Assembly (NCBI GenBank): GCA_011800155.1
Contig: CM022378.1
Span: 1,364,001-1,428,000, forward strand
Reading direction: 5' to 3'
From: Flammulina velutipes
Taxonomy: Eukaryota; Basidiomycota; Agaricomycetes; Agaricales; Physalacriaceae
DNA length: 64,000 bases
This document shows positions 1 to 64,000 of the stretch, piece after piece; position 1 is the stretch's first letter, and the number at the start of each line of letters is the position of its first letter. The notes under the pieces were generated by a model that worked only from the letters and a program-made list of their open reading frames with translations, did no database searches and had not been told where the DNA came from. Position numbers and translations under genes: made by a program.

Positions 1-239
1 TCGAACCGCGTGCCCTCGACGCCCCAGTTCTGGATGGAGTTGCCGATGACAGCGTTGAGGGTGTTGTTGAGGCCGTTACGGTCTCCAATGACCTGGTCGT
101 AGTTGAACGTTCCCAGTACAGCGCGCATTGCGGATGTCCCGGCGTTTTTTATGTTATTCTGGAGGTCAGTAACCTTGTAGCAGGCCTTGTAGCCGTCGAC
201 GATGCGGAAGAAGAGGGAGCCTGAACATGATACCGGTAC
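1..239 (-). pseudogene. 3' part (partial) of stomatin/SPFH-family gene, split by transposon
   Basis: Read on the minus strand from an acceptor AG at 241-240, this exon is open to the window edge. It encodes a stretch with SGSLFFRIVDGYKACYKV and, further on, a TSAMRAVLG segment and IQNWGVEGTRFE. That is the order seen in the SPFH (stomatin / prohibitin / band 7) domain, where mitochondrial stomatin-like protein 2 has matching 'DPYKASY', 'TTMRSELG' and 'GIRCLRYE' segments. The family forms membrane scaffolds in the mitochondrial inner membrane. The matching N-terminal exons lie at 4057-4461, on the far side of the Tc1/mariner element at 290-3986, so the gene is split, probably inside an intron. 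The C-terminal part lies outside the window. Whether the gene still produces a spliced product cannot be judged from sequence. Confidence 0.72.
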
Positions 240-289
240 CTGTCGATGTTTAGGACTCGACAGACAGGTCTTACTAGTGGCTTACATTA

Positions 290-383
290 CAGACGTTCCC
301 AAAAGGGATGTCGGAAGACGAAAAAGATCACTTCCGTAAATAGAAAATACCAAAAATGCCAAAAAATCTTTTAATTCTCTAAC
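290..383 (+). repeat. Left TIR of the Tc1/mariner element
   Basis: 94-bp terminal inverted repeat that starts CAGACGTTCCC and ends TTCTCTAAC. Its reverse complement is at 3893-3986, with no mismatch that I could find. Such identity suggests a recent insertion or recent activity. Confidence 0.92.
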
Positions 384-430
384 GCTCTCGCTACACTCGC
401 TACACTCTCTCACGGCTACCCGTTGATAGT

Positions 431-1555
431 GTGGATCTTATGGTCTACAAGAAGCACACCTCGGAAGTGAAATGGCTCGTTCTCAGAGCATTGGATGCCG
501 GAAAACCGATGAAAGACATTATCAGGGACTTTGACGTCTCAGAGAGGAGTGTACAACGATGGCAAGCGAAACTGGATCAGGAAGGGACATTTGCATACCC
601 TACTAGCGTTGTGGGTAGGCCACGTATCCTGTCGGAGATCCTTCTGGCTGAACTGGCAGCGCTCATGGATGAATCACCCAGTCAGTTCATCGCGGAGATC
701 CAGGATTATCTCTGCATCATGAACGACCAACCTATATCAACCTCCACTCTAGCTCGAAACCTCAAGGATATTGGCTACGAGCGCAAGGTTCTGCGCAAAG
801 TGGCCACCCAGCAAGACCCCGTTCTTCGTGGTGCTTGGATGGAGCACATGCTCTCCCACTTTGGAGCAGATCAGCTAGTCTTCACAGACGAGTCAAGCAA
901 GGATGGCCGAACACTTGCCAGAAGGTATGGAAGAGCTCCGAAGGGCCGGACACCTGTCGAGACGGTCACGTTTGACCGTGGTCAACGTTGGAGCATCTTG
1001 CCAGCTCTTACACTCGATGGGTATATTGCGCTGCGCGTCGTAGAGGGATCTGTCGATGGCGAGGAATTTTTTGACTTCATTGTCAATGATGTCGTAAGTC
1101 TACATCCCTCACGCACCTACAGTTGGAGCTGATCATCGTACAGCTTCCTAAAATGAACGCCTTTCCCGCCTCGTCTAGTGTCCTCGTCATGGACAATTGC
1201 AACATCCATAAAAGCCGGGCTGTACGAGATGCCTGTGAGGACCACGGTATGTTTGTTACCTCTCGTTATTGTCGCTAAACTATTTATGGCGCTGTCTAGG
1301 TGTAATTCTTGTGTTCTTGCCACCGTACTCACCTGATTTCAATCCCATTGAAGAGAGCTTTAGTTGTGGTGCGTCTCTTTCCATATGGATTATGCTTCTG
1401 TGCTTATCCTTTCCGTAGTCAAGATGTACCTACGCCGCCATTGGCGGCATTTCGAGTACAGTGACTTTCCGGACGTAGATCTGTACGAAGCATGCTTCTC
1501 AGCTGTATCATCACTCAATGCTCCCGGTTGGTTTCGCCATAGTGGCTATAAATGA
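431..1555 (+). CDS. Tc1/mariner-type DDE transposase, four exons
   Basis: Exons are 431-1093, 1144-1246, 1300-1368 and 1419-1555, separated by introns of 50, 53 and 50 nt. Joined, they keep frame and give 323 residues, normal for the family. The N-terminus is a helix-turn-helix region (DFDVSERSVQRWQAKL, then GRPRIL). The catalytic triad is visible: first D in VFTDESSKDGRT, second D in LVMDNCNIHKS at the start of the second exon, third acid in PDFNPIEESF before intron 3. The C-terminal exon (YLRRHWRHF ... AGWFRHSGY-like) matches fungal Tc1/mariner relatives as I know them. No frame break is seen, so this copy may be active. It cuts and pastes the element between TIRs at TA sites. Confidence 0.88.
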
Positions 1556-1766
1556 GTAGTATAACATTCGGAAGACACTGAATAGGATAGACAAAGAGTA
1601 ACGACAGTAGGTAAAGAATAAATACATATTTTTCAATTTTCTGGTATGAGTAGGGATGAATAGAGATGATTAGAACAGACGATGGATAAATCAGAGTAAC
1701 AGGAAGCCGGTTCTAATTGAATTACTGTAAAGACGGTGATGGCCAGTGGTGCGGAGAGATACCTAT

Positions 1767-3872
1767 TCACATGGGATATCCAAACAGGTTGTGTGTCGGA
1801 GGAGCTGACCCGGAGGATGGAGATGGAGGAGGAGATGGATTAACGAGAGGATCTTGACCCGTGTGAGAACCCTGGTGGTGCCGGGAGAATAGTGCGCCAC
1901 CTGAACCATGATTGTTGTTGCTACCATCGGGTGAATGCTGTAAGCCTGCCATGCCATGGTACATCGTGGGATAATGCTGCGATGACTGAGGAGTTGAACG
2001 ATGCATTCCAAGATGTGAGGGATGCATCGGCATCGAGCCGGGACCACCATACATCGAAGGACTAAATCCTGTACTCATACCAGGATACATGGGATATGGC
2101 ATGTATGGCATTCCGTATGGGGAAGACATGGATGGAGGGGGATAGTAGCCAGACATGTGTTGATGTGAGCCCAAAGGGTACGTAAACGGTGGTGGCGCAA
2201 CAGTTGAAGGCCCCGCATGGCTAGAACTGCCGGGCTGTTGAGTATGCTTGTTAATACGTTCTTTGCCGTCACCATCCAGTGGGGCTTCACTCCGAAACCC
2301 TCTTTTATTGACGGGTACATCGGTGTAGGTCCCGTTGTCACGTATCTAGTAGAGGTGGTTTGGTTCATTGATCAATACAAGATAACTGAAACTCACGATG
2401 TGTAAAGCCCACGTTAGCTTACGTCCATGATCCAAGTGATAGTGCGTCTGTGTAGGACCATGACAAACACAAGCAAGCCGTGGATGTCTTGCACAGAGCC
2501 CGACAGGATACTTTTTCTCAAGCTTCGCATATGCCGGAGCAATAGCTGCGTCGACGGAAAGCTACAGAGATCAAGTGTCAGAGTTTAATTATACTGCACA
2601 TAGAAAATAAATACCTTCCGTCCTAGCAATGTATCTAGCTTGCTTGGATCATCACTGTCTGACGCCGCCTTCTCCGAATCATCACTCTCCTCGTCTGTAT
2701 CTGGCTATAGCAAAATGTTGTAAGTATTAGAAGGATGATTTCCTGAGTAAGTGTACCTTTTTCTTCTTTGGCTTCTTTGGCGGAGCCATCACGATGAGAA
2801 TGAAGGAGAGAAGACGTTCAGACGGAGTCATTCCGAGGATCCGACTGATCAGTTGTCCAAACGCGGCCTCGTTCTTGAGAGGGAACGGTCCCGTAGAACG
2901 GCCATTCTTGATACACTGCCAGGTGAACGACTCCGTCTTGTGCCACGCAAGAGGCTTCCCGGTGATAGTGACCAAAAGGGGAAGGACATCGTTGAAGGTG
3001 GCGGGATCTTTGTCGGAAATAGTATCGGGACCCAATAGCTCTCCCTTCTTGAGTTCCATCTTTGATTGTCCTTTCTTCCTCCCAGGAACCTGTTCAAGCC
3101 ACTGATACTGAACATACAGTGTGATGGACACTGGTATGTCCGGAGGAGGAGGTGGTGGCGTAACCGGAGGCTTTTTCGGGCGGCCCCGTGGCTTTGGCAA
3201 GGACTCCTGGACTTTTGGCTGAGTTGATGGTCTCTGCTTGGTCTTCGGGAGCTTGGGAAGAAGGTGAAGCTTCCCTGGCGATGGGGGATCAGAGTCGGAG
3301 TCGTCGTCAACTGTGACAGTGGTCCTGCTTCGAAATGGGGAAGGGGACATAGCACGGGCCTTCTTCCTGGCCTTGAAGAGAGGTGTCACGGCAAGTACAT
3401 CAGAGGAAGAGAGGCTGACACGGCGGTGCTTGTGACCAAGTTTCGCAGGAGAGACATTGTCGCCAGGTCCTGCCAGGGCTGGAGACATCTCTGGAGTGAT
3501 CTGTCTAGCGCTATACAATGGACTGAATGATGCCAGGTTCTCCCAGTATTGTAGATCGTCGTACGGCGTGCCAGTGTCCTGGGTCGTGATTCCTGCTTTG
3601 GGTGTACAAGGTTCAGCATTGCTCTGAGGGTATAATGCCGGACGTGGCAGCCTAATGGTGAGCCGTGTAGCTGGTGTGACCGGATCTGATAGGTTTGGGC
3701 TTCTTCTCAATGTCTTCACAGAATAATGCGCACCTTCGGGAATGGGGTCAGCCTCTGAGCTCAGCTTGGTGAACTCTTCATTCAATTCATCTACTGTGCT
3801 CTGTTCCTTTTTTGCAGACCGGCCTCTACGAGGTGGCATGATTTCTGAAGCTATAGGACAGTCCTGGAGCAA
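1767..3872 (-). CDS. Passenger gene of the Tc1/mariner element: AT-hook and Cys/His protein, function unknown
   Basis: Four exons (3872-2757, 2704-2615, 2561-2397, 2345-1767) join in phase 0 to about 649 residues; MPPRRGRSAKK at 3839 is an alternative start. Features in order: basic N-terminus, Ser/Pro-rich region, an AT-hook-like KPRGRPKKPP, a folded-looking segment with WQCIKNGRSTGPFPL, a lysine run (PPKKPKKKK), an acidic stretch, a Cys/His cluster (LCARHPRLACVCHGP then THYHLDHG), and a Met/Pro/Tyr/Ser-rich tail. The features suggest a nuclear DNA-binding protein. I do not recognise a family. The gene lies wholly inside the TIRs and converges on the transposase, so it travels with the element. 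Confidence 0.7.
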
Positions 3873-3892
3873 GAGAGCGTGTATACAAAAGT

Positions 3893-3986
3893 GTTAGAGA
3901 ATTAAAAGATTTTTTGGCATTTTTGGTATTTTCTATTTACGGAAGTGATCTTTTTCGTCTTCCGACATCCCTTTTGGGAACGTCTG
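3893..3986 (-). repeat. Right TIR of the Tc1/mariner element
   Basis: Reverse complement of 290-383 over 94 bp. It is followed by the target-site TA at 3987-3988. Confidence 0.92.
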
Positions 3987-4056
3987 TATCAAGAGTGTAT
4001 CCGTGAAGCTACAATCCAGTCAATGGTGTTTCAAATGAACAAAGGGAGATGCGCAC

Positions 4057-4461
4057 ATCGGGTATAGAGATGGATGACTCCCTTAAATCGACCGTTTGGA
4101 TGCTGTGGTAGACAGGAATGTTCAGACGAATGCCCGGTTCGAGTCGAACGGGATCGCGCCCAAAGCTGAGTTCTTTTGAGCTAATGGTAGATCAAACAGC
4201 GTTAAAAACGCACCTCAAGCGCCAGCCTTCCTGTCCTTGCTCAATGATCGTAATAAAAGACCTTTTTGCAAATCTATTGGGACGGACGAGTCGTCCAGAA
4301 TGGCGTGAAGCGACGCGAATGGTGGTAGATAAAGACTGCATGAAGACAAGAGATGGGGATGGGGGTTTGGAAAGAGAACGGTCCTTTGAGGAAAAGGAAG
4401 AAGAAACCGTGACCGTGCCGACGGAACGCGTTGGATGCCGCGACGCGCGGCGTCGTGCCAT
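4057..4461 (-). pseudogene. 5' exons of the split stomatin/SPFH-family gene
   Basis: Exon 1 (4461-4214) starts with an arginine- and serine-rich leader (MARRRASRHPTRS, later SLSTTIRVASRHSGR) that looks like a mitochondrial presequence. A 48-nt intron (4213-4166, gtgcgt...ctcag) follows. Exon 2 (from 4165) encodes FGRDPVRLEPGIRLNIPVYH then TVDLRESSISIPDVR, the start of the SPFH domain (compare 'GRF..ILEPGL..LIP' and 'SLKE..I.IP' in stomatin-like protein 2). The frame stops near 4020 and the exon 2 donor is unresolved; a gtgcgc at 4056-4051 is one option. A short piece that normally precedes the VPVSCSG segment at 239 is not seen, so the gene may also have decayed at the insertion site. Confidence 0.65.
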
Positions 4462-5780
4462 GTAAGTATATAGTACATCTAAAAACTACCTATTAAGATA
4501 GATGCATCGAATTGAAGCAGTCTCCTTTGTGTTTTGCGAAAGAAGCAAAGGAGTACATGAACCTGGAAGTTTGGACCCATGATTGTCCATAATTACTCTT
4601 GAACCCCAGCCGGGATCTGAAGCTCTCTTCACATTGAGAATTTGCCGACGCAATAAAGCCTACAGTTTCTTCCCATATACTTCTACATATACGCTTTCTT
4701 CTTCAGCGAGAATTTTAGCCCACCTTTCTGAAGGGACACAGACTCGAAGGCTGCATTCGGGATCACGTGCAGTCTTCACGTTACGCCTCCACGAGCTCAC
4801 GTCACACACTTCACTCCAGGGGGATGGCATCGGAGAATTCCGTGAAATCCACTGGTACACTGACCTCGTGGGAATTTCGCCCGGCATCGTGAATGGCAGA
4901 GGTCCATTTGCGTCCTCTGTTAAATTTTTTCTGACATTTAAACACATATTCCACTCGTTCTGTGTTATTTCAATGTAATCTTTGGCATTCAAAATGATTT
5001 CATTGCAATCGTGGTGGTGTATTCGAAGTGGTGGAGGCTGCCGTCTGCGATGCCGGTCGAAATTCCCACGAGGTCAGTGTACCAGTGGATTTCACGGAAT
5101 TCTCTGATGCCATCCCCCTGCTTCTCCGCGACAAGTTACGAGTCTCCTGTCTGCCGATCCTGCCGAATCGCCACATCGGGCGGGATCTGGCTGAGACTCG
5201 TAACTTGGGAACGCACGTGTGGTGAATAACCTCGTCCCTTCTACCCGGGTCTTTTCGCGTCCCTTCCTTTTTGCCCACCTTCCTGCGACACGACTCTGTG
5301 TCGCTGCACCCGTCATCTCCGCTCTTCCTTTCCTTTCCCGCCCGTTCCCGCCGAGGCATTAGTGCCTTGTCGTGTGTCGGGTCGTGTGTCGGGTCAGCTT
5401 GTCGGTCGGTGGCTGCCCCCTCGCCAGTCGCTCACCCTCGCTCGTCGTCTGTCTTCATCACGTCCACGTGACCATCGCTACTGGACGTCGCGTTCGCGTC
5501 CATCCATCTCATTTCCGCCGCACCCCGCATCGCAGTACGTCACGAGCAGACGCTGTCCTCTTTTCCTACTTAACTTGACTGCCTATTTGTCTTTCGTTCT
5601 TCTATTCGTTATACGTTTTCTCTCTATTGTCAGTCCAGTCCGGTTCGAGTTTACTAACTCATCCATCCATCTAGATCTGAAACAGACGGCACTGCCGTCG
5701 GCCTCACCATTTTCTCCAGCTTCTTTGCGTTTGCCGTTGTATACTGGATCTACTGGTGTGCCTGCGTACACGTTATCTGC
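4462..5780. other. Intergenic region between split SPFH gene and 5.8-kb gene
   Basis: No convincing gene. Short frames here lack coherent composition. The region should hold the promoter of the minus-strand SPFH gene and that of the plus-strand gene from 5781. It contains the inverted repeat 4817-5120. A second, smaller inverted repeat follows (a 15-nt segment near 5131-5145, CAAGTTACGAGTCTC, and its complement near 5192-5207). Confidence 0.5.
4817..5120. repeat. Inverted repeat with 83-bp arms
   Basis: Arms 4817-4899 and 5038-5120 are reverse complements with only a few mismatches (for example CGGAG versus CAGAG, and TTTCGCCC versus TTTCGACC). They surround a 138-bp AT-rich spacer. No terminal duplication was evident. 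It could be a small foldback or MITE-like insertion or a local inverted duplication in a divergent promoter region. Confidence 0.7.
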
Positions 5781-6728
5781 TTGCATCCCCTGGACAACTT
5801 TCGCAAAAAGCACAATCCCAGCGCAACACCTTGGTGTCCTCGTTGTCGCGAATCCCCACCTCACGACGACAGCGCTCCATCCACACCTCCCCCTCTTTAT
5901 ACCCTACGGCCACATCGTCCCGACACGCCTCTGTGGCTGCTCAATCGTCCTCGTCAAAGCACGGACACTCCCTCTGGGATAGAAATGGACATCACAAATT
6001 CTTTGAGGCCAATGCCAAGCTTCGAAACACTTTCCGCAACCAAGGAATCCCGCGCTAGCATTGAATCCAGTATGGAGGCTAGCATTGAACCCCGCAGGAG
6101 CATCGATCTGGCCTCCATCACTGCATTGTGCGACGATCAGTCAGACATTGAGTTGCGCGACAGTTGTGTTGCTACCTACTCCGAAATGGCTTTGCGCGAC
6201 AGTCGCGTTACTTCCTCCTCCGGCACTTTGCGCGACAGTCATCTTGCTCCCAACTCTGACAGGGCAGACCCTATCCTTGGCCCCTACGACAACCAACTTT
6301 TCACCACCCCAAAACGTCCCAAGACTGCAGGTGGACTGTCTCGCCAGTCATTCCTGATGCGATCTCCCAGGCCAACTCGCTTTGTTAATGAGGTCAACCA
6401 AACGCAAGGAGGGTCGGCGCATGGCCACCATGAACGCTGGAGTCCCTTCCAGTGCTTGATCATGCGGGCGTGTGGTGCCCCCGAAGCTATGGGCGTTGAA
6501 GTTGACGAGGCCGGAAATTGCGCTGGCGGGATGCGAGGTGATCCGGAAAACACATCGGAGAATGACGATGTTGATACTCAGTCGGACTTCTTGACTCGTC
6601 ATGGTGCAAACCCTAGGCAGTTACCTCAGCTGCAATTTGCTGAATTTGAAGAAGTCCCACTTGATGATGAGCACAGTGAGTCGTTTGCACGTAATACAGT
6701 CTGTATACTAAGAATCTTTAGTGTCCAC
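5781..6728 (+). pseudogene. Unrecognised gene, 3' end cut by the KDZ1 element
   Basis: The frame is open from 5781 (alternative start MDITNSL at 5985). It encodes a Ser/Pro-rich protein with a short internal repeat: LRDSC, LRDSR and LRDSH blocks spaced 15-17 residues apart. Near its end a plausible intron begins (gtgagtcg after LDDEHS, acceptor tttag before 6721). The following exon runs only a few bases before the KDZ1 terminus at 6729. The gene was therefore probably interrupted, with its remainder beyond the right edge of the window. No family is recognised. The nominal frame to 6743 ends inside the KDZ terminus. Confidence 0.45.
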
Positions 6729-6870
6729 CACTGGCAGTACTAGATGGCACATCTTCCTAGCTGTAGCGGCATTAAATGGTTAAAATTTCCCGGGCTGTAG
6801 CCCTAGAGCAAGAAGGACAATTTCCCCGGGCTATAGCCACGGAAGATGTTACATTTTCCAGTCACGGCCA
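6729..6870 (+). repeat. Subterminal repeats of KDZ1 element, left end
   Basis: After the terminal CACTGGCAGTA come several imperfect copies of a motif near AATTTCC(C)NGGCTGTAGCC: TTCCTAGCTGTAGC (about 6753), AATTTCCCGGGCTGTAGCC (about 6784) and AATTTCCCCGGGCTATAGCC (about 6820), then a weaker one near 6857. The same motif clusters at both ends of the set-2 element. Likely transposase-binding sites by position; that role is inferred. Confidence 0.65.
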
Positions 6871-7050
6871 TTTTCGTCCCGGGTTTACCGGTGTGCCGCT
6901 GCTCAACATCAATGGCATGTCCAATGCCGTGCCTCCCGTCCTCAAAAGCAGCTTAAGAACTAGAGAATTAAATTACGATAACTTAAATAATTGATTAAGA
7001 AAATTAAATAATCTATTAGCAAAGTCCTAAAGCCCCTTGCGCCACCAGGC

Positions 7051-10000
7051 TCAGTCATCCTCGCCACGTTTCTTGCGTTTCCCTGAGACCCCGCATGGCT
7101 CTGGAGAGAAGAGCTCCGTGAAACGATGCAGCAGCCGCTCCCGAATCGCCGCCTGACGTCGCGCGTACGCACGCATGCCTTCACCCGTGTGCTTTGACAT
7201 TTGTACCCCAGCTTCCCGTGCTCTCCACTCCTTCGCCTCATATTGAAGGGATTCCAACACACGACGCATTTCCTCCTCCAAAAGAATCACCTCCTCCTTC
7301 CAACATTCCTTTCGCGCAAAGGACTTCGACCATTCTACTCGAACAGCTATGCCACGCATCAGTCACTGCCGGATATCAGTATATTAAGTACTTACAATCA
7401 TGCAAAAATTGTTCATCCTCCACGTCGGGAGCACCTTGCGCGGTCCATATCCAACTCATCTTCTGTCGACTGGACCCCGCCACCCAGGCCCCGTCAGGCG
7501 TCTCTTCCCCAGCCCCCTCCTGCTCGTTATCATCCACCCGCATCATTGTCGTCTGGATACGGCGACGACTGGAGTGTTGCGTCAACTTGGCCAGTCGACG
7601 CGCAGCCTGCCCGTCATGATCAAACACAAATTTGGTCTGAATGTCGCTATCAGTCAGGGCGCGAAAGGGCGCGACATCGTCCTCCAAGCTGGCCAGGGCA
7701 GTGTACGCCGTGCGGTACTTCTCCTTCGTGGCATTGATCTTGTCGCCAAGGTCGTCTAGAAGGGTCCGAGCGCGAGTGGTCTTTCGTTGACCGGTGAAAT
7801 TCTTGTTTTTGAATCGAATTAGATGGCTTTTGGTGTGGAGGCGGAGGCGAAGCGCGTTCAGATTTTGGGAGCATTGAAGCTTGCGTAATGCTGCCTCTGT
7901 CGTGAAGAGCGAGCCTCGATACGCAAGGCGCGATGCCTTCGGAATGTCTGACGGGAGCCACAAGCACATGTCCTCCGGTTCAACATGATGCTTCGCCGTC
8001 TTCGAGACTACTCCAGCCGTCGGTCGCGAGGATCCGTCGTTTTCGAGAGTGATGACACCTGGCATGAACAGCTGCTGGAGTTTGCGAAACTGGCGATGTT
8101 TTTTCCAGAACGCTGTACGCATGTCCTTGACCTTCGAGGCACCACCCCATCCCATTTTTCCCTTTGCCTTCAGGACGCCATGAATCTTCAATCTGAATGG
8201 TGTATTAGCGCCTTGTACATAGTAGCCGAGAAATCAAAACTCACTGCACCTGCTGCAGTTGTAGCGCTAGTCGTAGGAAGACGATGATATTCATTTTTTT
8301 CGCCGACTCGTTGTTGCCCATTCTGGCGTCTTCGTCTCGCTCCTCGTGTTCCAGATCGGCTTTGATCTCCTTCTCCGTCAGCTCGTCTGAAAGCATCAAA
8401 GTCAGTGAAATCCCGAGCCTCCAAACATTATCAAACTGACCCTTCTTCCAAAGAGATAGGTAGGGGTTCTCCACCGTCTTGTTCTTAAGCAGGACCTTCT
8501 CCTGTGCGTGCCAGGCTTTGATCTTCTTCGTCCATTCTGCAAGTACAGTCGGTTCGACCGTCGCGCTCGCACTGGCATGATTTTCCACTTGTGCTGCTTG
8601 TTCGTCTCTTGCGACCTGCAAGCGCTTTGGCAGAAGATGGCCTAACATTGCTCTGTCAATGAACACTTTTGAGAGACGGGACCCAGAAAACGTACCCATT
8701 CGAAGATTCATCATGTAGTTTTGATTGTCGAAATGATCCTCCAAGGACGCATGCCGGTTGTTCATCTGCATCTCGCGTGTAGCGTACGCTCGCGGGTTGG
8801 TGGTACTCCATACTCGTTCCACCCCCTCGCCATCAACCATCCCAGCGCCTGTCTTGTATCGCAATGACTCACACATGGCGCAATCGTCGTTATGCACGCC
8901 GCCGTGCCAAACAGGAAGTGACACTTCAATGTCTGGTGCATCTTCCCTCGCAGGCACGAAGATCGAAGGCATGCCCTTCTTGCGCTCAAGGAGGTGGACC
9001 TTCCACTGGCACCCTACGTCGTAGGACGCCATAATCTTCAGGATATCTTCCGTATAGGTCGACGCCCAAAAAACGTAATCCATGCTCGAGTATCTAAAAT
9101 AGAACTTATCAGTCGTTTGAGTGAAGGAGGGGAATACAGAATGCGTACCGTTCACCTTTGAGGAGGTCCACTAGACCCAATGGGCGTACCACTTCGTGTC
9201 GCGTGCAAATACAGCCACCTATCCCGGTCGCGCGTAGCCCTTTCGAAAAGCGACTATCCTTCTGCATCAAGGCTGCAAACGCGATACAAGTACTAACCTA
9301 CGCAAAACGTCAATATAAGTATGCCATTGATGAGGGCCGACTCACATCTTCCTCGTTGACGTTTTTTTTCACATGAGCCTCATATCCGTCGACTCCTCCC
9401 CACGGCGCAAAGCAGCCCAGACCGTCTCCTAGGATAGTGTATGCCTTCTTCGAGCTCTTCTTCCGCAACTTGTTTTCCAGGCGAAAACACGCGTCCATGC
9501 CGACGTACAAGTTGTATTTAAACCTATGACACGCCATCAATACACGTACATCATATGACAAGCTCCGACACTTACTGCAGGTTATCCTCAATATTCTTCT
9601 TGAAGTCGACAGGCAGGTTGATGCCAGGGCGCGGACATGCCCAACATTTCACGGCTGCGGAACCCCAAGCCGCTGACGCAACACCGTGAGGAAGGTGCCC
9701 AATGCCTGCCCGTCGCATGCGGGACATGTAGTTCCATTGAGTTGTTGACCGCCCAAAATTTTTGTATCGATCAGGTAACCATTCCACACCAAGCGGGTCC
9801 GTTAGACGTTCCAACGAGGTAACGAAATCCCGAACGTTTGCGTTGGCCACAACGTTCATCGTGCGAAAGTACTTGAGGCATTCGAAGGTGGAGAATGTTT
9901 GAGGTGCGGCGAAAGAGGCGGGGTACCAGCCAGTGCGCATCGCCTGTTGCCAAGGATTAGCAGAGACTGATGCACTGCAGCCACAGAATGCGGCTGAGAC

Positions 10001-11330
10001 TCGATGGATGCCGTTTATGTGGAGTACAGATACGGTCTTGAGTTGTGTGGGGAGCACACATGGATAGCCATCATGCCCGAGCTGGAAGGATAGGCCCAGC
10101 TTCCGCAGGCTTGTCTTGCGCCAGAAGTGGCTCTGGTAATCCCATTCCTAATGCGAGGTTGAGTCTTCTAAGGGAAAATTGCAGAGGGGAATCATACCGA
10201 GATAGAATGCAGAGGCGAAAGAGCATGGCGCTCTAAGCAGCACTCTCTACACTCCACAAAGACACCACACGTCGTGCATCGGTACAGAGGCTGCTGAGGG
10301 AATGCATCAACCTCCGGAAGACGATCTGAATTGACAATAAAATGAGTAAGTGGAGCTCGAGCTGAAGACCCAGCCAGCGTACCATTAGGCGAGTCCCTGG
10401 GAGAGTCCGTGTGGGACGCTTCTTGTCGATGAGAAGGATGTGACTCTGCCTCTTCGGGGCCTTCCTGATTCTTCCCTTCGCCGCATGTTCGGCAGCGCGC
10501 GGATGTTGGTAGCGCTTCCAGATAGTATGTCTCTTCCAGAATGGTATCTGCCAGAGAGGTGAAAATCGCCATAGGATCATCCTACCCGTTATCAGTAACC
10601 TGAAATGCGAGTAAAATATTATGGTAAGACACACCGAGCTAGCATATGTTTTCCGCTTCCCTGCGCCGTCCGTCACATCGTCCTGCTCGTCCTCGCTGTC
10701 CACCGGGTCACCATTCGCATCCAGTGTGTCCTCTGGTCGAACAGTATCCTCGACAAACTCCCACTCCTCCTCGCTCCCGTATTCGACGGAGTCGTCCGAC
10801 ACGAATGCATTACCCGAATCGGGCACGACAGATGATCCAACCTCTCCCAGTTTCCTTCTCTGTAAAGGACGATGTACAGGACGAACAACAGAACGCGACT
10901 CTGCCGTGACGCTTTGACGAGCGCCGTCGGCTGAGATCTCAAACATACGATCCGTTGAGTGCTTTCCGACAGAGATTGATCCTGCTGGCATCACATCGAC
11001 CGCACTCTTGCGTGGACGCCCTCGACGGCGCTCCCATGGCTGGCTGGCCTGAGCAGCAGGGACGACATTAGGATTGGGTGGCAAAGTGTAGACTGCAGGC
11101 ATAGGGGGGGCGGGGCCCCTTGTCTATATGCATTGTCAGAGTAAGACAGGTGGAATGAAGAAGTCAAATACCTGGGGGTGATTGCTGGAACCGCCCGCCG
11201 TGCGAGCAGGGCGAGGTACGCCAAAGTTCACCTCCTCATATTCACTTCGCGCAAGAAATTCCTCCCTGGGTCGATATCGCAAGTCCCAAGACCGTGTCGG
11301 TGGGTAGTCTGGCGGTGGGGTAGAGCCCAT
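7051..11330 (-). CDS. KDZ-superfamily transposase KDZ1
   Basis: Multi-exon gene, start at 11330 (MGSTPPPDYPPTRSW). Order on the minus strand: N-terminal WDLRYRPREEF motif; AT-hook-like RRGRPRKSAVD (about 11030); acidic linker; cysteine-cluster region (CRTCGEG then YRCTTCGVFVECRECCLERH, about 10510-10210), the KDZ-associated CxC type; core with FCGCS, WYPASF, NVRDFVTSLERLTDPLG and CWACPRPGINLP (10000-9600); VGMDACFRLENK; YDVGCQWKVH (about 9015); LPVWHGGVHNDDCAMCE; DGEGVERVWS (about 8820). Coiled C-terminal exons end RKKRGEDD. Every exon I joined stays open, so the copy may be intact. KDZ proteins are RNase H-fold transposases expanded in basidiomycetes. KDZ1 is a close paralogue of KDZ2. Confidence 0.88.
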
Positions 11331-11712
11331 TCAAATGCTTTGACCTGGTCATCGTGGCTAGATTCAACAAAATCATCACGCCGTGACAAATCATTATCAC
11401 GTACCAAAACTAAGGTTAAGGTTTGCTTTGTGGCGCAGGATGAGTACACGAGAGTGCTCTACGTCGAGGGAGTCGGTGAGTAAAAGGGGAGGGGGGGAAG
11501 AGAGAGAGATATTGATTAAAACCGAATGTTTGATCTTTGTTATGGAAATGAATCTTAAATCAAAATTGAAAATATGTGAATCCTGGCCTATCATGGCCTT
11601 GCACGGCCGTACCCTATCCCAAGCGAGCTGATCTCAGGGAGTGTAAAAGGGGTTCAACGTTTTTATCTGGATGAGCTCACAGTCTCGTTTCTCAATGGAG
11701 GTAGATCATGGT

Positions 11713-11739
11713 GGCATTCTGTGTGCGCCACAGAATGCC
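11713..11739 (-). terminator. Hairpin 43 nt past the B1 stop
   Basis: Perfect 11-bp stem (GGCATTCTGTG, 11713-11723, with its complement at 11729-11739) around a 5-nt loop containing GCGC. The distance from the B1 stop codon is 43 nt. The paralogous B2 gene has a longer hairpin 42 nt past its stop, so position rather than sequence is conserved. A role in 3'-end formation or as a DNA site is inferred. Confidence 0.5.
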
Positions 11740-11782
11740 GTGTAGTAGAATATTTCCGCTAATGTACACACTAAAGTCACGG

Positions 11783-12236
11783 CTAACTACTCTCCTTTTT
11801 GCCGAACCATTTTTCCCGCCGCGTTGCATTCACGATTTGCTGGGAAGATGTCAGTGCACAAGACTCCCGGCGGGCAATGTCAAGACGTACCCTTCCCCAT
11901 ATGTACTGTTCGAATGAGTCACTTCCCCCAGCAGTGTTGCTAGCAGCTGGGCTATTCGGGAAGGCCACGCAGAATCTTGTCCAAACGGCGCGAAAGAATT
12001 TCTGTTTCTCCACGGGGGTGGCGTCGTCGGGCGCCTTGTAGTTTTCTTGGTGGTGCTCGCGGAGCCACTTCCTCTGGTCTTCCGTAAACGTCAAAGTCCC
12101 GACTACGACATTCATCAATATATTGCGGTCACCTCGAGTCTTGCAACGCACCACGATCCACGCTGACGGCCGCGAATTTTTTTTTGGCGGGTCTCTTCTT
12201 CAATCCCACTCTGGCTTTTGCTTGGGTGGAGGACAT
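11783..12236 (-). CDS. KDZ-set gene B1, small protein of unknown function
   Basis: Three exons (12236-12152, 12102-11891, 11839-11783), introns of 49 and 51 nt. The product starts with a lysine/arginine-rich segment (KKRPAKKKF) and continues with FTEDQRKWLREHHQENYK, a FFRAVWTRFCVAFP block, FEQYIWGR and QIVNATRREKWF. The paralogue B2 (54258-54768) has the same exon structure and matching blocks (FTAEQKLWLLDHSAENFK, FYRRVWNDFNMAFP, FECYIFGR, KIVNATRHELWF). No known family recognised. It lies upstream of KDZ1 on the same strand. The W/F-rich pattern suggests a small helical domain, possibly DNA-binding given the basic N-terminus (inference). Confidence 0.75.
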
Positions 12237-12326
12237 GAGTGATAAGTGCTTGATGATGTACGCAGGAGAGAGACGATGGGTCAGAGAACATTGTGGCAGC
12301 AGGCTGGGCTTTATATTTCACCGCGC

Positions 12327-14068
12327 TGATGTGCAGTGTAGAAGAACGCCACAAAAACACACACAAAACACACACTAACAAGTCAATGGTGCGATGCGGG
12401 AAAGTCCGATGTTTATAGCGGGATTTCACGTTATAGTAGCAATCGTTCGTTTTGTAATAGGTGGTATGGGACGGGTTCTTGTTCTTTGTATCTTTTGTTT
12501 TATGGGACTGTTTCTCTCTATCTTCTGCTCAAAATGCTTATACTAGTTCGACGGGGTAACAGGGATCTGATCTTTAAACTGAGTTCTAGTTTGCCACTAA
12601 GTCACAGGCCGATTGGGATGTGTGTAAAGAGACCTAATGAGGCTCTTCCCAGGCCAACAACCTTCAACCACACTAGGGAGCGGGAGCTCTGGTATCTATC
12701 TGTATAATCAGGACTCTCCAACAACTAGTCGGGGCCTGAATAGATAGCCTAGCACAGTCTGAACCACACTTGTATGGGACTTGGGACTCCAACCAGAGTT
12801 GGTAGGTTCTTTAGATGGAATTTCCCGCGGAAACTCGGATCGTTTGAATCGCAAAGGACTTGGCTTCAACTTCTTTAATATGGGAAGTAGCTCCAATGAG
12901 TTCTTAGATCTTTGGTTCTGTTTCTTATTTCCACCTATCTAAACAGTGGTTCTTTTTCTAACTAAATCTTAGAGTCTATTCCTCCAGTATATACGGCTTG
13001 TGGGCTGCGGATACGGGGGGCGTAAGCTACTGTAAATAGTACAAACGAGCTAGCTTTATAGTGTTTTCTATATACGTCTGAATAAGGATATAATACCGAG
13101 TCCGCTGGTTCGGGGGAATATTCCGATAGGATGTACGGAATATCCCTCTAATGGTGCCCTTGGCATTACTGCCTATTCGTTCTGGCTTCTATTTGCTTTG
13201 AATCCAACCAATGGTGGCGCCGTAACTGAGTTTGCAGTGGCGCCAGGTTGTTCCTTGTGCTTGGAAGCTCCACTATTTCATCGTTTTCCACTATTATTAG
13301 CGGCCGAGTCCTGTCTAGCAGGAACTCTTAGCCTTTGTTCGTATTCTTATTTCATACTACGAGTCCGAGTAGTACCGACTAGGTTTGGTATACTGGACGC
13401 GCAAGTATGTTCTTAGTATCGTGTTCGGACTTTTCCGGTAGTACTCCGGAAAAGCTATCGTTGTATCTTTACGAGTTGTCGATAGTACTCGTATTGTAGG
13501 TCCTTGTAACAATTTACTTGTGGATCCCGAGAATCGATCAGGAACAGTCCACCGGAGTAAGTCGATCGGTGATCGAGCAGTATCTTTTGAAAGCCTAAAA
13601 GGTTACCCTGACTCCTGAGTCTCCTATGTAATATCCCGACGTCTGAGTAGTACGAACATTTGGTTTGCTAGTCCAGCAAGCGTTTAACTGCTTACTGGCG
13701 TTGCGTCTCTTTATGTAGAGTTTCCTTGTGTAAGGGTAACTCGCCGAATTCCGTTAAGTATTTCGGAGTTTCGCGCATTCAAGTGTATTTGATCACGATG
13801 TCTCCATCGGGGTACTTTTGATGATGATATTCAAGATCGTCATGTGTGGTTTGGCTATACCTACACGCCCTTCAGCGTGTGGCGCTTTTCCGACGAATCT
13901 TAGGAGTTTTCCGGTCGTACCACGGAAACTCCTTACACTGTATCGTATACGCGTTTCGGTCTGTAACTAGAGGTTCTTGTACTCATAGGTTCGTTCTATC
14001 ACTAAGAATGCTTCTTAGAATCACAAATTTTGGGGTCTTTCGTACTTGCATTAATACAATGCGCATCA
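12327..14068 (-). repeat. 3' LTR (left) of gypsy element
   Basis: 1,742 bp, TGATG...CATCA. It matches 28148-29889 at an offset of 15,821 with two noticed differences. Because the element is on the minus strand, this copy lies after the internal genes. Small frames in both LTRs (for example 12486-12707 and 28307-28528) are identical non-coding shadows. It contains several short TTCCG...CGGAA hairpins (near 13108-13142, 13437-13461 and 13907-13935). Confidence 0.93.
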
Positions 14069-14294
14069 TCTCCCATAGACTTATTTTGATGGTGTCCGCA
14101 CCATCCTGGTTCCCCTATCGTTGGATCCCTCAATATTCTTCCTGGACTCGGCTCTTGGAAAGGCCAATAGGTAGGAGGACAATTCCGCTTATTTCAACGG
14201 AATTCTCCCGGCTTTGCACGTTCCATTGCCAATATTTCTTTACTATAAAAGCAGGCTGAAAACTGTGGCGCTCTCCGTTTTATCCTTCGTTACT

Positions 14295-15925
14295 ATGCCT
14301 CCCAAGATCCCTCAATGGCACTCCATTGGTTCTTCAATCTCTGCGGAAGCCCCCATTGCTACGCTGGAGCTCGTCCAGTATCGCCTTGCTACTGCCCCGT
14401 TGATCAACGACTTCTTGGTTAATTACTCGCTCCCGGATTCGACCAACTCCCTTATTGTCGACGCCATCGAACAGCTCACTGCCCCAGTGATGGCCTTGTT
14501 GCGTACGGTGTCTGCCAATCCGACGCCACGGGATATTCCGATTGTCGTTGTGGACAAGTTCTTTAGCAAGTTGCTGGTATGTCTTTCCGCTTTCTTTCTA
14601 TGTCTCCTACTAAGATCTTTATTTATCTTCTAGCTCATCAATCAATCTCTGAAGGGAACCACCGCCGCAGAGGCTTCCTTCGAGATTTTCTCCTTCTTCT
14701 GGAATCTGCGCAACGTCCTTGGGGTTTATCTCTTGGAGTTAGGCGTTAGCCCAACTCATCACCGTATCAACCTTGCGGATATGTTCACTCCAGTTCTTAA
14801 TACTGTGGGTCGAGGCAAGGCTTATATCGCACCGCCTTATCCCGAGAGCCACCCCCTTCATGCTGCTTCGCGTGTAGTTCCTAAGGTCAAGGCGCCAGCT
14901 CCAGCTCCTGAGCCTACACCTGCACCCAAGCTTACTGCTAAAGCCATGCGGGCTGCCGCGAAAAAGGTATGGACTTTTCCGCTTATTCTTCGGTCTTTCT
15001 AACTTGTATCACTTTCTTTAGGCTGGTAAGACGGTTAAGTCTGCCGCCATTATCGACGATGCCCTCGAGGCCGTTGGAGATACTACCAACGCCACTCTTA
15101 CTGAGGATATCGGTATGTTCTTTCGTGACCGGCACTTTCCGCTTTACTAAACGGACTGTCTGGTTTCTTCAGAAATGGACGATGGTGGGTCTGAATCTGA
15201 TCTTTCTGACGATGAAGATGTGAGCTTAGTTGCTTACTTCTAGGTGTCTCAAGATTGACTCAACCCCTGCAGGACTTGACCATTATTGATGGAGATGGAG
15301 TGCGCCGCAAGGACTTCCCCCCTTCTCCGGTTCGTACTTGTCTTCTTATTCTAAAGCTTGAACTAAAGACATTTCTCCTTTATTCATAGCCTGCTGAAGT
15401 CGAAGGCCCCCGTGTGGTAACTTATCTTCCCTACTCGATGATCCCAGGTATGCTGATAACTTCTCGCGCATACCAGAAGGCCATGGAGGTTATAGGAAGT
15501 ACGGTCACTTTCGTGGAACCTGCTCCTTTGCTTACTAAACGCAAAGCTACGGAAGACGGGTCGCCTCGTCCTCTTAAGAGCCTTAAGGTTGACTCCGTTC
15601 GTATCGACAACACCTTTGTCGAACAATTCATTGGAGGTGCGTTTAGTTCTTCTTATCTTAATCTTGTACTTATCGCATTTTTCCGTGTTTCTTAGCGGGC
15701 GCTACCGCTCAGAGTTACGGAAGCTCTGTTGCTCGAGTTATCAAACAAGTCAACCGACTCCTCGCTGCCGACGAGTTGACTGAACTCGGACCTGGTCTGA
15801 TTTCGACTGAGGTGGCGCATCGCAATGAGTTGATTAGACTCTTGAATCGTATTCACGGCGACGTCCAGACGTTCAACCGTACCAAGGACTTGTATATCGC
15901 TACTGTCAAGTCTATGCTCGAATAG
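14295..15925 (+). CDS. Gypsy-borne antisense gene Y, unknown function
   Basis: Seven exons (14295-14576, 14634-14966, 15022-15112, 15173-15219, 15273-15329, 15390-15636, 15696-15925) join in frame to 428 residues. All introns are 53-60 nt with GT and YAG ends. The N-terminal part is helical (MPPKIPQWHSIGSS, then VQYRLATAPLINDFLVNYSL). A Pro/Ala-rich linker (PAPAPEPTPAPK), an acidic middle and a C-terminal helix (AHRNELIRLLNRIHGDV) follow. No family recognised. It lies inside the LTRs but on the strand opposite to gag-pol, so its introns would not be removed from genomic RNA during retrotransposition. Confidence 0.72.
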
Positions 15926-16367
15926 ATATTTCCCTGTTACAACTAGGTAGTTGCCCATCCCTTCTTTCCGGGTGATACTACTGTTTACCTATTGTGTTTC
16001 CGGGGCTCTTTATCTTTATTTTTATCTTTCTGATACTGTAGCCATTGCTTATTGACTTCCAATATAACTGTCCCCTAAACTTCGTGTGATTTGAACTTCA
16101 AGCTAGACCCCGAAGACACTTGTGCGCCACTTCCGTGATTCCTAGCGGAATTTCGCATGAAGTCTTCGCCGGTCTCCTTTCTTGTTCTTAGGGGTTTACA
16201 ATTTTTGTTTTCCGTATTGGCAATCTTCTATAGCCTATACGTTCGTTATTTTCTTCGCCTTGACGAATACCCGACCCATTAGCCAGTCGATCATACACCT
16301 CCTATTAGATTTGTACATCGTTTATAAGACTGAGCTTTTGTAATGTCTCGGTCTTCGTCTGTCTCAG
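15926..16367. other. Spacer between genes Y and Z inside the gypsy element
   Basis: No frame worth calling. T-rich sequence, presumably the 3' end of Y and the promoter of Z. Contains a CTTCCGTGATTCCTAGCGGAAT hairpin-type motif near 16130 (first 20 bases shown as CTTCCGTGATTCCTAGCGGA). Confidence 0.4.
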
Positions 16368-17534
16368 ATGCCTTCTCCTATCGCTTTGATTCCTCTATGG
16401 GCCAACTTCAAAATCGCCATGATTCCGGGTTTGGACAAGCGATTTTCCGAGGAGGCCTTGGACTTTTTGCAGGCTGAGACTGGTCTCGCCGTTGCTATAT
16501 CGTTATATCGCACTGCTCAAGGCTTTCCTATCGTGGCCACGCCACTCAATAGCTTGGATCTTACCGCGCGGTATACCGATGCGGCTGCGGACTTGCACTT
16601 AGGTCCTGCTCGTCAGATAGACGCTCCTACATTGAGGTTCACCCTAGGCGTAATGGTACGTCTCGGATTTTTCCTTACATTTTGCGGGTCTAACGGTCTT
16701 GATAGCAACACGCTTCTAGTTTGTGGCATTGCGAACATCCCGACTTTCGTACCGGGCAAGCCTACAACTTAGCTTCGTTGTATATCGTCTGTCTTCGATT
16801 GGTGTCCAACTTCTTTCATGGACGCACGGGAAACTGTACCCTCGACGGTCTTTCCTTCGAAGGATGGCTTTCCAAAGTATATCGCCAACCCCATATGCAC
16901 TTTACGGAGTTGTACTTGGATGCTAGCGCCGATTTCATCGTGAGTTCTTTAACCTATACGCTTTTTCCGTACTAAATCTCGGGATTTTCCATAGACCAGC
17001 GTAATGTTGGGCTATCATAGGGGAGCGCCTGACTCTTTGGGTGGGATCTTTGCCCATCCTGAGGTCTTGGATGCTATCCCTGTCCCTCTATCTCGTATGG
17101 ATGCCAGCGACATTCAATTGGTCGCTTGGTGGCCTCGTTATCTTTCCGCTAACAACATTCAGCCCGAGTTTGATACTCGTCCTATCATGTATGAACGGGT
17201 CGTTACCAACGGTTATTCGCCTTTACACGATTTTCCAGCTGGGTTGGTTGACGCTAGTGACCTCAGACTTGGTCCCCACGCCGAACGCTTCACTGAGTTC
17301 GTACCAGAGCCCCATTGTGTTGCTCAACGGCGATCTAGCTCAACGCCTGAACTTGTTCCAATCAGTTCTCCAGTACCAGTGGTCAGATCTTTCGTAAGTC
17401 TTCTGTTCGACGTCTAGTGTATAATTCTAACACCTTTCTTCTGATAGACCCACTTCAATACGCTAGGACAGACTATGTGTACCCACTGTCCCACTAGTCA
17501 TCCTGCCGTCGAATGTACTCCTCCGACCCAGTAG
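16368..17534 (+). CDS. Gypsy-borne antisense gene Z, protein with C-terminal zinc-knuckle-like motif
   Basis: Four exons (16368-16655, 16706-16939, 16995-17393, 17448-17534), all phase 0, give 335 residues. The start MPSPIALIPLWANFKIAMIP is followed by a globular-looking segment (LRLVSNFFHGRTGN, VYRQPHMHFTELYLDASADF). The last exon encodes MCTHCPTSHPAVECTPP, a CX2CX3HX4C arrangement close to the CX2CX4HX4C zinc knuckle of retroelement nucleocapsid proteins. An antisense gag-like or RNA-binding protein is possible but speculative. Same strand as Y, about 440 bp downstream. Confidence 0.68.
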
Positions 17535-18303
17535 TCGGATTTTCCGTTAAAAGTCTATCATCTTGGTGTTAGATACTTGGTCTATATCGTTTGTCGGTTA
17601 TCCTATGTCGTAGCGCTATACCTTCAATTTAGACCCTTTTTCTTGTTACCAAGTTCGTTCTGTGGTTCAAATTGATGGTGGCGCGGGAATTCCCGTGTCT
17701 TCATCGGAGTTGAGTATTCTTCATGCTATTGCATTCGTACTCGTAGCCTCAGGTATATATGGCTTAAGACCTTCGTTGGCTTGTTCTTCTATGTAACTTG
17801 AGACGTACTAGCCTTAGCGTAGTCTCTAGTCATAACCAATGTTCGCGCTCCTGATAAGTCCGGAGATCGTCATGATTTATGGCGTCTCCCATTGACTTAT
17901 TAGATGCTATCATACTGGTATCTTTGTTAGTCTACTACGCTTTCATCCTAGAAGAGTCTGTTTTTCCACTTGAAAACCCGGAGAATCCCTTGTCTCAATG
18001 ACTTGGTATCTTTTGTAGGTTTTCAAGTTTTTCTTGATCTTAGTTCACACGGTTTCTCACAATAGTAGCGCGCTCGCTTTCTTATTGTAAGTATCCTTTT
18101 GTGTATCGTATATATATATATATCTTTTTGGCACTACGGCCGCTAAATCCCATGTATGTATATAGGTACAATGAAGAGAGGCTTCGACGAAGAGGAAGTC
18201 CGACTAAAAACCCGGAAAAGAACCAATGGCTTTAGACAAGAAAACCCACTCTTAAGTATTCAAGGGAGCTAGGCTTCGACCTTGTTTACTTAAGAACCCT
18301 TTT
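17535..18303. other. Spacer between convergent genes Z and X
   Basis: No gene seen. Contains a TA dinucleotide run near 18108-18121. Near 17874-17920 there is a segment resembling the sequence just inside the left LTR (14069-14100: CTCCCATAGACTTATT versus CTCCCATTGACTTATT), so part of the LTR-adjacent sequence is duplicated here. Confidence 0.45.
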
Positions 18304-20583
18304 TCAACGACGACGACTGGGTCCTGCCACGGAATTTCCCGACGCCAACCCATAGTACTTTAGGACATTGGGATCTCCCCAATGCCTAAGTAGATCGTTC
18401 ACGGCGTCCGTGAGTCTGCCGTTTTGCTCGACCAGCTGGTCGACGTCGTTTCGCAGGTCTTGGATCGTTTCCAGCAATGCTTGAGGTCGACGTTTGACCG
18501 CGTCAGACTCCGGGTCCAACTTCTCGCATTTCAGCTTCATCACTTGGCACCGTATGCAAGACTTGGTCGTAGGGGTCGCGTACTTGCACTCCTTGTTTTT
18601 CTTGAGACAGTCCTTGCAAAGTACTTGAGAGTACTTCCAAAGCTTGTCTGCTGGAATCGGCTCCTTTGCCTTGCGCTTGCCTTTGCTCTTGGCTGATGGT
18701 ACGGCGCCCTTAGCCGTTTTTCTCCTCTTTCTCGCAGGCCCTTCACTTTCCGACCCTTCCTCGGAATTGTCCGTTGGTTCGTCGGAGGGTTGGAAATCGT
18801 CGTTGTCGGGCTCGAAGTCATCATCGTTCGGCTCGAAGTCGTTCGCCTGCTGTTCTTCGTCTTCATTCCCATCATCATCACCACTGCTCCCATCTGCGTC
18901 GCCATCTTCTACCTCACGAGTCCTCTTCGTTCCCTTGACTTTCGCGGGCGAGTCCGGTTTTGACATCGGAGTCGACTTGACGCTAGGTTTAGATTTGGCT
19001 GCTGGAGCCACCTTCTTACCCACAGCTTTCGTCGTTGTCTTCTTCGTCGTCTTGGCCTTCTTCTTGGGAGAAGGTGCCTCTTCATCCACGACCTCCTGTC
19101 CGGAGTCATCTTCCATTCTCGCTTGCTTGGCGCGAAAGCTCACCGCTCGTATGAAAGCTACCTCCGGGTCCTCTACCGGAGCTGCCGCGGGAGCTGCCAT
19201 TGTCGATAGCTTCGACAACTTTCGGTTTCCCAAGCCCTTGATTTCTTCTGGCGAAGGCATCGCAATGGACGGAAGGGGCATCTGCTGGGAACCTTGGGTT
19301 GGCTTAGCCATCGGAGCCCTAGCAGGCCTAACCATAGCCATTGGTGGCATCTGCATGGGTGCTTGGACGGGTCGAGGTGCCACTACCTTTGGACTTGGAG
19401 CCTTTGGCATGGTTTTCGTCTTTCGGGGAGGTGGTCGTGGGATCTCTGAACTTGGAGACCTTTCCGGGTTTGGCGCGGATTTTTCCTTGCGCTCCCCGGA
19501 ATCCTCTTCCTCGCTCTATCGTAGATCGTATTAGCTGTAATATAGCCTTTAGAGCTTAGCTACTTACCGCTTGCTCTTTGCTCGAGCCTTTCCTTCGTCG
19601 TGGCTCCTCTCGAGCCTCGCTATCTTCCTGGTCCTAGGAATTCCGTTAACATTAGCGGAATTCACTATAACCAAGTTCGAGTTTCAACCTTTTCTTGAGC
19701 AGGCTCTTCAGCTTGCTCGTCTTCTTCTTCTTGTGGCTCATCTTGAGCCTCTTGATCTTCTTGATCCTAAGAATTCCGTTAAACTCAACGGCTTTCTTTT
19801 AAAACAAGTCGATATCGTACCTTGTCGACGGGCTTGTCGACTTGTTCTTCGCCATCTGAATTTTCCGGACCCTCGGATCCTGAGTCTTCTTCAGCTTCAC
19901 TGGTCTTTGCTACGGCCATAGCCTTGACGACCTCTGCGTCGTCAGAGCTCTCGCCGCTTGAGTCCTATACCAAATCCGTTGAATATACCGGACTCTGGTT
20001 CTTTTCAGATCTCACCTTGACGTTGCCTTTGGACTTTGCTCCCTTGGCTTTGTCTTCGTCCTGATCTTCTTCTTGTTCGACATCTTCGTCGTCGGACTTG
20101 TCTTTTTCGTCGACGACACCCTTGTCGCCATCTTTGCCTTTCCTTTCAGGCGCCTAAGGGTTTTCCGTTGAGTTTCCCGGAATTTACCCGTTAGACTCAA
20201 GGAAATTTACCTTGACTCTCTCTTCGTTGTCACTTTCCTCTTCACTTGTCTAATCCAAGATTCCGTTAATTCTTCGGAATCTACCGAAGTGATCTTCATC
20301 TTACCGTAACATCCGGCAACTCATCGTATAGTTGCCAAGCCCTCGTAAGGACTTGATCCAACCATACGTCGTTATTCGCTACCGAACGTTTGAACTCCTC
20401 AGCCGCCTTCTCAAACTGCCTCCAGAAGACCTGGTAGTCTTCCGGAACGCGGCAGGCAGGCAAAGTCCGCCAGTTGCCGGGAATGAACCGTAGTCGTCTG
20501 ATCGTGTTTTTAGAGAAGTGGCGGCGCTCGAACGCGAGCGCCTTGGGTCGGTCTTGTAATTTAAAGAAACTAGTTGAAGACAT
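18304..20583 (-). CDS. Gypsy-borne sense gene X, acidic/basic modular protein with Cys cluster
   Basis: Seven exons (20583-20305, 20249-20211, 20153-20016, 19964-19821, 19766-19689, 19633-19568, 19515-18304) all have lengths divisible by three and phase-0 introns, giving about 651 residues. N-terminus: RRHFSKNTIRRLRFIPGNWR, then FWRQFEKAAEEFKR. Exons 2-6 encode short acidic Glu/Asp/Gln-rich blocks. The long last exon has Pro/Ala- and Lys-rich parts, then a cysteine cluster (LCKDCLKKNKECKYA ... SCIRCQVMKLKCEK) and a coiled-coil stretch (LLETIQDLRNDVDQLVEQNG). The cluster loosely recalls fungal Zn2Cys6 DNA-binding motifs; assignment uncertain. Introns 1-5 share a CCG...AACGGA hairpin. It lies after pol on the genomic-RNA strand, so its introns must escape splicing to be transmitted. 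Confidence 0.72.
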
Positions 20584-21048
20584 TGTACTTGAAATAGAAG
20601 ACGTCGCGTTGATCTGTGTCGTGTTTTGGCGAAATCGCGTCGCTGCGATGGCGGTTGAAGTGTGAGTTTGTTTTTCTCAAATTTTCTCTTTAAGTTCACC
20701 ATCACGGACCCGGTCCGGTGATCCTGTCGATCAACTCCGAAATGGAAAGGGCCATTCCGTTTCTGATGGGCCTAGCTCTTTGGAATCTTATCTTAGATTG
20801 TGGGGAATTTCCCCACCCCGCATCGGAATGGTACCTTTTTCTAAAGGAAAGATATTCATCATTTGTACGGTTCGTATGCAGTATATCTTTAACGTTACTG
20901 CTATCTTTGTTCTTAATGAAAATACATCTTGAACGTATGGTTTGTATGTACCAAGTAAAATCGAAAATTCCTGGTAAATTCCGTTCGTTATTCGGGAATA
21001 CCTCTATATCCCCCACAAGCTTTATATGATGGTATCCCTACCATCAGC
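20584..21048. other. Spacer between pol and gene X
   Basis: No gene seen. Presumably the promoter or leader of X on the minus strand. GA/TTCC-rich, with TTCC and GGAA motifs near 20810 and 20965-21000. Confidence 0.4.
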
Positions 21049-24000
21049 TCATGCTTTCTTGTTTAATTCGTCCATGACTTTGCCTACAGAGCCACGTATC
21101 ATGTGTAGTCTTTTGAAGAACAAGTCGCCTAAGAAGCTAGGATCTTTCCGTGAATAAAACGGAATAACCCGAAACTGCGCAATCTTGTCTTTGAGTAAGG
21201 ATCCATCTAGCTCGCATAGGACATAGTTTCCACCAGTCGTACGCGATACTACGGCGTATGGACCCATGAATCGTTCTTTGAACTTGTGATTAAGTTCCTC
21301 TTCAATCCTAGTATTTCGGACTAATACCAGTTCACCAGTTTGAACTTGTGAGATGGCATTCTGTTTTTATGATCTTCCATGAACTTAGCCGCTGCTCGAA
21401 TCTTGGCATCTGTGACTCTTTGCTTCATACGCTTCACATCTTCTTTGTGTTTAATGAGCTGTTGTGCACGAAACGCTATCAAGTCTGAATGCGACATTAA
21501 TGAATCCGGAATATCAACCAACCAAGTCACTTCGTTTATATCTAACGGTAGGATGGGTTCACATCCTGTTACCGCGTAAAACGGTGACTGTCCAAGTGTT
21601 CGTTTAACAGTGATTCGTTCTGCCCATAGTACTTCGTGTAGGTATGCCGGCCATTCTTCGGGATTTCCCCTACAGACTTTGAATAAGGATTGTCTTATGT
21701 CCCAATGTCCGCGTTCGACCTTCCCATTAGCCTGTTTATTATACGGCGTAATGAGGATACCCTTGACTCCATACTTGGCTTCAATATGAACCATCGCTTT
21801 CTTAATAGCAGGACCATTATCTGTTATGATCTGCTTTATACATCCCCAACGACATAGGATATCTTCGAAGAGCCAGTCTCCTAGAGTATCCGCGTTCTCG
21901 TTGATCAAGGCCCTTGCTTCCGGCCAACCACTAAGTCCACATCGAGCCACTGTGACAGCATTATAGCCGTCATACTTTTTGATCTTCGGATTTTTCCCGC
22001 CTGATTTCGGCATTCGGAATGTGTCCACAAAAGCAGTCTCAAATATTCCTGGTGTTGGTGTAATCGTAGGTTCCTTATGGATGATAATCTTCTGTCGTTT
22101 TTGGCAAAGAATACAAGTCTTAACAAACCAGTTCATGTCGTCTTCCATGCCTGGCCACCAGAACCTCTTGCCAACTAATTGTCGAACTGAGTATTGTCCT
22201 TTATGGCCATGTTTATCATGTACTATAGTCACTACTGGCAACCGTTTCCCTACTAAGAGGACTCGACGGTGCTTGTTTTCTTTGTGCTTCTTGTATAACT
22301 TCCCACCCGCAATGAAGAAATCCTTAGATGCCCAGTCCTTCAACGTTGATAGTTGTCTGGTGGACAATTCTTCGGTTTCATATTCACTGTTGCGTAGGCA
22401 AGCTTCAACGTGTGGCAAGAGAGTTTCCCATAGAGCTTCTCTACTTGACCTTTCTAAGTCCGGAAACTCATCAATTGCTACCCATTTCTCAAGGTCTTCT
22501 ACCGCCATTGCTGCCAGTTGAGTAGCGCGGTATTCTTCTGAGGTCTGCTCGAAGTCGTTTACTGGGTTTTCCGGTAAACTTACGGGAATTTCCCGTACTT
22601 CTTGCAGGTAACCTGTCTTAGTATCTATAGCATCTTTGAAGTCCTCGAAGGGGAGAGGCTTGTCCTCGTCCGCTAAGTCGTTAGGTTCTTCATACTCAAA
22701 GCTAGGCAGCTCGTCTTCTTCTTCATCTCCTGGAGGACGGGGTATGATAATGTCTTCAGGTGCAGGCACCCTTCGACTCAGTCCGTCCGGACCATGGACT
22801 TTTCCAGGTACATGTACCAAAGTGAAGTGAAACATGAGTATCTCCTCTGCCCATCTTTGTAGGTTCCCGTTGGTGAGGGAGTCGATGTTTGATAGCATTC
22901 CCTTAATGTACTTTGCATCGACTTCTACCTTCAGCTTTCGACAACCTAATAGATAGTACTTGCACGCCATTAATGCGCGGTGAAGTCCGAACAACTCCCT
23001 CTTTGATTGTGAGTATCTAGCCTCACGCTCATCCAAAGTGATCGATAGGAACTTCGCATAGTAACGTTTCTTAGGGTCTTCAGGATCTTCTTGACTAAGA
23101 TAAAATCCTACCGCCATATAAGAGGTATCCACCGATAATATAATCGGAGTATCCCAATCATAGTTCAAGGGCTTCAGCATGGGACTTGTCTCAAGGGCTC
23201 TCTTTAATGAGTCCATCGAGGCTTGTTCTTCTTCTCCCCAATGAAACAACACACCATCTCTTGTCAACCTGGTCATTGCCAGTGCTTTCTTAGAGTAGTC
23301 TTTCACAAACGTTCGGAAAACGCCTGCGGTTCCAAGGAATGAACGGACGTCTCTTAAGCATTCACAAGGTACCCAATCTGATATGACTTTGACTCGTTCT
23401 TCTGCAGGTTTACGTCCCTCATAGCAACAGGTATGACCTACTACTACGGTTTCGTTCGCGCAAATGATAGCTTTATGTCCAGAAAAGGTTCCCCCCGAGT
23501 ACTTCATGCGTTGTATGATCCTATTCATGTTGATCATATGTTCCCATACGAATCGGCGGATTCCGTTATTTTCACGGATTGTCTCGTAGTTGCCATCTTT
23601 ATCTTGGTACCTAGTAGCTGGCCCTCTAACTGGTACATCGTCTATGTAAGGCCTAGTAAAGGCTGGTATTTCGTCTTTGAGAATATGAGTAACATCTTCG
23701 TGGAAGATGGGTACTGAATTCGTCCAACCCATGGGTAAGGTCTTGAGTCGTAATGCCCCATACGGAGTAGAGAACGTTGTCATGTCTCTGGATTTTTCCG
23801 CTAAGTGTCGTTCGTCGTACCCGACATACAAGTCTAGGGTACCCCCACAAGCTCTTCCAGCAAACGCTTCCGCTAATTCTTCGGTGGCGGGAGGTAAGCC
23901 TGAATGCGCAATAGTAACTGCATTCAATGGTTCTAAGCTATGGACCAATCGAAGTTTCTTGCCATCTTTCTTAACTACACAGAACCAACGCGACCTGTAT

Positions 24001-25020
24001 GACGAGTTCGAAGGCTCATACACGCCGGAGTCCAGCTTGTTCTTTATTATCGCGCAGACTTCGTTGAAGATTCCCGGTGGAATCTTGATTGGCCTTAGTA
24101 CCCATGGTACATGAGGTATGACTGGCATGTCTACTGGCGGGAAGAAGTCTTCCCGGAATCTTCCCTTCTCTGATTCTTCCCATGCAAAGCCTTCATTCTG
24201 CTTGCACATGAGGTCGTCTATCAAATCTCGTTCTTGAGGCCATAGGAAATTTCCGGTATGGTCCTTCTGTACTTGTTCTCTTCGTTCTTCCGTGTATCGC
24301 CCGGTGGGTTGAAACTTAGGTGGATTGGGATTCAAGACAGGCATTCCCTCCAGGGGATCGCCTACAATGTTTCGCACAATTCTGAACTCGTCTGGTAAGG
24401 TTCCTAAGTGAGGTTTGACCTTCAACGCCACTGGTTTATATTTCTTTGAAGCTAGTACTTGTACAGGAGCTGCCTTCTGTTTGACCTGCTCCAAGAACTT
24501 GACTTGTTCTGAGCCCCATGCTTCAGGAGGTAGTGTAACCGTTAGATTGCTAAACACTTTACTTAGTTCTGCGGGAACGTCGTAGAATATATTCGCTGTA
24601 TCCAACTGATGGCTAGCTAAGTCCTGTTCAAAACTTGGAGGATACTTTTGATCGTCTGTTAAAGGCTGACTCCAAGTTTCTATCGTATTAGACAGGTTTC
24701 CATGTTTATGGAAGCCCGCTATCTTCTTGCGTGGAATTTTCCGTTGATTCCCCGGAAATTCCCTTCCTGTGCTATCGTATGCTACAGGCGGTTCTTCGTA
24801 TTGATATTCATTGCGCAAGGGTTTAACTGCATTGTGAATACCCTCTGTGGATTTTCTTAGGTATAGGTTCGTAACGGCTTCGGTTGTGAAAGTTGACCGG
24901 GAATCTCCGGGCACATAGGTTTCCACCAAATGTATCCCCTGAGACCCTTGATCACTTAGGATTAGAGCAACCTCTCCTTGATCCTCGATCAATTCCTCGA
25001 GTGTTGCAGAAAAACCGGTA
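21049..25020 (-). CDS. pol: Gypsy pol: reverse transcriptase, RNase H, integrase (one frame break near the end)
   Basis: An uninterrupted 1,223-codon frame runs from about 24992 to 21321. Visible motifs in order: RT with LPMGWTNSVPIFHED and the active site PYIDDVPV (about 23640); RNase H with ILSVDTSYMAVGFYL (about 23130) and DAKYIKGML; integrase zinc domain HDKHGHKGQY ... WFVKTCILCQKRQ (about 22220-22090); integrase core with first D in FVDTFRMPK, second in IITDNGPAIKK and E in ANGKVERGH (about 21720). After a one-base break near 21340 the other frame (to 21049) holds a GPY/F module (MGPYAVVSRTTGGNYVL). The start is uncertain; the frame is reached from the protease frame by a -1 shift near 25010. 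The copy makes a full RT-IN core but a truncated C-terminus unless the breaks are assembly errors. Confidence 0.88.
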
Positions 25021-26200
25021 TAGCCGCGGGTTGCTGATACCTAGGCATTTGCCCTCTCTTGTATGTAGGCAAAGTGATTTTCTTCCCATTGCTAGGATCT
25101 GTTATAGTCGCTACGACAGCACCATCTTTAAGGGTAGTCGTATTGATACTCGAGATCACATCAAAGGGTCGTCCTAAAAGGACTTCGTATGCAGGGTCTC
25201 TGATGATATGAACTTGTAGATAGAACGTTATTCCACCAAAGTCAAATGCAACGTTTCTGGCTAAGCCTGCAGTGCGGGTTTGTCCTTTGTCGGCGCTTTC
25301 CATAATAATGTTGAATGAAGGATCGAATGGGATTCCTAATTCAAGCGCGGCTTTTAACGACATCGATACAATTTGGGACCCGCTATCAAGTAGACTTTCC
25401 TTCTTGCCGGCCCCAAAGATCGTGGGCCATAGGGTTCGAAGGTCAGCACTTTCAGCTGCAACATTTGATCGTGGTAGTTGGTATGGGCCAGCGTAACCCG
25501 TATGGTTAAACAGTTGTTCGACTAAATCATGGCATACCACTGATCCTAGAGGTAGCTGACTCGAATTTTGTAAGTTAATCGAGTAGTACATAGGATCTTC
25601 ACTTGCGTGATATTCCGGGATTTCGTCGGATTCCACCGTCTGCTGGTTGACCTTAACGTTCTTTGCTCTTAAGTTTTCTAACAGGTCTTTCTGCCAAGCC
25701 TCGTTAGTCGCCAATAGTTCTTCGGGGAGTAGTTTCTTCCATAGAGAACGCCATCCGGGATTCCGACTAAGGAGATCCTTTAGCTTTGATATGCGTTGGT
25801 AGCTCTTATGTTTTTCTACTTCCTTCTTTACTGCGGCTTCTTCCGTGGCGTTAGCGGAATTTTCCCGTTTATCTTCAGCCTTGCGACTTTCTATGGGTTC
25901 TGGTCCTTCCAGTACCTCCTCGAGTATCTCACTCAAGTCGGGTTCTTTATCGTCTATTTCCGCCACTGGTGGCTCCACGAATTTTACTTGTTTCTGTCGA
26001 GTAGGGATCACTACTTCCATTCTTAGACCTCTGGGTTGAGGTATCTTCTTTTGTGGTTCAACTGGTTCAGGCTCTTCTGGTTTTTCCTTTTCTATAGCGC
26101 TATGACTTCTTGTACGATGCTGAGTATTTTGGCTCTCAGGAGGGAGGGTTCGCTGTCGCAGTATTTCAGACGAACCTCCGTCCGTCCTCGAGCCTAATCG
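24989..26200 (-). CDS. Gypsy protease-containing segment of the polyprotein
   Basis: The frame opens before MEVVIPTRQKQVKFVEPP and ends at 24989. It carries the retropepsin active site ESLLDSGSQIVSM (DSG, about 25385) and the flap/end motif VLLGRPFDVISS (about 25170). Upstream it is reached from the nucleocapsid frame by an apparent one-base break near 26200, and downstream it joins pol by another near 25010 in a run of five T. It cleaves Gag-Pol in known relatives. Confidence 0.8.
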   Translation of the reverse strand, partial: RLGSRTDGGSSEILRQRTLPPESQNTQHRTRSHSAIEKEKPEEPEPVEPQKKIPQPRGLRMEVVIPTRQKQVKFVEPPVAEIDDKEPDLSEILEEVLEGPEPIESRKAEDKRENSANATEEAAVKKEVEKHKSYQRISKLKDLLSRNPGWRSLWKKLLPEELLATNEAWQKDLLENLRAKNVKVNQQTVESDEIPEYHASEDPMYYSINLQNSSQLPLGSVVCHDLVEQLFNHTGYAGPYQLPRSNVAAESADLRTLWPTIFGAGKKESLLDSGSQIVSMSLKAALELGIPFDPSFNIIMESADKGQTRTAGLARNVAFDFGGITFYLQVHIIRDPAYEVLLGRPFDVISSINTTTLKDGAVVATITDPSNGKKITLPTYKRGQMPRYQQPAAIPVFLQHSRN

Positions 26201-28083
26201 AAATCCTCCCTTGAATACGCGGGATCGACCATCGACTGCTGTTGGTATATGGATGTGTCAATCGTTCCAGATGGAGCAAAGAAGTCCTCCTGTTGGATTC
26301 CTTCATATGCTTGCACCTGTGGCGTTTCTGGTAGAGTAGATCCCGATTCTCTCTGGAACTTTGCCACTTGCTCGAGCGGATTAGGTCCATTTTTGTTTCG
26401 TGTAAGAGAAATTCCATTGCGCAGGAAATACCAGTTCGAGTTAGCTGGTTTGTAAATCCAGCCTTCCTTTCTAGTTTGTTCTTTTCCGGGCATTCCATAA
26501 GGAAATGTCCGGGTTCGTCACAGAAGAAGCACTTCCCGTTCACAGCAGCTGGTCTGCGTTGGGGTAAGAAGTTCGCAGGCATAGGGATAAGCCTTTGGGT
26601 GCGGAGGATCCCGAGTTTTGCACGGGATATGGCGCTTGTTGACTTTGTATGTACTGTGGGTATCCCATTTGTTGGGCAGGATACTGCTGTACTTGAACTT
26701 GTCTGGCCGTTGACATCCGTTCCATGAGGTTCATCATCCTCCGAGTATCTTCTTGTCTGGCTTTCTCCATCTCTTTCATTTCATCCTGTCGTGCTTTTTC
26801 CAAAGCCTTCAAGGTATCCGTGAGTGAGTTGATACTGGCCACTTGATCGTGCATATCTTCAATCTTTACTCGAGCAGTGGAGGGTGTTACTAACTCGCGT
26901 TCGTTGGTAGCACCTCCATTAACTACAGGGGCTCCGCCGAACGTCTCCACTTCTTCTAAGTATTTTTCAGCTACTCTGACCACGTCAACTAAGGTCCATC
27001 TTTGTCCAGAGGATTGTTGGGTGGGATCGGTAAAACCCGCAAGTCGGTGTATATTGCTGCCCATGCTGGACCAGCAAAGCAATACTGTAACATATTCAAC
27101 ACCGTCTTTTGAGTAACATCTCCAATATCGATTAGATACTGTAGTTTGTGTACTACCTCTCTTCTGAACTCCATCAATCTCATCTTAGTTGCGATCGGCC
27201 TTGCCCGAAAGTGGCGAGTGACTTCTTCGACTTCTTCAAGAGTAAACTCTTTATCTTGGTCGCCTTTGTTATACAGTTTTTGTACTGCGTTCTTGAAGGC
27301 TTGCCAATCTCCGGCTGAATATTCGGGTAAAGCCGCCCATTGGCGTCTAATTTCATATCCCACATACAAAGTTGCTATCTCGATTTGGGCTGTAGGGCTC
27401 ATGATGCCCCTGCCGTAGAATAAGAACTCGCAACTAGTTAGGAAGTCCCTAATATTATCGCCTTTGAATCTTGGTGTATCTTTGGCACCGGGAACGGGCA
27501 TACGTTTCCCAGCTATCTGTTCCTGTGTCTCTGCGCTTAGCTGGTTAACATAACCAGCTGCCGCTGGAGGCACGGGATTTTCCTGTCTTCTTGCACCATC
27601 TTCGTTGTCTCCTTGGTCTGACATTGGGAATAATGGTCTTCCAAGGGGAATCGACTGTCTTAATCGTTCAAGAAAGGGATGCGGAGTGACTGGGAATAGG
27701 TTATCGAACTGGTGAAGTTCGTTGGGAGAGGGGGTTAAAGTCGGTAAAGGACTAGGACTCGGAATAATCCGAGGTAGTCTAGGGAAAATAGGGATCGTGG
27801 ATAGTATATATCCAGGTGGGTAGCCTGTATCCGGTGAAGGATTTGCTTGGGCTTTTTGAGACTGAACGTGTTTTAAACGTTGAGCTTTAGTACCGTCGAA
27901 TAAGGCGCCTGGAGGCGGTCGTTCGTGTCGGAGTTCTCTTTCAACTGGAGCACTTGAGTTTTCACCCAAGTTAGCTCTACGGCTGATTTGTTCTTGATCG
28001 TTTGAGCTTTGGCTAGGCGCGGGGTTCGCGTTACTGGCTTTGGGCTTTCGTGCAATTTTGAAGTAGGTGTAGAAGTAACTCAA
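26200..28083 (-). CDS. gag: Gypsy gag with zinc knuckle, several frame breaks
   Basis: The first frame (28083-26989) has a disordered N-terminus, then a capsid-like region (DTPRFKGDNIRDFLTSCEF, ALPEYSAGDWQAFKNAVQKL, RHFRARPIATKMRLMEFRRE). Continuity moves to another frame at about 27010 (WTLVDVVRVAEKYLEEVETF), again near 26585, giving the nucleocapsid zinc knuckle CFFCDEPGHFLMEC (CX2CX4HX4C, about 26500), and again near 26490. An internal start at MSDQGDNEDG (about 27623) is possible. All breaks look like one missing base. Gag packages the minus-strand genomic RNA in related elements. Confidence 0.78.
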
Positions 28084-28126
28084 GGAACCTCAATAAGAGG
28101 GATCGTTTAAGTCAAATTTATCACCC

Positions 28127-28143
28127 CTCGCGGTGGGCTCCAA
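28127..28143 (-). promoter_or_regulatory. Candidate primer-binding site of gypsy element
   Basis: On the minus strand, four bases inside the 5' LTR, the sequence reads TGGAGCCCACCGCGAGG. It starts with the TGG expected opposite a tRNA CCA end. The tRNA cannot be identified from memory with confidence. Confidence 0.5.
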
Positions 28144-28147
28144 AATA

Positions 28148-29889
28148 TGATGTGCAGTGTAGAAGAACGCCACAAAAACACACACAAAACACACACTAAC
28201 AAGTCAATGGTGCGATGCGGGAAAGTCCGATGTTTATAGCGGGATTTCACGTTATAGTAGCAATCGTTCGTTTTGTAATAGGTGGTATGGGACGGGTTCT
28301 TGTTCTTTGTATCTTTTGTTTTATGGGACTGTTTCTCTCTATCTTCTGCTCAAAATGCTTATACTAGTTCGACGGGGTAACAGGGATCTGATCTTTAAAC
28401 TGAGTTCTAGTTTGCCACTAAGTCACAGGCCGATTGGGATGTGTGTAAAGAGACCTAATGAGGCTCTTCCCAGGCCAACAACCTTCAACCACACTAGGGA
28501 GCGGGAGCTCTGGTATCTATCTGTATAATCAGGACTCTCCAACAACTAGTCGGGGCCTGAATAGATAGCCTAGCACAGTCTGAACCACACTTGTATGGGA
28601 CTTGGGACTCCAACCAGAGTTGGTAGGTTCTTTAGATGGAATTTCCCGCGGAAACTCGGATCGTTTGAATCGCAAAGGACTTGGCTTCAACTTCTTTAAT
28701 ATGGGAAGTAGCTCCAATGAGTTCTTAGATCTTTGGTTCTGTTTCTTATTTCCACCTATCTAAACAGTGGTTCTTTTTCTAACTAAATCTTAGAGTCTAT
28801 TCCTCCAGTATATACGGCTTGTGGGCTGCGGATACGGGGGGCGTAAGCTACTGTAAATAGTACAAACGAGCTAGCTTTATAGTGTTTTCTATATACGTCT
28901 GAATAAGGATATAATACCGAGTCCGCTGGTTCGGGGGAATATTCCGATAGGATGTACGGAATATCCCTCTAATGGTGCCCTTGGCATTGCTGCCTATTCG
29001 TTCTGGCTTCTATTTGCTTTGAATCCAACCAATGGTGGCGCCGTAACTGAGTTTGCAGTGGCGCCAGGTTGTTCCTTGTGCTTGGAAGCTCCACTATTTC
29101 ATCGTTTTCCACTATTATTAGCGGCCGAGTCCTGTCTAGCAGGAACTCTTAGCCTTTGTTCGTATTCTTATTTCATACTACGAGTCCGAGTAGTACCGAC
29201 TAGGTTTGGTATACTGGACGCGCAAGTATGTTCTTAGTATCGTGTTCGGACTTTTCCGGTAGTACTCCGGAAAAGCTATCGTTGTATCTTTACGAGTTGT
29301 CGATAGTACTCGTATTGTAGGTCCTTGTAACAATTTACTTGTGGATCCCGAGAATCGATCAGGAACAGTCCACCGGAGTAAGTCGATCGGTGATCGAGCA
29401 GTATCTTTTGAAAGCCTAAAAGGTTACCCTGACTCCTGAGTCTCCTATGTAATATCCCGACGTCTGAGTAGTACGAACATTTGGTTTGCTAGTCCAGCAA
29501 GCGTTTAACTGCTTGCTGGCGTTGCGTCTCTTTATGTAGAGTTTCCTTGTGTAAGGGTAACTCGCCGAATTCCGTTAAGTATTTCGGAGTTTCGCGCATT
29601 CAAGTGTATTTGATCACGATGTCTCCATCGGGGTACTTTTGATGATGATATTCAAGATCGTCATGTGTGGTTTGGCTATACCTACACGCCCTTCAGCGTG
29701 TGGCGCTTTTCCGACGAATCTTAGGAGTTTTCCGGTCGTACCACGGAAACTCCTTACACTGTATCGTATACGCGTTTCGGTCTGTAACTAGAGGTTCTTG
29801 TACTCATAGGTTCGTTCTATCACTAAGAATGCTTCTTAGAATCACAAATTTTGGGGTCTTTCGTACTTGCATTAATACAATGCGCATCA
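28148..29889 (-). repeat. 5' LTR (right) of gypsy element
   Basis: 1,742-bp copy of 12327-14068. It should hold the promoter for the minus-strand genomic RNA. A candidate primer-binding site lies just inside (28127-28143). It is followed on the right by the GCGC duplication and then the 3' flank of A1. Confidence 0.93.
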
Positions 29890-30003
29890 GCGCGTGCACG
29901 TGCCTGGGCTCTGCTGTACGAAGTGTCCCCCCACAAACATTATCCAGCCACAAATTCATTCATTTTCGGTACGCAATAGCTACGATGTAACCGGGAAGCT
30001 GGA

Positions 30004-30648
30004 CTACACCCAACGCGGCAGGTCCAAACGTCGAGCGATACTCCTCCGCATGACTGAAGGTGACAACTGTCCCCAAACCTGGTAGTCTTCCACGGTCTTA
30101 CGGTAGAGCTCCTTGGCGATGGGCTTGTACTGCTCCCGAAGGAGTGTGCGCTTGGAAAACGCTGTCGGGAATTACTGTCAGAACACGCAACAGAGTGAGC
30201 AGAATAACTCGCCTTGCTCTCCAGGCCAACGACGTTCGCATTCCTCAACACGTAGAACAAAGAGCAGGTCTGCCCAAGCGGTCAAGTTGATCTTGTCGCG
30301 CTCTGTTCGTTCGAGTCCGATTGCCTCGTGCGTGATATGAAGGAAATCGGGCTGGGTTACCAGACAAGCCCAGTATGTCAGATCACGAAGTGATGTGACG
30401 CCCGCTGCCTCCAGGTCTTCCAGTAGAAACGTTCCATTCACTTTCTCCAGGCGTTCGGAAAGCTGTTCTGATAGCTCAGGCCCACCGACCTGAACACGAA
30501 CGTAGCGGAGTTGCTCGCTCATGAAGCTGGGAAGCAATTTAGGGTATGACAAGAAGGTCGAAAGTACGTGGGCTTACTGCTGCGCTGAGCTCCATGCCCT
30601 GGAACGACATTTGGTTTTATCAAAGTGGCGAAGAGGTCGTCGGTCCAT
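30004..30648 (-). CDS. KDZ-set gene A1, small protein of unknown function
   Basis: Three exons (30648-30578, 30526-30213, 30161-30004), joined by homology with A2. The conserved core reads FMSEQLRYVRV, LSERLEKVNGTFLLEDLEAA, SLRDLTYWACLVTQPD and, in the last exon, AKELYRKTVEDYQVWGQLSP ... RSIARRLDLPRW. Intron 1 is normal. Intron 2 (51 nt) starts with GCGAGT, a GC-AG intron, where A2 has GTATGT. No known family recognised. A1 is the upstream partner of B1 and KDZ1; the gypsy element now separates them by 17.6 kb. The 291 bp upstream resemble the A2 promoter region (TACCCCATTTAGG versus TGCCCCATTTGGG). Confidence 0.78.
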
Positions 30649-30939
30649 GCTGTCTGGGAGTGAAATGCGCAAACATCGCGAGTGCCTGCTTTTACGATCT
30701 TTCTTACCCAAATGGGGCATATATTGATCCGAAGGCTGAAAGCATCAGCAACTGGCAACTCAAATTGCTAAACGCAGACCCTGATGAGTGCATTTCACTC
30801 TTTCACTCTGTATCTCAAGGAATCATGTCGACCCAACACTCTACCGTCGAGCAAGATATTCCAGGACAAGATCACCTTGTTCACAAGGCTGAAGGACAAT
30901 TTATTCGTCCTTGTAGCTGGTCACAGATTGCACACGCAC

Positions 30940-31030
30940 CAGTAGTTGTAGCTTTTAGCCTAAAGCTGGGTTATTGTGTGCGGTGCTACAGGCAATTCCC
31001 AGGTTACATCCCAAGGGCTCTTACCCAGTG
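30940..31030 (+). repeat. Left terminal repeat of set-3 element
   Basis: Similar in inverted orientation to 44528-44618. The most conserved parts are TTTTAGCCTAAAG and CAGGCAATTCCCAGGTTACA. A small palindrome AGCTTTTAGCCTAAAGCT lies at 30950. Confidence 0.6.
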
Positions 31031-31200
31031 GTTTTGCCTCAAGTCGCTCAATAATAGCCATATAAGGCAAGTCTTCAATATCTTTCTGCCACTCATACTT
31101 CCTGTTATAGCATTGTTCCCACCATGTCCACAAGTAGTAATAATTGTCTCCCAAAAATATCCATTTCAAGCGCTACAATAAAGAAACAGGTACATCTATG

Positions 31201-34200
31201 CTACACCGTCTGATCTAATTCCTCCGATACGATGGCCGAGGCGGCAGCCAGTGCTGACTCATCTACCTGTGTATGAACTTTGCCTCGCGCCGCCTGACTC
31301 TGTGTCCAGAGAGCCTCGAAAGACTCGCGTGTGCGTCGTCGAGAGAGCATCTGTCGTATCGCGTAAGAGCGTCGGCCATGAACGATGTCGTGCGCCATCT
31401 CTGAAGTGATATTGGCACGACGCTGCCATTCCTCCTCTTCCCATCGAAGCGATCTAAGTACTCGCCGCATCTCCTCCTGCAACAGAGTAACCTCTTCACA
31501 CCATCGTGTCTTCCTCGCCAGCGCACGAGCCCATTCAATACGCACACCTAATAAGCAACATGTCAGCCCAATACAAAGAACATATAAGCAATTGAACCCA
31601 CATTCATGCGCGTACCCAGAGTCCTCACCTCCCGGCCCTCCATCCGCCGTCCAAATCCATGACATCTTCTGGCGTGTCTCGCCGGGTTGCGACCGCCAAA
31701 CATCCGTCCGATTGCCCCTACCTTTCGACTTCTTTCCCTGAGTGCTCTTTGCTGTCCTCGATCCCACACTCTTCGCATCTCTTCCATCCAGCCGTCCCAG
31801 CTTCTTCCATGCCGTAGCGTCTGATTCCTCCACCCCGAAGACCTCGATATCAGAGTCCAGCAACTCCTTGAACGAGCCACACCCTTCCTCACCCACCAAG
31901 TCCGACAATGCCTCCCAGCACGTCCGGTACTTCGACACCGTCATGTCAATCTTCTGCGAGACAGAAGCGATCAAGCCCGCAGCACGCGTCGAATCCCGCT
32001 GTCCAGTAACATGAGCGTTCCGATAGTTCACCAAATGGCGTTTTGACAAGAGACGTCCGCGCAACCCCTGGATAGCGTCGCCACACTGGCCCCTTCGCAA
32101 AGCTGCCTCTTTCGTCCGCAAGGCTGTGGCACATATAGCACGATCGTCGACACATGCTGATGGTAGATACAATCGAACATTTTCGGCGGCAGGAGGTTCT
32201 TTGTTCTTCCGCTGGCGGCGCTGGTCATCCTCCTCCAGAATGTCCTTGACTCCGGGCATGTGCTTCTCCTGGTGTCGCCGAAAGACCTTGAGCTTGTTGA
32301 AGAAAGCGACACATCGCTCATGGACCTTCGTCTGCCGGCCAACTGTAAAATTGACTGATGTACGCTTCTCGCTGACTATTCGTCGTCTAGAGTGCCTGAT
32401 TAACTTACTAAATAATGTGTACTGAAAAGGACTCACAGTATATCCTCCAGCTGGAGACCTAGAACGAGAAAGCCTGCTTGAGTTAGTGTCTCTGTCCTCA
32501 AGCCCTTTCGTCGTCTGCGGCGCTGCCCGCGTGGGAGATCATCGTCGTCGATATTGTCTTCTTCGTTGGGCATCGCTCGGTCTACGTCCTCTGCCGCGTC
32601 CTTCAACTCCTCTTTCTGCAGCTCTAACCGCACCACAGCCTCAGAGATCACGACTAAAAACTCATATTAGAACACTGTCTTATCACAAATGATGCACTTC
32701 ACTCACCGCGGCCTGACGGGGCGTACGGATTTGGTTTCGCATGATCCTCGATCCAATCATCTACCATTGACTTCCATTCCTTACGCAAATCGGTCTTGAG
32801 GCTCCCGTCGACATCAGCGAAGCCTTCGATCTGAACGTCACGCTCTTCCAGAGCAATCTTCAGGCGTCGCAATAATGTATGTCCTATTTGTGGTCAATGA
32901 AACGCAGCAGAAAATTTTGCTGGTGGACTTACCCAAGTCTATGTTCTTCTTGAAATTGAGAAGGTCGGAGAGGTCTTCGAGATCGTCGTGCCGCGCCCCG
33001 GGCTGCTCCTCCTTCGTGATATAGGACATTGGGTTCATGGCAGACCATTTCCGCTCAATACCCTCACCATCCGTCTTTCCAACACCGACTTGATATTTGA
33101 GAGAATTTTGAGTCTCACACTCCATCTCGTGGACATTCCCGTGCCAGACAGGCAGGGCCCACAAAATTTGGGTGACTGCAAATTTGCGCATCGCCGGCGG
33201 CAGTGCATTGACACGCTTCAGCCAATTGATCTTGTATTGACACGCTATATCATAGGTGATGGCGACGGCCTTGAACCCCATACGACTGAGGATCCAATAG
33301 AGGATGAAGTCGGTGTTCTTGTATCTACCAAATCTTGTCAGTTCCTATGTCGATGCTCAAATCAAGATTTACATACCGTTCCCCGCGCTCTAAATCACCG
33401 AGACCCAATAATATCTCATGGCGTGCGCAAATCACCCCAATGACGCCCGTCCATCGCAGACCTGTCGACTGTTTTGTCTCCTTGTGCATAAGTGCAGCAA
33501 AGGCAATACAGCTGGACAACTAAAAGATGTGTTAGTTCTACTAATCATCAAACAATGTATGTCGTACCTCCTCCTCCGTTATGTAGGATCGCAGCCAGGC
33601 GTGGTATTCCTCAAAGGAAGGCTGCACGCCGAGCCCAGAGTACAAGGGCTCGTCCGTTCGTGGCGATGGCCTCATCTTGCAGGAAAGTCGAAAGTTGGCG
33701 TCAACAGACAGTTGAGGACGGAAAATGTATCTGTGAACATGATGAGCTCATAGACGTTCCCGACGGGCCAAAGACTTACTGCTCCTTCGAACCGACTGTA
33801 TCCCAGCCCTCTGGCAGGTTGACACCCATTCGTGGGCAAGCCCAACACGATACGGCGACGCTACCGTCTGCCGCCTCATCCAGACCTCCAAGCTCATGCC
33901 CCACTCCCGAGCGTCTTACGCGCTTGAGAAACGCCCACTGTCGAGCCATCCGACCAAATGCACGATATCTATCCGGAGTCCATTCGGTACCAAAAGGGTC
34001 CGTCGTACTCTCCAGGACTGACACGAAATCCCGGACGTTGACGGTCGCGATGACCTTAAGTCGACGGTACATGTCCAACACCGCTACAGTGGCAGCCGTC
34101 TGAGGGTGGCTCAGAGTCGCCGGATACCAACCCTCACGCAACAATTGCTGCCAGTCGAGCAAGTTCTGGCCCCGCGAGCAACCACACAGGCGAGCATGCG

Positions 34201-35245
34201 TTACATGGATCCCAGTCACGTCGATGACAGTGAGAAAACGAAGCGAAGCGGGAGATGGACATTCGTTGCCTTCATGGCCAACCTGATAAATAAGCCCCAT
34301 GTCCCGGAGTGTCGTAGTTTGCCAACAATCTTCCTTCCAGACCTAGGAGGAAGGTTGGCATACATCCAAACAAGAACCCCAAGAAGCTTACCTCGATTCT
34401 ATGCAATGGCGTCCTCCGATGCCGCTCCAAGCAGCAGTTCAGACAATCTTTCCACTCCCCACACACCCGACACCGGTAAAGTTCGTCGACGACTTCTTCT
34501 CCCTCAGGCGCGTCAAGTCGCTCCGATAGAGCCTCAACGGTCGCTGGTGTGGTAGGTTTGAATCCCTTGCCGCAAGTAGCACACCGAGGTCGATGAAAAG
34601 CCTCCCCGAGGCCATGTCGACGCAAAGTCTCGTCGAGGAACTCATTGCGCCAGTCCCGCCAGATCGTCATTGGGTCGTCCTGGAACCGCTCAGCCGACAA
34701 GTATACCTGTCCAAAATAAAGAAACTCACCGAGCTCAGATATCGTTTTCCTGCTCCCATCTTTGTCTGCAACTCCTCACCATTATCCACCACATCATCCT
34801 GCAACTCCCCAGCACCGTCCAGAAACTCGTGTGGTCGTCCATGCTCTTGAAGAGGTGCGCTTCTTGGATCAGACGTGTCCTCCACAGCAGGTGCGAAGTC
34901 TAGGCCGCTGAAATCATCCTCTAGGTCCTGCAATCGGACTCGCCGACGCTTGGATGTACGACCAACAGGAAGGCTGCGTGTAGAAGACTCTCCTGTCTCG
35001 CTGACATGGAAGTGGAAGTCCCTCGCGCCGGGGGTGGTATCGTCGTCGTCGTAAACCTCGAAGTCAGGTCGGTTAGCCTGCCTCCCGGAGCGACGTCGTC
35101 TCCCAGTCGTTGGAAACAAAGGCCCGTCTCGCGGAGGTAGGTTGTTGTCTCTTCTTGCCTGATCATCGAATGCGGAGGCCAGCCGGTACTCTTCTGCTGA
35201 GCGGTGACGGAGTGACCAGAGAGTTTCTGGACGAGTTGCGGACAT
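31201..35245 (-). CDS. KDZ-superfamily transposase KDZ3 (diverged copy)
   Basis: Multi-exon, start MSATRPETLWSLRHRS at 35245. Order: Arg-rich N-terminus, acidic linker, cysteine cluster (PRCATCGKG then YRCRVCGEWKDCLNCCLERH, about 34590-34395), core with CGCSRGQN, WYPATL, NVRDFVSVLESTTDPFG and CWACPRMGVNLPEGW (34240-33800), SVDANFRLSCKM, YDIACQYKINW (about 33240), LPVWHGNVHEMEC, KTDGEGIERKWSAMNP (about 33060), then coiled C-terminal exons to EELDQTV. All recognisable exons are open. It aligns block by block with KDZ1 and KDZ2 but is much more different from them than they are from each other. The C-terminal RQKMSWIWT motif is shared by all three. Confidence 0.85.
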
Positions 35246-35351
35246 GGTGATGAGGAGTCTCAGTAAAGGAAGTTGATCAACCAAATCATGTGGTATTCGG
35301 CACGTCCCGTAAGCCAAGGTATAGTGCTTTGAATGTCACGTACACTATGTA

Positions 35352-35440
35352 CTTTGTGGCTTAGTTGGTAATCCTCGTCATTTAGTTATACAACGTGTTC
35401 ATGAGGTTGCGGGTTCGAATACCGATTTTGCACATCCTCC
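35352..35440 (+). ncRNA. tRNA-like Pol III transcription unit (possible tRNA pseudogene or SINE)
   Basis: Contains an A-box-like TGGCTTAGTTGG and, about 45 bases on, a B-box-like GGGTTCGAATACC, followed by a T6 run. A CTCGT...ATGAG pairing could form an anticodon stem with an enlarged loop. The acceptor arm does not pair and the T-arm closing pair is missing, so a functional tRNA is unlikely. Confidence 0.35.
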
Positions 35441-35564
35441 TTTTTTGTACGATCTCTACATAAAATTGTTCCAAAATCTTCCGTCGTCTGCCATCCGTGC
35501 GGTCCAAAAGAAAATGTAAAAACTGTTGTATACATTTCCATAGCATAACATATAGTACGTGAAG

Positions 35565-36371
35565 CTAAGTTGCCATTCCGCGCCAACAATCAACCACACT
35601 TTGAAGGGCAAAACTCCGCTGCGGCTTGAAACCTTTGGGACCATTGCACCTGCACGTCGGGCAACTGTAAACACGAGCGACGTTGCGGAATTCAGGTAGT
35701 AGACGCGCCTCCTGGCTGGCGCAATAATTGGTGATGCACTCGGCACAGAAGGCATGTCCGCAGTGGGTGAAACTGAGGTTGATTGTTAGCTTTGAGCGCG
35801 CAGGCACAGAGATTCGGAGTCTACGTACTAGGATGGTCGTTCATACACTCTGTAGCACATGCTGCACTCCAAGACGCCTTCGATGGTGGCCAACAGCTAT
35901 CAATCAGATCAGCCTCAGGGTCAGGATTTGGCCAGCTGATGCTCACCGCCTTGCGCTCCCTGACACCTGCAATGTCTTTGCTATCCCTCTCTCGACGCGC
36001 CATGGTCAGCTCTTGGTCCTTTTTGCGGACCTCACGCTCCAATGTGGCGATGCGCTCCTGGGTGTCGTGTCAGCCATTAACAAACACATGATATCAGTGA
36101 AATCACGTACCCTGAGTCTGAACAGCACTGTCGTCACGTCAGGGCCTCGCGAGGAGCCAATCCCCTTCTTCGCGCTGTTATTCTCCTTCTCTCCGTCTGA
36201 GTCCCCGGTCAGGTCGATAAGAGTCGGCTTCGCTTTCTTGAGAGGGCGAATACCGGAGTCGTTCTGCTCCTTCGACGTCGCCACTGACTTAGGCAAATCA
36301 GGCTTTTTGCGCTTAGCGCTGGTGGGCGCCAGAGTGGCCATGATTGTTCGAACGAACGAATCATTCCCCAT
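35565..36371 (-). CDS. RING-finger (C3HC4) protein, likely E3 ubiquitin ligase
   Basis: Spliced gene. Exon 1 has an acidic/Lys-rich region including LIDLTGDSDGEKEN. It is followed by a coiled coil (ERIATLEREVRKKDQEL). A later exon starts LLATIEGVLECSMCYRVYER, and the next (after gtacgt...cctcag) gives FTHCGHAFCAECITNYC and YSCPTCR. Together the cysteines and histidine follow C3HC4 RING spacing. Such proteins recruit ubiquitin-conjugating enzymes; LIDLTGDSD resembles a SUMO-interaction motif, so a SUMO-targeted ligase is possible (inference). It occupies the place between KDZ and A where sets 1 and 2 have gene B. Confidence 0.75.
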
Positions 36372-36899
36372 TTTGAGGTACTTTTGATGTCCGACACGAC
36401 CGGCGTGATTGGATCCAATTGGTTCCGCAAAACCATATTATCGCCCACTCTACCTAAACTCAGCCTAGTATCAAATTGCATGACCCCAAAATTATCTCGG
36501 TCAACCAATAATCTGCACGTTTTGTCGTTCCACAGGATATCAAAGCTCCACACGACTATACACACTTTTTCCGATAGACAACGAAAAGCGGATCAGAGCG
36601 CTGATCTCTCGGAGGTATATCTTGCCAAGCTCGATCCTTCATACCTCACGATTACCCAAGATCTCGTCAACTTTCATACTGACGGTATGATCTACGGATT
36701 CTCTGCACTGCTTAACTCAACTAAATCTTTTACATTTCCAGCAGATCCATGTCTCCTGTCTACACTATCATGCTGGAAGTCCCGCGTCCTATCGACCATT
36801 ATGCACGATGGTTGGAAAAATGTCGAGGTACTGCGCAGCTTATCGGCACTCCTTGAGAATCTGACCCACATTTGGTTAGACTATGTTGCGTCCCACACG

Positions 36900-37055
36900 T
36901 TCTTGATGCGCAACCAGCTCGTGCCTGCTCGTGTGTTGCTCAATTGCACTAGTAAGATTGCGGGCGGGGGGACATCCGACGGCGAGGGCGTCGAAAGATT
37001 TTGGGAATGTTTGAAGAGGGAGGAGGTGTCCGACAGCAGTGGCGCAGTTGCATGA
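36900..37055 (+). pseudogene. KDZ transposase fragment
   Basis: The encoded GGGTSDGEGVERFWECLKRE matches the DGEG.ER.W block of KDZ proteins. The frame opens upstream (from 36384) but the rest does not show other KDZ blocks, and it stops soon after. It lies on the strand opposite to KDZ3, so it is probably a remnant of another copy. Confidence 0.5.
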
Positions 37056-37208
37056 ATGGATTAAACTATGAATACACTGATTTCGGGACTGTTATAATGA
37101 ATTTCGTGGGTTTGCGGAATTTCCACATGATGAAAGGAAGTGGCGTTCCCAACTCCAACGGAATCGTAAGGAGAGGGACGTCCGCGGCGAGAATTTTGGC
37201 GTATTCTT

Positions 37209-37794
37209 TCATCGCCCGACGGAAATTGGTTTCTCGTATGATTCCTGTCGTCGCAAGTCAGTGTCGCGTCGCGGAGAGGAGAGCATCATGATTTGTATAC
37301 CATTAGCACCAGCGCAAAGATTTATAGCCTGTTTGCGGCGTCGGCTCAGCCACTCGTGAAGAAGACGCCTATTACCGCCCAGACCTGTCCAACCAAAAGC
37401 GTGATCTACAAGCTCCCGATACTCCCACAGAATACACAACCCAGCGAGCCGCTCAAAGTCCGTCATGTTGTCCACACCCATCTGCCGAAAGAGGGGACGA
37501 AGAAATCCCCCCCCAAGCATGTCTAGCTCCTCATCGAAGGACTCAGACAGCGCGCCATCCGCATTATGGTCCGTCAAAGCAGACAGTAGCGGATGAGAAG
37601 AAATCGGGCGTAGGTGGCAGCGCACAACACTGGCAATGGGGCGGTTAGTACGGAAAGTGGGTATAAACAATGACAACTTTGACTTACAAGACTGAGCTCA
37701 TTGACGTGCGTCCTGCAAGGAGGGGCGGGACGAAGCGCATCTTCTGAAAGTCGTGCCACGGAAGCACCGGCTTCACTACGGATTTCTCGACCAT
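37209..37794 (-). CDS. KDZ-set gene A3 (diverged A-family member)
   Basis: Exon 1 is 37794-37688 (start MVEKSVVKPVLPWHDFQKMR), then a 58-nt intron and an exon from 37629. The core LSESFDEELDMLGGGFLRPL ... MGVDNMTDFERLAGLC aligns with ESLNERLEKVNALFLLDNLE ... AGVLSLRDLTYWAC of A2, which is why I place it in family A although overall identity is low. The C-terminal end is uncertain; a further exon, as in A1 and A2, may exist. It lies between the RING gene and D1 in set 3. Confidence 0.6.
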
Positions 37795-38315
37795 GACTGT
37801 TGTGATTGAGAACAGAAACCCAACGGTGTCAACATCGTACCCAGCCCTGAAACACCAAGAGCTTACATTGCCATATAATAAAAGCCCTACTCACCTTTCC
37901 GTATATCAGAGTCTCGTGTTGAACCGTGGTGGGAGGATGGTAAATGGATCAGAGAGGAAGAGCGGCGTGAAGAAATAGAGAAAGTGACGGACCGACGCAA
38001 GACTCAGGTTATAAATCACTATCTGAGCGTTTTATGATTGTTGTCTAGTGAAAGTGCAAGCCTTTGGTGCGTTTGTGAGGCATAGAGCGAATACTGTGTC
38101 TCAAGGTTGTTGAACGTGGAGGATAAAGATGATAAGAAATGAGTTTGCCGACCATTGATGCTACCAAGTTCGACGGTTAAAGTGCACTCGGAGTTTTATC
38201 TAGTAAAAGAGCAAGGTACGGACACTTGATAAGTGATCGGACTTGAAGATTTATTTCTGGCTTCTTCCCATCACTAACCATCGACCTCGATATCGTCGCG
38301 CACTATCACTTTGCT
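37795..38315. promoter_or_regulatory. Divergent intergenic region between A3 and D1
   Basis: About 520 bp without a convincing frame, between two divergent starts (A3 minus, D1 plus). In set 2 the equivalent interval between D2 and A2 is 1.7 kb. Confidence 0.45.
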
Positions 38316-38980
38316 ATGACCTACAAGACAGATGAGCAACGCAGAGAGGCTATTCTACAGTCAAAGCGAGCATACTGGGCAAGGTCACTTCAATTTCATT
38401 ATTCTTAAGACTGTCTGCTGATAGCCGCCTACAGAGAGAGTCGGCGCTTGGGCAAGCTCGCTCGTCAGCGCTATAAAAAGAAACGTCCAGAAGACTGGAT
38501 TGACGGACGTACGAGAGCCTCGCGCGCCAGAGTCTCTGTAGCGCAAATCTACGCGTAAGTCGAGAATGGATCACTACGAGGTTCGATATTGACTATTGTA
38601 GTGCGACAGGTGACCAGGAGTGCGTTGAGGCCTTGCTGATTATTCGAGATGCGCAGGAGACGGTACTGCATCGGACTCATGGTTCCCTTCAAAAGTGGGC
38701 CACCAGCATTGCAAAGATGGTCCTCGAATGCGACGACACCGCCGCCACACAATTGTTGGATCAAGAACTGCAGTTCGTGTCCGAGCACTTCGATCAGATT
38801 GTCTCCCAGCTTTCGATACTTCCTGACGACAGCGAGCTGTTGACCCAAGGCATCGAACTAGGTGCTCATACCCGCGATGCCAAAAGCTGCCTGACGGACA
38901 TCCGGGACAGATACATCTCAGGCGATCTCCTAGACAGTTATGTACACCGGCGCCTCGTCGCGGACTCTCTCACTGCATAA
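38316..38980 (+). CDS. KDZ-set gene D1, basic N-terminus plus helical domain
   Basis: Exons 38316-38383, 38435-38554 and 38602-38980 join to 188 residues. The N-terminus MTYKTDEQRREAILQSKRAY followed by RRLGKLARQRYKKKRPEDW is strongly basic and helical. The rest is an acidic helical domain (KMVLECDDTAATQLLDQELQ). The counterpart D2 has the same three-exon plan, exon phases and basic start. Possibly nucleic-acid-binding through the N-terminus (inference). It converges on R1, with 22 bp between the stop codons. Confidence 0.7.
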
Positions 38981-39002
38981 TAAATGTATTCCATGTCTTC
39001 CG

Positions 39003-39942
39003 CTACTGTACTACAGCGATACCGACTTTCTTGTGCGCCACCGCACTCAAGTACTCCGCGCGGGCTGTAGCATATGTGTGGTAGGAGTCGTGCCTTTGAT
39101 GAGGGATGCCCAGAGTCTGGAGCATGGCTTCCAGACTAAGGCGTAGCATCAGAATCCAGATAACGCAGAGAGCCGGAAAAATGAAACACACCTCGTGCTG
39201 AAAACTCCAGGTTTGAGACCGACATAGACCACATACCAGCGATCGTCCGAGACACCCTCACTAATTGGACTGCCTCCCGTATAATCCCAGCGGGCTGGCG
39301 CGGCCCAATTAATCCGATATGTGATAGCTTGGGTGGCGCCGTTTGTGCTGCGTGTTAAACCCTGAGCGTTGGCATAGGTGAAAGCTCCCTGAGCTAACTG
39401 GAGCGAGCGATAGCCGCGATGGATATTCGACGTCACACCAGAGACCTGAGCTTCACATTCTTCCCTAGAACAAATGTCATTAGCGGGTACAGTGGCGCAG
39501 GCTTGCATGGGATAACATACCAAGACTCATAGACACCGGGCTCGATGCCAACAAAGACAACATAAGCTTTGGCATTCTTGCGACCACGACGACGACGGAC
39601 TACAGCGCGGACGGGAGTTTGTGGTGAATTCAGCTCTGCCGCCACATACCTAGATGTTCAATACCAAGTCAGATTTGCATATCATAATGAGCGCGGTGCC
39701 TACCAATGCGGCGTCAAGCCTCTTGGTGTCTCATAAAGCGTGTCATCGGCAGGATCACGAACATATAGTGTTTCGAGCGCATCAGCCAGCGCATCCAAAT
39801 CAGACGGTTGAGGAGCCACATCGAGGGCAGGCGGAGCAGGTAAGATGATGACTGGATCGTCGTCGTCCTCGTCCGCGGTAGGATCAATGCGTATAATGTT
39901 TCGACGGTTGGGGGGCACCATGGAATCAGAGATATATTGCAT
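39003..39942 (-). CDS. KDZ-set gene R1, two RNase H1 hybrid-binding-like domains
   Basis: Start MQYISDSMVPPNRRNIIRID, acidic stretch, then domain 1 (AKAYVVFVGIEPGVYESW|EECEAQVSGV...YRSLQLAQGAFTYA) and domain 2 (RWYVVYVGLKPGVFST|SLEAMLQTLG...YHTYATARAEYLSAV), each split by an intron just after the W/F-rich strand. The pattern YVV..G..PG(V/I)(Y/F)..W...A...V.G.....Y.S...A is that of the RNase H1 N-terminal hybrid-binding domain, also called the caulimovirus viroplasmin domain, which binds RNA:DNA hybrids. No RNase H catalytic domain follows. Paralogue of R5 in set 2. Confidence 0.75.
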
Positions 39943-40018
39943 TGTTGAAATTGTGTTCCCTTAAATTTAAAATGTTTGTCGCCACGCGGTTCCCAGGAAC
40001 ATACGGTAAGAAAGTAGA

Positions 40019-40704
40019 CTAGTTCGCATCGCATTGATGATCACGATAGAGCGCCACCGAAAATCCAACAAGTCCCGCAATAATGAGTGCGACAACATGG
40101 CCCCAGTGAGCAGCCAGAATTAGTTGCCTAATGAGATGAGAAATGTTAGTTATAGAAGAGAAACAGGTGGGGTGAGAGGGAAACGTACGGGCGAGGCTCC
40201 CGAGCTTGAGCAATGGCAACTTGGCCCTCACGCCGAAGTTTGTTGAAGGCGTTGAGAGCGTCACCTTGCTTGGTATAACGCTTGTTGGCATATTTGCTGA
40301 TACCGTGCACCATCTCCGAGGCGAGATTACTACAAGGAAGGAAAATTAGAGAGGGCAAAGTCGATGGATTATTAACTTACGCCTTCAAGAAGACACCAAC
40401 CATCCTGCCGCGAGTGACAGCGTAATAACCGTCGCTGTCGCCAGTAAGAACACGAATGGGGCGAAGGTCTTGGGTTGGAACGTAGGCGTAGGCACGTCCG
40501 GTGCACCAGGCGAAGGTTGGTTGGACATATGCTTCGTCAGGAATGTTCGGTTCGACGACCCAGGGAGACACTTCTAGTAGGTTTGAGCTCACGTTGGCCG
40601 CAAATAGAGAGACGCAACTTACCCAGAGGTGGACTCTTTTCGTCGACTGCAGCGTCAGTGGGGCTGGCACTGTCGGTGGAGGTGAGACTGGGTGTTTGGT
40701 CCAT
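40019..40704 (-). CDS. KDZ-set gene R2, single hybrid-binding-like domain with C-terminal membrane helix
   Basis: Four exons; start MDQTPSLTSTDSASPTDAAV at 40704 (frame open to 40785). A proline-rich middle leads to GYYAVTRGRMVGVFLK|NLASEMVHGISKYANK...GDALNAFNKLRREG, the RNase H1 hybrid-binding / viroplasmin pattern. The final exon after a 60-nt intron encodes HVVALIIAGLVGFSVALY, a hydrophobic helix with a short tail, so the protein may be tail-anchored. That is unexpected for this domain family. Set-3 counterpart of R4. Divergent from C1. Confidence 0.7.
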
Positions 40705-40872
40705 GATGGTAAGAGGAGAACCACGTTCCGTACCGGTCCGTTTGAAATTTGGGCTAAATGGCGGATGCAGGCCGCCACGCCACATCGCGTGATAACGGAG
40801 AGCAACGGTTCCACAGGTACAACTTGACCCCTGCTCCCCTCACTCCAACAATTTTCTACCTCATATACCGCC
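40705..40872. promoter_or_regulatory. 168-bp bidirectional promoter between R2 and C1
   Basis: Only 168 bp separate the divergent start codons of R2 and C1. The equivalent gaps are 165 bp (49007-49171, C2/R4) and 173 bp (62879-63051, R6/C3). The conserved tight spacing implies shared control of C and R in each set. Confidence 0.6.
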
Positions 40873-43691
40873 ATGACTCGCACCGACAGCCCGCTCGTCG
40901 ACCACGCGAAACAGATGAATAAGTCCACGAAGGAAAATGCGCCCCGGAAATCCAAGAAGAAGTCATCCTTGTCTAAGAAGGAGAGGTTAGAGAGGAACGC
41001 AAAGGGATGGATGGAAGGCTTACGCGAAAGATACATGCAGCCGTTGGTGAACGAGTACGCAGACGCTCAGATGCGCGGGCAAAAGGCCGAAAAGTTGAAG
41101 ATGAACGAAATCCTTCGCAAATTTCATTTCTGGTTCCCGTACCCCCTCGAAGACCACGAAGAGCCAAACGAGATAAAAGCCTATGACCCACACTACGTGG
41201 AACCCGAAGGTTCAGCAGAGTTCGAGGCGGCGAAAGGAGCGCATTTGCAAAAATACAACAAGGTAGGTTTTTTTGCGCTGGTTTTGATTACCACTGCTCT
41301 AACGCCTTAACTTTGGTAGCGCGTCAAGGCGTGGATAATGTCCCGCCTGGTGAGGAAGGAAGGCAAACGGGAGACGAAGGTATCGAAACAAGCCCTCGTC
41401 GAGCCGTTTACCATCCTGATGGCGAAGCTCGCTGGCCTGACCAAGCCCCCCCATGCACATTCCGCTCAACAGCAATGGCAGATTGCGAATTGGACGACGG
41501 GCCTTCAGGTCGAGGAGATGGCGATTAAGGAATGGAATTTGAAGAGAGGCGTGCTCGGTGAGGCTAACGCCGGTGCTGGGGCCGACAGTCTGGGCGCTGA
41601 GGCAGACGACCTTGGGGCTCAGGCAGACGACGAGGGGGAAGACACGGCCCCGCCCCCGACTCTCCCAAGAAGCATCGACGCTGGGACTTATCCTCCGATC
41701 GACTTCGTTGGCACCGTATCACGCCGGATGTTTGCCACCCTTCCAGCAGAGGAGCGCGCGCAGTGGAAGCGCAATGCACAGGAAGAATCCCGCATAGAAA
41801 AGGAGGCCTACGAGAAGCACATGTCAGAGCCTTTGGGATCAAGTCCGACCTCTCGCGCTACGTGAGTCTCAGTTACATCGTAAATAACATTAAAGACTAA
41901 GATTTACCTGCAGGTGTGTCAGAAATGCTCCGGAGTTCATCAGTAAACTCAATCAGGGCATCGAGCAAGCAAGCTCTCTGAGGTTAATGACTTTGGCAGC
42001 GGGTCCTATGGCACGTAAGCAGGGAGACGTCGGGTTTTTCATGTGAGTAATCACCTTGCAGAGATAAATCATTTATTTATTTGACGTCGTGTAGGGTGAC
42101 CACTTCAACTAACCGCGGAGCCGTACCCATGTCGTTTCAAGAGTGGTATGGTGAGGAAAAGACGAAGGAGCTCATGAACGCCTACAAGGAATGGACCGAA
42201 TCATGTTTGACTCCTAGCGAGGTCCAGGAGGTGCTCGGAAAGGGCGCGAGCGAGGAGATGGTACCAAACGAGAGATACACTGGGATGCTAGGAAAGGGAT
42301 TCACGACGGATGACATGGCCGCAGATTTAGGAAAGGGGAAAGGTCGGCGACGGGAAGGACTGCTGGTGCCCACTACGATGTCGCCGCCGAATGTGGAGGG
42401 TGTCCATTCCAAACCCGCGGAAACCCGGAAGCCACGAACTTTGCGCAAGAAGGCGGGGGAGGACGGCGGGTCAGACGATTCCTCGTCTGACGATGGCGGG
42501 GATGACATAGACAAGTGGAGTGAGAAGTCGTCTTCGGAGGATTCGGCAATGGACACGGACGACCACGATGACTCCCAGGAAAACAACGACACAGATATCG
42601 GACGAGTAGCGGCAGTCGTGAAAAGAAAGAGGGAAGAACAGAAAGAGGCGAGAAGGAGGAAGAAGGCTCGGGCGGGGGAAAAGCCTTCTCGGAGGTCTGC
42701 CAGAATGCTGGATCTCGTCCAGAAGGATTCTGTCCAAACGACTGTTGACACTGGTGATGGGGAGGGAGACGGTGACAATCATGAAATGGATGTCGACCGG
42801 GACACATCCGGCGCAACGAAAAGCGATGGAAACCAGCACCAGCACCAAGTCCGTCCTGACGAGGAAAGGTTGGGCGTGCTCTCCCGTACTCCATCCCCAC
42901 TGCCTGCCGACACGAACGACCGGGCGCTCTCCCGTACTCCATCCCCACCGCCTGCCGACACTAACGATCGGGCGCTCTCCCGTACTCCATCCCCACCGCT
43001 TCCCGACACGAACAATGTGAGAGCACGAGAACTGTTGATCGTCTCCTTTCCGTACACTAGTATCGGCCTTGAGAAGGGCACATTCTGCGTTGCGGATGGT
43101 CTGGGAACGTTGACTGGCTTCCTCCTATGTGATCGCAGTGGGTTGGATTTCTTGTTATTGCCGCTCAACGAATTCCTTCAGGCAAAGGGTGGTGATCACC
43201 TAAAAGTCGCCATGGAAAGGTTAATCGCCATTGAGATTGCTCTGCTAGACGGTAACATTAGAGATGATGCAGGGAGGAAAAAGGCTGTCGTACCGGTGTC
43301 GACACGTCCAAAGGTTCTGTCCAGTTGGATTGGATATGGGCGTTGTCGTGTAGGGAAATCGGGAGCTCCTGTGCCGCGGAGGGTCATCGAAGCTGATGCT
43401 TTAGACGGATTTGGCAAGACATGGAGGACATGGTGGGCTGGACTTCAACCAGGATGGCGCGTCAGGCTGGAGTCAGATGATGGATGGGAAAGGAGCGAGT
43501 ACGGTGAGGATTGGCATAGCTTGACGATTCCCGGACAGAATGGTTTGTTGAGTGTGATAGCAACTTTGTCGTGGTGGGGATCGGCTGTGATGGAGACAGG
43601 AAACGGAACGGGGGAATGGTTGGAGGCAGTGAGCGACGTGGAGTGGATGTTGGCTGGGTTGCTTGGGGCCTTGGAGAAGCGTAGGGCGTAG
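40873..43691 (+). CDS. KDZ-set gene C1, large (885 aa) protein of unknown function
   Basis: Exons 40873-41262, 41320-41861, 41914-42042 and 42095-43691 join in frame. The N-terminal half is helical and basic (NAKGWMEGLRERYMQP, FHFWFPYPLEDHEE), with a segment like an HMG-box helix (RRMFATLPAEERAQWKRNAQ). Then come acidic/Lys-rich linkers with RRKKARAGEKPSRR and three 16-residue repeats (RTPSPPPADTNDR type, 42886-43018). The C-terminal domain holds LSSWIGYGRCRVGKSGAPVP, WRTWWAGLQPGWRVRL, DWHSLTIPGQNGLLSVIATL and SWWGSAV. C2 has the same exon plan, including a 129-nt exon, and the same C-terminal blocks. I do not recognise a named family. Nuclear, DNA-associated role inferred only from charge and context. 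Confidence 0.8.
42886..43018 (+). repeat. 48-bp tandem repeats in C1
   Basis: Three near-identical 48-bp units encoding (A)LSRTPSPPPADTNDR. They sit in the linker before the C-terminal domain. C2 has an unrelated 18-bp repeat array at the matching place. Confidence 0.85.
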
Positions 43692-44527
43692 GGTTTTCTA
43701 TGAGCAGAAGGCGCCGTTTACTTCGATTACGTTGCATTATGTGGCGTTCTATGTACCGGATTTGAAGGCATTGAAAGGAACACCTGTATGGGGACTTGAC
43801 CGTTTGAATGAGAGAAAGGCTTGGCAGGCACCTCATGGCATGTGGGGTGGTGCCCGGCATTGTCCGACTGCGACGTGAATATAAGTCCGTTTGTGTGGCG
43901 TGGACTGAGTATGTGAGTGGGGAATAAGCATGTAAATAGCAGCTGGGTGGGAATCAGTACGGATGGTAAAAATAATAAATTGATAATAAATTGTAATCAA
44001 GCCATACTTATCTGAACCTCCCTGTGAAACCTGCAACGATTCAATCATACGGTAAGGTGGCGCTGGTACGGAGAAGGAAGAGGAGGAGGGGAAGGGGGGA
44101 AAGCCACAAATCAGGTCGGGAATATGCGCGACACTCAGTTTCAATAAGACGTACACAATGTGTAGCGAGAGAACGGGATTAGTGCGAAGTGCTAGCGGCA
44201 GGGATGCCGAAGGGAGGAACCCAATTTATGTGGCGCAATAGCGAGTACGGAATGCTAATATTGAGTCATGTGAATGTGCACACATACCAGGTAGCATGAC
44301 TTACTGAATAAAACAACAGGAACGGGCCCGGCAACCCAGGCGGGAAGGATAAATGTATGGATGTGGCGCAAAGGGTCTGGATGCATCGGCACCCCGGCAC
44401 AGCGACCAAGGTAAGGCCGTTCGGCATCAAATCCGGTGGTTTTAGCCAACGCGCGGGGCCAATACCCTAAATGAACAAACGGGGAACATCCCTAATGGAG
44501 CAGGAACAAAAAGGGAAATGACTGGTA
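43692..44527. other. Non-coding end of the set-3 element
   Basis: No gene is supported between C1 and the right terminal repeat. There are several GTGGCGC heptamers (43900, 44055, 44230, 44357 regions), a heptamer also frequent near other KDZ-set ends. Confidence 0.4.
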
Positions 44528-44618
44528 CCTTGTGGCTATGCTCCCGGGTGTAACCTGGGAATTGCCTGGAACTCCGCCACATACAACCCAGTACTTTAGG
44601 CTAAAAAGTACCACTATG
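44528..44618 (-). repeat. Right terminal repeat of set-3 element
   Basis: Inverted counterpart of 30940-31030. Its small palindrome reads GTACTTTTTAGCCTAAAGTA. It joins directly to the broken 3' end of R3. Confidence 0.6.
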
Positions 44619-45057
44619 GCTCTGGACTGGGCGGCGTTGAAGGCTACAACCGCTGCTTGCTGGCTCATGTGAGCCTTGTGCGAAGAGCATGACACCTTTC
44701 TAGTAGCTTTATCAGCAGCGCCACTAAAAGATATGATCAGCATGGGGTGCAAAAAATGAGAGAAAGAAGACGTACGTGTCTTCAAAGACACCGATAAACT
44801 TGCCACCAATGACTGTATACCATGGGCCGATGTGGGGATTGTTGGCATCGAGCACCATGGGCGTCAGTGGGACGTGCGTATAGCGAACGTTGACAAGGGT
44901 AGCGGTTCCGGCTCCTGGGGCGACGCTGGGTTGAGCTGGGGCGACGCTGGGTTGAACTGGGGCGGCGCTGGATTGAACAGATGGAACTAGAAAGGATGAG
45001 GGTTAGAAAGAGCAGGCGGTGTCGAGCGAACATTGGCTTACGGAGCACGATCTCGAG
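44618..45057 (-). pseudogene. R3: 3' half of a split R gene (single hybrid-binding-like domain)
   Basis: Exon pieces 45057-45042, 44986-44776 and 44723 to about 44618. Encoded: a Pro/Ala/Val/Gln-rich repeat (VAPAQPSVAP type), VNVRYTHVPLTPMVLDANNP, GPWYTVIGGKFIGVFED, then RKVSCSSHKAHMSQQAAVVA. It closely matches R4 (VNVRYTQVPVAPMVLDFNST, SPWYTVVAGKFIGVFED, SCSSHKVHSSQQAAVSAF). The 5' end is cut by the set-2 terminus at 45058 and the 3' end by the set-3 terminus. The missing 5' exons look like R6 (62722-62878), 17.7 kb away across the set-2 element. Confidence 0.7.
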
Positions 45058-45140
45058 CCCTAGCAGTAATATGCAGGAAATTTCCCGGGGCTCTAGCTAC
45101 TATGTATGCTTTTAATTTCACTGGCTACAGCTAATCCGTG
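45058..45140 (+). repeat. Left terminus and subterminal repeats of set-2 element
   Basis: CCCTAGCAGTAA, then GGAAATTTCCCGGGGCTCTA (about 45076) and AATTTCACTGGCTACAGC (about 45114). These correspond to the right-end motifs in inverted orientation. Confidence 0.62.
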
Positions 45141-45274
45141 TCTTATGTAGCTGGACCATCAAAGCGGCACGCTCCGGCATCTTACTTTGGGCTAATCCGA
45201 CTTATATCCACGTGGACGTAGCACTGTAACACTGCCCGGCACTTCCCGGGCACTTAGTTGCCGCCGCGCTGACA

Positions 45275-45665
45275 AATATGCGCCACACCTCAAAACGGTG
45301 ACCGCTCCGTCCCGCGAAACATTGGACGTCAGCGACACGCATGGAAGCGGCAGGCAGTACAACACGGGTACTCATCGCCGCCTCCCGCCGCCGCATCCAT
45401 TAATATGCGCCACGCAGCAAAACGGTGACCGCTCCGTCCCACGAAACATTTAACGTTAGCGACACGCATGGAAGCGGCAGGCAGTACAACACGGGTACTC
45501 ATCGCCGCCTCCCGCCGCCGCATCCATTAATATGCGCCACGCAGCAAAACGGTGACCGCTCCGTCCCACGAAACATTTAACGTTAGCGACACGCATGGAA
45601 GCGGCAGGCAGTACAACACGGGTACTCATCACCGCCTCCCGCCGCCGCCGCTTCCATAAATACAA
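45275..45665 (+). repeat. Tandem repeat, 127-bp unit, about three copies
   Basis: Unit starts ATATGCGCCAC at 45276, 45403 and 45530 (period 127). A partial fourth starts near 45666 at a spacing of 136. Units 2 and 3 are nearly identical; unit 1 is more different. GC-rich, with GCCGCCTCCCGCCGCCGC. Small frames here merely repeat with the unit. Confidence 0.85.
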
Positions 45666-45937
45666 ATATGCGCCGCATCTTCCTCACTATTTCTGTGTAC
45701 ATATCAACACATACCGTGTGCTCCTGTCCCAATCAATTATCTCGAGTATTTTTGTTGAATTCCGGGGTGCTGGTACACAGTTACCACCCCATATATATGT
45801 GTACCACTTTTTGATTGCTGCTCTCAGATCCATACTGTGGGTCCATTGAGTTTGCTGAATCTCTTGCTATCGTCTATCCACGCAATGAGTACGTTGGGTT
45901 GCTGTATATGCGGTCAAAAAGACTTGGCAGAAAAGGT

Positions 45938-46032
45938 TATCTGAGGGACTCGAACTCTGCAGCCTAGCCCGAAGTTGAATGGAATGCATAACAGTAATCT
46001 TGCCACTACGCCAACGGCCCATATTCTACCAT
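45938..46032 (-). ncRNA. tRNA-like Pol III unit (possible SINE or tRNA pseudogene)
   Basis: Minus strand: A-box-like TGGCGTAGTGG, a long variable-like region, B-box-like GAGTTCGAGTCCC, and a TTTT run just after. Acceptor arms do not pair (GGGCCGT versus AGATAAC), so not a normal tRNA. It sits between the tandem repeat and the 3' end of C2. Confidence 0.4.
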
Positions 46033-46189
46033 CGTTTTTCTGGACTTTACCCCTTACTCTCTTAACCCGGAACTTAGTGCTAAGTTCAGTCTCCGACATC
46101 AGACCAAATTTGCACGCGCTCTCTCCCTCCCATCACTAGGAGGGAGAGAACCACACACTATTATCACTATCGACTACAATCCCGCCTGC

Positions 46190-49006
46190 CTATCGATCCC
46201 CACGCATTCGCACCATTTTAAGCATCCACAACGCGTCTCGGACACGTGCCTGCCAGCTGGCATAACCATCGTGGTCCTCTGCGCTCGCAATTGCGACTCC
46301 CCACCACCATAAGCACACCACTATGGAAAGCCATCCATTCTGCCCCCTCGTATTCAGCACTCCAAAATCCTTCCCTCTATAATTTGGTCGAGTCCAACCC
46401 TCGCCCTCACATTTCCTCCATTTTGGCTGCATCTCCTCCCACCAGCCATCGTACTGTGCGACAAAGTCCGCGACAGAACCTATATCCAAGTAAGGCATCG
46501 TTTTAGACCTCGTTAAGCGCCCAACAATAATCCAGTCCCCTAGTATCTTTGGGCGTCCTGGTTTTGGCAAGGGATGGAGCGGGCGCTTGAAATCTGCCTC
46601 TCTCTCCAGAAGAATCCAATGGGCCAGCAAACTCCTCCAATCCATCCCCAAGTCCCTCTCATTGAAGAATTGCAAAGGATCTTTGACCCACCCAGGCGCC
46701 TCTTCTTTCGCTAGCATCGCCTCCTCAAATATGTCAACCACCTCCTCTTCCTCCATCCGTGCCTGTTCATCCCCCATACTAGCCTCTGGCGTCGCCTCTC
46801 TAGCTGGCGTTGGTTCTCTAGCTGGCGTTGGTTCGCGAGCAGGAGTCGGTTCTCGAGCAGGAGTCAGTTCTCGAGCAGGAGTCAGTTCGCGAGCGGGAGT
46901 CGGTTCGCGAGCGGGAGTCGGTTCGCGAGCGGGAGTCGGTGCGCGAGCGGGAGTAGGTGCGCGAGCGGGAGTAGGTGCGCGAGCGGGAGTAGGTTCGCGA
47001 GCGGGAGTAGGTGCGCGAGCGGGAGTCGGTTCGCGAGCGGGAGTCGGTTCGCGAGCAGGAGTTACGTGGGTAGCAGATGTGGTTGGACGGGTATCAACTG
47101 CTGGTGGAAGGGCGACAGGTGTAAGAGAACCACTTTGACGTGAAGAGCGACGGGTTGGTGCGTTGACTTTCATCGTTATCTTCCTCGCTGACTTTTTCTG
47201 AGTAGATGATGCAGGAAACCCCAATGCCTGTGCTGTAGATTCTTTATCGAGGCCGAGGGACGCGATCAGGGCTTTGTTCCTTGCGATGTTCTCGTTTCGC
47301 ATCACCTCATAACTACTCAGGATGGGTCTCCTTTTCGCTGCAGGCAGATTGTCGTCGTCGTCGTCGGTCCAGTCGGTCGAGCGTGGCCTCTTTGCTCCAC
47401 TGCCGCTTCCACCGTCTTCTACGTCCATATCGTCGTCCCTGCTCACATCATCGTCCATTTCGTCGTCGCCAGCGTCCATATGGTCAAAATCCTCTGAGCT
47501 ATCCCCGCCTCCCTCAGTATCAGAGCCACCGGGGACGTCAATTGTCTTCTTCTCTCGCACAGGTCTCTCGCGGGCTTTTCCCTTCAACTTCGAACTATTC
47601 CCTGAAAAGGGCAGTGGGGACGCAAGCTCGTTACTGGGCTCTTCCATTTCGTCAACAAGTGCTTTACTCTGGATCACTGCTCCGCCTGCAGGACGCGCCC
47701 TCTCCATGTCCTCGGTAGTAAACGCACCGGCTGCGTACTTCAAAAGACGTGCCCTATGCGAACGTACCGCCTGAGAGTCTTTCTTCACGAAAGACACCGG
47801 CGTGGCCTCAAGATTCTTCCCGGAACATATCCTACGAATTTGTGAGTTTTATTTTGGCGATAAAACGATTGTGCTCACGTGACACAGCCCAACTCGCCTT
47901 TCTCACTTGGCATGGGCCCGTACGCGTATACCACCATCATTAGCCCCGTATGCTTACGGACGTTGTCCATAATTGGTGTCAAGAAGGCAGCAAGGTTGTC
48001 TATGGTGCTAATGCAAACCTGTTAGTCACATGTAGGCGTCGACGAATCAAAACCTACGATTGCAACATCTCCGGAGTTTGAGTCGGCTTGCACTCCCTTG
48101 CAGCTTCGAACTCCTGCCGTTTCTTCTTAGCATATTCGGTAGCCCGTTTGTCGCATTCCACCTTCGTCTCTTCATCGAGCTGTTGGAAGAGCTCCCGCGC
48201 GACAGCTTGTCGAAAGACATGGAACTTGCGTTTGTCATCAACCGTGGGGTCGTTCTTATCCTCGACCTTTATCTTCCACCGCGACAGAGCCTCCTCATTG
48301 ACGAGGATACCGTTCTCCACCTGCCACTGCTGATAACCTTGTCGTTTCTTCGCAGGCTTCTTGAGACCCACTAGTTTTTCCCCGACTGGGGAAAGCTTCT
48401 CCGAGCGCGACACGTTGGAGGCAAGTCGGGTTGCTCTGTATCGAAACCACTCTCTGATTTGCTACAAGATGTCAGTGTTTAGTCACTATTGAACGTACGG
48501 GGAGCTACCTTCTTTTTCGCTTTGATACGGACTTGCCGCTCCGTTTCCTTATCGGGAGCCAGCCGTGCCAATGGGTACTCCGCCTTTGCGTCGTATGGCT
48601 TCAAGCTGGTTGGTTCGACAATCTTGTCGTCGCTAACGTCCCCAGGGAACTGGAACAAATATTCCTGGGTACAGTCGCGCATAACCTGTAGTCACGTCAG
48701 GGTGCGACATTCAGCCATAGATAATATGCCAACCTCTTCGACTTCGGCCTCGCGGCTCGACCCAAACCATGCCGTCTTGAAGCGAGGCAAGTACTTTCCA
48801 AGAACTTCGCTACGCAGGCCGTCTGCCCAGCCCTTGTTGGAACCCTTCTCCTCCATCGACTTCTTCACATGTCCGCGTCCTCCTTGGGGTTTTTGGGTCT
48901 GTGTGGCGAGTGGAGGATCTTTCCCAGCGACAATGATATTGTTGTCAGACGTCCCGCCGTGAATGGTGTTGGTAACGTCTTGCAGCGACGTAGGGGTATT
49001 TTCCAT
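46190..49006 (-). CDS. KDZ-set gene C2, large (about 874 aa) protein
   Basis: Five exons: 49006-48734, 48685-48509, 48461-48058, 48007-47879 (129 nt) and 47831-46190, all in frame. Start MENTPTSLQDVTN. Blocks: SNKGWADGLRSEVLGKYLPR, MRDCTQEYLFQFPGD, QIREWFRYRATR, GYQQWQVENG, an HMG-like helix (FRQAVARELFQQLDEETKVE), an exon ending GPMPSEKGELGCVT, an acidic linker, about 16 copies of a six-residue PTPARE repeat, and the C-terminal domain (ILGDWIIVGRLTR, YDGWWEEMQPKWR, NTRGQNGWLSIVVCLWWWGV). Very close to C3 and more distant from C1. Function unknown. Confidence 0.8.
46797..47065 (-). repeat. 18-bp minisatellite in C2
   Basis: About 15 units of an 18-bp repeat (GCGGGAGTCGGTTCGCGA type on the plus strand) encoding TPAREP / TPARAP. 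It lies in the linker before the C-terminal domain. Long plus-strand frames here are by-products of the repeat. Confidence 0.88.
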
Positions 49007-49171
49007 CGCGCGAGGAAATTACGGAGGATGGCAGATCACAAAAGGCAAACGTGGCCACACTGTGACCATCTTCGCCCAATCAAGACTGAGATCTGGAGAT
49101 CTGAGTCGTTGTCTTTTTAAAGGAACATGTCACACAATGGCACCAACTATTGTTCTCCCTTTCTTATTCCC
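49007..49171. promoter_or_regulatory. 165-bp bidirectional promoter between C2 and R4
   Basis: Divergent start codons of C2 (49006) and R4 (49172) are 165 bp apart, nearly the same as in sets 3 (168 bp) and 1 (173 bp). Confidence 0.6.
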
Positions 49172-49877
49172 ATGTCTTCAGTATGTCGTGTTCGCGCCTG
49201 ATCCTCTTTTCAATGCTTACCGTCCCCACAGACCACTCTCCTCGAGGATGGGCAGGCTCAGCTTAGCCCATCCTCTGACCTTTCGGCACAAAACATCGCA
49301 CACTCAGATTTCGAGGGGGACGGGTCTGCCTTCGGTACACATTCTGATAGCTCGGACGACGAGCTCGAGGTAGTTATTGGTACGTTTTTGGCGCTCTCAT
49401 TAATTGTAACCATGTTGATCTCTTCCAGCGCCTCCTGCTCAACAGTTTGTCAGTGTCCCGCTCCCCGCCGCTCACGCTGCTGTGGCTGCTGCTAACACTG
49501 TCGCTGTTCCTGCTGCTGGCACAGTCGCTGTTCCTGCTGCAGGCGCGGTCGCTGTTCCTGCTGCTAACGGCAATCCCGTCGTCAACGTTCGCTACACACA
49601 AGTCCCCGTAGCCCCGATGGTTTTGGATTTTAACAGCACCCACCTTAGCCCGTGGTATACTGTTGTCGCCGGGAAATTCATTGGGGTCTTCGAGGACACG
49701 TACGAGATTTTCTCCCCTCTTAATGGCAGGAAACTGACTTCATTTTTAAGTGGCGCCGCTGACAGAGCTACCCGCCGTGTGTCGTGCTCGTCGCACAAGG
49801 TGCACTCAAGCCAACAGGCTGCTGTCAGTGCTTTCAATGTCGCTTTGGCCGTGGGTGACCTTGAAGTCATCACCTAG
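49172..49877 (+). CDS. KDZ-set gene R4, single RNase H1 hybrid-binding-like domain
   Basis: Four exons: a 9-nt first exon (ATG TCT TCA, 49172-49180), then 49232-49379, 49429-49699 and 49751-49877; 184 residues. Acidic N-terminus (SDFEGDGSAFGTHSDSSDDE), an Ala/Val/Pro repeat (TVAVPAAG, three units), VNVRYTQVPVAPMVLDF, then the domain SPWYTVVAGKFIGVFED|RRVSCSSHKVHSSQQAAVSA. The tiny first exon is supported by the same structure in R6 (62878-62870). No catalytic domain. Likely binds RNA:DNA hybrid or dsRNA if the domain is functional (family knowledge plus inference). Confidence 0.75.
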
Positions 49878-49994
49878 GTAGGTCTATGCCGCGAAAATCT
49901 TTCACATTGCCTGAGCATCAGCAGGTGTAGCGTATGCCCAGATAAGTAGCGTGATTTGTGAATTTGAATATTACTGTTTCTGTAACCTTCCCCC

Positions 49995-50934
49995 ATGTCT
50001 GATTCCTCATCTGTCCTAGATCCTGGCGATGCAAGCACCATGTCGCCGTCTGATGACGAGGACTCGAATAGTGAGGTTTGGGTCACCGCCTACGACAGCG
50101 AATTTGATATTACACTGTCCGATATCGACGATGACCTCCTTGAGGCCATGCGGAACCTAAATTTCGATGAGATACCTCGATTTGCCGGTGCGTATATGGC
50201 CTACCCGACACATTTGTCACTGATCTATTCGATAGACGCAGGGGGGTCTCAAGACGATGAAACGCAATATGCGATATCGAACGGAGGTACAACTTCAAAT
50301 TGGTGCGCAACATGCATGTATGTACCTCACATTTCTGATGCACTTCACGATCCGCATAGGTCACAAGCGGTGATAGCTCAACATGGTGGTGCTGAAGTAC
50401 ACGCCACAACGAAACGCAAGAAAGTTCGAACGCACAAACCATGGGCCGTAGTCATAGTGGGGCGTCCCCCAGGTATTTACACTGCCCGGCAAGCAACCGC
50501 AGCGGTCAATGGTTCTCCCAATGCTATCTTCCAAGGATATCCCAGTCGCGATTCCGCTGAGAATGCGTGGGCGGCCGCCCAAGAGGCAGGTCTGGTCGGT
50601 TCGCCGGATGGGGGAATGCCTCCCAATGTACATCTGAACCCGCTGCCACTGGAATCCCATCGGCCACCTCCCTTGTCCCCTCTGTCTACACCTGGCGACG
50701 GTAGACGTTATTATCCCGTTTATCGTGGTAGATTCACCGGAATTTTTAATTCCAGGTACGTGTTTCTTCTAGAGTCATCTGCATTTGATGACTTATCCTC
50801 ATAGCTTGGAGGCGGGCTTGAGCGTAGTTGGGGTCCCTCGCAATTCACATGAAAGCTGTCGTAGCTTTACTGTTGCATTGCACAAATTTCAGAGGGCGAT
50901 GGACAGAGGAGAGGTTGCTATTATCCAAGCGTAG
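49995..50934 (+). CDS. KDZ-set gene R5, two hybrid-binding-like domains
   Basis: Exons 49995-50755 and 50805-50934 give 296 residues. The N-terminus is acidic (MSPSDDEDSNSE, LSDIDDDLLEAM). Domain 1 KPWAVVIVGRPPGIYTARQA ... IFQGYPSRDSAENAWAAAQE, a Pro-rich linker, then domain 2 RYYPVYRGRFTGIFNS|LEAGLSVVGV...RSFTVALHKFQRAM, split by the intron at the position used in R1. Counterpart of R1. Converges on D2, with 23 bp between stop codons. Confidence 0.75.
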
Positions 50935-50957
50935 TGTTAAGATATCCCCTCTGTAAT

Positions 50958-51694
50958 TTAATTCAACGTGTCACTCTCCCATCTCTGAAATCGGAATCCG
51001 CGCCGCCCAAATGTTCTTTCGAGTGAGGCGGGGAACTCCTCGTCCTCGTCGGCAACAGCTTCCCAGAGATCAAAGACAGCACCCACGCTCTGTTTAACTG
51101 GCTCCATCTTTAGTTCCGCCTCAACGAACTCCTTACATTTCGTGCCGTAAGACTCCAGTATCTGGTTGAGAGCGCCTGCCATTTTGATCTGTACATCCTC
51201 AATGGCTGTGTGGGCATTGCTTAGATAGCCAAACACGTCGTCTCTTTCCATCATTATTGCCTCCGTATATAGCTCCATGCAGTAAGCCTTTGCCGATGCG
51301 CCAACAATGTTGCGCCACTGTCCGATATATGTGTCAATGACTGAGAGCTGGTGTGCTGCTCGGGACATCCTCTTCGGAGGCGAGAGTATCAATGGTTTGC
51401 TACAAAATGCGGTATCAGTCCTAGCTACTAGATAGACTTATCGGTTAGACCTACTCTGGCGGTGACGCCACATTAGATCTTTGCTTGCTCGAACTTGAGG
51501 TTTCTCCCTGAGCTTGCTGTTCAATTCTTCGCTTCTTCTGTTTCTTGAGGATCTTTTTTCGATTACTGCATTCGAGTCAGCACCGCTCAGCATGTACATT
51601 TCAATATGACTCACCGCAGATAATATTTTTCGTCGTATTTGGCGCGCGCAGCTTTACGCTCGGCCTCCGTTGCGTAAATTTTCTTGCGGCCCAT
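50958..51694 (-). CDS. KDZ-set gene D2, basic N-terminus plus helical domain
   Basis: Exons 51694-51615, 51565-51455 and 51399-50958 give 210 residues. The N-terminus MGRKKIYATEAERKAARAKY then RNRKKILKKQKRRIEQQ is very basic and helical, like a DNA-binding arm. The remainder is helical (LSVIDTYIGQWRNIVGASAK, AHTAIEDVQIKMAGALNQIL). It matches D1 in exon number, phases and layout, with low sequence identity. No named family recognised. Confidence 0.7.
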
Positions 51695-53377
51695 ACCAGT
51701 GCAAAGATCTCTACTGCCTGTAGTGATGATAACTTATATCAGTCGAAGTGGGCGTAGCACAATAGCGACACGATGATCATAGTTGAAGTACGAAATCCTA
51801 CATCAAGGCGATGACATACTTCGAGATTTATACGAGATTTATATAAACGGCGGTTTGGGGTTTGGATAGAGCGTGTGATCCAATCCTAGTCAGGATATAC
51901 ATTATTAAATGTCAATAGAAGTCCATTAGAGTATTATTTCGCCGCTGGACGGGCTGGGCACACCGAGCAAGAAACACCTCGCGTACACGTGACCTCTGAT
52001 TGACTTCAGACTTCAATAGAGCGTGTCGCGACTCGCGACTCGTGTTTGGTCCTTATTGGGTTGCAATTGTACACACAAATAAAATAATGCGCACTTTGAC
52101 TCGGACTCACAGATGCCAAATCGGCCTTTCATGCAAAGATTGGATTCCAAACTTCCCCGACTCTCATTCAACTATTTATCATTTTGACACAACGGAAAGG
52201 CCATGAGGATCTAGTTTCAGGGGTATTTGAGTGTTGTCGAGTCCCATACCCCACGGGTAAGCACAAATAATTTCTAACTCTACCTCAGCGCTGAACCCTC
52301 GGGTTCACAGGATTACAGCTTACATGTATCCGTGTACCCCTAGTGCAGGTACTGGGACGCTGAAATATCCACATAGTCTTTGCGTCTAATCAGAAGGATC
52401 AGAAATACCTCCGCCACGCCATGAAAAATGTGCTTCCGTTAAAACGCCACAAATGCTTCCGCGGCGTCTGGCGTCCAGAAATACCTCCGTTGTTCGCCAA
52501 CCGATACATTGCATCAAATACAATTACACGGCCTTCAGGCTTCGTGCTTTTCGCGCGTTTTCATGCCGGCCGGATACTTCTGTGTTGATATATCTCGCAA
52601 TTTCCAACATTGGTGAGCGTATCGGAAGCACAAAATGCTCCCGTCATTGGACACCGTTATGTCGGATTGACCAGAAGACTGAAACCGCGGCAGCACTCAT
52701 GCTTGTTGACACCGGCCGAACACCAACTGGATATATCTCGCAATTTCCAACATTGAAGATCTCACTTGATGAAGGTAAGCGGCACATGGTCCGCTGAATG
52801 AAGCTGATAGTGTCCTCAATTCTCTCAACTGAAGCAGTGTGATAGTTCATTACAACTTTGCCCCCCAACTCGCCGTAATCACTTTCGGCGGGTTCACGGC
52901 GCTCTGGTGGATTTGTTCCCATAGACTCTCCACTGTTTCCCCGGCATCTGCATGCCCCGTATGCAATACTCCGGCTTGACAGGAACACGATTCCTGATCA
53001 AATATTTGAGTCGTCTCTATGGAACGCGTGAGACAAATGCCTACCTGGTGCGCTGATTTATTGTACCCTTCCTTATCCCTGGTAACATTGGGATGGCGGG
53101 GCACAGTTGAAGCAGCGTTGCTGAGAGAGTTGGAGGACATGGGGGTGGACATTGACTCAAGCGAAGAGTTGGTGACACGTTGCGCGCAAGATATATCTTG
53201 CATCAAAGATATATCTCGTATCTGAGATTAAGGAATTTGAGTTTCCTCCTCCTTTAGGTCGGATTCTTGGCATCAATATCAAAAAATACCCCATTTAGGC
53301 ATGATGGAACGGTGATCGATGATTCCACATCGTATTTTGGATGGTCGCCAGTGGCTCTTGCTTTACTCAGCGACACC
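51695..53377. other. 1.7-kb intergenic region between D2 and A2
   Basis: No gene supported. Holds promoters for D2 (minus) and A2 (plus), a 26-bp direct repeat (52587-52612 and 52740-52765, core ATATATCTCGCAATTTCCAA), several scattered ATACCTCCG / GCTTCCG motifs around 52400-52500, and near 53185-53225 a short inverted ATATATCT / AGATATAT arrangement. Confidence 0.5.
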
Positions 53378-54053
53378 ATGTCTGAATCGAGCACTGGCAG
53401 ACCACCTAGGATGTTCGACATCGACGAGTACCGTACACTTGGTACGTCGCCATGGCGCTCTGCCCAACTGTAAGCATTTAGTACTCGTTGGTCGCGCTAG
53501 CTAATACTCTGCATGCCAGCTTCATGAGCGACGAACTGCAATACATTCACCGCTTCTATCCCGAGCCTGATATTGCTGAATCACTCAATGAACGTCTGGA
53601 GAAGGTCAACGCATTATTCTTGCTCGATAACTTGGAGTCGGCAGGTGTGCTGTCGCTTCGCGATCTCACCTATTGGGCATGCCTCGTCACCCAGCCAGAC
53701 TACCTCCTCATTACCCAGGAGGCTATTGGCTTGGACAGCGGTGTCGAGTTGGAACCAAACTTCCAAACAAATGTCGCGGCGTGGACCGAGCTGATGTATG
53801 TTCTGCGCCTTGAGGAGAGCGAGCGTTGCTGGCCGGGGACGAAAGGTATGTATCAATTAGATCAGTTTCGCTCACTCCGACTTATTTCATGCCAGTCTTT
53901 TCGCAGCAGACTTTGATTCGACAGAAGTATGCGTCGATCGCGCAGGAGCTTTATCAACGACTGGAGGATGATTACTCACAGTGGGGAGCGCTGTCGCCCA
54001 GAGTTCGGCGCCGATGTATTTCCCGACGGCTGCAGCTGAATCGTTGGGGGTAG
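53378..54053 (+). CDS. KDZ-set gene A2, small protein of unknown function
   Basis: Three exons (53378-53469, 53520-53845, 53896-54053) give 191 residues. Start MSESSTGRPPRMFDIDEYRT; core FMSDELQYIHRFYPEPDIAE, NERLEKVNALFLLDNLESAG, SLRDLTYWACLVTQPDYLLI; last exon YQRLEDDYSQWGALSPRVRR. A1 has the same exon plan and strong similarity; A3 is distant. Both introns are GT-AG here. Upstream of B2 and KDZ2 on the same strand. Confidence 0.8.
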
Positions 54054-54257
54054 ATAGGACATATTGTATTCATTGGGTTCCATCTCCAACATTTCGAGTC
54101 ACCACCTGTCGCGTAGAATCTGTCCGGAGGTAAATAATCCTCCATCCCGTGTATTTCCTAAGCCTACTACATATCCCAAAATTTTTACAAGGCACGAGAC
54201 GTCGGCAGAATGAACGCGGGGATTGCCTACCCTTCAATCTTGCTTTCCCCTACCATC

Positions 54258-54768
54258 ATGCCTCCCATTCGCCCCGAAAAACAGAGGAAAGAAACAGTTT
54301 CCACGGTGAAGCAGGCCGTCAGCCGCGCTCCAACAAAGGCGAAGGCTCTCCCAAAGCGTCGTTTCGCAGGTGTCGTCGTCAATCGGGGTACGTCTTGCCG
54401 TATACTATAAGTAATGATATTAATGCAAGTGACTGTAGTTCCTGAATTCCATTTTACCGCAGAGCAGAAGCTGTGGCTCCTGGACCACAGCGCAGAGAAC
54501 TTCAAGCCTCCCGTCAACGGAGACTACATCGAGACTCAACATTTCTACCGACGTGTTTGGAATGATTTTAACATGGCATTTCCCGATAACGGTTTCGACG
54601 ATGGCTTGACATGGGGTGTCCAGAAAGGGGATTTATTTGAGTGCTACATTTTCGGAAGAGTGCGTTGATTGACCATCCGATTGTGTGGCGCCTTACTAAT
54701 TCTTCCGGCAGAAAATTGTCAATGCGACCAGGCATGAATTGTGGTTTAGAGCTAGGGAGGATAGCTAG
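54258..54768 (+). CDS. KDZ-set gene B2, small protein of unknown function
   Basis: Exons 54258-54387, 54439-54659 and 54712-54768 give 135 residues. Basic N-terminus (RAPTKAKALPKRRF), then FHFTAEQKLWLLDHSAENFK, FYRRVWNDFNMAFPDNG, FECYIFGR, KIVNATRHELWF. Close to B1 in exon structure and sequence. Located 204 bp after A2 and 445 bp before KDZ2. No family recognised. Confidence 0.77.
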
Positions 54769-54809
54769 AGATAGAAAAATGTCGCGCTAGTAGAATAGAA
54801 TGAATTGGG

Positions 54810-54853
54810 GCCCGTGCGCCACTCTATTGCACGCAGCAGAGTGGCGCACGGGC
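54810..54853 (+). terminator. Hairpin 42 nt past the B2 stop
   Basis: A perfect 16-bp stem (GCCCGTGCGCCACTCT at 54810-54825 and its complement at 54838-54853) around a 12-nt loop. Same offset from the stop as the hairpin after B1. Confidence 0.55.
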
Positions 54854-55213
54854 AGGGTTGTCGACATTGTTTGAGATGGTGCCGTGAAATACTGATGGAA
54901 AAAATCATTGTAAATTATGGTTGCGTTTCACCCGTATGGGTCAGGGCGCATCCGGTATCTGGGCGAACATTCGTGGATGGCATAATTTCATTTTCGCAAA
55001 CGATGAGGGTGTGAGATAATATACACGTCGAAGCATGTCCTCTTACCTCTACCACAGCACGCTCTTTGACATCTACAGCTAGGAAATAGATTCGTCCGCC
55101 ACATCCAACGGCGCCGCACAAAGGTAACGTTGTCACATCGTGACCAATTCCATTAACGCTTACCATGATGTCCAGCTCGCCTGCCCCATCCGCCACTATC
55201 CCTCGACTACAAC

Positions 55214-55863
55214 ATGCCCTCAGACGCACAAGACACCCGCCCTAGGTCGACTTGGAGTATGCGATATCGCCCAGCCGAAGAGCTTCAGGCTCGTCGAGAG
55301 TACGAACACGTCAATTTTGGTGTGCCGCCTCCGACACATGCTGGCGATGGAACAAGTGAACCCTCACGGACTTCAGTGAGTCTACTTGACATTCCGCCTT
55401 TACTCTCTAACATGAAATAAAGATGCAAGCTCCTCTGCCAATGGCCGGGGTGTATACTTTGCCCCCTTCCACATCATCTCTCCCGGCAGTGGAAACAGGT
55501 CGGGCGTGGGCGCGTAGGCGTGGGCGTCCGCGCAATACGATGGTCGATGTTATGCCAGCAGGTTCCAGCATGGTGGGGACGCAGTCGACAGATCGTTCTT
55601 TCGAAATCTCAGCGGATGGAACACGCCAACGGATTACTGCCGAATCTCGCAACGTGGTTCATCCAGTTCTACGTCCTGCTCAGAGAAGGAAGACGGATAA
55701 TGGGCAACAGGTGTCAGGGCACGTTCAATCCTTCGAAGATGGCACCTCCTTCGTATCGGAGGAAGCGAGAGACGGGGGTGAGGAGAATGATGAGGATGAG
55801 GACGAGTGGGATTATGTTGAGGATGGAGTCAGCCCCGAGAACAGCTTGGATGCTAACGGCGAC
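55214..55863 (+). pseudogene. KDZ2 transposase, 5' part, interrupted by insertion
   Basis: Exon 1 is 55214-55375 (MPSDAQDTRPRSTWSMRYRP, EYEHVNFGVPPP). Exon 2 starts at 55423 with MQAPLPMAGVYTLPP, the AT-hook-like RRRGRPRNTMVD and an acidic stretch to SLDANGD. At 55864 the 2.8 kb insertion begins and the frame soon stops. The same exon continues at 58672 with PVDSEDELG, as in KDZ1 (GDPVDSEDEQD). Confidence 0.85.
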
Positions 55864-58664
55864 CACCCTATGACCTACTCATAACTAGTTAAACCCCTAT
55901 AGTGACGGGGCCAAACAACTAGTTGCTGACTGTCACTACGGGCTAATAGGCTGGCTGGTAGAAATGGCTGGTCGTCGGGCTGGGGCGGGCTGGCATGGGG
56001 CGGGATGGGTACCATATATGGATAGGAATTGATGGGAGCATATAGGGATTGATGGGGAGGGGGAGCAGGAGCAGGGGATGGGGAAATGTGGCCACACAGG
56101 AATCCGGACCTAGGGATTGATGGGTACTGATGTCATTAATTGACCAGGGGGATAGGGGATAGGGATAGGAATTGTGGCACCAGGAAAATCCGGACCTAGG
56201 GTTTGATGGGGGCAGGGGATGGGGGATGGGGGCAGGGAAAATGTGGCCACAGGAAAATCCGGACCTAGGGATTGATGGGAACTGATGGGATTGATGGGGG
56301 AGGGGATGGGGGATGGGGGCAGGGGGATTGGGGGCAGGGGACAATTGTGGCACCAGGATATATACTGGGCTATTGCCAGGGTATGAGGAGGGTATGGGAG
56401 GGATGATTATAGGTTGAAAAATAAAATTCTTTCTAACTATCAGAAACATGAATGGGGATGTGGCAGCTACTGAAACCAATAATAAAACGATGTGTGGCGC
56501 ATTTTTAATCGAGGAGCACATACCTCGGATCGACCTGGGGCTGCTCTAGATGTCTTCCCCTTGAAAAATGAATGTGTGCAGCACAAAGAACCATGTAAAA
56601 ACACGAAGATTTGGCTGAGAAACAGGCAGAACATTATTGAAAATCCATCAAAAAGCACCAAAAAGGGAGCAGCACTTTGCCCTCGTTTGGGGGTGACCTG
56701 GAACCACTTGTAGGTCGTCCAGACACCTTTGGGGCATTGTATATGTCACTCAGTTAGGTCCCCAGGTCAACAGAACCCTTGGATATGATCAAAATGCCAA
56801 AAACCCGGACCATACAGCTTTGGGCCACACTATCAACTTGCCCTGACCTGGAGACACCTTATATTCGAAGATATATGTATATAATGCTCTAATCATGAGT
56901 TAGATGAAGTCTGGAGTGTGAAAAATGCGGTCAAAACCTTGGATATATCCCAAATAATGTCCCCCAAGAAAGCACACATACTATCAACTTCCTCTGACCT
57001 CTAGGTCGTCCCAATGTGTTCTATTATCATTATATATGATGTATTAGCACCCCAGAGGTTCCCCCAGTGTGTCAAAATGCGAATATAAATGGTACAATAA
57101 TGTATATCCCCTCCTTCTACACCAAGAATCACCCCAACTATCACATATCTGAGTGGTGGACTATTGATTTTAACATCATACAATGTGATTTTAGGCTCCC
57201 AGAATATGTCCCAGGTTGAACACCCTTCAATATAGAGCATGGACATTTGAGAATTAGTACAAAGATCATATCCTCACCATGTACCAAAGGGATGTATCTT
57301 CGAGGTCTACCTATGACCTGGGCCCCAAGATATCATCTATATGATGTTAAATGACTATTAGAACAGTCTTAAAGATGTAGATATGCGAACCAATGGGTGT
57401 ACTTGAGGAAGAAGGGTGAATAAGGGTTCACCTATTATCATGAATATTCGTATTTTGACATACTGGGGACACCTCTGGGATGCTAATACATCATATATAA
57501 TGATAATAGAACACATTGGGACGACCTAGAGGTCAGAGGAAGTTGATAGTATGTGTGCTTTCTTGGGGGACATTATTTGGGGTATATCCAAGGTTTTGAC
57601 CGCATTTTTCACACTCCAGACTTCATCTAACTCATGATTAGAGCATTATATACATATATCTTCGAATATAAGGTGTCCCCAGGTCAGGGCAAGTTGATAG
57701 TGTGGCCCAAAGCTGTATGGTCCGGGTTTTTGGCATTTTGATCATATCCAAGGGTTCTGTTGACCTGGGGACCTAACTGAGTGACATATACAATGCCCCA
57801 AAGGTGTCTGGACGACCTACAAGTGGTTCCAGGTCACCCCCAAACGAGGGCAAAGTGCTGCTCCCTTTTTGGTGCTTTTTGAGGGATTTTCAATAATGTT
57901 CTGCCTGTTTCTCAGCCAAATCTTCGTGTTTTTACATGGTTCTTTGTGCTGCACACATTCATTTTTCAAGGGGAAGACATCTAGAGCAGCCCCAGGTCGA
58001 TCCGAGGTATGTGCTCCTCGATTAAAAATGCGCCACACATCGTTTTATTATTGGTTTCAGTAGCTGCCACATCCCCATTCATGTTTCTGATAGTTAGAAA
58101 GAATTTTATTTTTCAACCTATAATCATCCCTCCCATACCCTCCTCATACCCTGGCAATAGCCCAGTATATATCCTGGTGCCACAATTGTCCCCTGCCCCC
58201 AATCCCCCTGCCCCCATCCCCCATCCCCTCCCCCATCAATCCCATCAGTTCCCATCAATCCCTAGGTCCGGATTTTCCTGTGGCCACATTTTCCCTGCCC
58301 CCATCCCCATCCCCTGCCCCCATCAAACCCTAGGTCCGGATTTTCCTGGTGCCACAATTCCTATCCCTATCCCCATCCCCCTGGTCAATTAATGACATCA
58401 GTACCCATCAATCCCTAGGTCCGGATTCCTGTGTGGCCACATTTCCCCATCCCCTGCTCCTGCTCCCCCTCCCCATCAATCCCTATATGCTCCCATCAAT
58501 TCCTATCCATATATGGTACCCATCCCGCCCCATGCCAGCCCGCCCCAGCCCGACGACCAGCCATTTCTACCAGCCAGCCTATTAGCCCGTAGTGACAGTC
58601 AGCAACTAGTTGTTTGGCCCCGTCACTATAGGGGTTTAACTAGTTATAAGTAGGTCATAGGGTG
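55864..58664. mobile_element. 2.8-kb element with 1.22-kb inverted arms, inserted in KDZ2
   Basis: The two arms (55864-57086 and 57444-58664) are near-identical reverse complements. They surround a 357-bp unique spacer (57087-57443). Termini start CACCCTATGACCTAC. A 7-bp duplication CGGCGAC lies at 55857-55863 and 58665-58671; removing the element and one copy restores the KDZ2 frame. No coding capacity is supported: the small frames occur twice because of the arms. Arms have a G/C-tract region (56000-56345, mirrored at 58180-58530) with repeated AATCCGGACCTAGGG. Probably a non-autonomous long-TIR or foldback-type DNA element; superfamily not assignable. Confidence 0.92.
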
Positions 58665-58671
58665 CGGCGAC

Positions 58672-61600
58672 CCTGTCGACAGTGAGGATGAGCTGGGAGA
58701 GGGGGCGGAGAAGACGAGAAAGCGGAAGGCGTACGCTAGCTCAGTATGTCGTCTCTCTTCTAATTTCATGTTCATGTAACTGATCTTCCTCAAGGACGAT
58801 CCAATGGCCATCTTTTTGTCTCTAGCTGACACCGTGTTGGAGGAAACATTCTACCTGGAAGCGCTACCACCGAACTCATGTTGCCGGACCTGCGAAGCAC
58901 AGGGGAATGACAACGCAGGGAAAGGTGTCCCCGATGTCCACGATTCTCCAAGCTCTATCCTTACGCCTATGGCGTCCGACCACGATACACTAAAGGACGT
59001 TCAAGGTGTCCTCAACCCCGACGTCCATGATTCTCCAAGCTCTATCCCTACGCCTATGGCGTCAGACACCTGTTCACCCCACGATGCACCAAATATCGCT
59101 CCTCCAACGCCCGAGCCATTGTATAGGTGCATAACATGTGGAGTTTTTGTTGAATGTCGGGAATGTTGCCTCGAGCGTCATGCTCTGGCTCCTCTGCATA
59201 CGATTTTGGTAAGTTCTTTCTTTTCATTGCATTGGGGCGGAAAATCTAATGTCGTCGCCAGGAATGGGATTACACCAAGAGTTTTTGGCGTGATACCAGC
59301 CTGCGTGCTCTCGGACTGTCATACCAACTTGGGCACAACGGGTACCCATGCATCCTACCTACCAGCCTCAAGACCGTCACTGTGCTCCATGTCAACGGCA
59401 TTCATCGCATCTCGGCAGCGTTCTGTGGCTGCAGCTCATCCGTCTCCACCAATCATTGGCAACAAGCGATGCGCTCTGGCTGGTATCCTGCCTCGTTTGC
59501 CACGCCTCAAACCTTCACCACGTTTGAGTGCCTCAAATACTTCCGAACGATGAACGTAGTCGCCAACGCCAACGTTCGCGACTTTGTTACCGTTCTCGAA
59601 CGCCTCACCGATCCACTGGGAGTTGAATGGGTTCCCGACCGCTACAAAAACTTTGGCCTATCGACGACTCAATGGAATCACATGTCGCGCATGCGACGCG
59701 CGGGTATTGGTCACCTACCTGGCGGAGTAGGCGCAGCCACAATGGGATCAGCTGCTGTTAAGTGCTGGGCATGCCCGCGCCCCGGCATCAACCTTCCCGA
59801 TGATTTTAAGAATATCGAGGACAATCTAAGGTGCATTTCGTTTGTTGATATTGTATGTTTGTGTTGATGATCAATCCAGATTCAAATACAATCTCTACGT
59901 AGGGATGGATGCCTGCTTTCGACTGGAGAACAAGTTACGCAAGAAAAGTGCGCGGAAGGCGTACACCATTTTAGGTGATGGCCTCGGTTGTTTTGCCCCG
60001 TGGGGAGGTGTCGACGGATACGAAGCTCACATTAAGAAGCACGTGAGTGAAGAGGATGTAAGTTATCACTTCGATGAAGGTTTCACGTTGATTTGACGAT
60101 GCCCGCAGGTCAGTACTTGCATCGCCTTTGCCGCTTTGATGCAAAAGGACACTCGTTTCTCTAAGGGTCTGCGCGCGACAGGTATTGGTGGCTGCATCTG
60201 CACCCGCCACGAGATCGTGCGTCCATTGGGTCTTGTTGACCTCCTGAAAGGCGAACGGTACGTTTCTCTGGCGATGTAATTCACTTTTGCTCATACCCCG
60301 GATTAGGTATTCAAGCATGGACTACATTTTCTGGGCCTCAACATATACTGAGGACCTGCTCAAGATCATGGCGTCATACGATGTCGGTTGCCAATGGAAG
60401 GTTCACCTGTACGAACGCAAGTCGGGTATGCCAACAATATTTGTTCCAGCAAGGGAGGATGCCCCCGAGATTGAGGTGTCTCTCCCCGTCTGGCATGGAG
60501 GTGTCCATAACGATGAATGCGCTATGTGTGAATCGTTGCGTTACAAGAGCGGGGCGGGTATGGTAGATGGCGAGGCCGTCGAGCGAGTGTGGAGCACTGC
60601 AAACCAGCGAGCATATGCGACACGAGAAATGCAAATGAACAACCGACACGCTTCGCTTGAGGACCATTTCGACAATCAGAACTATCTGATGAACTTGCGA
60701 ATGGGTACGTTTCCATTATACTCTGAACGATGACAATTTTATTAACTTTTTTCCTAGGCTACCTTCTTCCAAGACGTTTGCAGGTGGCCAGAGAAGAGCA
60801 AGCAGCCCAAATTGAGAGCCACGCGGCAGCAAGCGCGACGGTTGAACCGGCCGTCCTGGCTGATTGGACGAAGAAAATCAAGATCTGGCATGAGCAGGAG
60901 AAAATACTGCTGAAGGATAAGACGGCGGAAAACCCTTATCTATCTGTATGGCGGAAAGGTATGTCATTCTCTGATCTTTGCGTTGACTTGGGAACTGATT
61001 AGCTTTGGCTCTCATAGATGAGGTTACAGAGAAGAAAATAAAGGCTGACTTGGAGCGTGAGGAAAGGGAGGAAGAAAAGAGGATGGGGGATGACGAGACG
61101 ACAAAGAAGATGAATGTCGTGGTGTTCGTACGACTGGCGCTGCAGTTGCAGCAGGTCCAGTAAGTCATTCTCTAATGGGCGAGACCGGCCAGAAATTGAA
61201 ACATCTATTCAGATTGAAGATCCACGCAGTTCTGAAAGCGAAGGGAAAGGTCGGATGGGGTGGCGCTAATAAAGTGAAGGACATGCGCACAGCTTTTTGG
61301 AAGAAGTACCGACGCTTCCGAAAGCTGCAAGGGATGTTCATGCCCGGCGTTTTGGTCCAGTCGAGCGACACACTGTTACGAGGGGACACTGGGGTGCAGG
61401 GTGTGGATGTTGCGTCGGGCAGGAGCAAGCGACCCACGGAGCCGGAGGACATGCCTTTGTGGCTTCCATCCGACATTCCCAAGGTGGCACGCCAGGCGTA
61501 CCGGTCATCGCTCTTCACGACAGAAGCGGCCTTGCGTAAACTCCAGTGTTCTGAGAATCTCAATGCCCTCCGACTCCGTCTGCATACGAAGAGTCATCTC

Positions 61601-62373
61601 ATTCGTTTCAAGAACAAAAATTTCACTGGACAGAAGAAGACGACCCGAGCGCGAACACTTCTAGACGACATTGGTGACAAGATCAACGCTACGAAGGAGA
61701 AATATCGCACCGCCTACAATGCGCTGGCCCACTTGGAGGACAATACAGCACCTTTCCGCCCCCTCGCTGAGAGCGATGTTCAGACGAAATTCGTCTTTGA
61801 TCACGACGGGCAGGCGGCGAGACGCTTGGCTAAATTAACGCAACATTCGAGTCGTCGACGTATTCAGACGACTCTGGTGCGCGTAGACGATAACGAGCGG
61901 GAGGGAAACGAAGAAGAGGCTGCAGATGGTGCGTGGGTTGGTGGATCAAGCCGACAGAAAATGAGCTGGATTTGGACGGCGCAGGGGGCGCCTGACGTCC
62001 AGAACGAGCAGTTTCTACATGACTGTAAGTTCTTATTGTGGTTCATGCTTATCTTCAGGTACTGACATGTCGCATAGCTGTGCGGGTGGAATGGTCAAAG
62101 TCCTTTGCACGGAAGGAGCGATGGGAGGAGGAGGTGATCCTCCTCGAGGAAGAGATGCGTCGTGTGGTGGAAACCCTCCGATACGAGGCAAAAGTCTGGG
62201 GGGAACGAGAGGTGTCGACGAGCATGACGAGACACACTGGCGAAGGTATGCGCGCGTATGCACGCCGGCAGATGGAGATTCGGGAGCGTTTATTAGTGCG
62301 ATTCACCGAGCTCTTCTCACCTACAGCAGGCGCGTTGATTGGGAAACGTAAAAAACGGAGCAAGGGTGACTGA
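58672..62373 (+). pseudogene. KDZ2 transposase, 3' part
   Basis: Continues from SLDANGD with PVDSEDELGEGAEK, then MAIFLSLADTVLEETFYLEA, the cysteine cluster (CCRTCEAQ ... YRCITCGVFVECRECCLERH), FCGCSSS, NVRDFVTVLERLTDPLG, CWACPRPGINLP, VGMDACFRLENK, YDVGCQWKVH (about 60388), LPVWHGGVHNDECAMCE, MVDGEAVERVWS (about 60565), and coiled C-terminal exons to KKRSKGD. KDZ1 has GEG where KDZ2 has GEA in the conserved block. Inside the cysteine region are two copies of VHDSPSSI.TPMASD (58937-59070) not present in KDZ1. All later exons are open, so the 2.8 kb insertion may be the only lesion. Confidence 0.87.
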
Positions 62374-62721
62374 GATGTGTGGCGTGACTCGCGTGGGATT
62401 ATATTGGTGGCGCTTGTACTACTTCTTTAATTATTTTCATTTAGGACATATTAGGACATTTATTTTATTGTTATTTATGAAATACGTGGCGTCTACACTC
62501 AATCTGAGCTGTTGTGGCGTTCTCAGATATATGCCGAGGGTTCGGCACACGTGGCAGCGCGGTTATACCGGTGCGAGAATAGCCGAGACGGGAAATTGTG
62601 GTTTCTTCCCTGGCTACAGCCATAGGAAGTTGTCTCTGTTGCCCTCTGGCTACAGCCAGGGAAATTTAAACCATTTTGACTAGCTACAGCTAGGAAATTG
62701 TACAATTCCTTACTGCTAGTG
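62374..62721 (-). repeat. KDZ2 3' flank with subterminal repeats and right terminus of set-2 element
   Basis: 62380-62520 carries four GTGGCG motifs. From 62590 come GGGAAATTGTGG, CCCTGGCTACAGCC (about 62610), CTGGCTACAGCCAGGGAAAT (about 62648), TAGCTACAGCTAGGAAATT (about 62683) and the terminal TTACTGCTAGTG ending at 62721. Reverse complement aligns with the KDZ1 left end at 6729-6840. Confidence 0.68.
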
Positions 62722-62878
62722 GTGCGATCTCAAGGTCCTCGTCGTCGGAATCGACTGGGTTAGTATCCTGATTCTGAGAGGAGGGGCTGTGCTCTGCCAG
62801 CCCATCCTCGTTGAAGGTGATCTGTGCTGGCGATGAGCGCGTGCAAAAATGAGAGGAGGCTCAACATACAGTAGACAT
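62722..62878 (-). pseudogene. R6: 5' half of a split R gene
   Basis: A 9-nt exon (62878-62870, MST), an intron to 62822, and exon 62821-62722 encoding ITFNEDGLAEHSPSSQNQDT ... SDDEDLEI. R4 begins the same way (MSS|TTLLEDGQAQLSPSS ... SDDELEVVI). It ends exactly at the set-2 terminus. R3 at 45057 resumes at the matching codon (LEIV). Confidence 0.7.
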
Positions 62879-63051
62879 TTGGGGGAAAGTAAGGAAGAGG
62901 TCGATGAACTTGTTCGGATGTGACGAACCCTTTAAATGATTGCTTTCTCAATCGGGAGGCCGTTGTGCTGAATCGGGAGGTGGTCACAACGAGATCTTGG
63001 TTTTACCGAGATTTTCCGGTGCATCCAAATTGTCCTCTTGCCCGTCTCGAC
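62879..63051. promoter_or_regulatory. 173-bp bidirectional promoter between R6 and C3
   Basis: Divergent starts 173 bp apart, as in the other two C/R pairs. Still linked to an intact 5' end of C3 although its R partner is split. Confidence 0.55.
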
Positions 63052-64000
63052 ATGGAATCCCCTTTGCATCTTCTGGCTGACGCTACACAGGTTCCAATCG
63101 AAAAAGACGTTCCACTCGCCCCGAGTGTGCCAGTCAACAAAGTGACCGGTGGGCGGCAGTATGTGAAGAAAAAAATGGAGGACAAGAAGTCCAACAAGGG
63201 GTGGGCTGACGGCTTGCGCGCTGACGTGCTGGGGAAATATATGCCCCGGTTCAAGGCAGCATGGTTTGGGGCTAGTCGAGAGACTGAGGTAGAAGAGGTG
63301 AGTTTGTAGAGCTGGCGCCACATACTATGTGTACTCACGAATATCACAGGTTATGCGAGACTGCACACAGGAATACCTTTTCCATTTCCCAGGAGATGTG
63401 GTAGACGACGCCGAAAGGAACGCGGAGCCTACGGTCTTGAAGGCCTACGACGCGAAGGCGGACTACCCATTGACGCGCCTCGCTCCCGATAAGGAAAAGG
63501 ACCGTCAAATTCGCATCAAAGCGAAAAAGAAGGTCCGTATATTTCGAGCGCCGTCAGAGTGAAGGTTGACATTCCTTTATCTTTGGTCAGCAAATCCGCG
63601 AATGGTTTCGATACAGAGTGACGCGACTTACCAGTGCCTCTTCTCGCACAGATCAGTTGTCGTTGGTCGGTGAAAAACTCGTCGGCCTGAAAAAGCCTCG
63701 CAAACAGCTTCAAGGGTACCAGCAATGGCAGGTCGAGAACCGCGAGTCGCTGGGAAAAGAGGTCGCGCTCCGATGGCAGAGGAAGGAGGCTGCTGGCGAG
63801 GACCTAACAAAGGTGGATCTGCTGGTGTTTCGCCAAGCGGTCGCTCGAGAGATGTTCAACGATTTGGACGAGGCGGCTCAGAAGGAGTGTGTCAAGAGGG
63901 CTGCTCTGTTTGCAGAACAGGAGCGGTTGGCCTTTGAACAGGCGAGAAAAGAGATCCCGACGCGCACGGCCGAGACGTTGCAATCGTGAGTGGCGATATT
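63052..64000 (+). CDS. KDZ-set gene C3, 5' part (runs off the window)
   Basis: Exons 63052-63297, 63350-63532 and 63591-63985, followed by a donor GTGAGT at 63986. Encodes MESPLHLLADATQVPIEKDV, SNKGWADGLRADVLGKYMPR, MRDCTQEYLFHFPGD, QIREWFRYRVTR, GYQQWQVENR and the HMG-like FRQAVAREMFNDLDEAAQKE, ending TAETLQS. Matches the first three exons of C2 in boundaries and phase. Assigned to set 1 because of its orientation and closeness to C2. Confidence 0.8.

Follow-up and report, generated by a model that had tools for sequence, protein, structure and literature searches.

A 64,000-nucleotide stretch of Flammulina velutipes contig CM022378.1 (hereafter, the window) holds three KDZ transposase genes, each set among paralogous genes designated C, R, D, A and B, at the positions given in a first-pass annotation. 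The unit they form, roughly 14 kb long with about six genes besides the transposase, is very probably a multi-gene KDZ-superfamily DNA transposon, whose cargo would serve mostly as its own transposition or survival machinery and not as host passengers. It has fixed ends, is flanked by 7-bp target-site duplications and has recently transposed as a whole.

Each of the three sets is a single transposon with matching ends (E1, 6726-66875; E2, 45055-62724; E3, 30937-44622). Lengths of 11.6-14.2 kb were found for the copies that could be read from end to end and hold no large insertion, namely X, Y, C9a, C9b, E3 and a divergent pair on C9. The ends are constant in the window's subfamily, E3 and C9a/b, with 5'-CACC... 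on the KDZ side and ...GGCTC-3' on the C side; in the window's subfamily they carry an inverted repeat, short and imperfect, which in copy X matches at 9 of 14 bases. Perfect 7-bp target-site duplications flank 12 of the 13 elements of this genome with both ends defined, their letters differing from site to site and their flanks unrelated. Copies that are 99.7% and 99.96% identical sit at unrelated sites, and a clean empty site of E2 is preserved in a sister copy of E1. Whole copies that are all but identical, each in unrelated surroundings and bounded by a 7-bp duplication, thus record recent movement of the whole unit and bear out the large multi-gene KDZ element first proposed from the annotation. 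The KDZ catalytic domain (PF18758) was detected in copy X (6.5e-53) and above cut-off in all three window KDZ genes, and in copy X a CxC2 cluster (PF18803, 2.6e-29) precedes the KDZ core; the features of the KDZ superfamily (PF18758 core, CxC cluster and 7-8 bp target-site duplication) are therefore all present.

Nested architecture of the three elements

The three ordered gene sets previously described are present, but they do not lie side by side. E2, E3 and an LTR retroelement are all nested within E1, so that a reading of the sets as separate neighbours was rejected, and the R6 and R3 genes of the E1 set are halves of one gene split by E2. E1 lies on the reverse strand (6726..64000, continuing to 66875 past the window), with its KDZ-side end CACCACTGGCAGTA at 6726, its C-side end ...GGGCTC at 66875, and a target-site duplication TAGTGTC at 6719..6725 whose partner (66876-66882) falls beyond the window. 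Read in reverse, its genes follow the order proposed for them: C3 (63052..64000, +, on to about 65737 past the window), R6, the first exon of the R gene, to the right of E2 (62725..62878, -), R3, the second exon and adjoining part, to its left (44631..45047, -), A1 (30010..30612, -, right limit approximate), B1, encoding a small protein (11786..12121, -), and the transposase gene KDZ1 (7051..11309, -). The LTR retroelement (12327..29888, -), whose 1.74-kb repeats are identical but for 3 of 1744 bases, is missing in the C19 sister copy. E1 has no D or second R gene because approximately 4 kb present in the C19 sister copy is missing, flush with the right end of E3.

E2 (45055..62724, +; 17,670 bp) is inserted into the R gene of E1, with its C-side end to the left, its KDZ-side end to the right, and copies of the duplication CGATCTC at 45048..45054 and 62725..62731. 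Its gene order agrees in full with the earlier description. C2 (46190..49006, -), with a conserved C-terminal domain and a centre that is likely HMG-box-like (coding stretch 48060..48455, -), is followed by R4 (49172..49879, +), with a weak RNase H1 N-terminal-like domain (PF01693, 0.037, below cut-off), and R5 (49995..50934, +), with an RNase H1 N-terminal domain (PF01693, 2.9e-10). D2 (50958..51700, -), with a basic N-terminus, precedes A2 (53378..54054, +) and B2 (54239..54769, +), both without known domain, and KDZ2 (55184..62373, +), a transposase gene broken by a 2.8-kb insertion at about 55864-58664.

E3 (30937..44622, -), also nested in E1, has the ends CACCAGTAGTTG... and ...CACTATGGCTC and no target-site duplication. 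In reverse it reads, as annotated, C1 (40873..43691, +), R2 (40018..40704, -), R1 with two RNase H1 N-terminal domains (39003..39942, -; PF01693, 3.4e-21), D1 (38316..38980, +), A3 (37068..37794, -), a RING-finger gene at the place of B, its exons joined by hand (35565..36371, -; zf-C3HC4, 2.4e-6, above cut-off), and the transposase gene KDZ3 (31201..35245, -). The spacings reported across the sets are exact: the divergent C/R gaps measure 165, 168 and 173 bp, and the convergent R/D ends lie 23 and 22 bp apart.

The proposed homology of the E3 set to the others proved uneven. It is clear for C1, KDZ3 and R2, whose score against R4 was reached by 0 of 500 shuffles, and moderate for D1, the exons of which were placed by hand where the gene finder failed. 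The score of D1 was reached by 1 of 500 shuffles against D2 and likewise against the D of copy X, and by 124 of 500, and hence not significantly, against the C19 D. A3 is A-like by position, with weak similarity to A2 (score reached by 4 of 300 shuffles), and neither A3 nor D1 was among the matches listed in the genome searches with A2 and D2. Reading of frames showed a RING gene in the C19 sister copy, where it lies between D and A, and revealed none in that interval of E2 and X; a regular-expression scan matched no RING in any element since introns split the motif, and is therefore not evidence of absence.

Companion proteins and a proposed mechanism

The C protein occurs in very distant KDZ families of this genome, where its C-terminal domain is also kept. 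Its centre is likely HMG-box-like, and the unit may accordingly encode its own DNA-bending helper protein. Foldseek gave only weak E-values for the centre, and four C proteins or parts had no match to an HMG model of Pfam at E up to 1, the sole other Pfam match being BUD22 (0.0014, below its cut-off) over an acidic stretch. These observations leave a real though lesser chance that the unit is as described and the centre of C a mere helical bundle, C being, for instance, a site-specific end-binding or structural protein; the C-terminal domain, conserved as it is in distant families, yielded a poor AF2 model (pLDDT 56) of no use in this respect. Searches of a protein database with whole C or its C-terminal part returned nothing at E <=0.001, an uninformative absence given that the database is apparently poor in spliced fungal proteins.

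Among the R proteins, PF01693 scores above cut-off in R5, R1 and the R of C9a (7.2e-14). Genome counts of this domain are lower bounds, as R1 of E3 went unlisted, probably on account of an intron within its domain. No credible match to R5 was found among PDB sequences (best E 0.12). A D-like gene is present in one very distant C-bearing KDZ family (0 of 300 shuffles). The A query matched three short database proteins from 3-4 kb contigs (59-64% identity over 55-58% of the query), so related genes occur elsewhere. Frames of C9a considered as A-like and B-like were dropped, their similarity to A2 and B2 being not significant by shuffle test.

Palindromes lie near +38 and +72 at the KDZ ends, with letters that vary by subfamily; in E2 they occupy 62640..62695, centred at distances of 38 and 72 bp from its KDZ end. 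Those at the C ends are less regular. In the mechanism that we propose, the KDZ protein, combining a CxC2 zinc cluster with the KDZ core, would cut the ends and join the unit to a target with a 7-bp stagger, while the palindromes just inside the ends would be bound by a sequence-specific element protein. C, via its HMG-box-like domain, would bend DNA and help to pair ends 14 kb apart; R would bind nucleic acid (perhaps RNA:DNA hybrids), either when the element is expressed or to counter silencing; and D, B and A would be additional small element factors. More tentatively, these proteins might form an element-encoded complex in which an obligate HMG-like C, accompanying KDZ through distant families of this genome, acts with a dimeric factor reading palindromes approximately 34 bp (three helical turns) apart, whose letters are subfamily-specific and whose positions are constant.

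Linkage and co-divergence with the transposase

Linkage of the companion genes to KDZ, which the first-pass annotation had put forward as a check, was analysed in this one genome, where cargo homologues are mostly tied to KDZ genes in a fixed geometry. A single shared geometry with a KDZ gene was found for 56 of 69 C loci (1.2 expected), a count based on 85 of 104 KDZ matches and 69 of 71 C matches, the rest being second pieces of the same loci. Linkage to KDZ among the matches listed, merged into at least 91 KDZ loci (166 matches in all), extends to all 8 B loci (from 10 matches), 7 of 8 D loci (16), 9 of 11 A loci (19) and 17 of 22 R loci (23).

The suggestion that cargo and transposase have co-evolved was upheld, in the case of C, by the trees of C and KDZ; neither of the outcomes that the annotation named as refuting, unlinked homologues or discordant trees, was obtained in this genome. 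For seven lineages, with a partial E1 KDZ (735 residues) and the next-C13 KDZ joined from separate predicted pieces, the two trees have three of four inner branches in common; the conflict is confined to the E1/E2/X trio (84-86% bootstrap). In every cargo exon pair compared, pN is far under pS (B was compared without a counterpart in X, and for D and R5 the C19 copy took the place of E1). The cargo has been retained beside the transposase while synonymous sites neared saturation.

If a small number of intact copies, or a single one, mobilised the KDZ elements in trans, most cargo being a decaying passenger, this would fit the 33 of 85 KDZ loci that have no C at the canonical place, as well as relic-like loci: at C8:618951-623623, for example, A, D and R are present and no KDZ is among the matches listed. 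Such mobilisation is nonetheless improbable in view of the low pN in all exon pairs compared and of recent copies that are whole. Slightly less probable again is the capture of ordinary fungal genes as A, B, C, D and R, kept for host benefit or by chance in the manner of Starships. Such an origin would agree with the small size of the proteins, mostly without known domains, with the shifting position of the RING gene between subfamilies, with the weak conservation of A between E3 and the rest and the dissimilar C9a frames in the places of A and B, and with the 5 of 22 R loci (against the KDZ matches listed) and 13 of 69 C loci outside the canonical relation to KDZ. Against it stand the single geometry in which most copies adjoin KDZ, the presence of C in very distant KDZ families, one of them with a D-like gene, and the largely concordant trees. 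The TE-rich and nested state of the region would suit a segmental duplication, or a clustering of such DNA by chance, without transposition of the unit. This reading has virtually no probability left and was rejected: the elements have exact common ends, the 7-bp duplications present at 12 of the 13 differ in sequence from one site to the next, the flanks are unrelated and an empty site is clean. We therefore retain the reading of the unit as a transposon that carries mostly its own machinery.

Relation to known systems

KDZ transposons are common in mushrooms, and their machinery is little understood. Parts for a first multi-gene transposition assay are supplied by the companion genes, one of them for an HMG-like protein, by end palindromes with a fixed spacing and by copies of very recent date, the youngest at C13:420478-434692 and C9:910468-923942. 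The unit would moreover account for one class of small, unannotated proteins in fungi as transposon parts, a reading that bears on gene counts and gene-family expansions in these genomes. PMC12477816, with reference to Iyer 2014, already states in a general way that fungal KDZ elements carry accessory genes, and CxC2 precedes every intact KDZ gene in the Pleurotus account (PMC7641404). No published account of the C/R/D/A/B set was found in the literature examined. The present analysis adds the RNase H1 N-terminal domain of R, the palindromes near +38 and +72 at KDZ ends and, likely, the HMG-box-like centre of C.

The TET/JBP Kyakuja elements of Agaricomycotina (PMC12730594) share with the unit a KDZ-superfamily transposase, 7-bp duplications, an extra gene and agaricomycete hosts. 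They are described as carrying a TET/JBP gene and as lacking TIRs, with ends of the form CA..TG, whereas the window's subfamily has CACC..GGCTC ends with a short imperfect repeat; its 7-bp duplications agree with the Kyakuja description and its ends do not, and assignment to Kyakuja was rejected on this misfit. CA..TG ends do occur in this genome, in a divergent family (C9:1713524-1725122). The first-pass annotation had seen no TET/JBP gene, and a genome search with PF12851 likewise gave nothing over cut-off, with three sub-cut-off matches, none inside the examined elements. In the cited account, TET+ transposons encode no additional protein for further modification, and the C/R/D/A/B set does not figure in its description of these elements (PMC12730594).

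Cryptococcus KDZ1-3 (PMC12810828) are likewise KDZ elements, of 9-11 kb, with demonstrated movement and short duplications, but differ in having TIRs of 139-241 bp, duplications of 4-8 bp and CxC1 in place of CxC2; the transposase gene alone is described in that account. The giant KDZ elements of Ectocarpus and Chlamydomonas (PMC12477816) resemble the unit in exceeding 10 kb, in nested insertions and in the additional genes of many families, and the cited text does not describe for them a conserved order of seven genes, a companion resembling an HMG protein or palindromes in phase. The Pleurotus Helitron capE (PMC4289320) also places a PF01693 gene on a fungal transposon, but is a Helitron with captured genes, in an account that does not mention KDZ. 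Starships, too, are large cargo-carrying fungal elements, yet use a tyrosine recombinase, belong to Pezizomycotina and bear accessory cargo. A parallel to the proposed reading of the ends lies in CACTA/En-Spm elements, where subterminal repeated motifs are bound by a second element-encoded protein, although their transposase belongs to a superfamily other than KDZ. The CMCT group, wider than CACTA/En-Spm, makes duplications of 2-5 bp (PMC12730594).

Nested KDZ elements and other insertions

Gene models from a custom-built finder, combined with self-comparison and direct reading of frames, recovered three KDZ transposase genes within three paralogous gene sets, whose gene order and strands are those proposed by the first-pass annotation. 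The gaps that the annotation gave between C and R genes (165, 168 and 173 bp) and between R and D genes (23 and 22 bp) proved exact on remeasuring. The three sets are nested, with elements inside one another. The outermost copy, E1 (6726-66875), continues past the right edge of the window (C13:1364001-1428000) and is flanked by TAGTGTC duplications. E2 (45055-62724), flanked by CGATCTC duplications, lies inside the R gene of E1 and splits it, with exon 1 to the right of E2 (R6) and exon 2 to its left (R3). A sister copy on contig C19, 99.6-99.8% identical across the aligning stretches of E1, reads intact through the empty E2 insertion site, and is also free of a 17.6-kb LTR retroelement located between B1 and A1 of E1. 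The third copy, E3 (30937-44622), has matching ends and no target-site duplication. Flush with its C-side (right) end, approximately 4 kb of E1 present in the C19 sister (offsets 6972-11003) is missing, and E1 therefore has no D gene and no second R gene; this looks like a transposition-linked flanking deletion.

Other insertions and repeats occupy this region. The retroelement (12327-29888) is bounded by 1.74-kb repeats with 3 mismatches in 1744 bases, and a pol gene closely similar to its own lies ~45 kb further along the same contig (74885-81466 in extended window coordinates). The KDZ2 gene of E2 contains a 2.8-kb insertion (55864-58664) with long inverted arms of 886 nt (98%) and 294 nt (99%), and the C19 sister has a sequence 93-95% similar to it around its C gene (offsets 2829-5280). 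At 288-3988, 99-nt inverted repeats enclose two frames: one at 440-1132 that resembles a transposase, by eye of the IS630/mariner type, and another at 2727-3839 that is a predicted gene.

Unit movement and element ends

Throughout the single genome surveyed (38.1 Mb in 23 contigs), from which all counts derive and whose introns and CxC2-bearing KDZ genes indicate a mushroom-type fungus, the elements have fixed ends and move as units, generating 7-bp target-site duplications. Copies X (C13:420478-434692) and Y (C3:195462-209671), on different contigs, are 99.7% identical, and their limits coincide exactly with the 7-bp duplications CAGTTCA and TCGTGAG. A second subfamily is represented on contig C9 by a pair of copies that are 99.96% identical along 13,475 bp and are flanked by the duplications TCGAACC and ATGTGGG, and a divergent 11.6-kb family on the same contig (C9:1713524-1725122) shows GTTGTTT and CGAGGTC. 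Four further elements located by their terminal motifs (contigs C19, C1, C5 and C13) each bear a perfect duplication, bringing the tally to 12 of the 13 elements with both ends defined; the exception is E3.

Exact terminal motifs occur mostly at these elements (8/9 for the C end, 8/10 for the KDZ end), with mismatch-tolerant totals no higher than those of a reversed-pattern control (25 vs 42; 34 vs 35). One exact C-end motif (C8:90403-90419), to which no cargo element of that subfamily could be assigned, is possibly a solo end or a short non-autonomous copy. Internal to the KDZ end are palindromes with fixed centres 38 and 72 bp inside the end and a third near 105-108, whose letters vary by subfamily while their places remain constant (CTGGCTGTAGCCAG in E2, AGGGATCTATCCCT in the C9 copy C9a, GTGGTTATAACCAC in the divergent family). 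Scores of at least 5/7 were obtained at +72 in five of six KDZ ends and at +38 in three; E3 has neither. The score summed over both places in the KDZ ends of four unlike subfamilies was matched by none of 2000 draws of interior DNA. At the C end, palindromes are best at 39 and 26, followed by 51 and 73, and individual ends vary: of these four places, E2 has a palindrome at 26 only. Three additional C ends, two of them nearly identical, all have one at 39, and one of the three has another at 72. Under a stricter threshold, 12 ends yielded 11 palindromes, six of the ends having none, for a density of 0.92 per 160 bp as opposed to 0.24 inside elements. The 34-bp step approximates three helical turns, which would place the palindromes on one face of the DNA.

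In the proposed mechanism, KDZ would cut and join the element, and the palindromes would be read by an element protein, be it KDZ itself, D or B. Host HMGB proteins bend DNA to pair ends for RAG and Sleeping Beauty; by analogy, C, whose centre is probably HMG-box-like, may by bending DNA bring together ends that lie 14 kb apart. RNA:DNA hybrids are a possible target of R.

Linkage, co-divergence and extent of the cargo

Cargo and transposase genes are linked. Loci for A, B, D and R were identified using E2 proteins as queries (PF01693 for R), window sets included, and scored as linked if the nearest KDZ gene was 2-10 kb away and the strand relation was unchanged. This was the case for 8/8 B, 7/8 D, 9/11 A and 17/22 R loci, the nine A loci excluding E1's own because nesting brings another KDZ gene nearer. 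A search with the C-terminal domain of C returned 69 loci, 56 of which have a KDZ gene behind them on the opposite strand, 4-20 kb away (median 8.9 kb), compared with 1.2 expected under random placement and with 6, 8 and 9 in the other three geometries. Reciprocally, 52 of 85 KDZ loci have a canonical C partner; E1's own KDZ gene is among those without, which may be relics or too diverged. The proposal of a large multi-gene KDZ element is supported in this genome, where most A, B, C, D and R loci lie beside KDZ genes in consistent geometry. Two clusters have no KDZ match: A, D and R with a weak C match at C8:618951-631599, a probable relic, and matches to R and C, arranged as in an element, at C13:1000948-1005817, with none nearby.

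For C, divergence along with the transposase is largely supported by gene trees of C and KDZ for seven lineages, which have three of four inner branches in common. The C9g/next-C13 pair and the E1/E2/X trio received support of 100/100 in both trees, and C9a joined the trio with 100/99 (KDZ) and 84/93 (C); branching within the trio conflicts (86/88 vs 84/84), and E3 forms a long branch in both. Pairwise KDZ and C protein identities across these lineages correlate at 0.52, and match scores to E2 at a Spearman coefficient of 0.66 (48 collapsed pairs), or 0.45 with the E2-like subfamily left out (41 pairs). Replacement changes have been restrained: pairwise exon comparisons between E1, E2 and X gave pS of 0.61-0.86, at or near saturation, and pN of 0.13-0.37 for cargo and 0.06-0.09 for the KDZ exon. 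Compared informally, low pN against pS at or near saturation suggests that the cargo genes have persisted for as long as the transposase.

Homology of C, R and KDZ is clear in E3, where a RING gene occupies the place of B. Its D1 is similar to D2 and to the D of X (1/500 shuffles as high in each case), similarity to the C19 D being unsupported by the shuffle test, and its A3 resembles A2 weakly (4/300). The C9 subfamily also has clear C, R and KDZ, and frames at the A and B places of C9a (offsets 6448-8177) have no significant similarity to A2 or B2 in the shuffle test and are possibly other genes; the one in B's place lies on the opposite strand from B. In the distant element next on contig C13 (C13:1448896-1459098), KDZ is accompanied by C and by a D-like gene (0/300 shuffles vs D2). 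The wider core is thus C, with R or D where sought, A and B being demonstrated mainly for the window's own subfamily.

Comparison with known KDZ elements

That fungal KDZ elements can carry accessory genes has already been noted in general terms (PMC12477816). TET+ elements, including the form of their ends, are the subject of PMC12730594, and movement of KDZ elements in Cryptococcus is demonstrated in PMC12810828. PMC7641404 reports CxC2 ahead of every intact KDZ gene in Pleurotus, and PMC4289320 describes a PF01693 gene within a Helitron. Neither the C-R-R-D-A-B set nor the HMG-like companion nor the phased palindromes were found described in the available portions of these papers or of PMC8290104, PMC12062965 and PMC8226300, and any claim of novelty is limited to these three features. 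TET/JBP-like matches, all under the curated cut-off, occur at C1:2940553, C8:958790 and C6:2819659, the first two ~15 kb or less from KDZ matches. The distant KDZ family at C9:1713524-1725122 includes a C gene, and its copies on C9 combine 7-bp duplications with CA..TG termini, which brings them nearer to the published description of Kyakuja than the window elements are.
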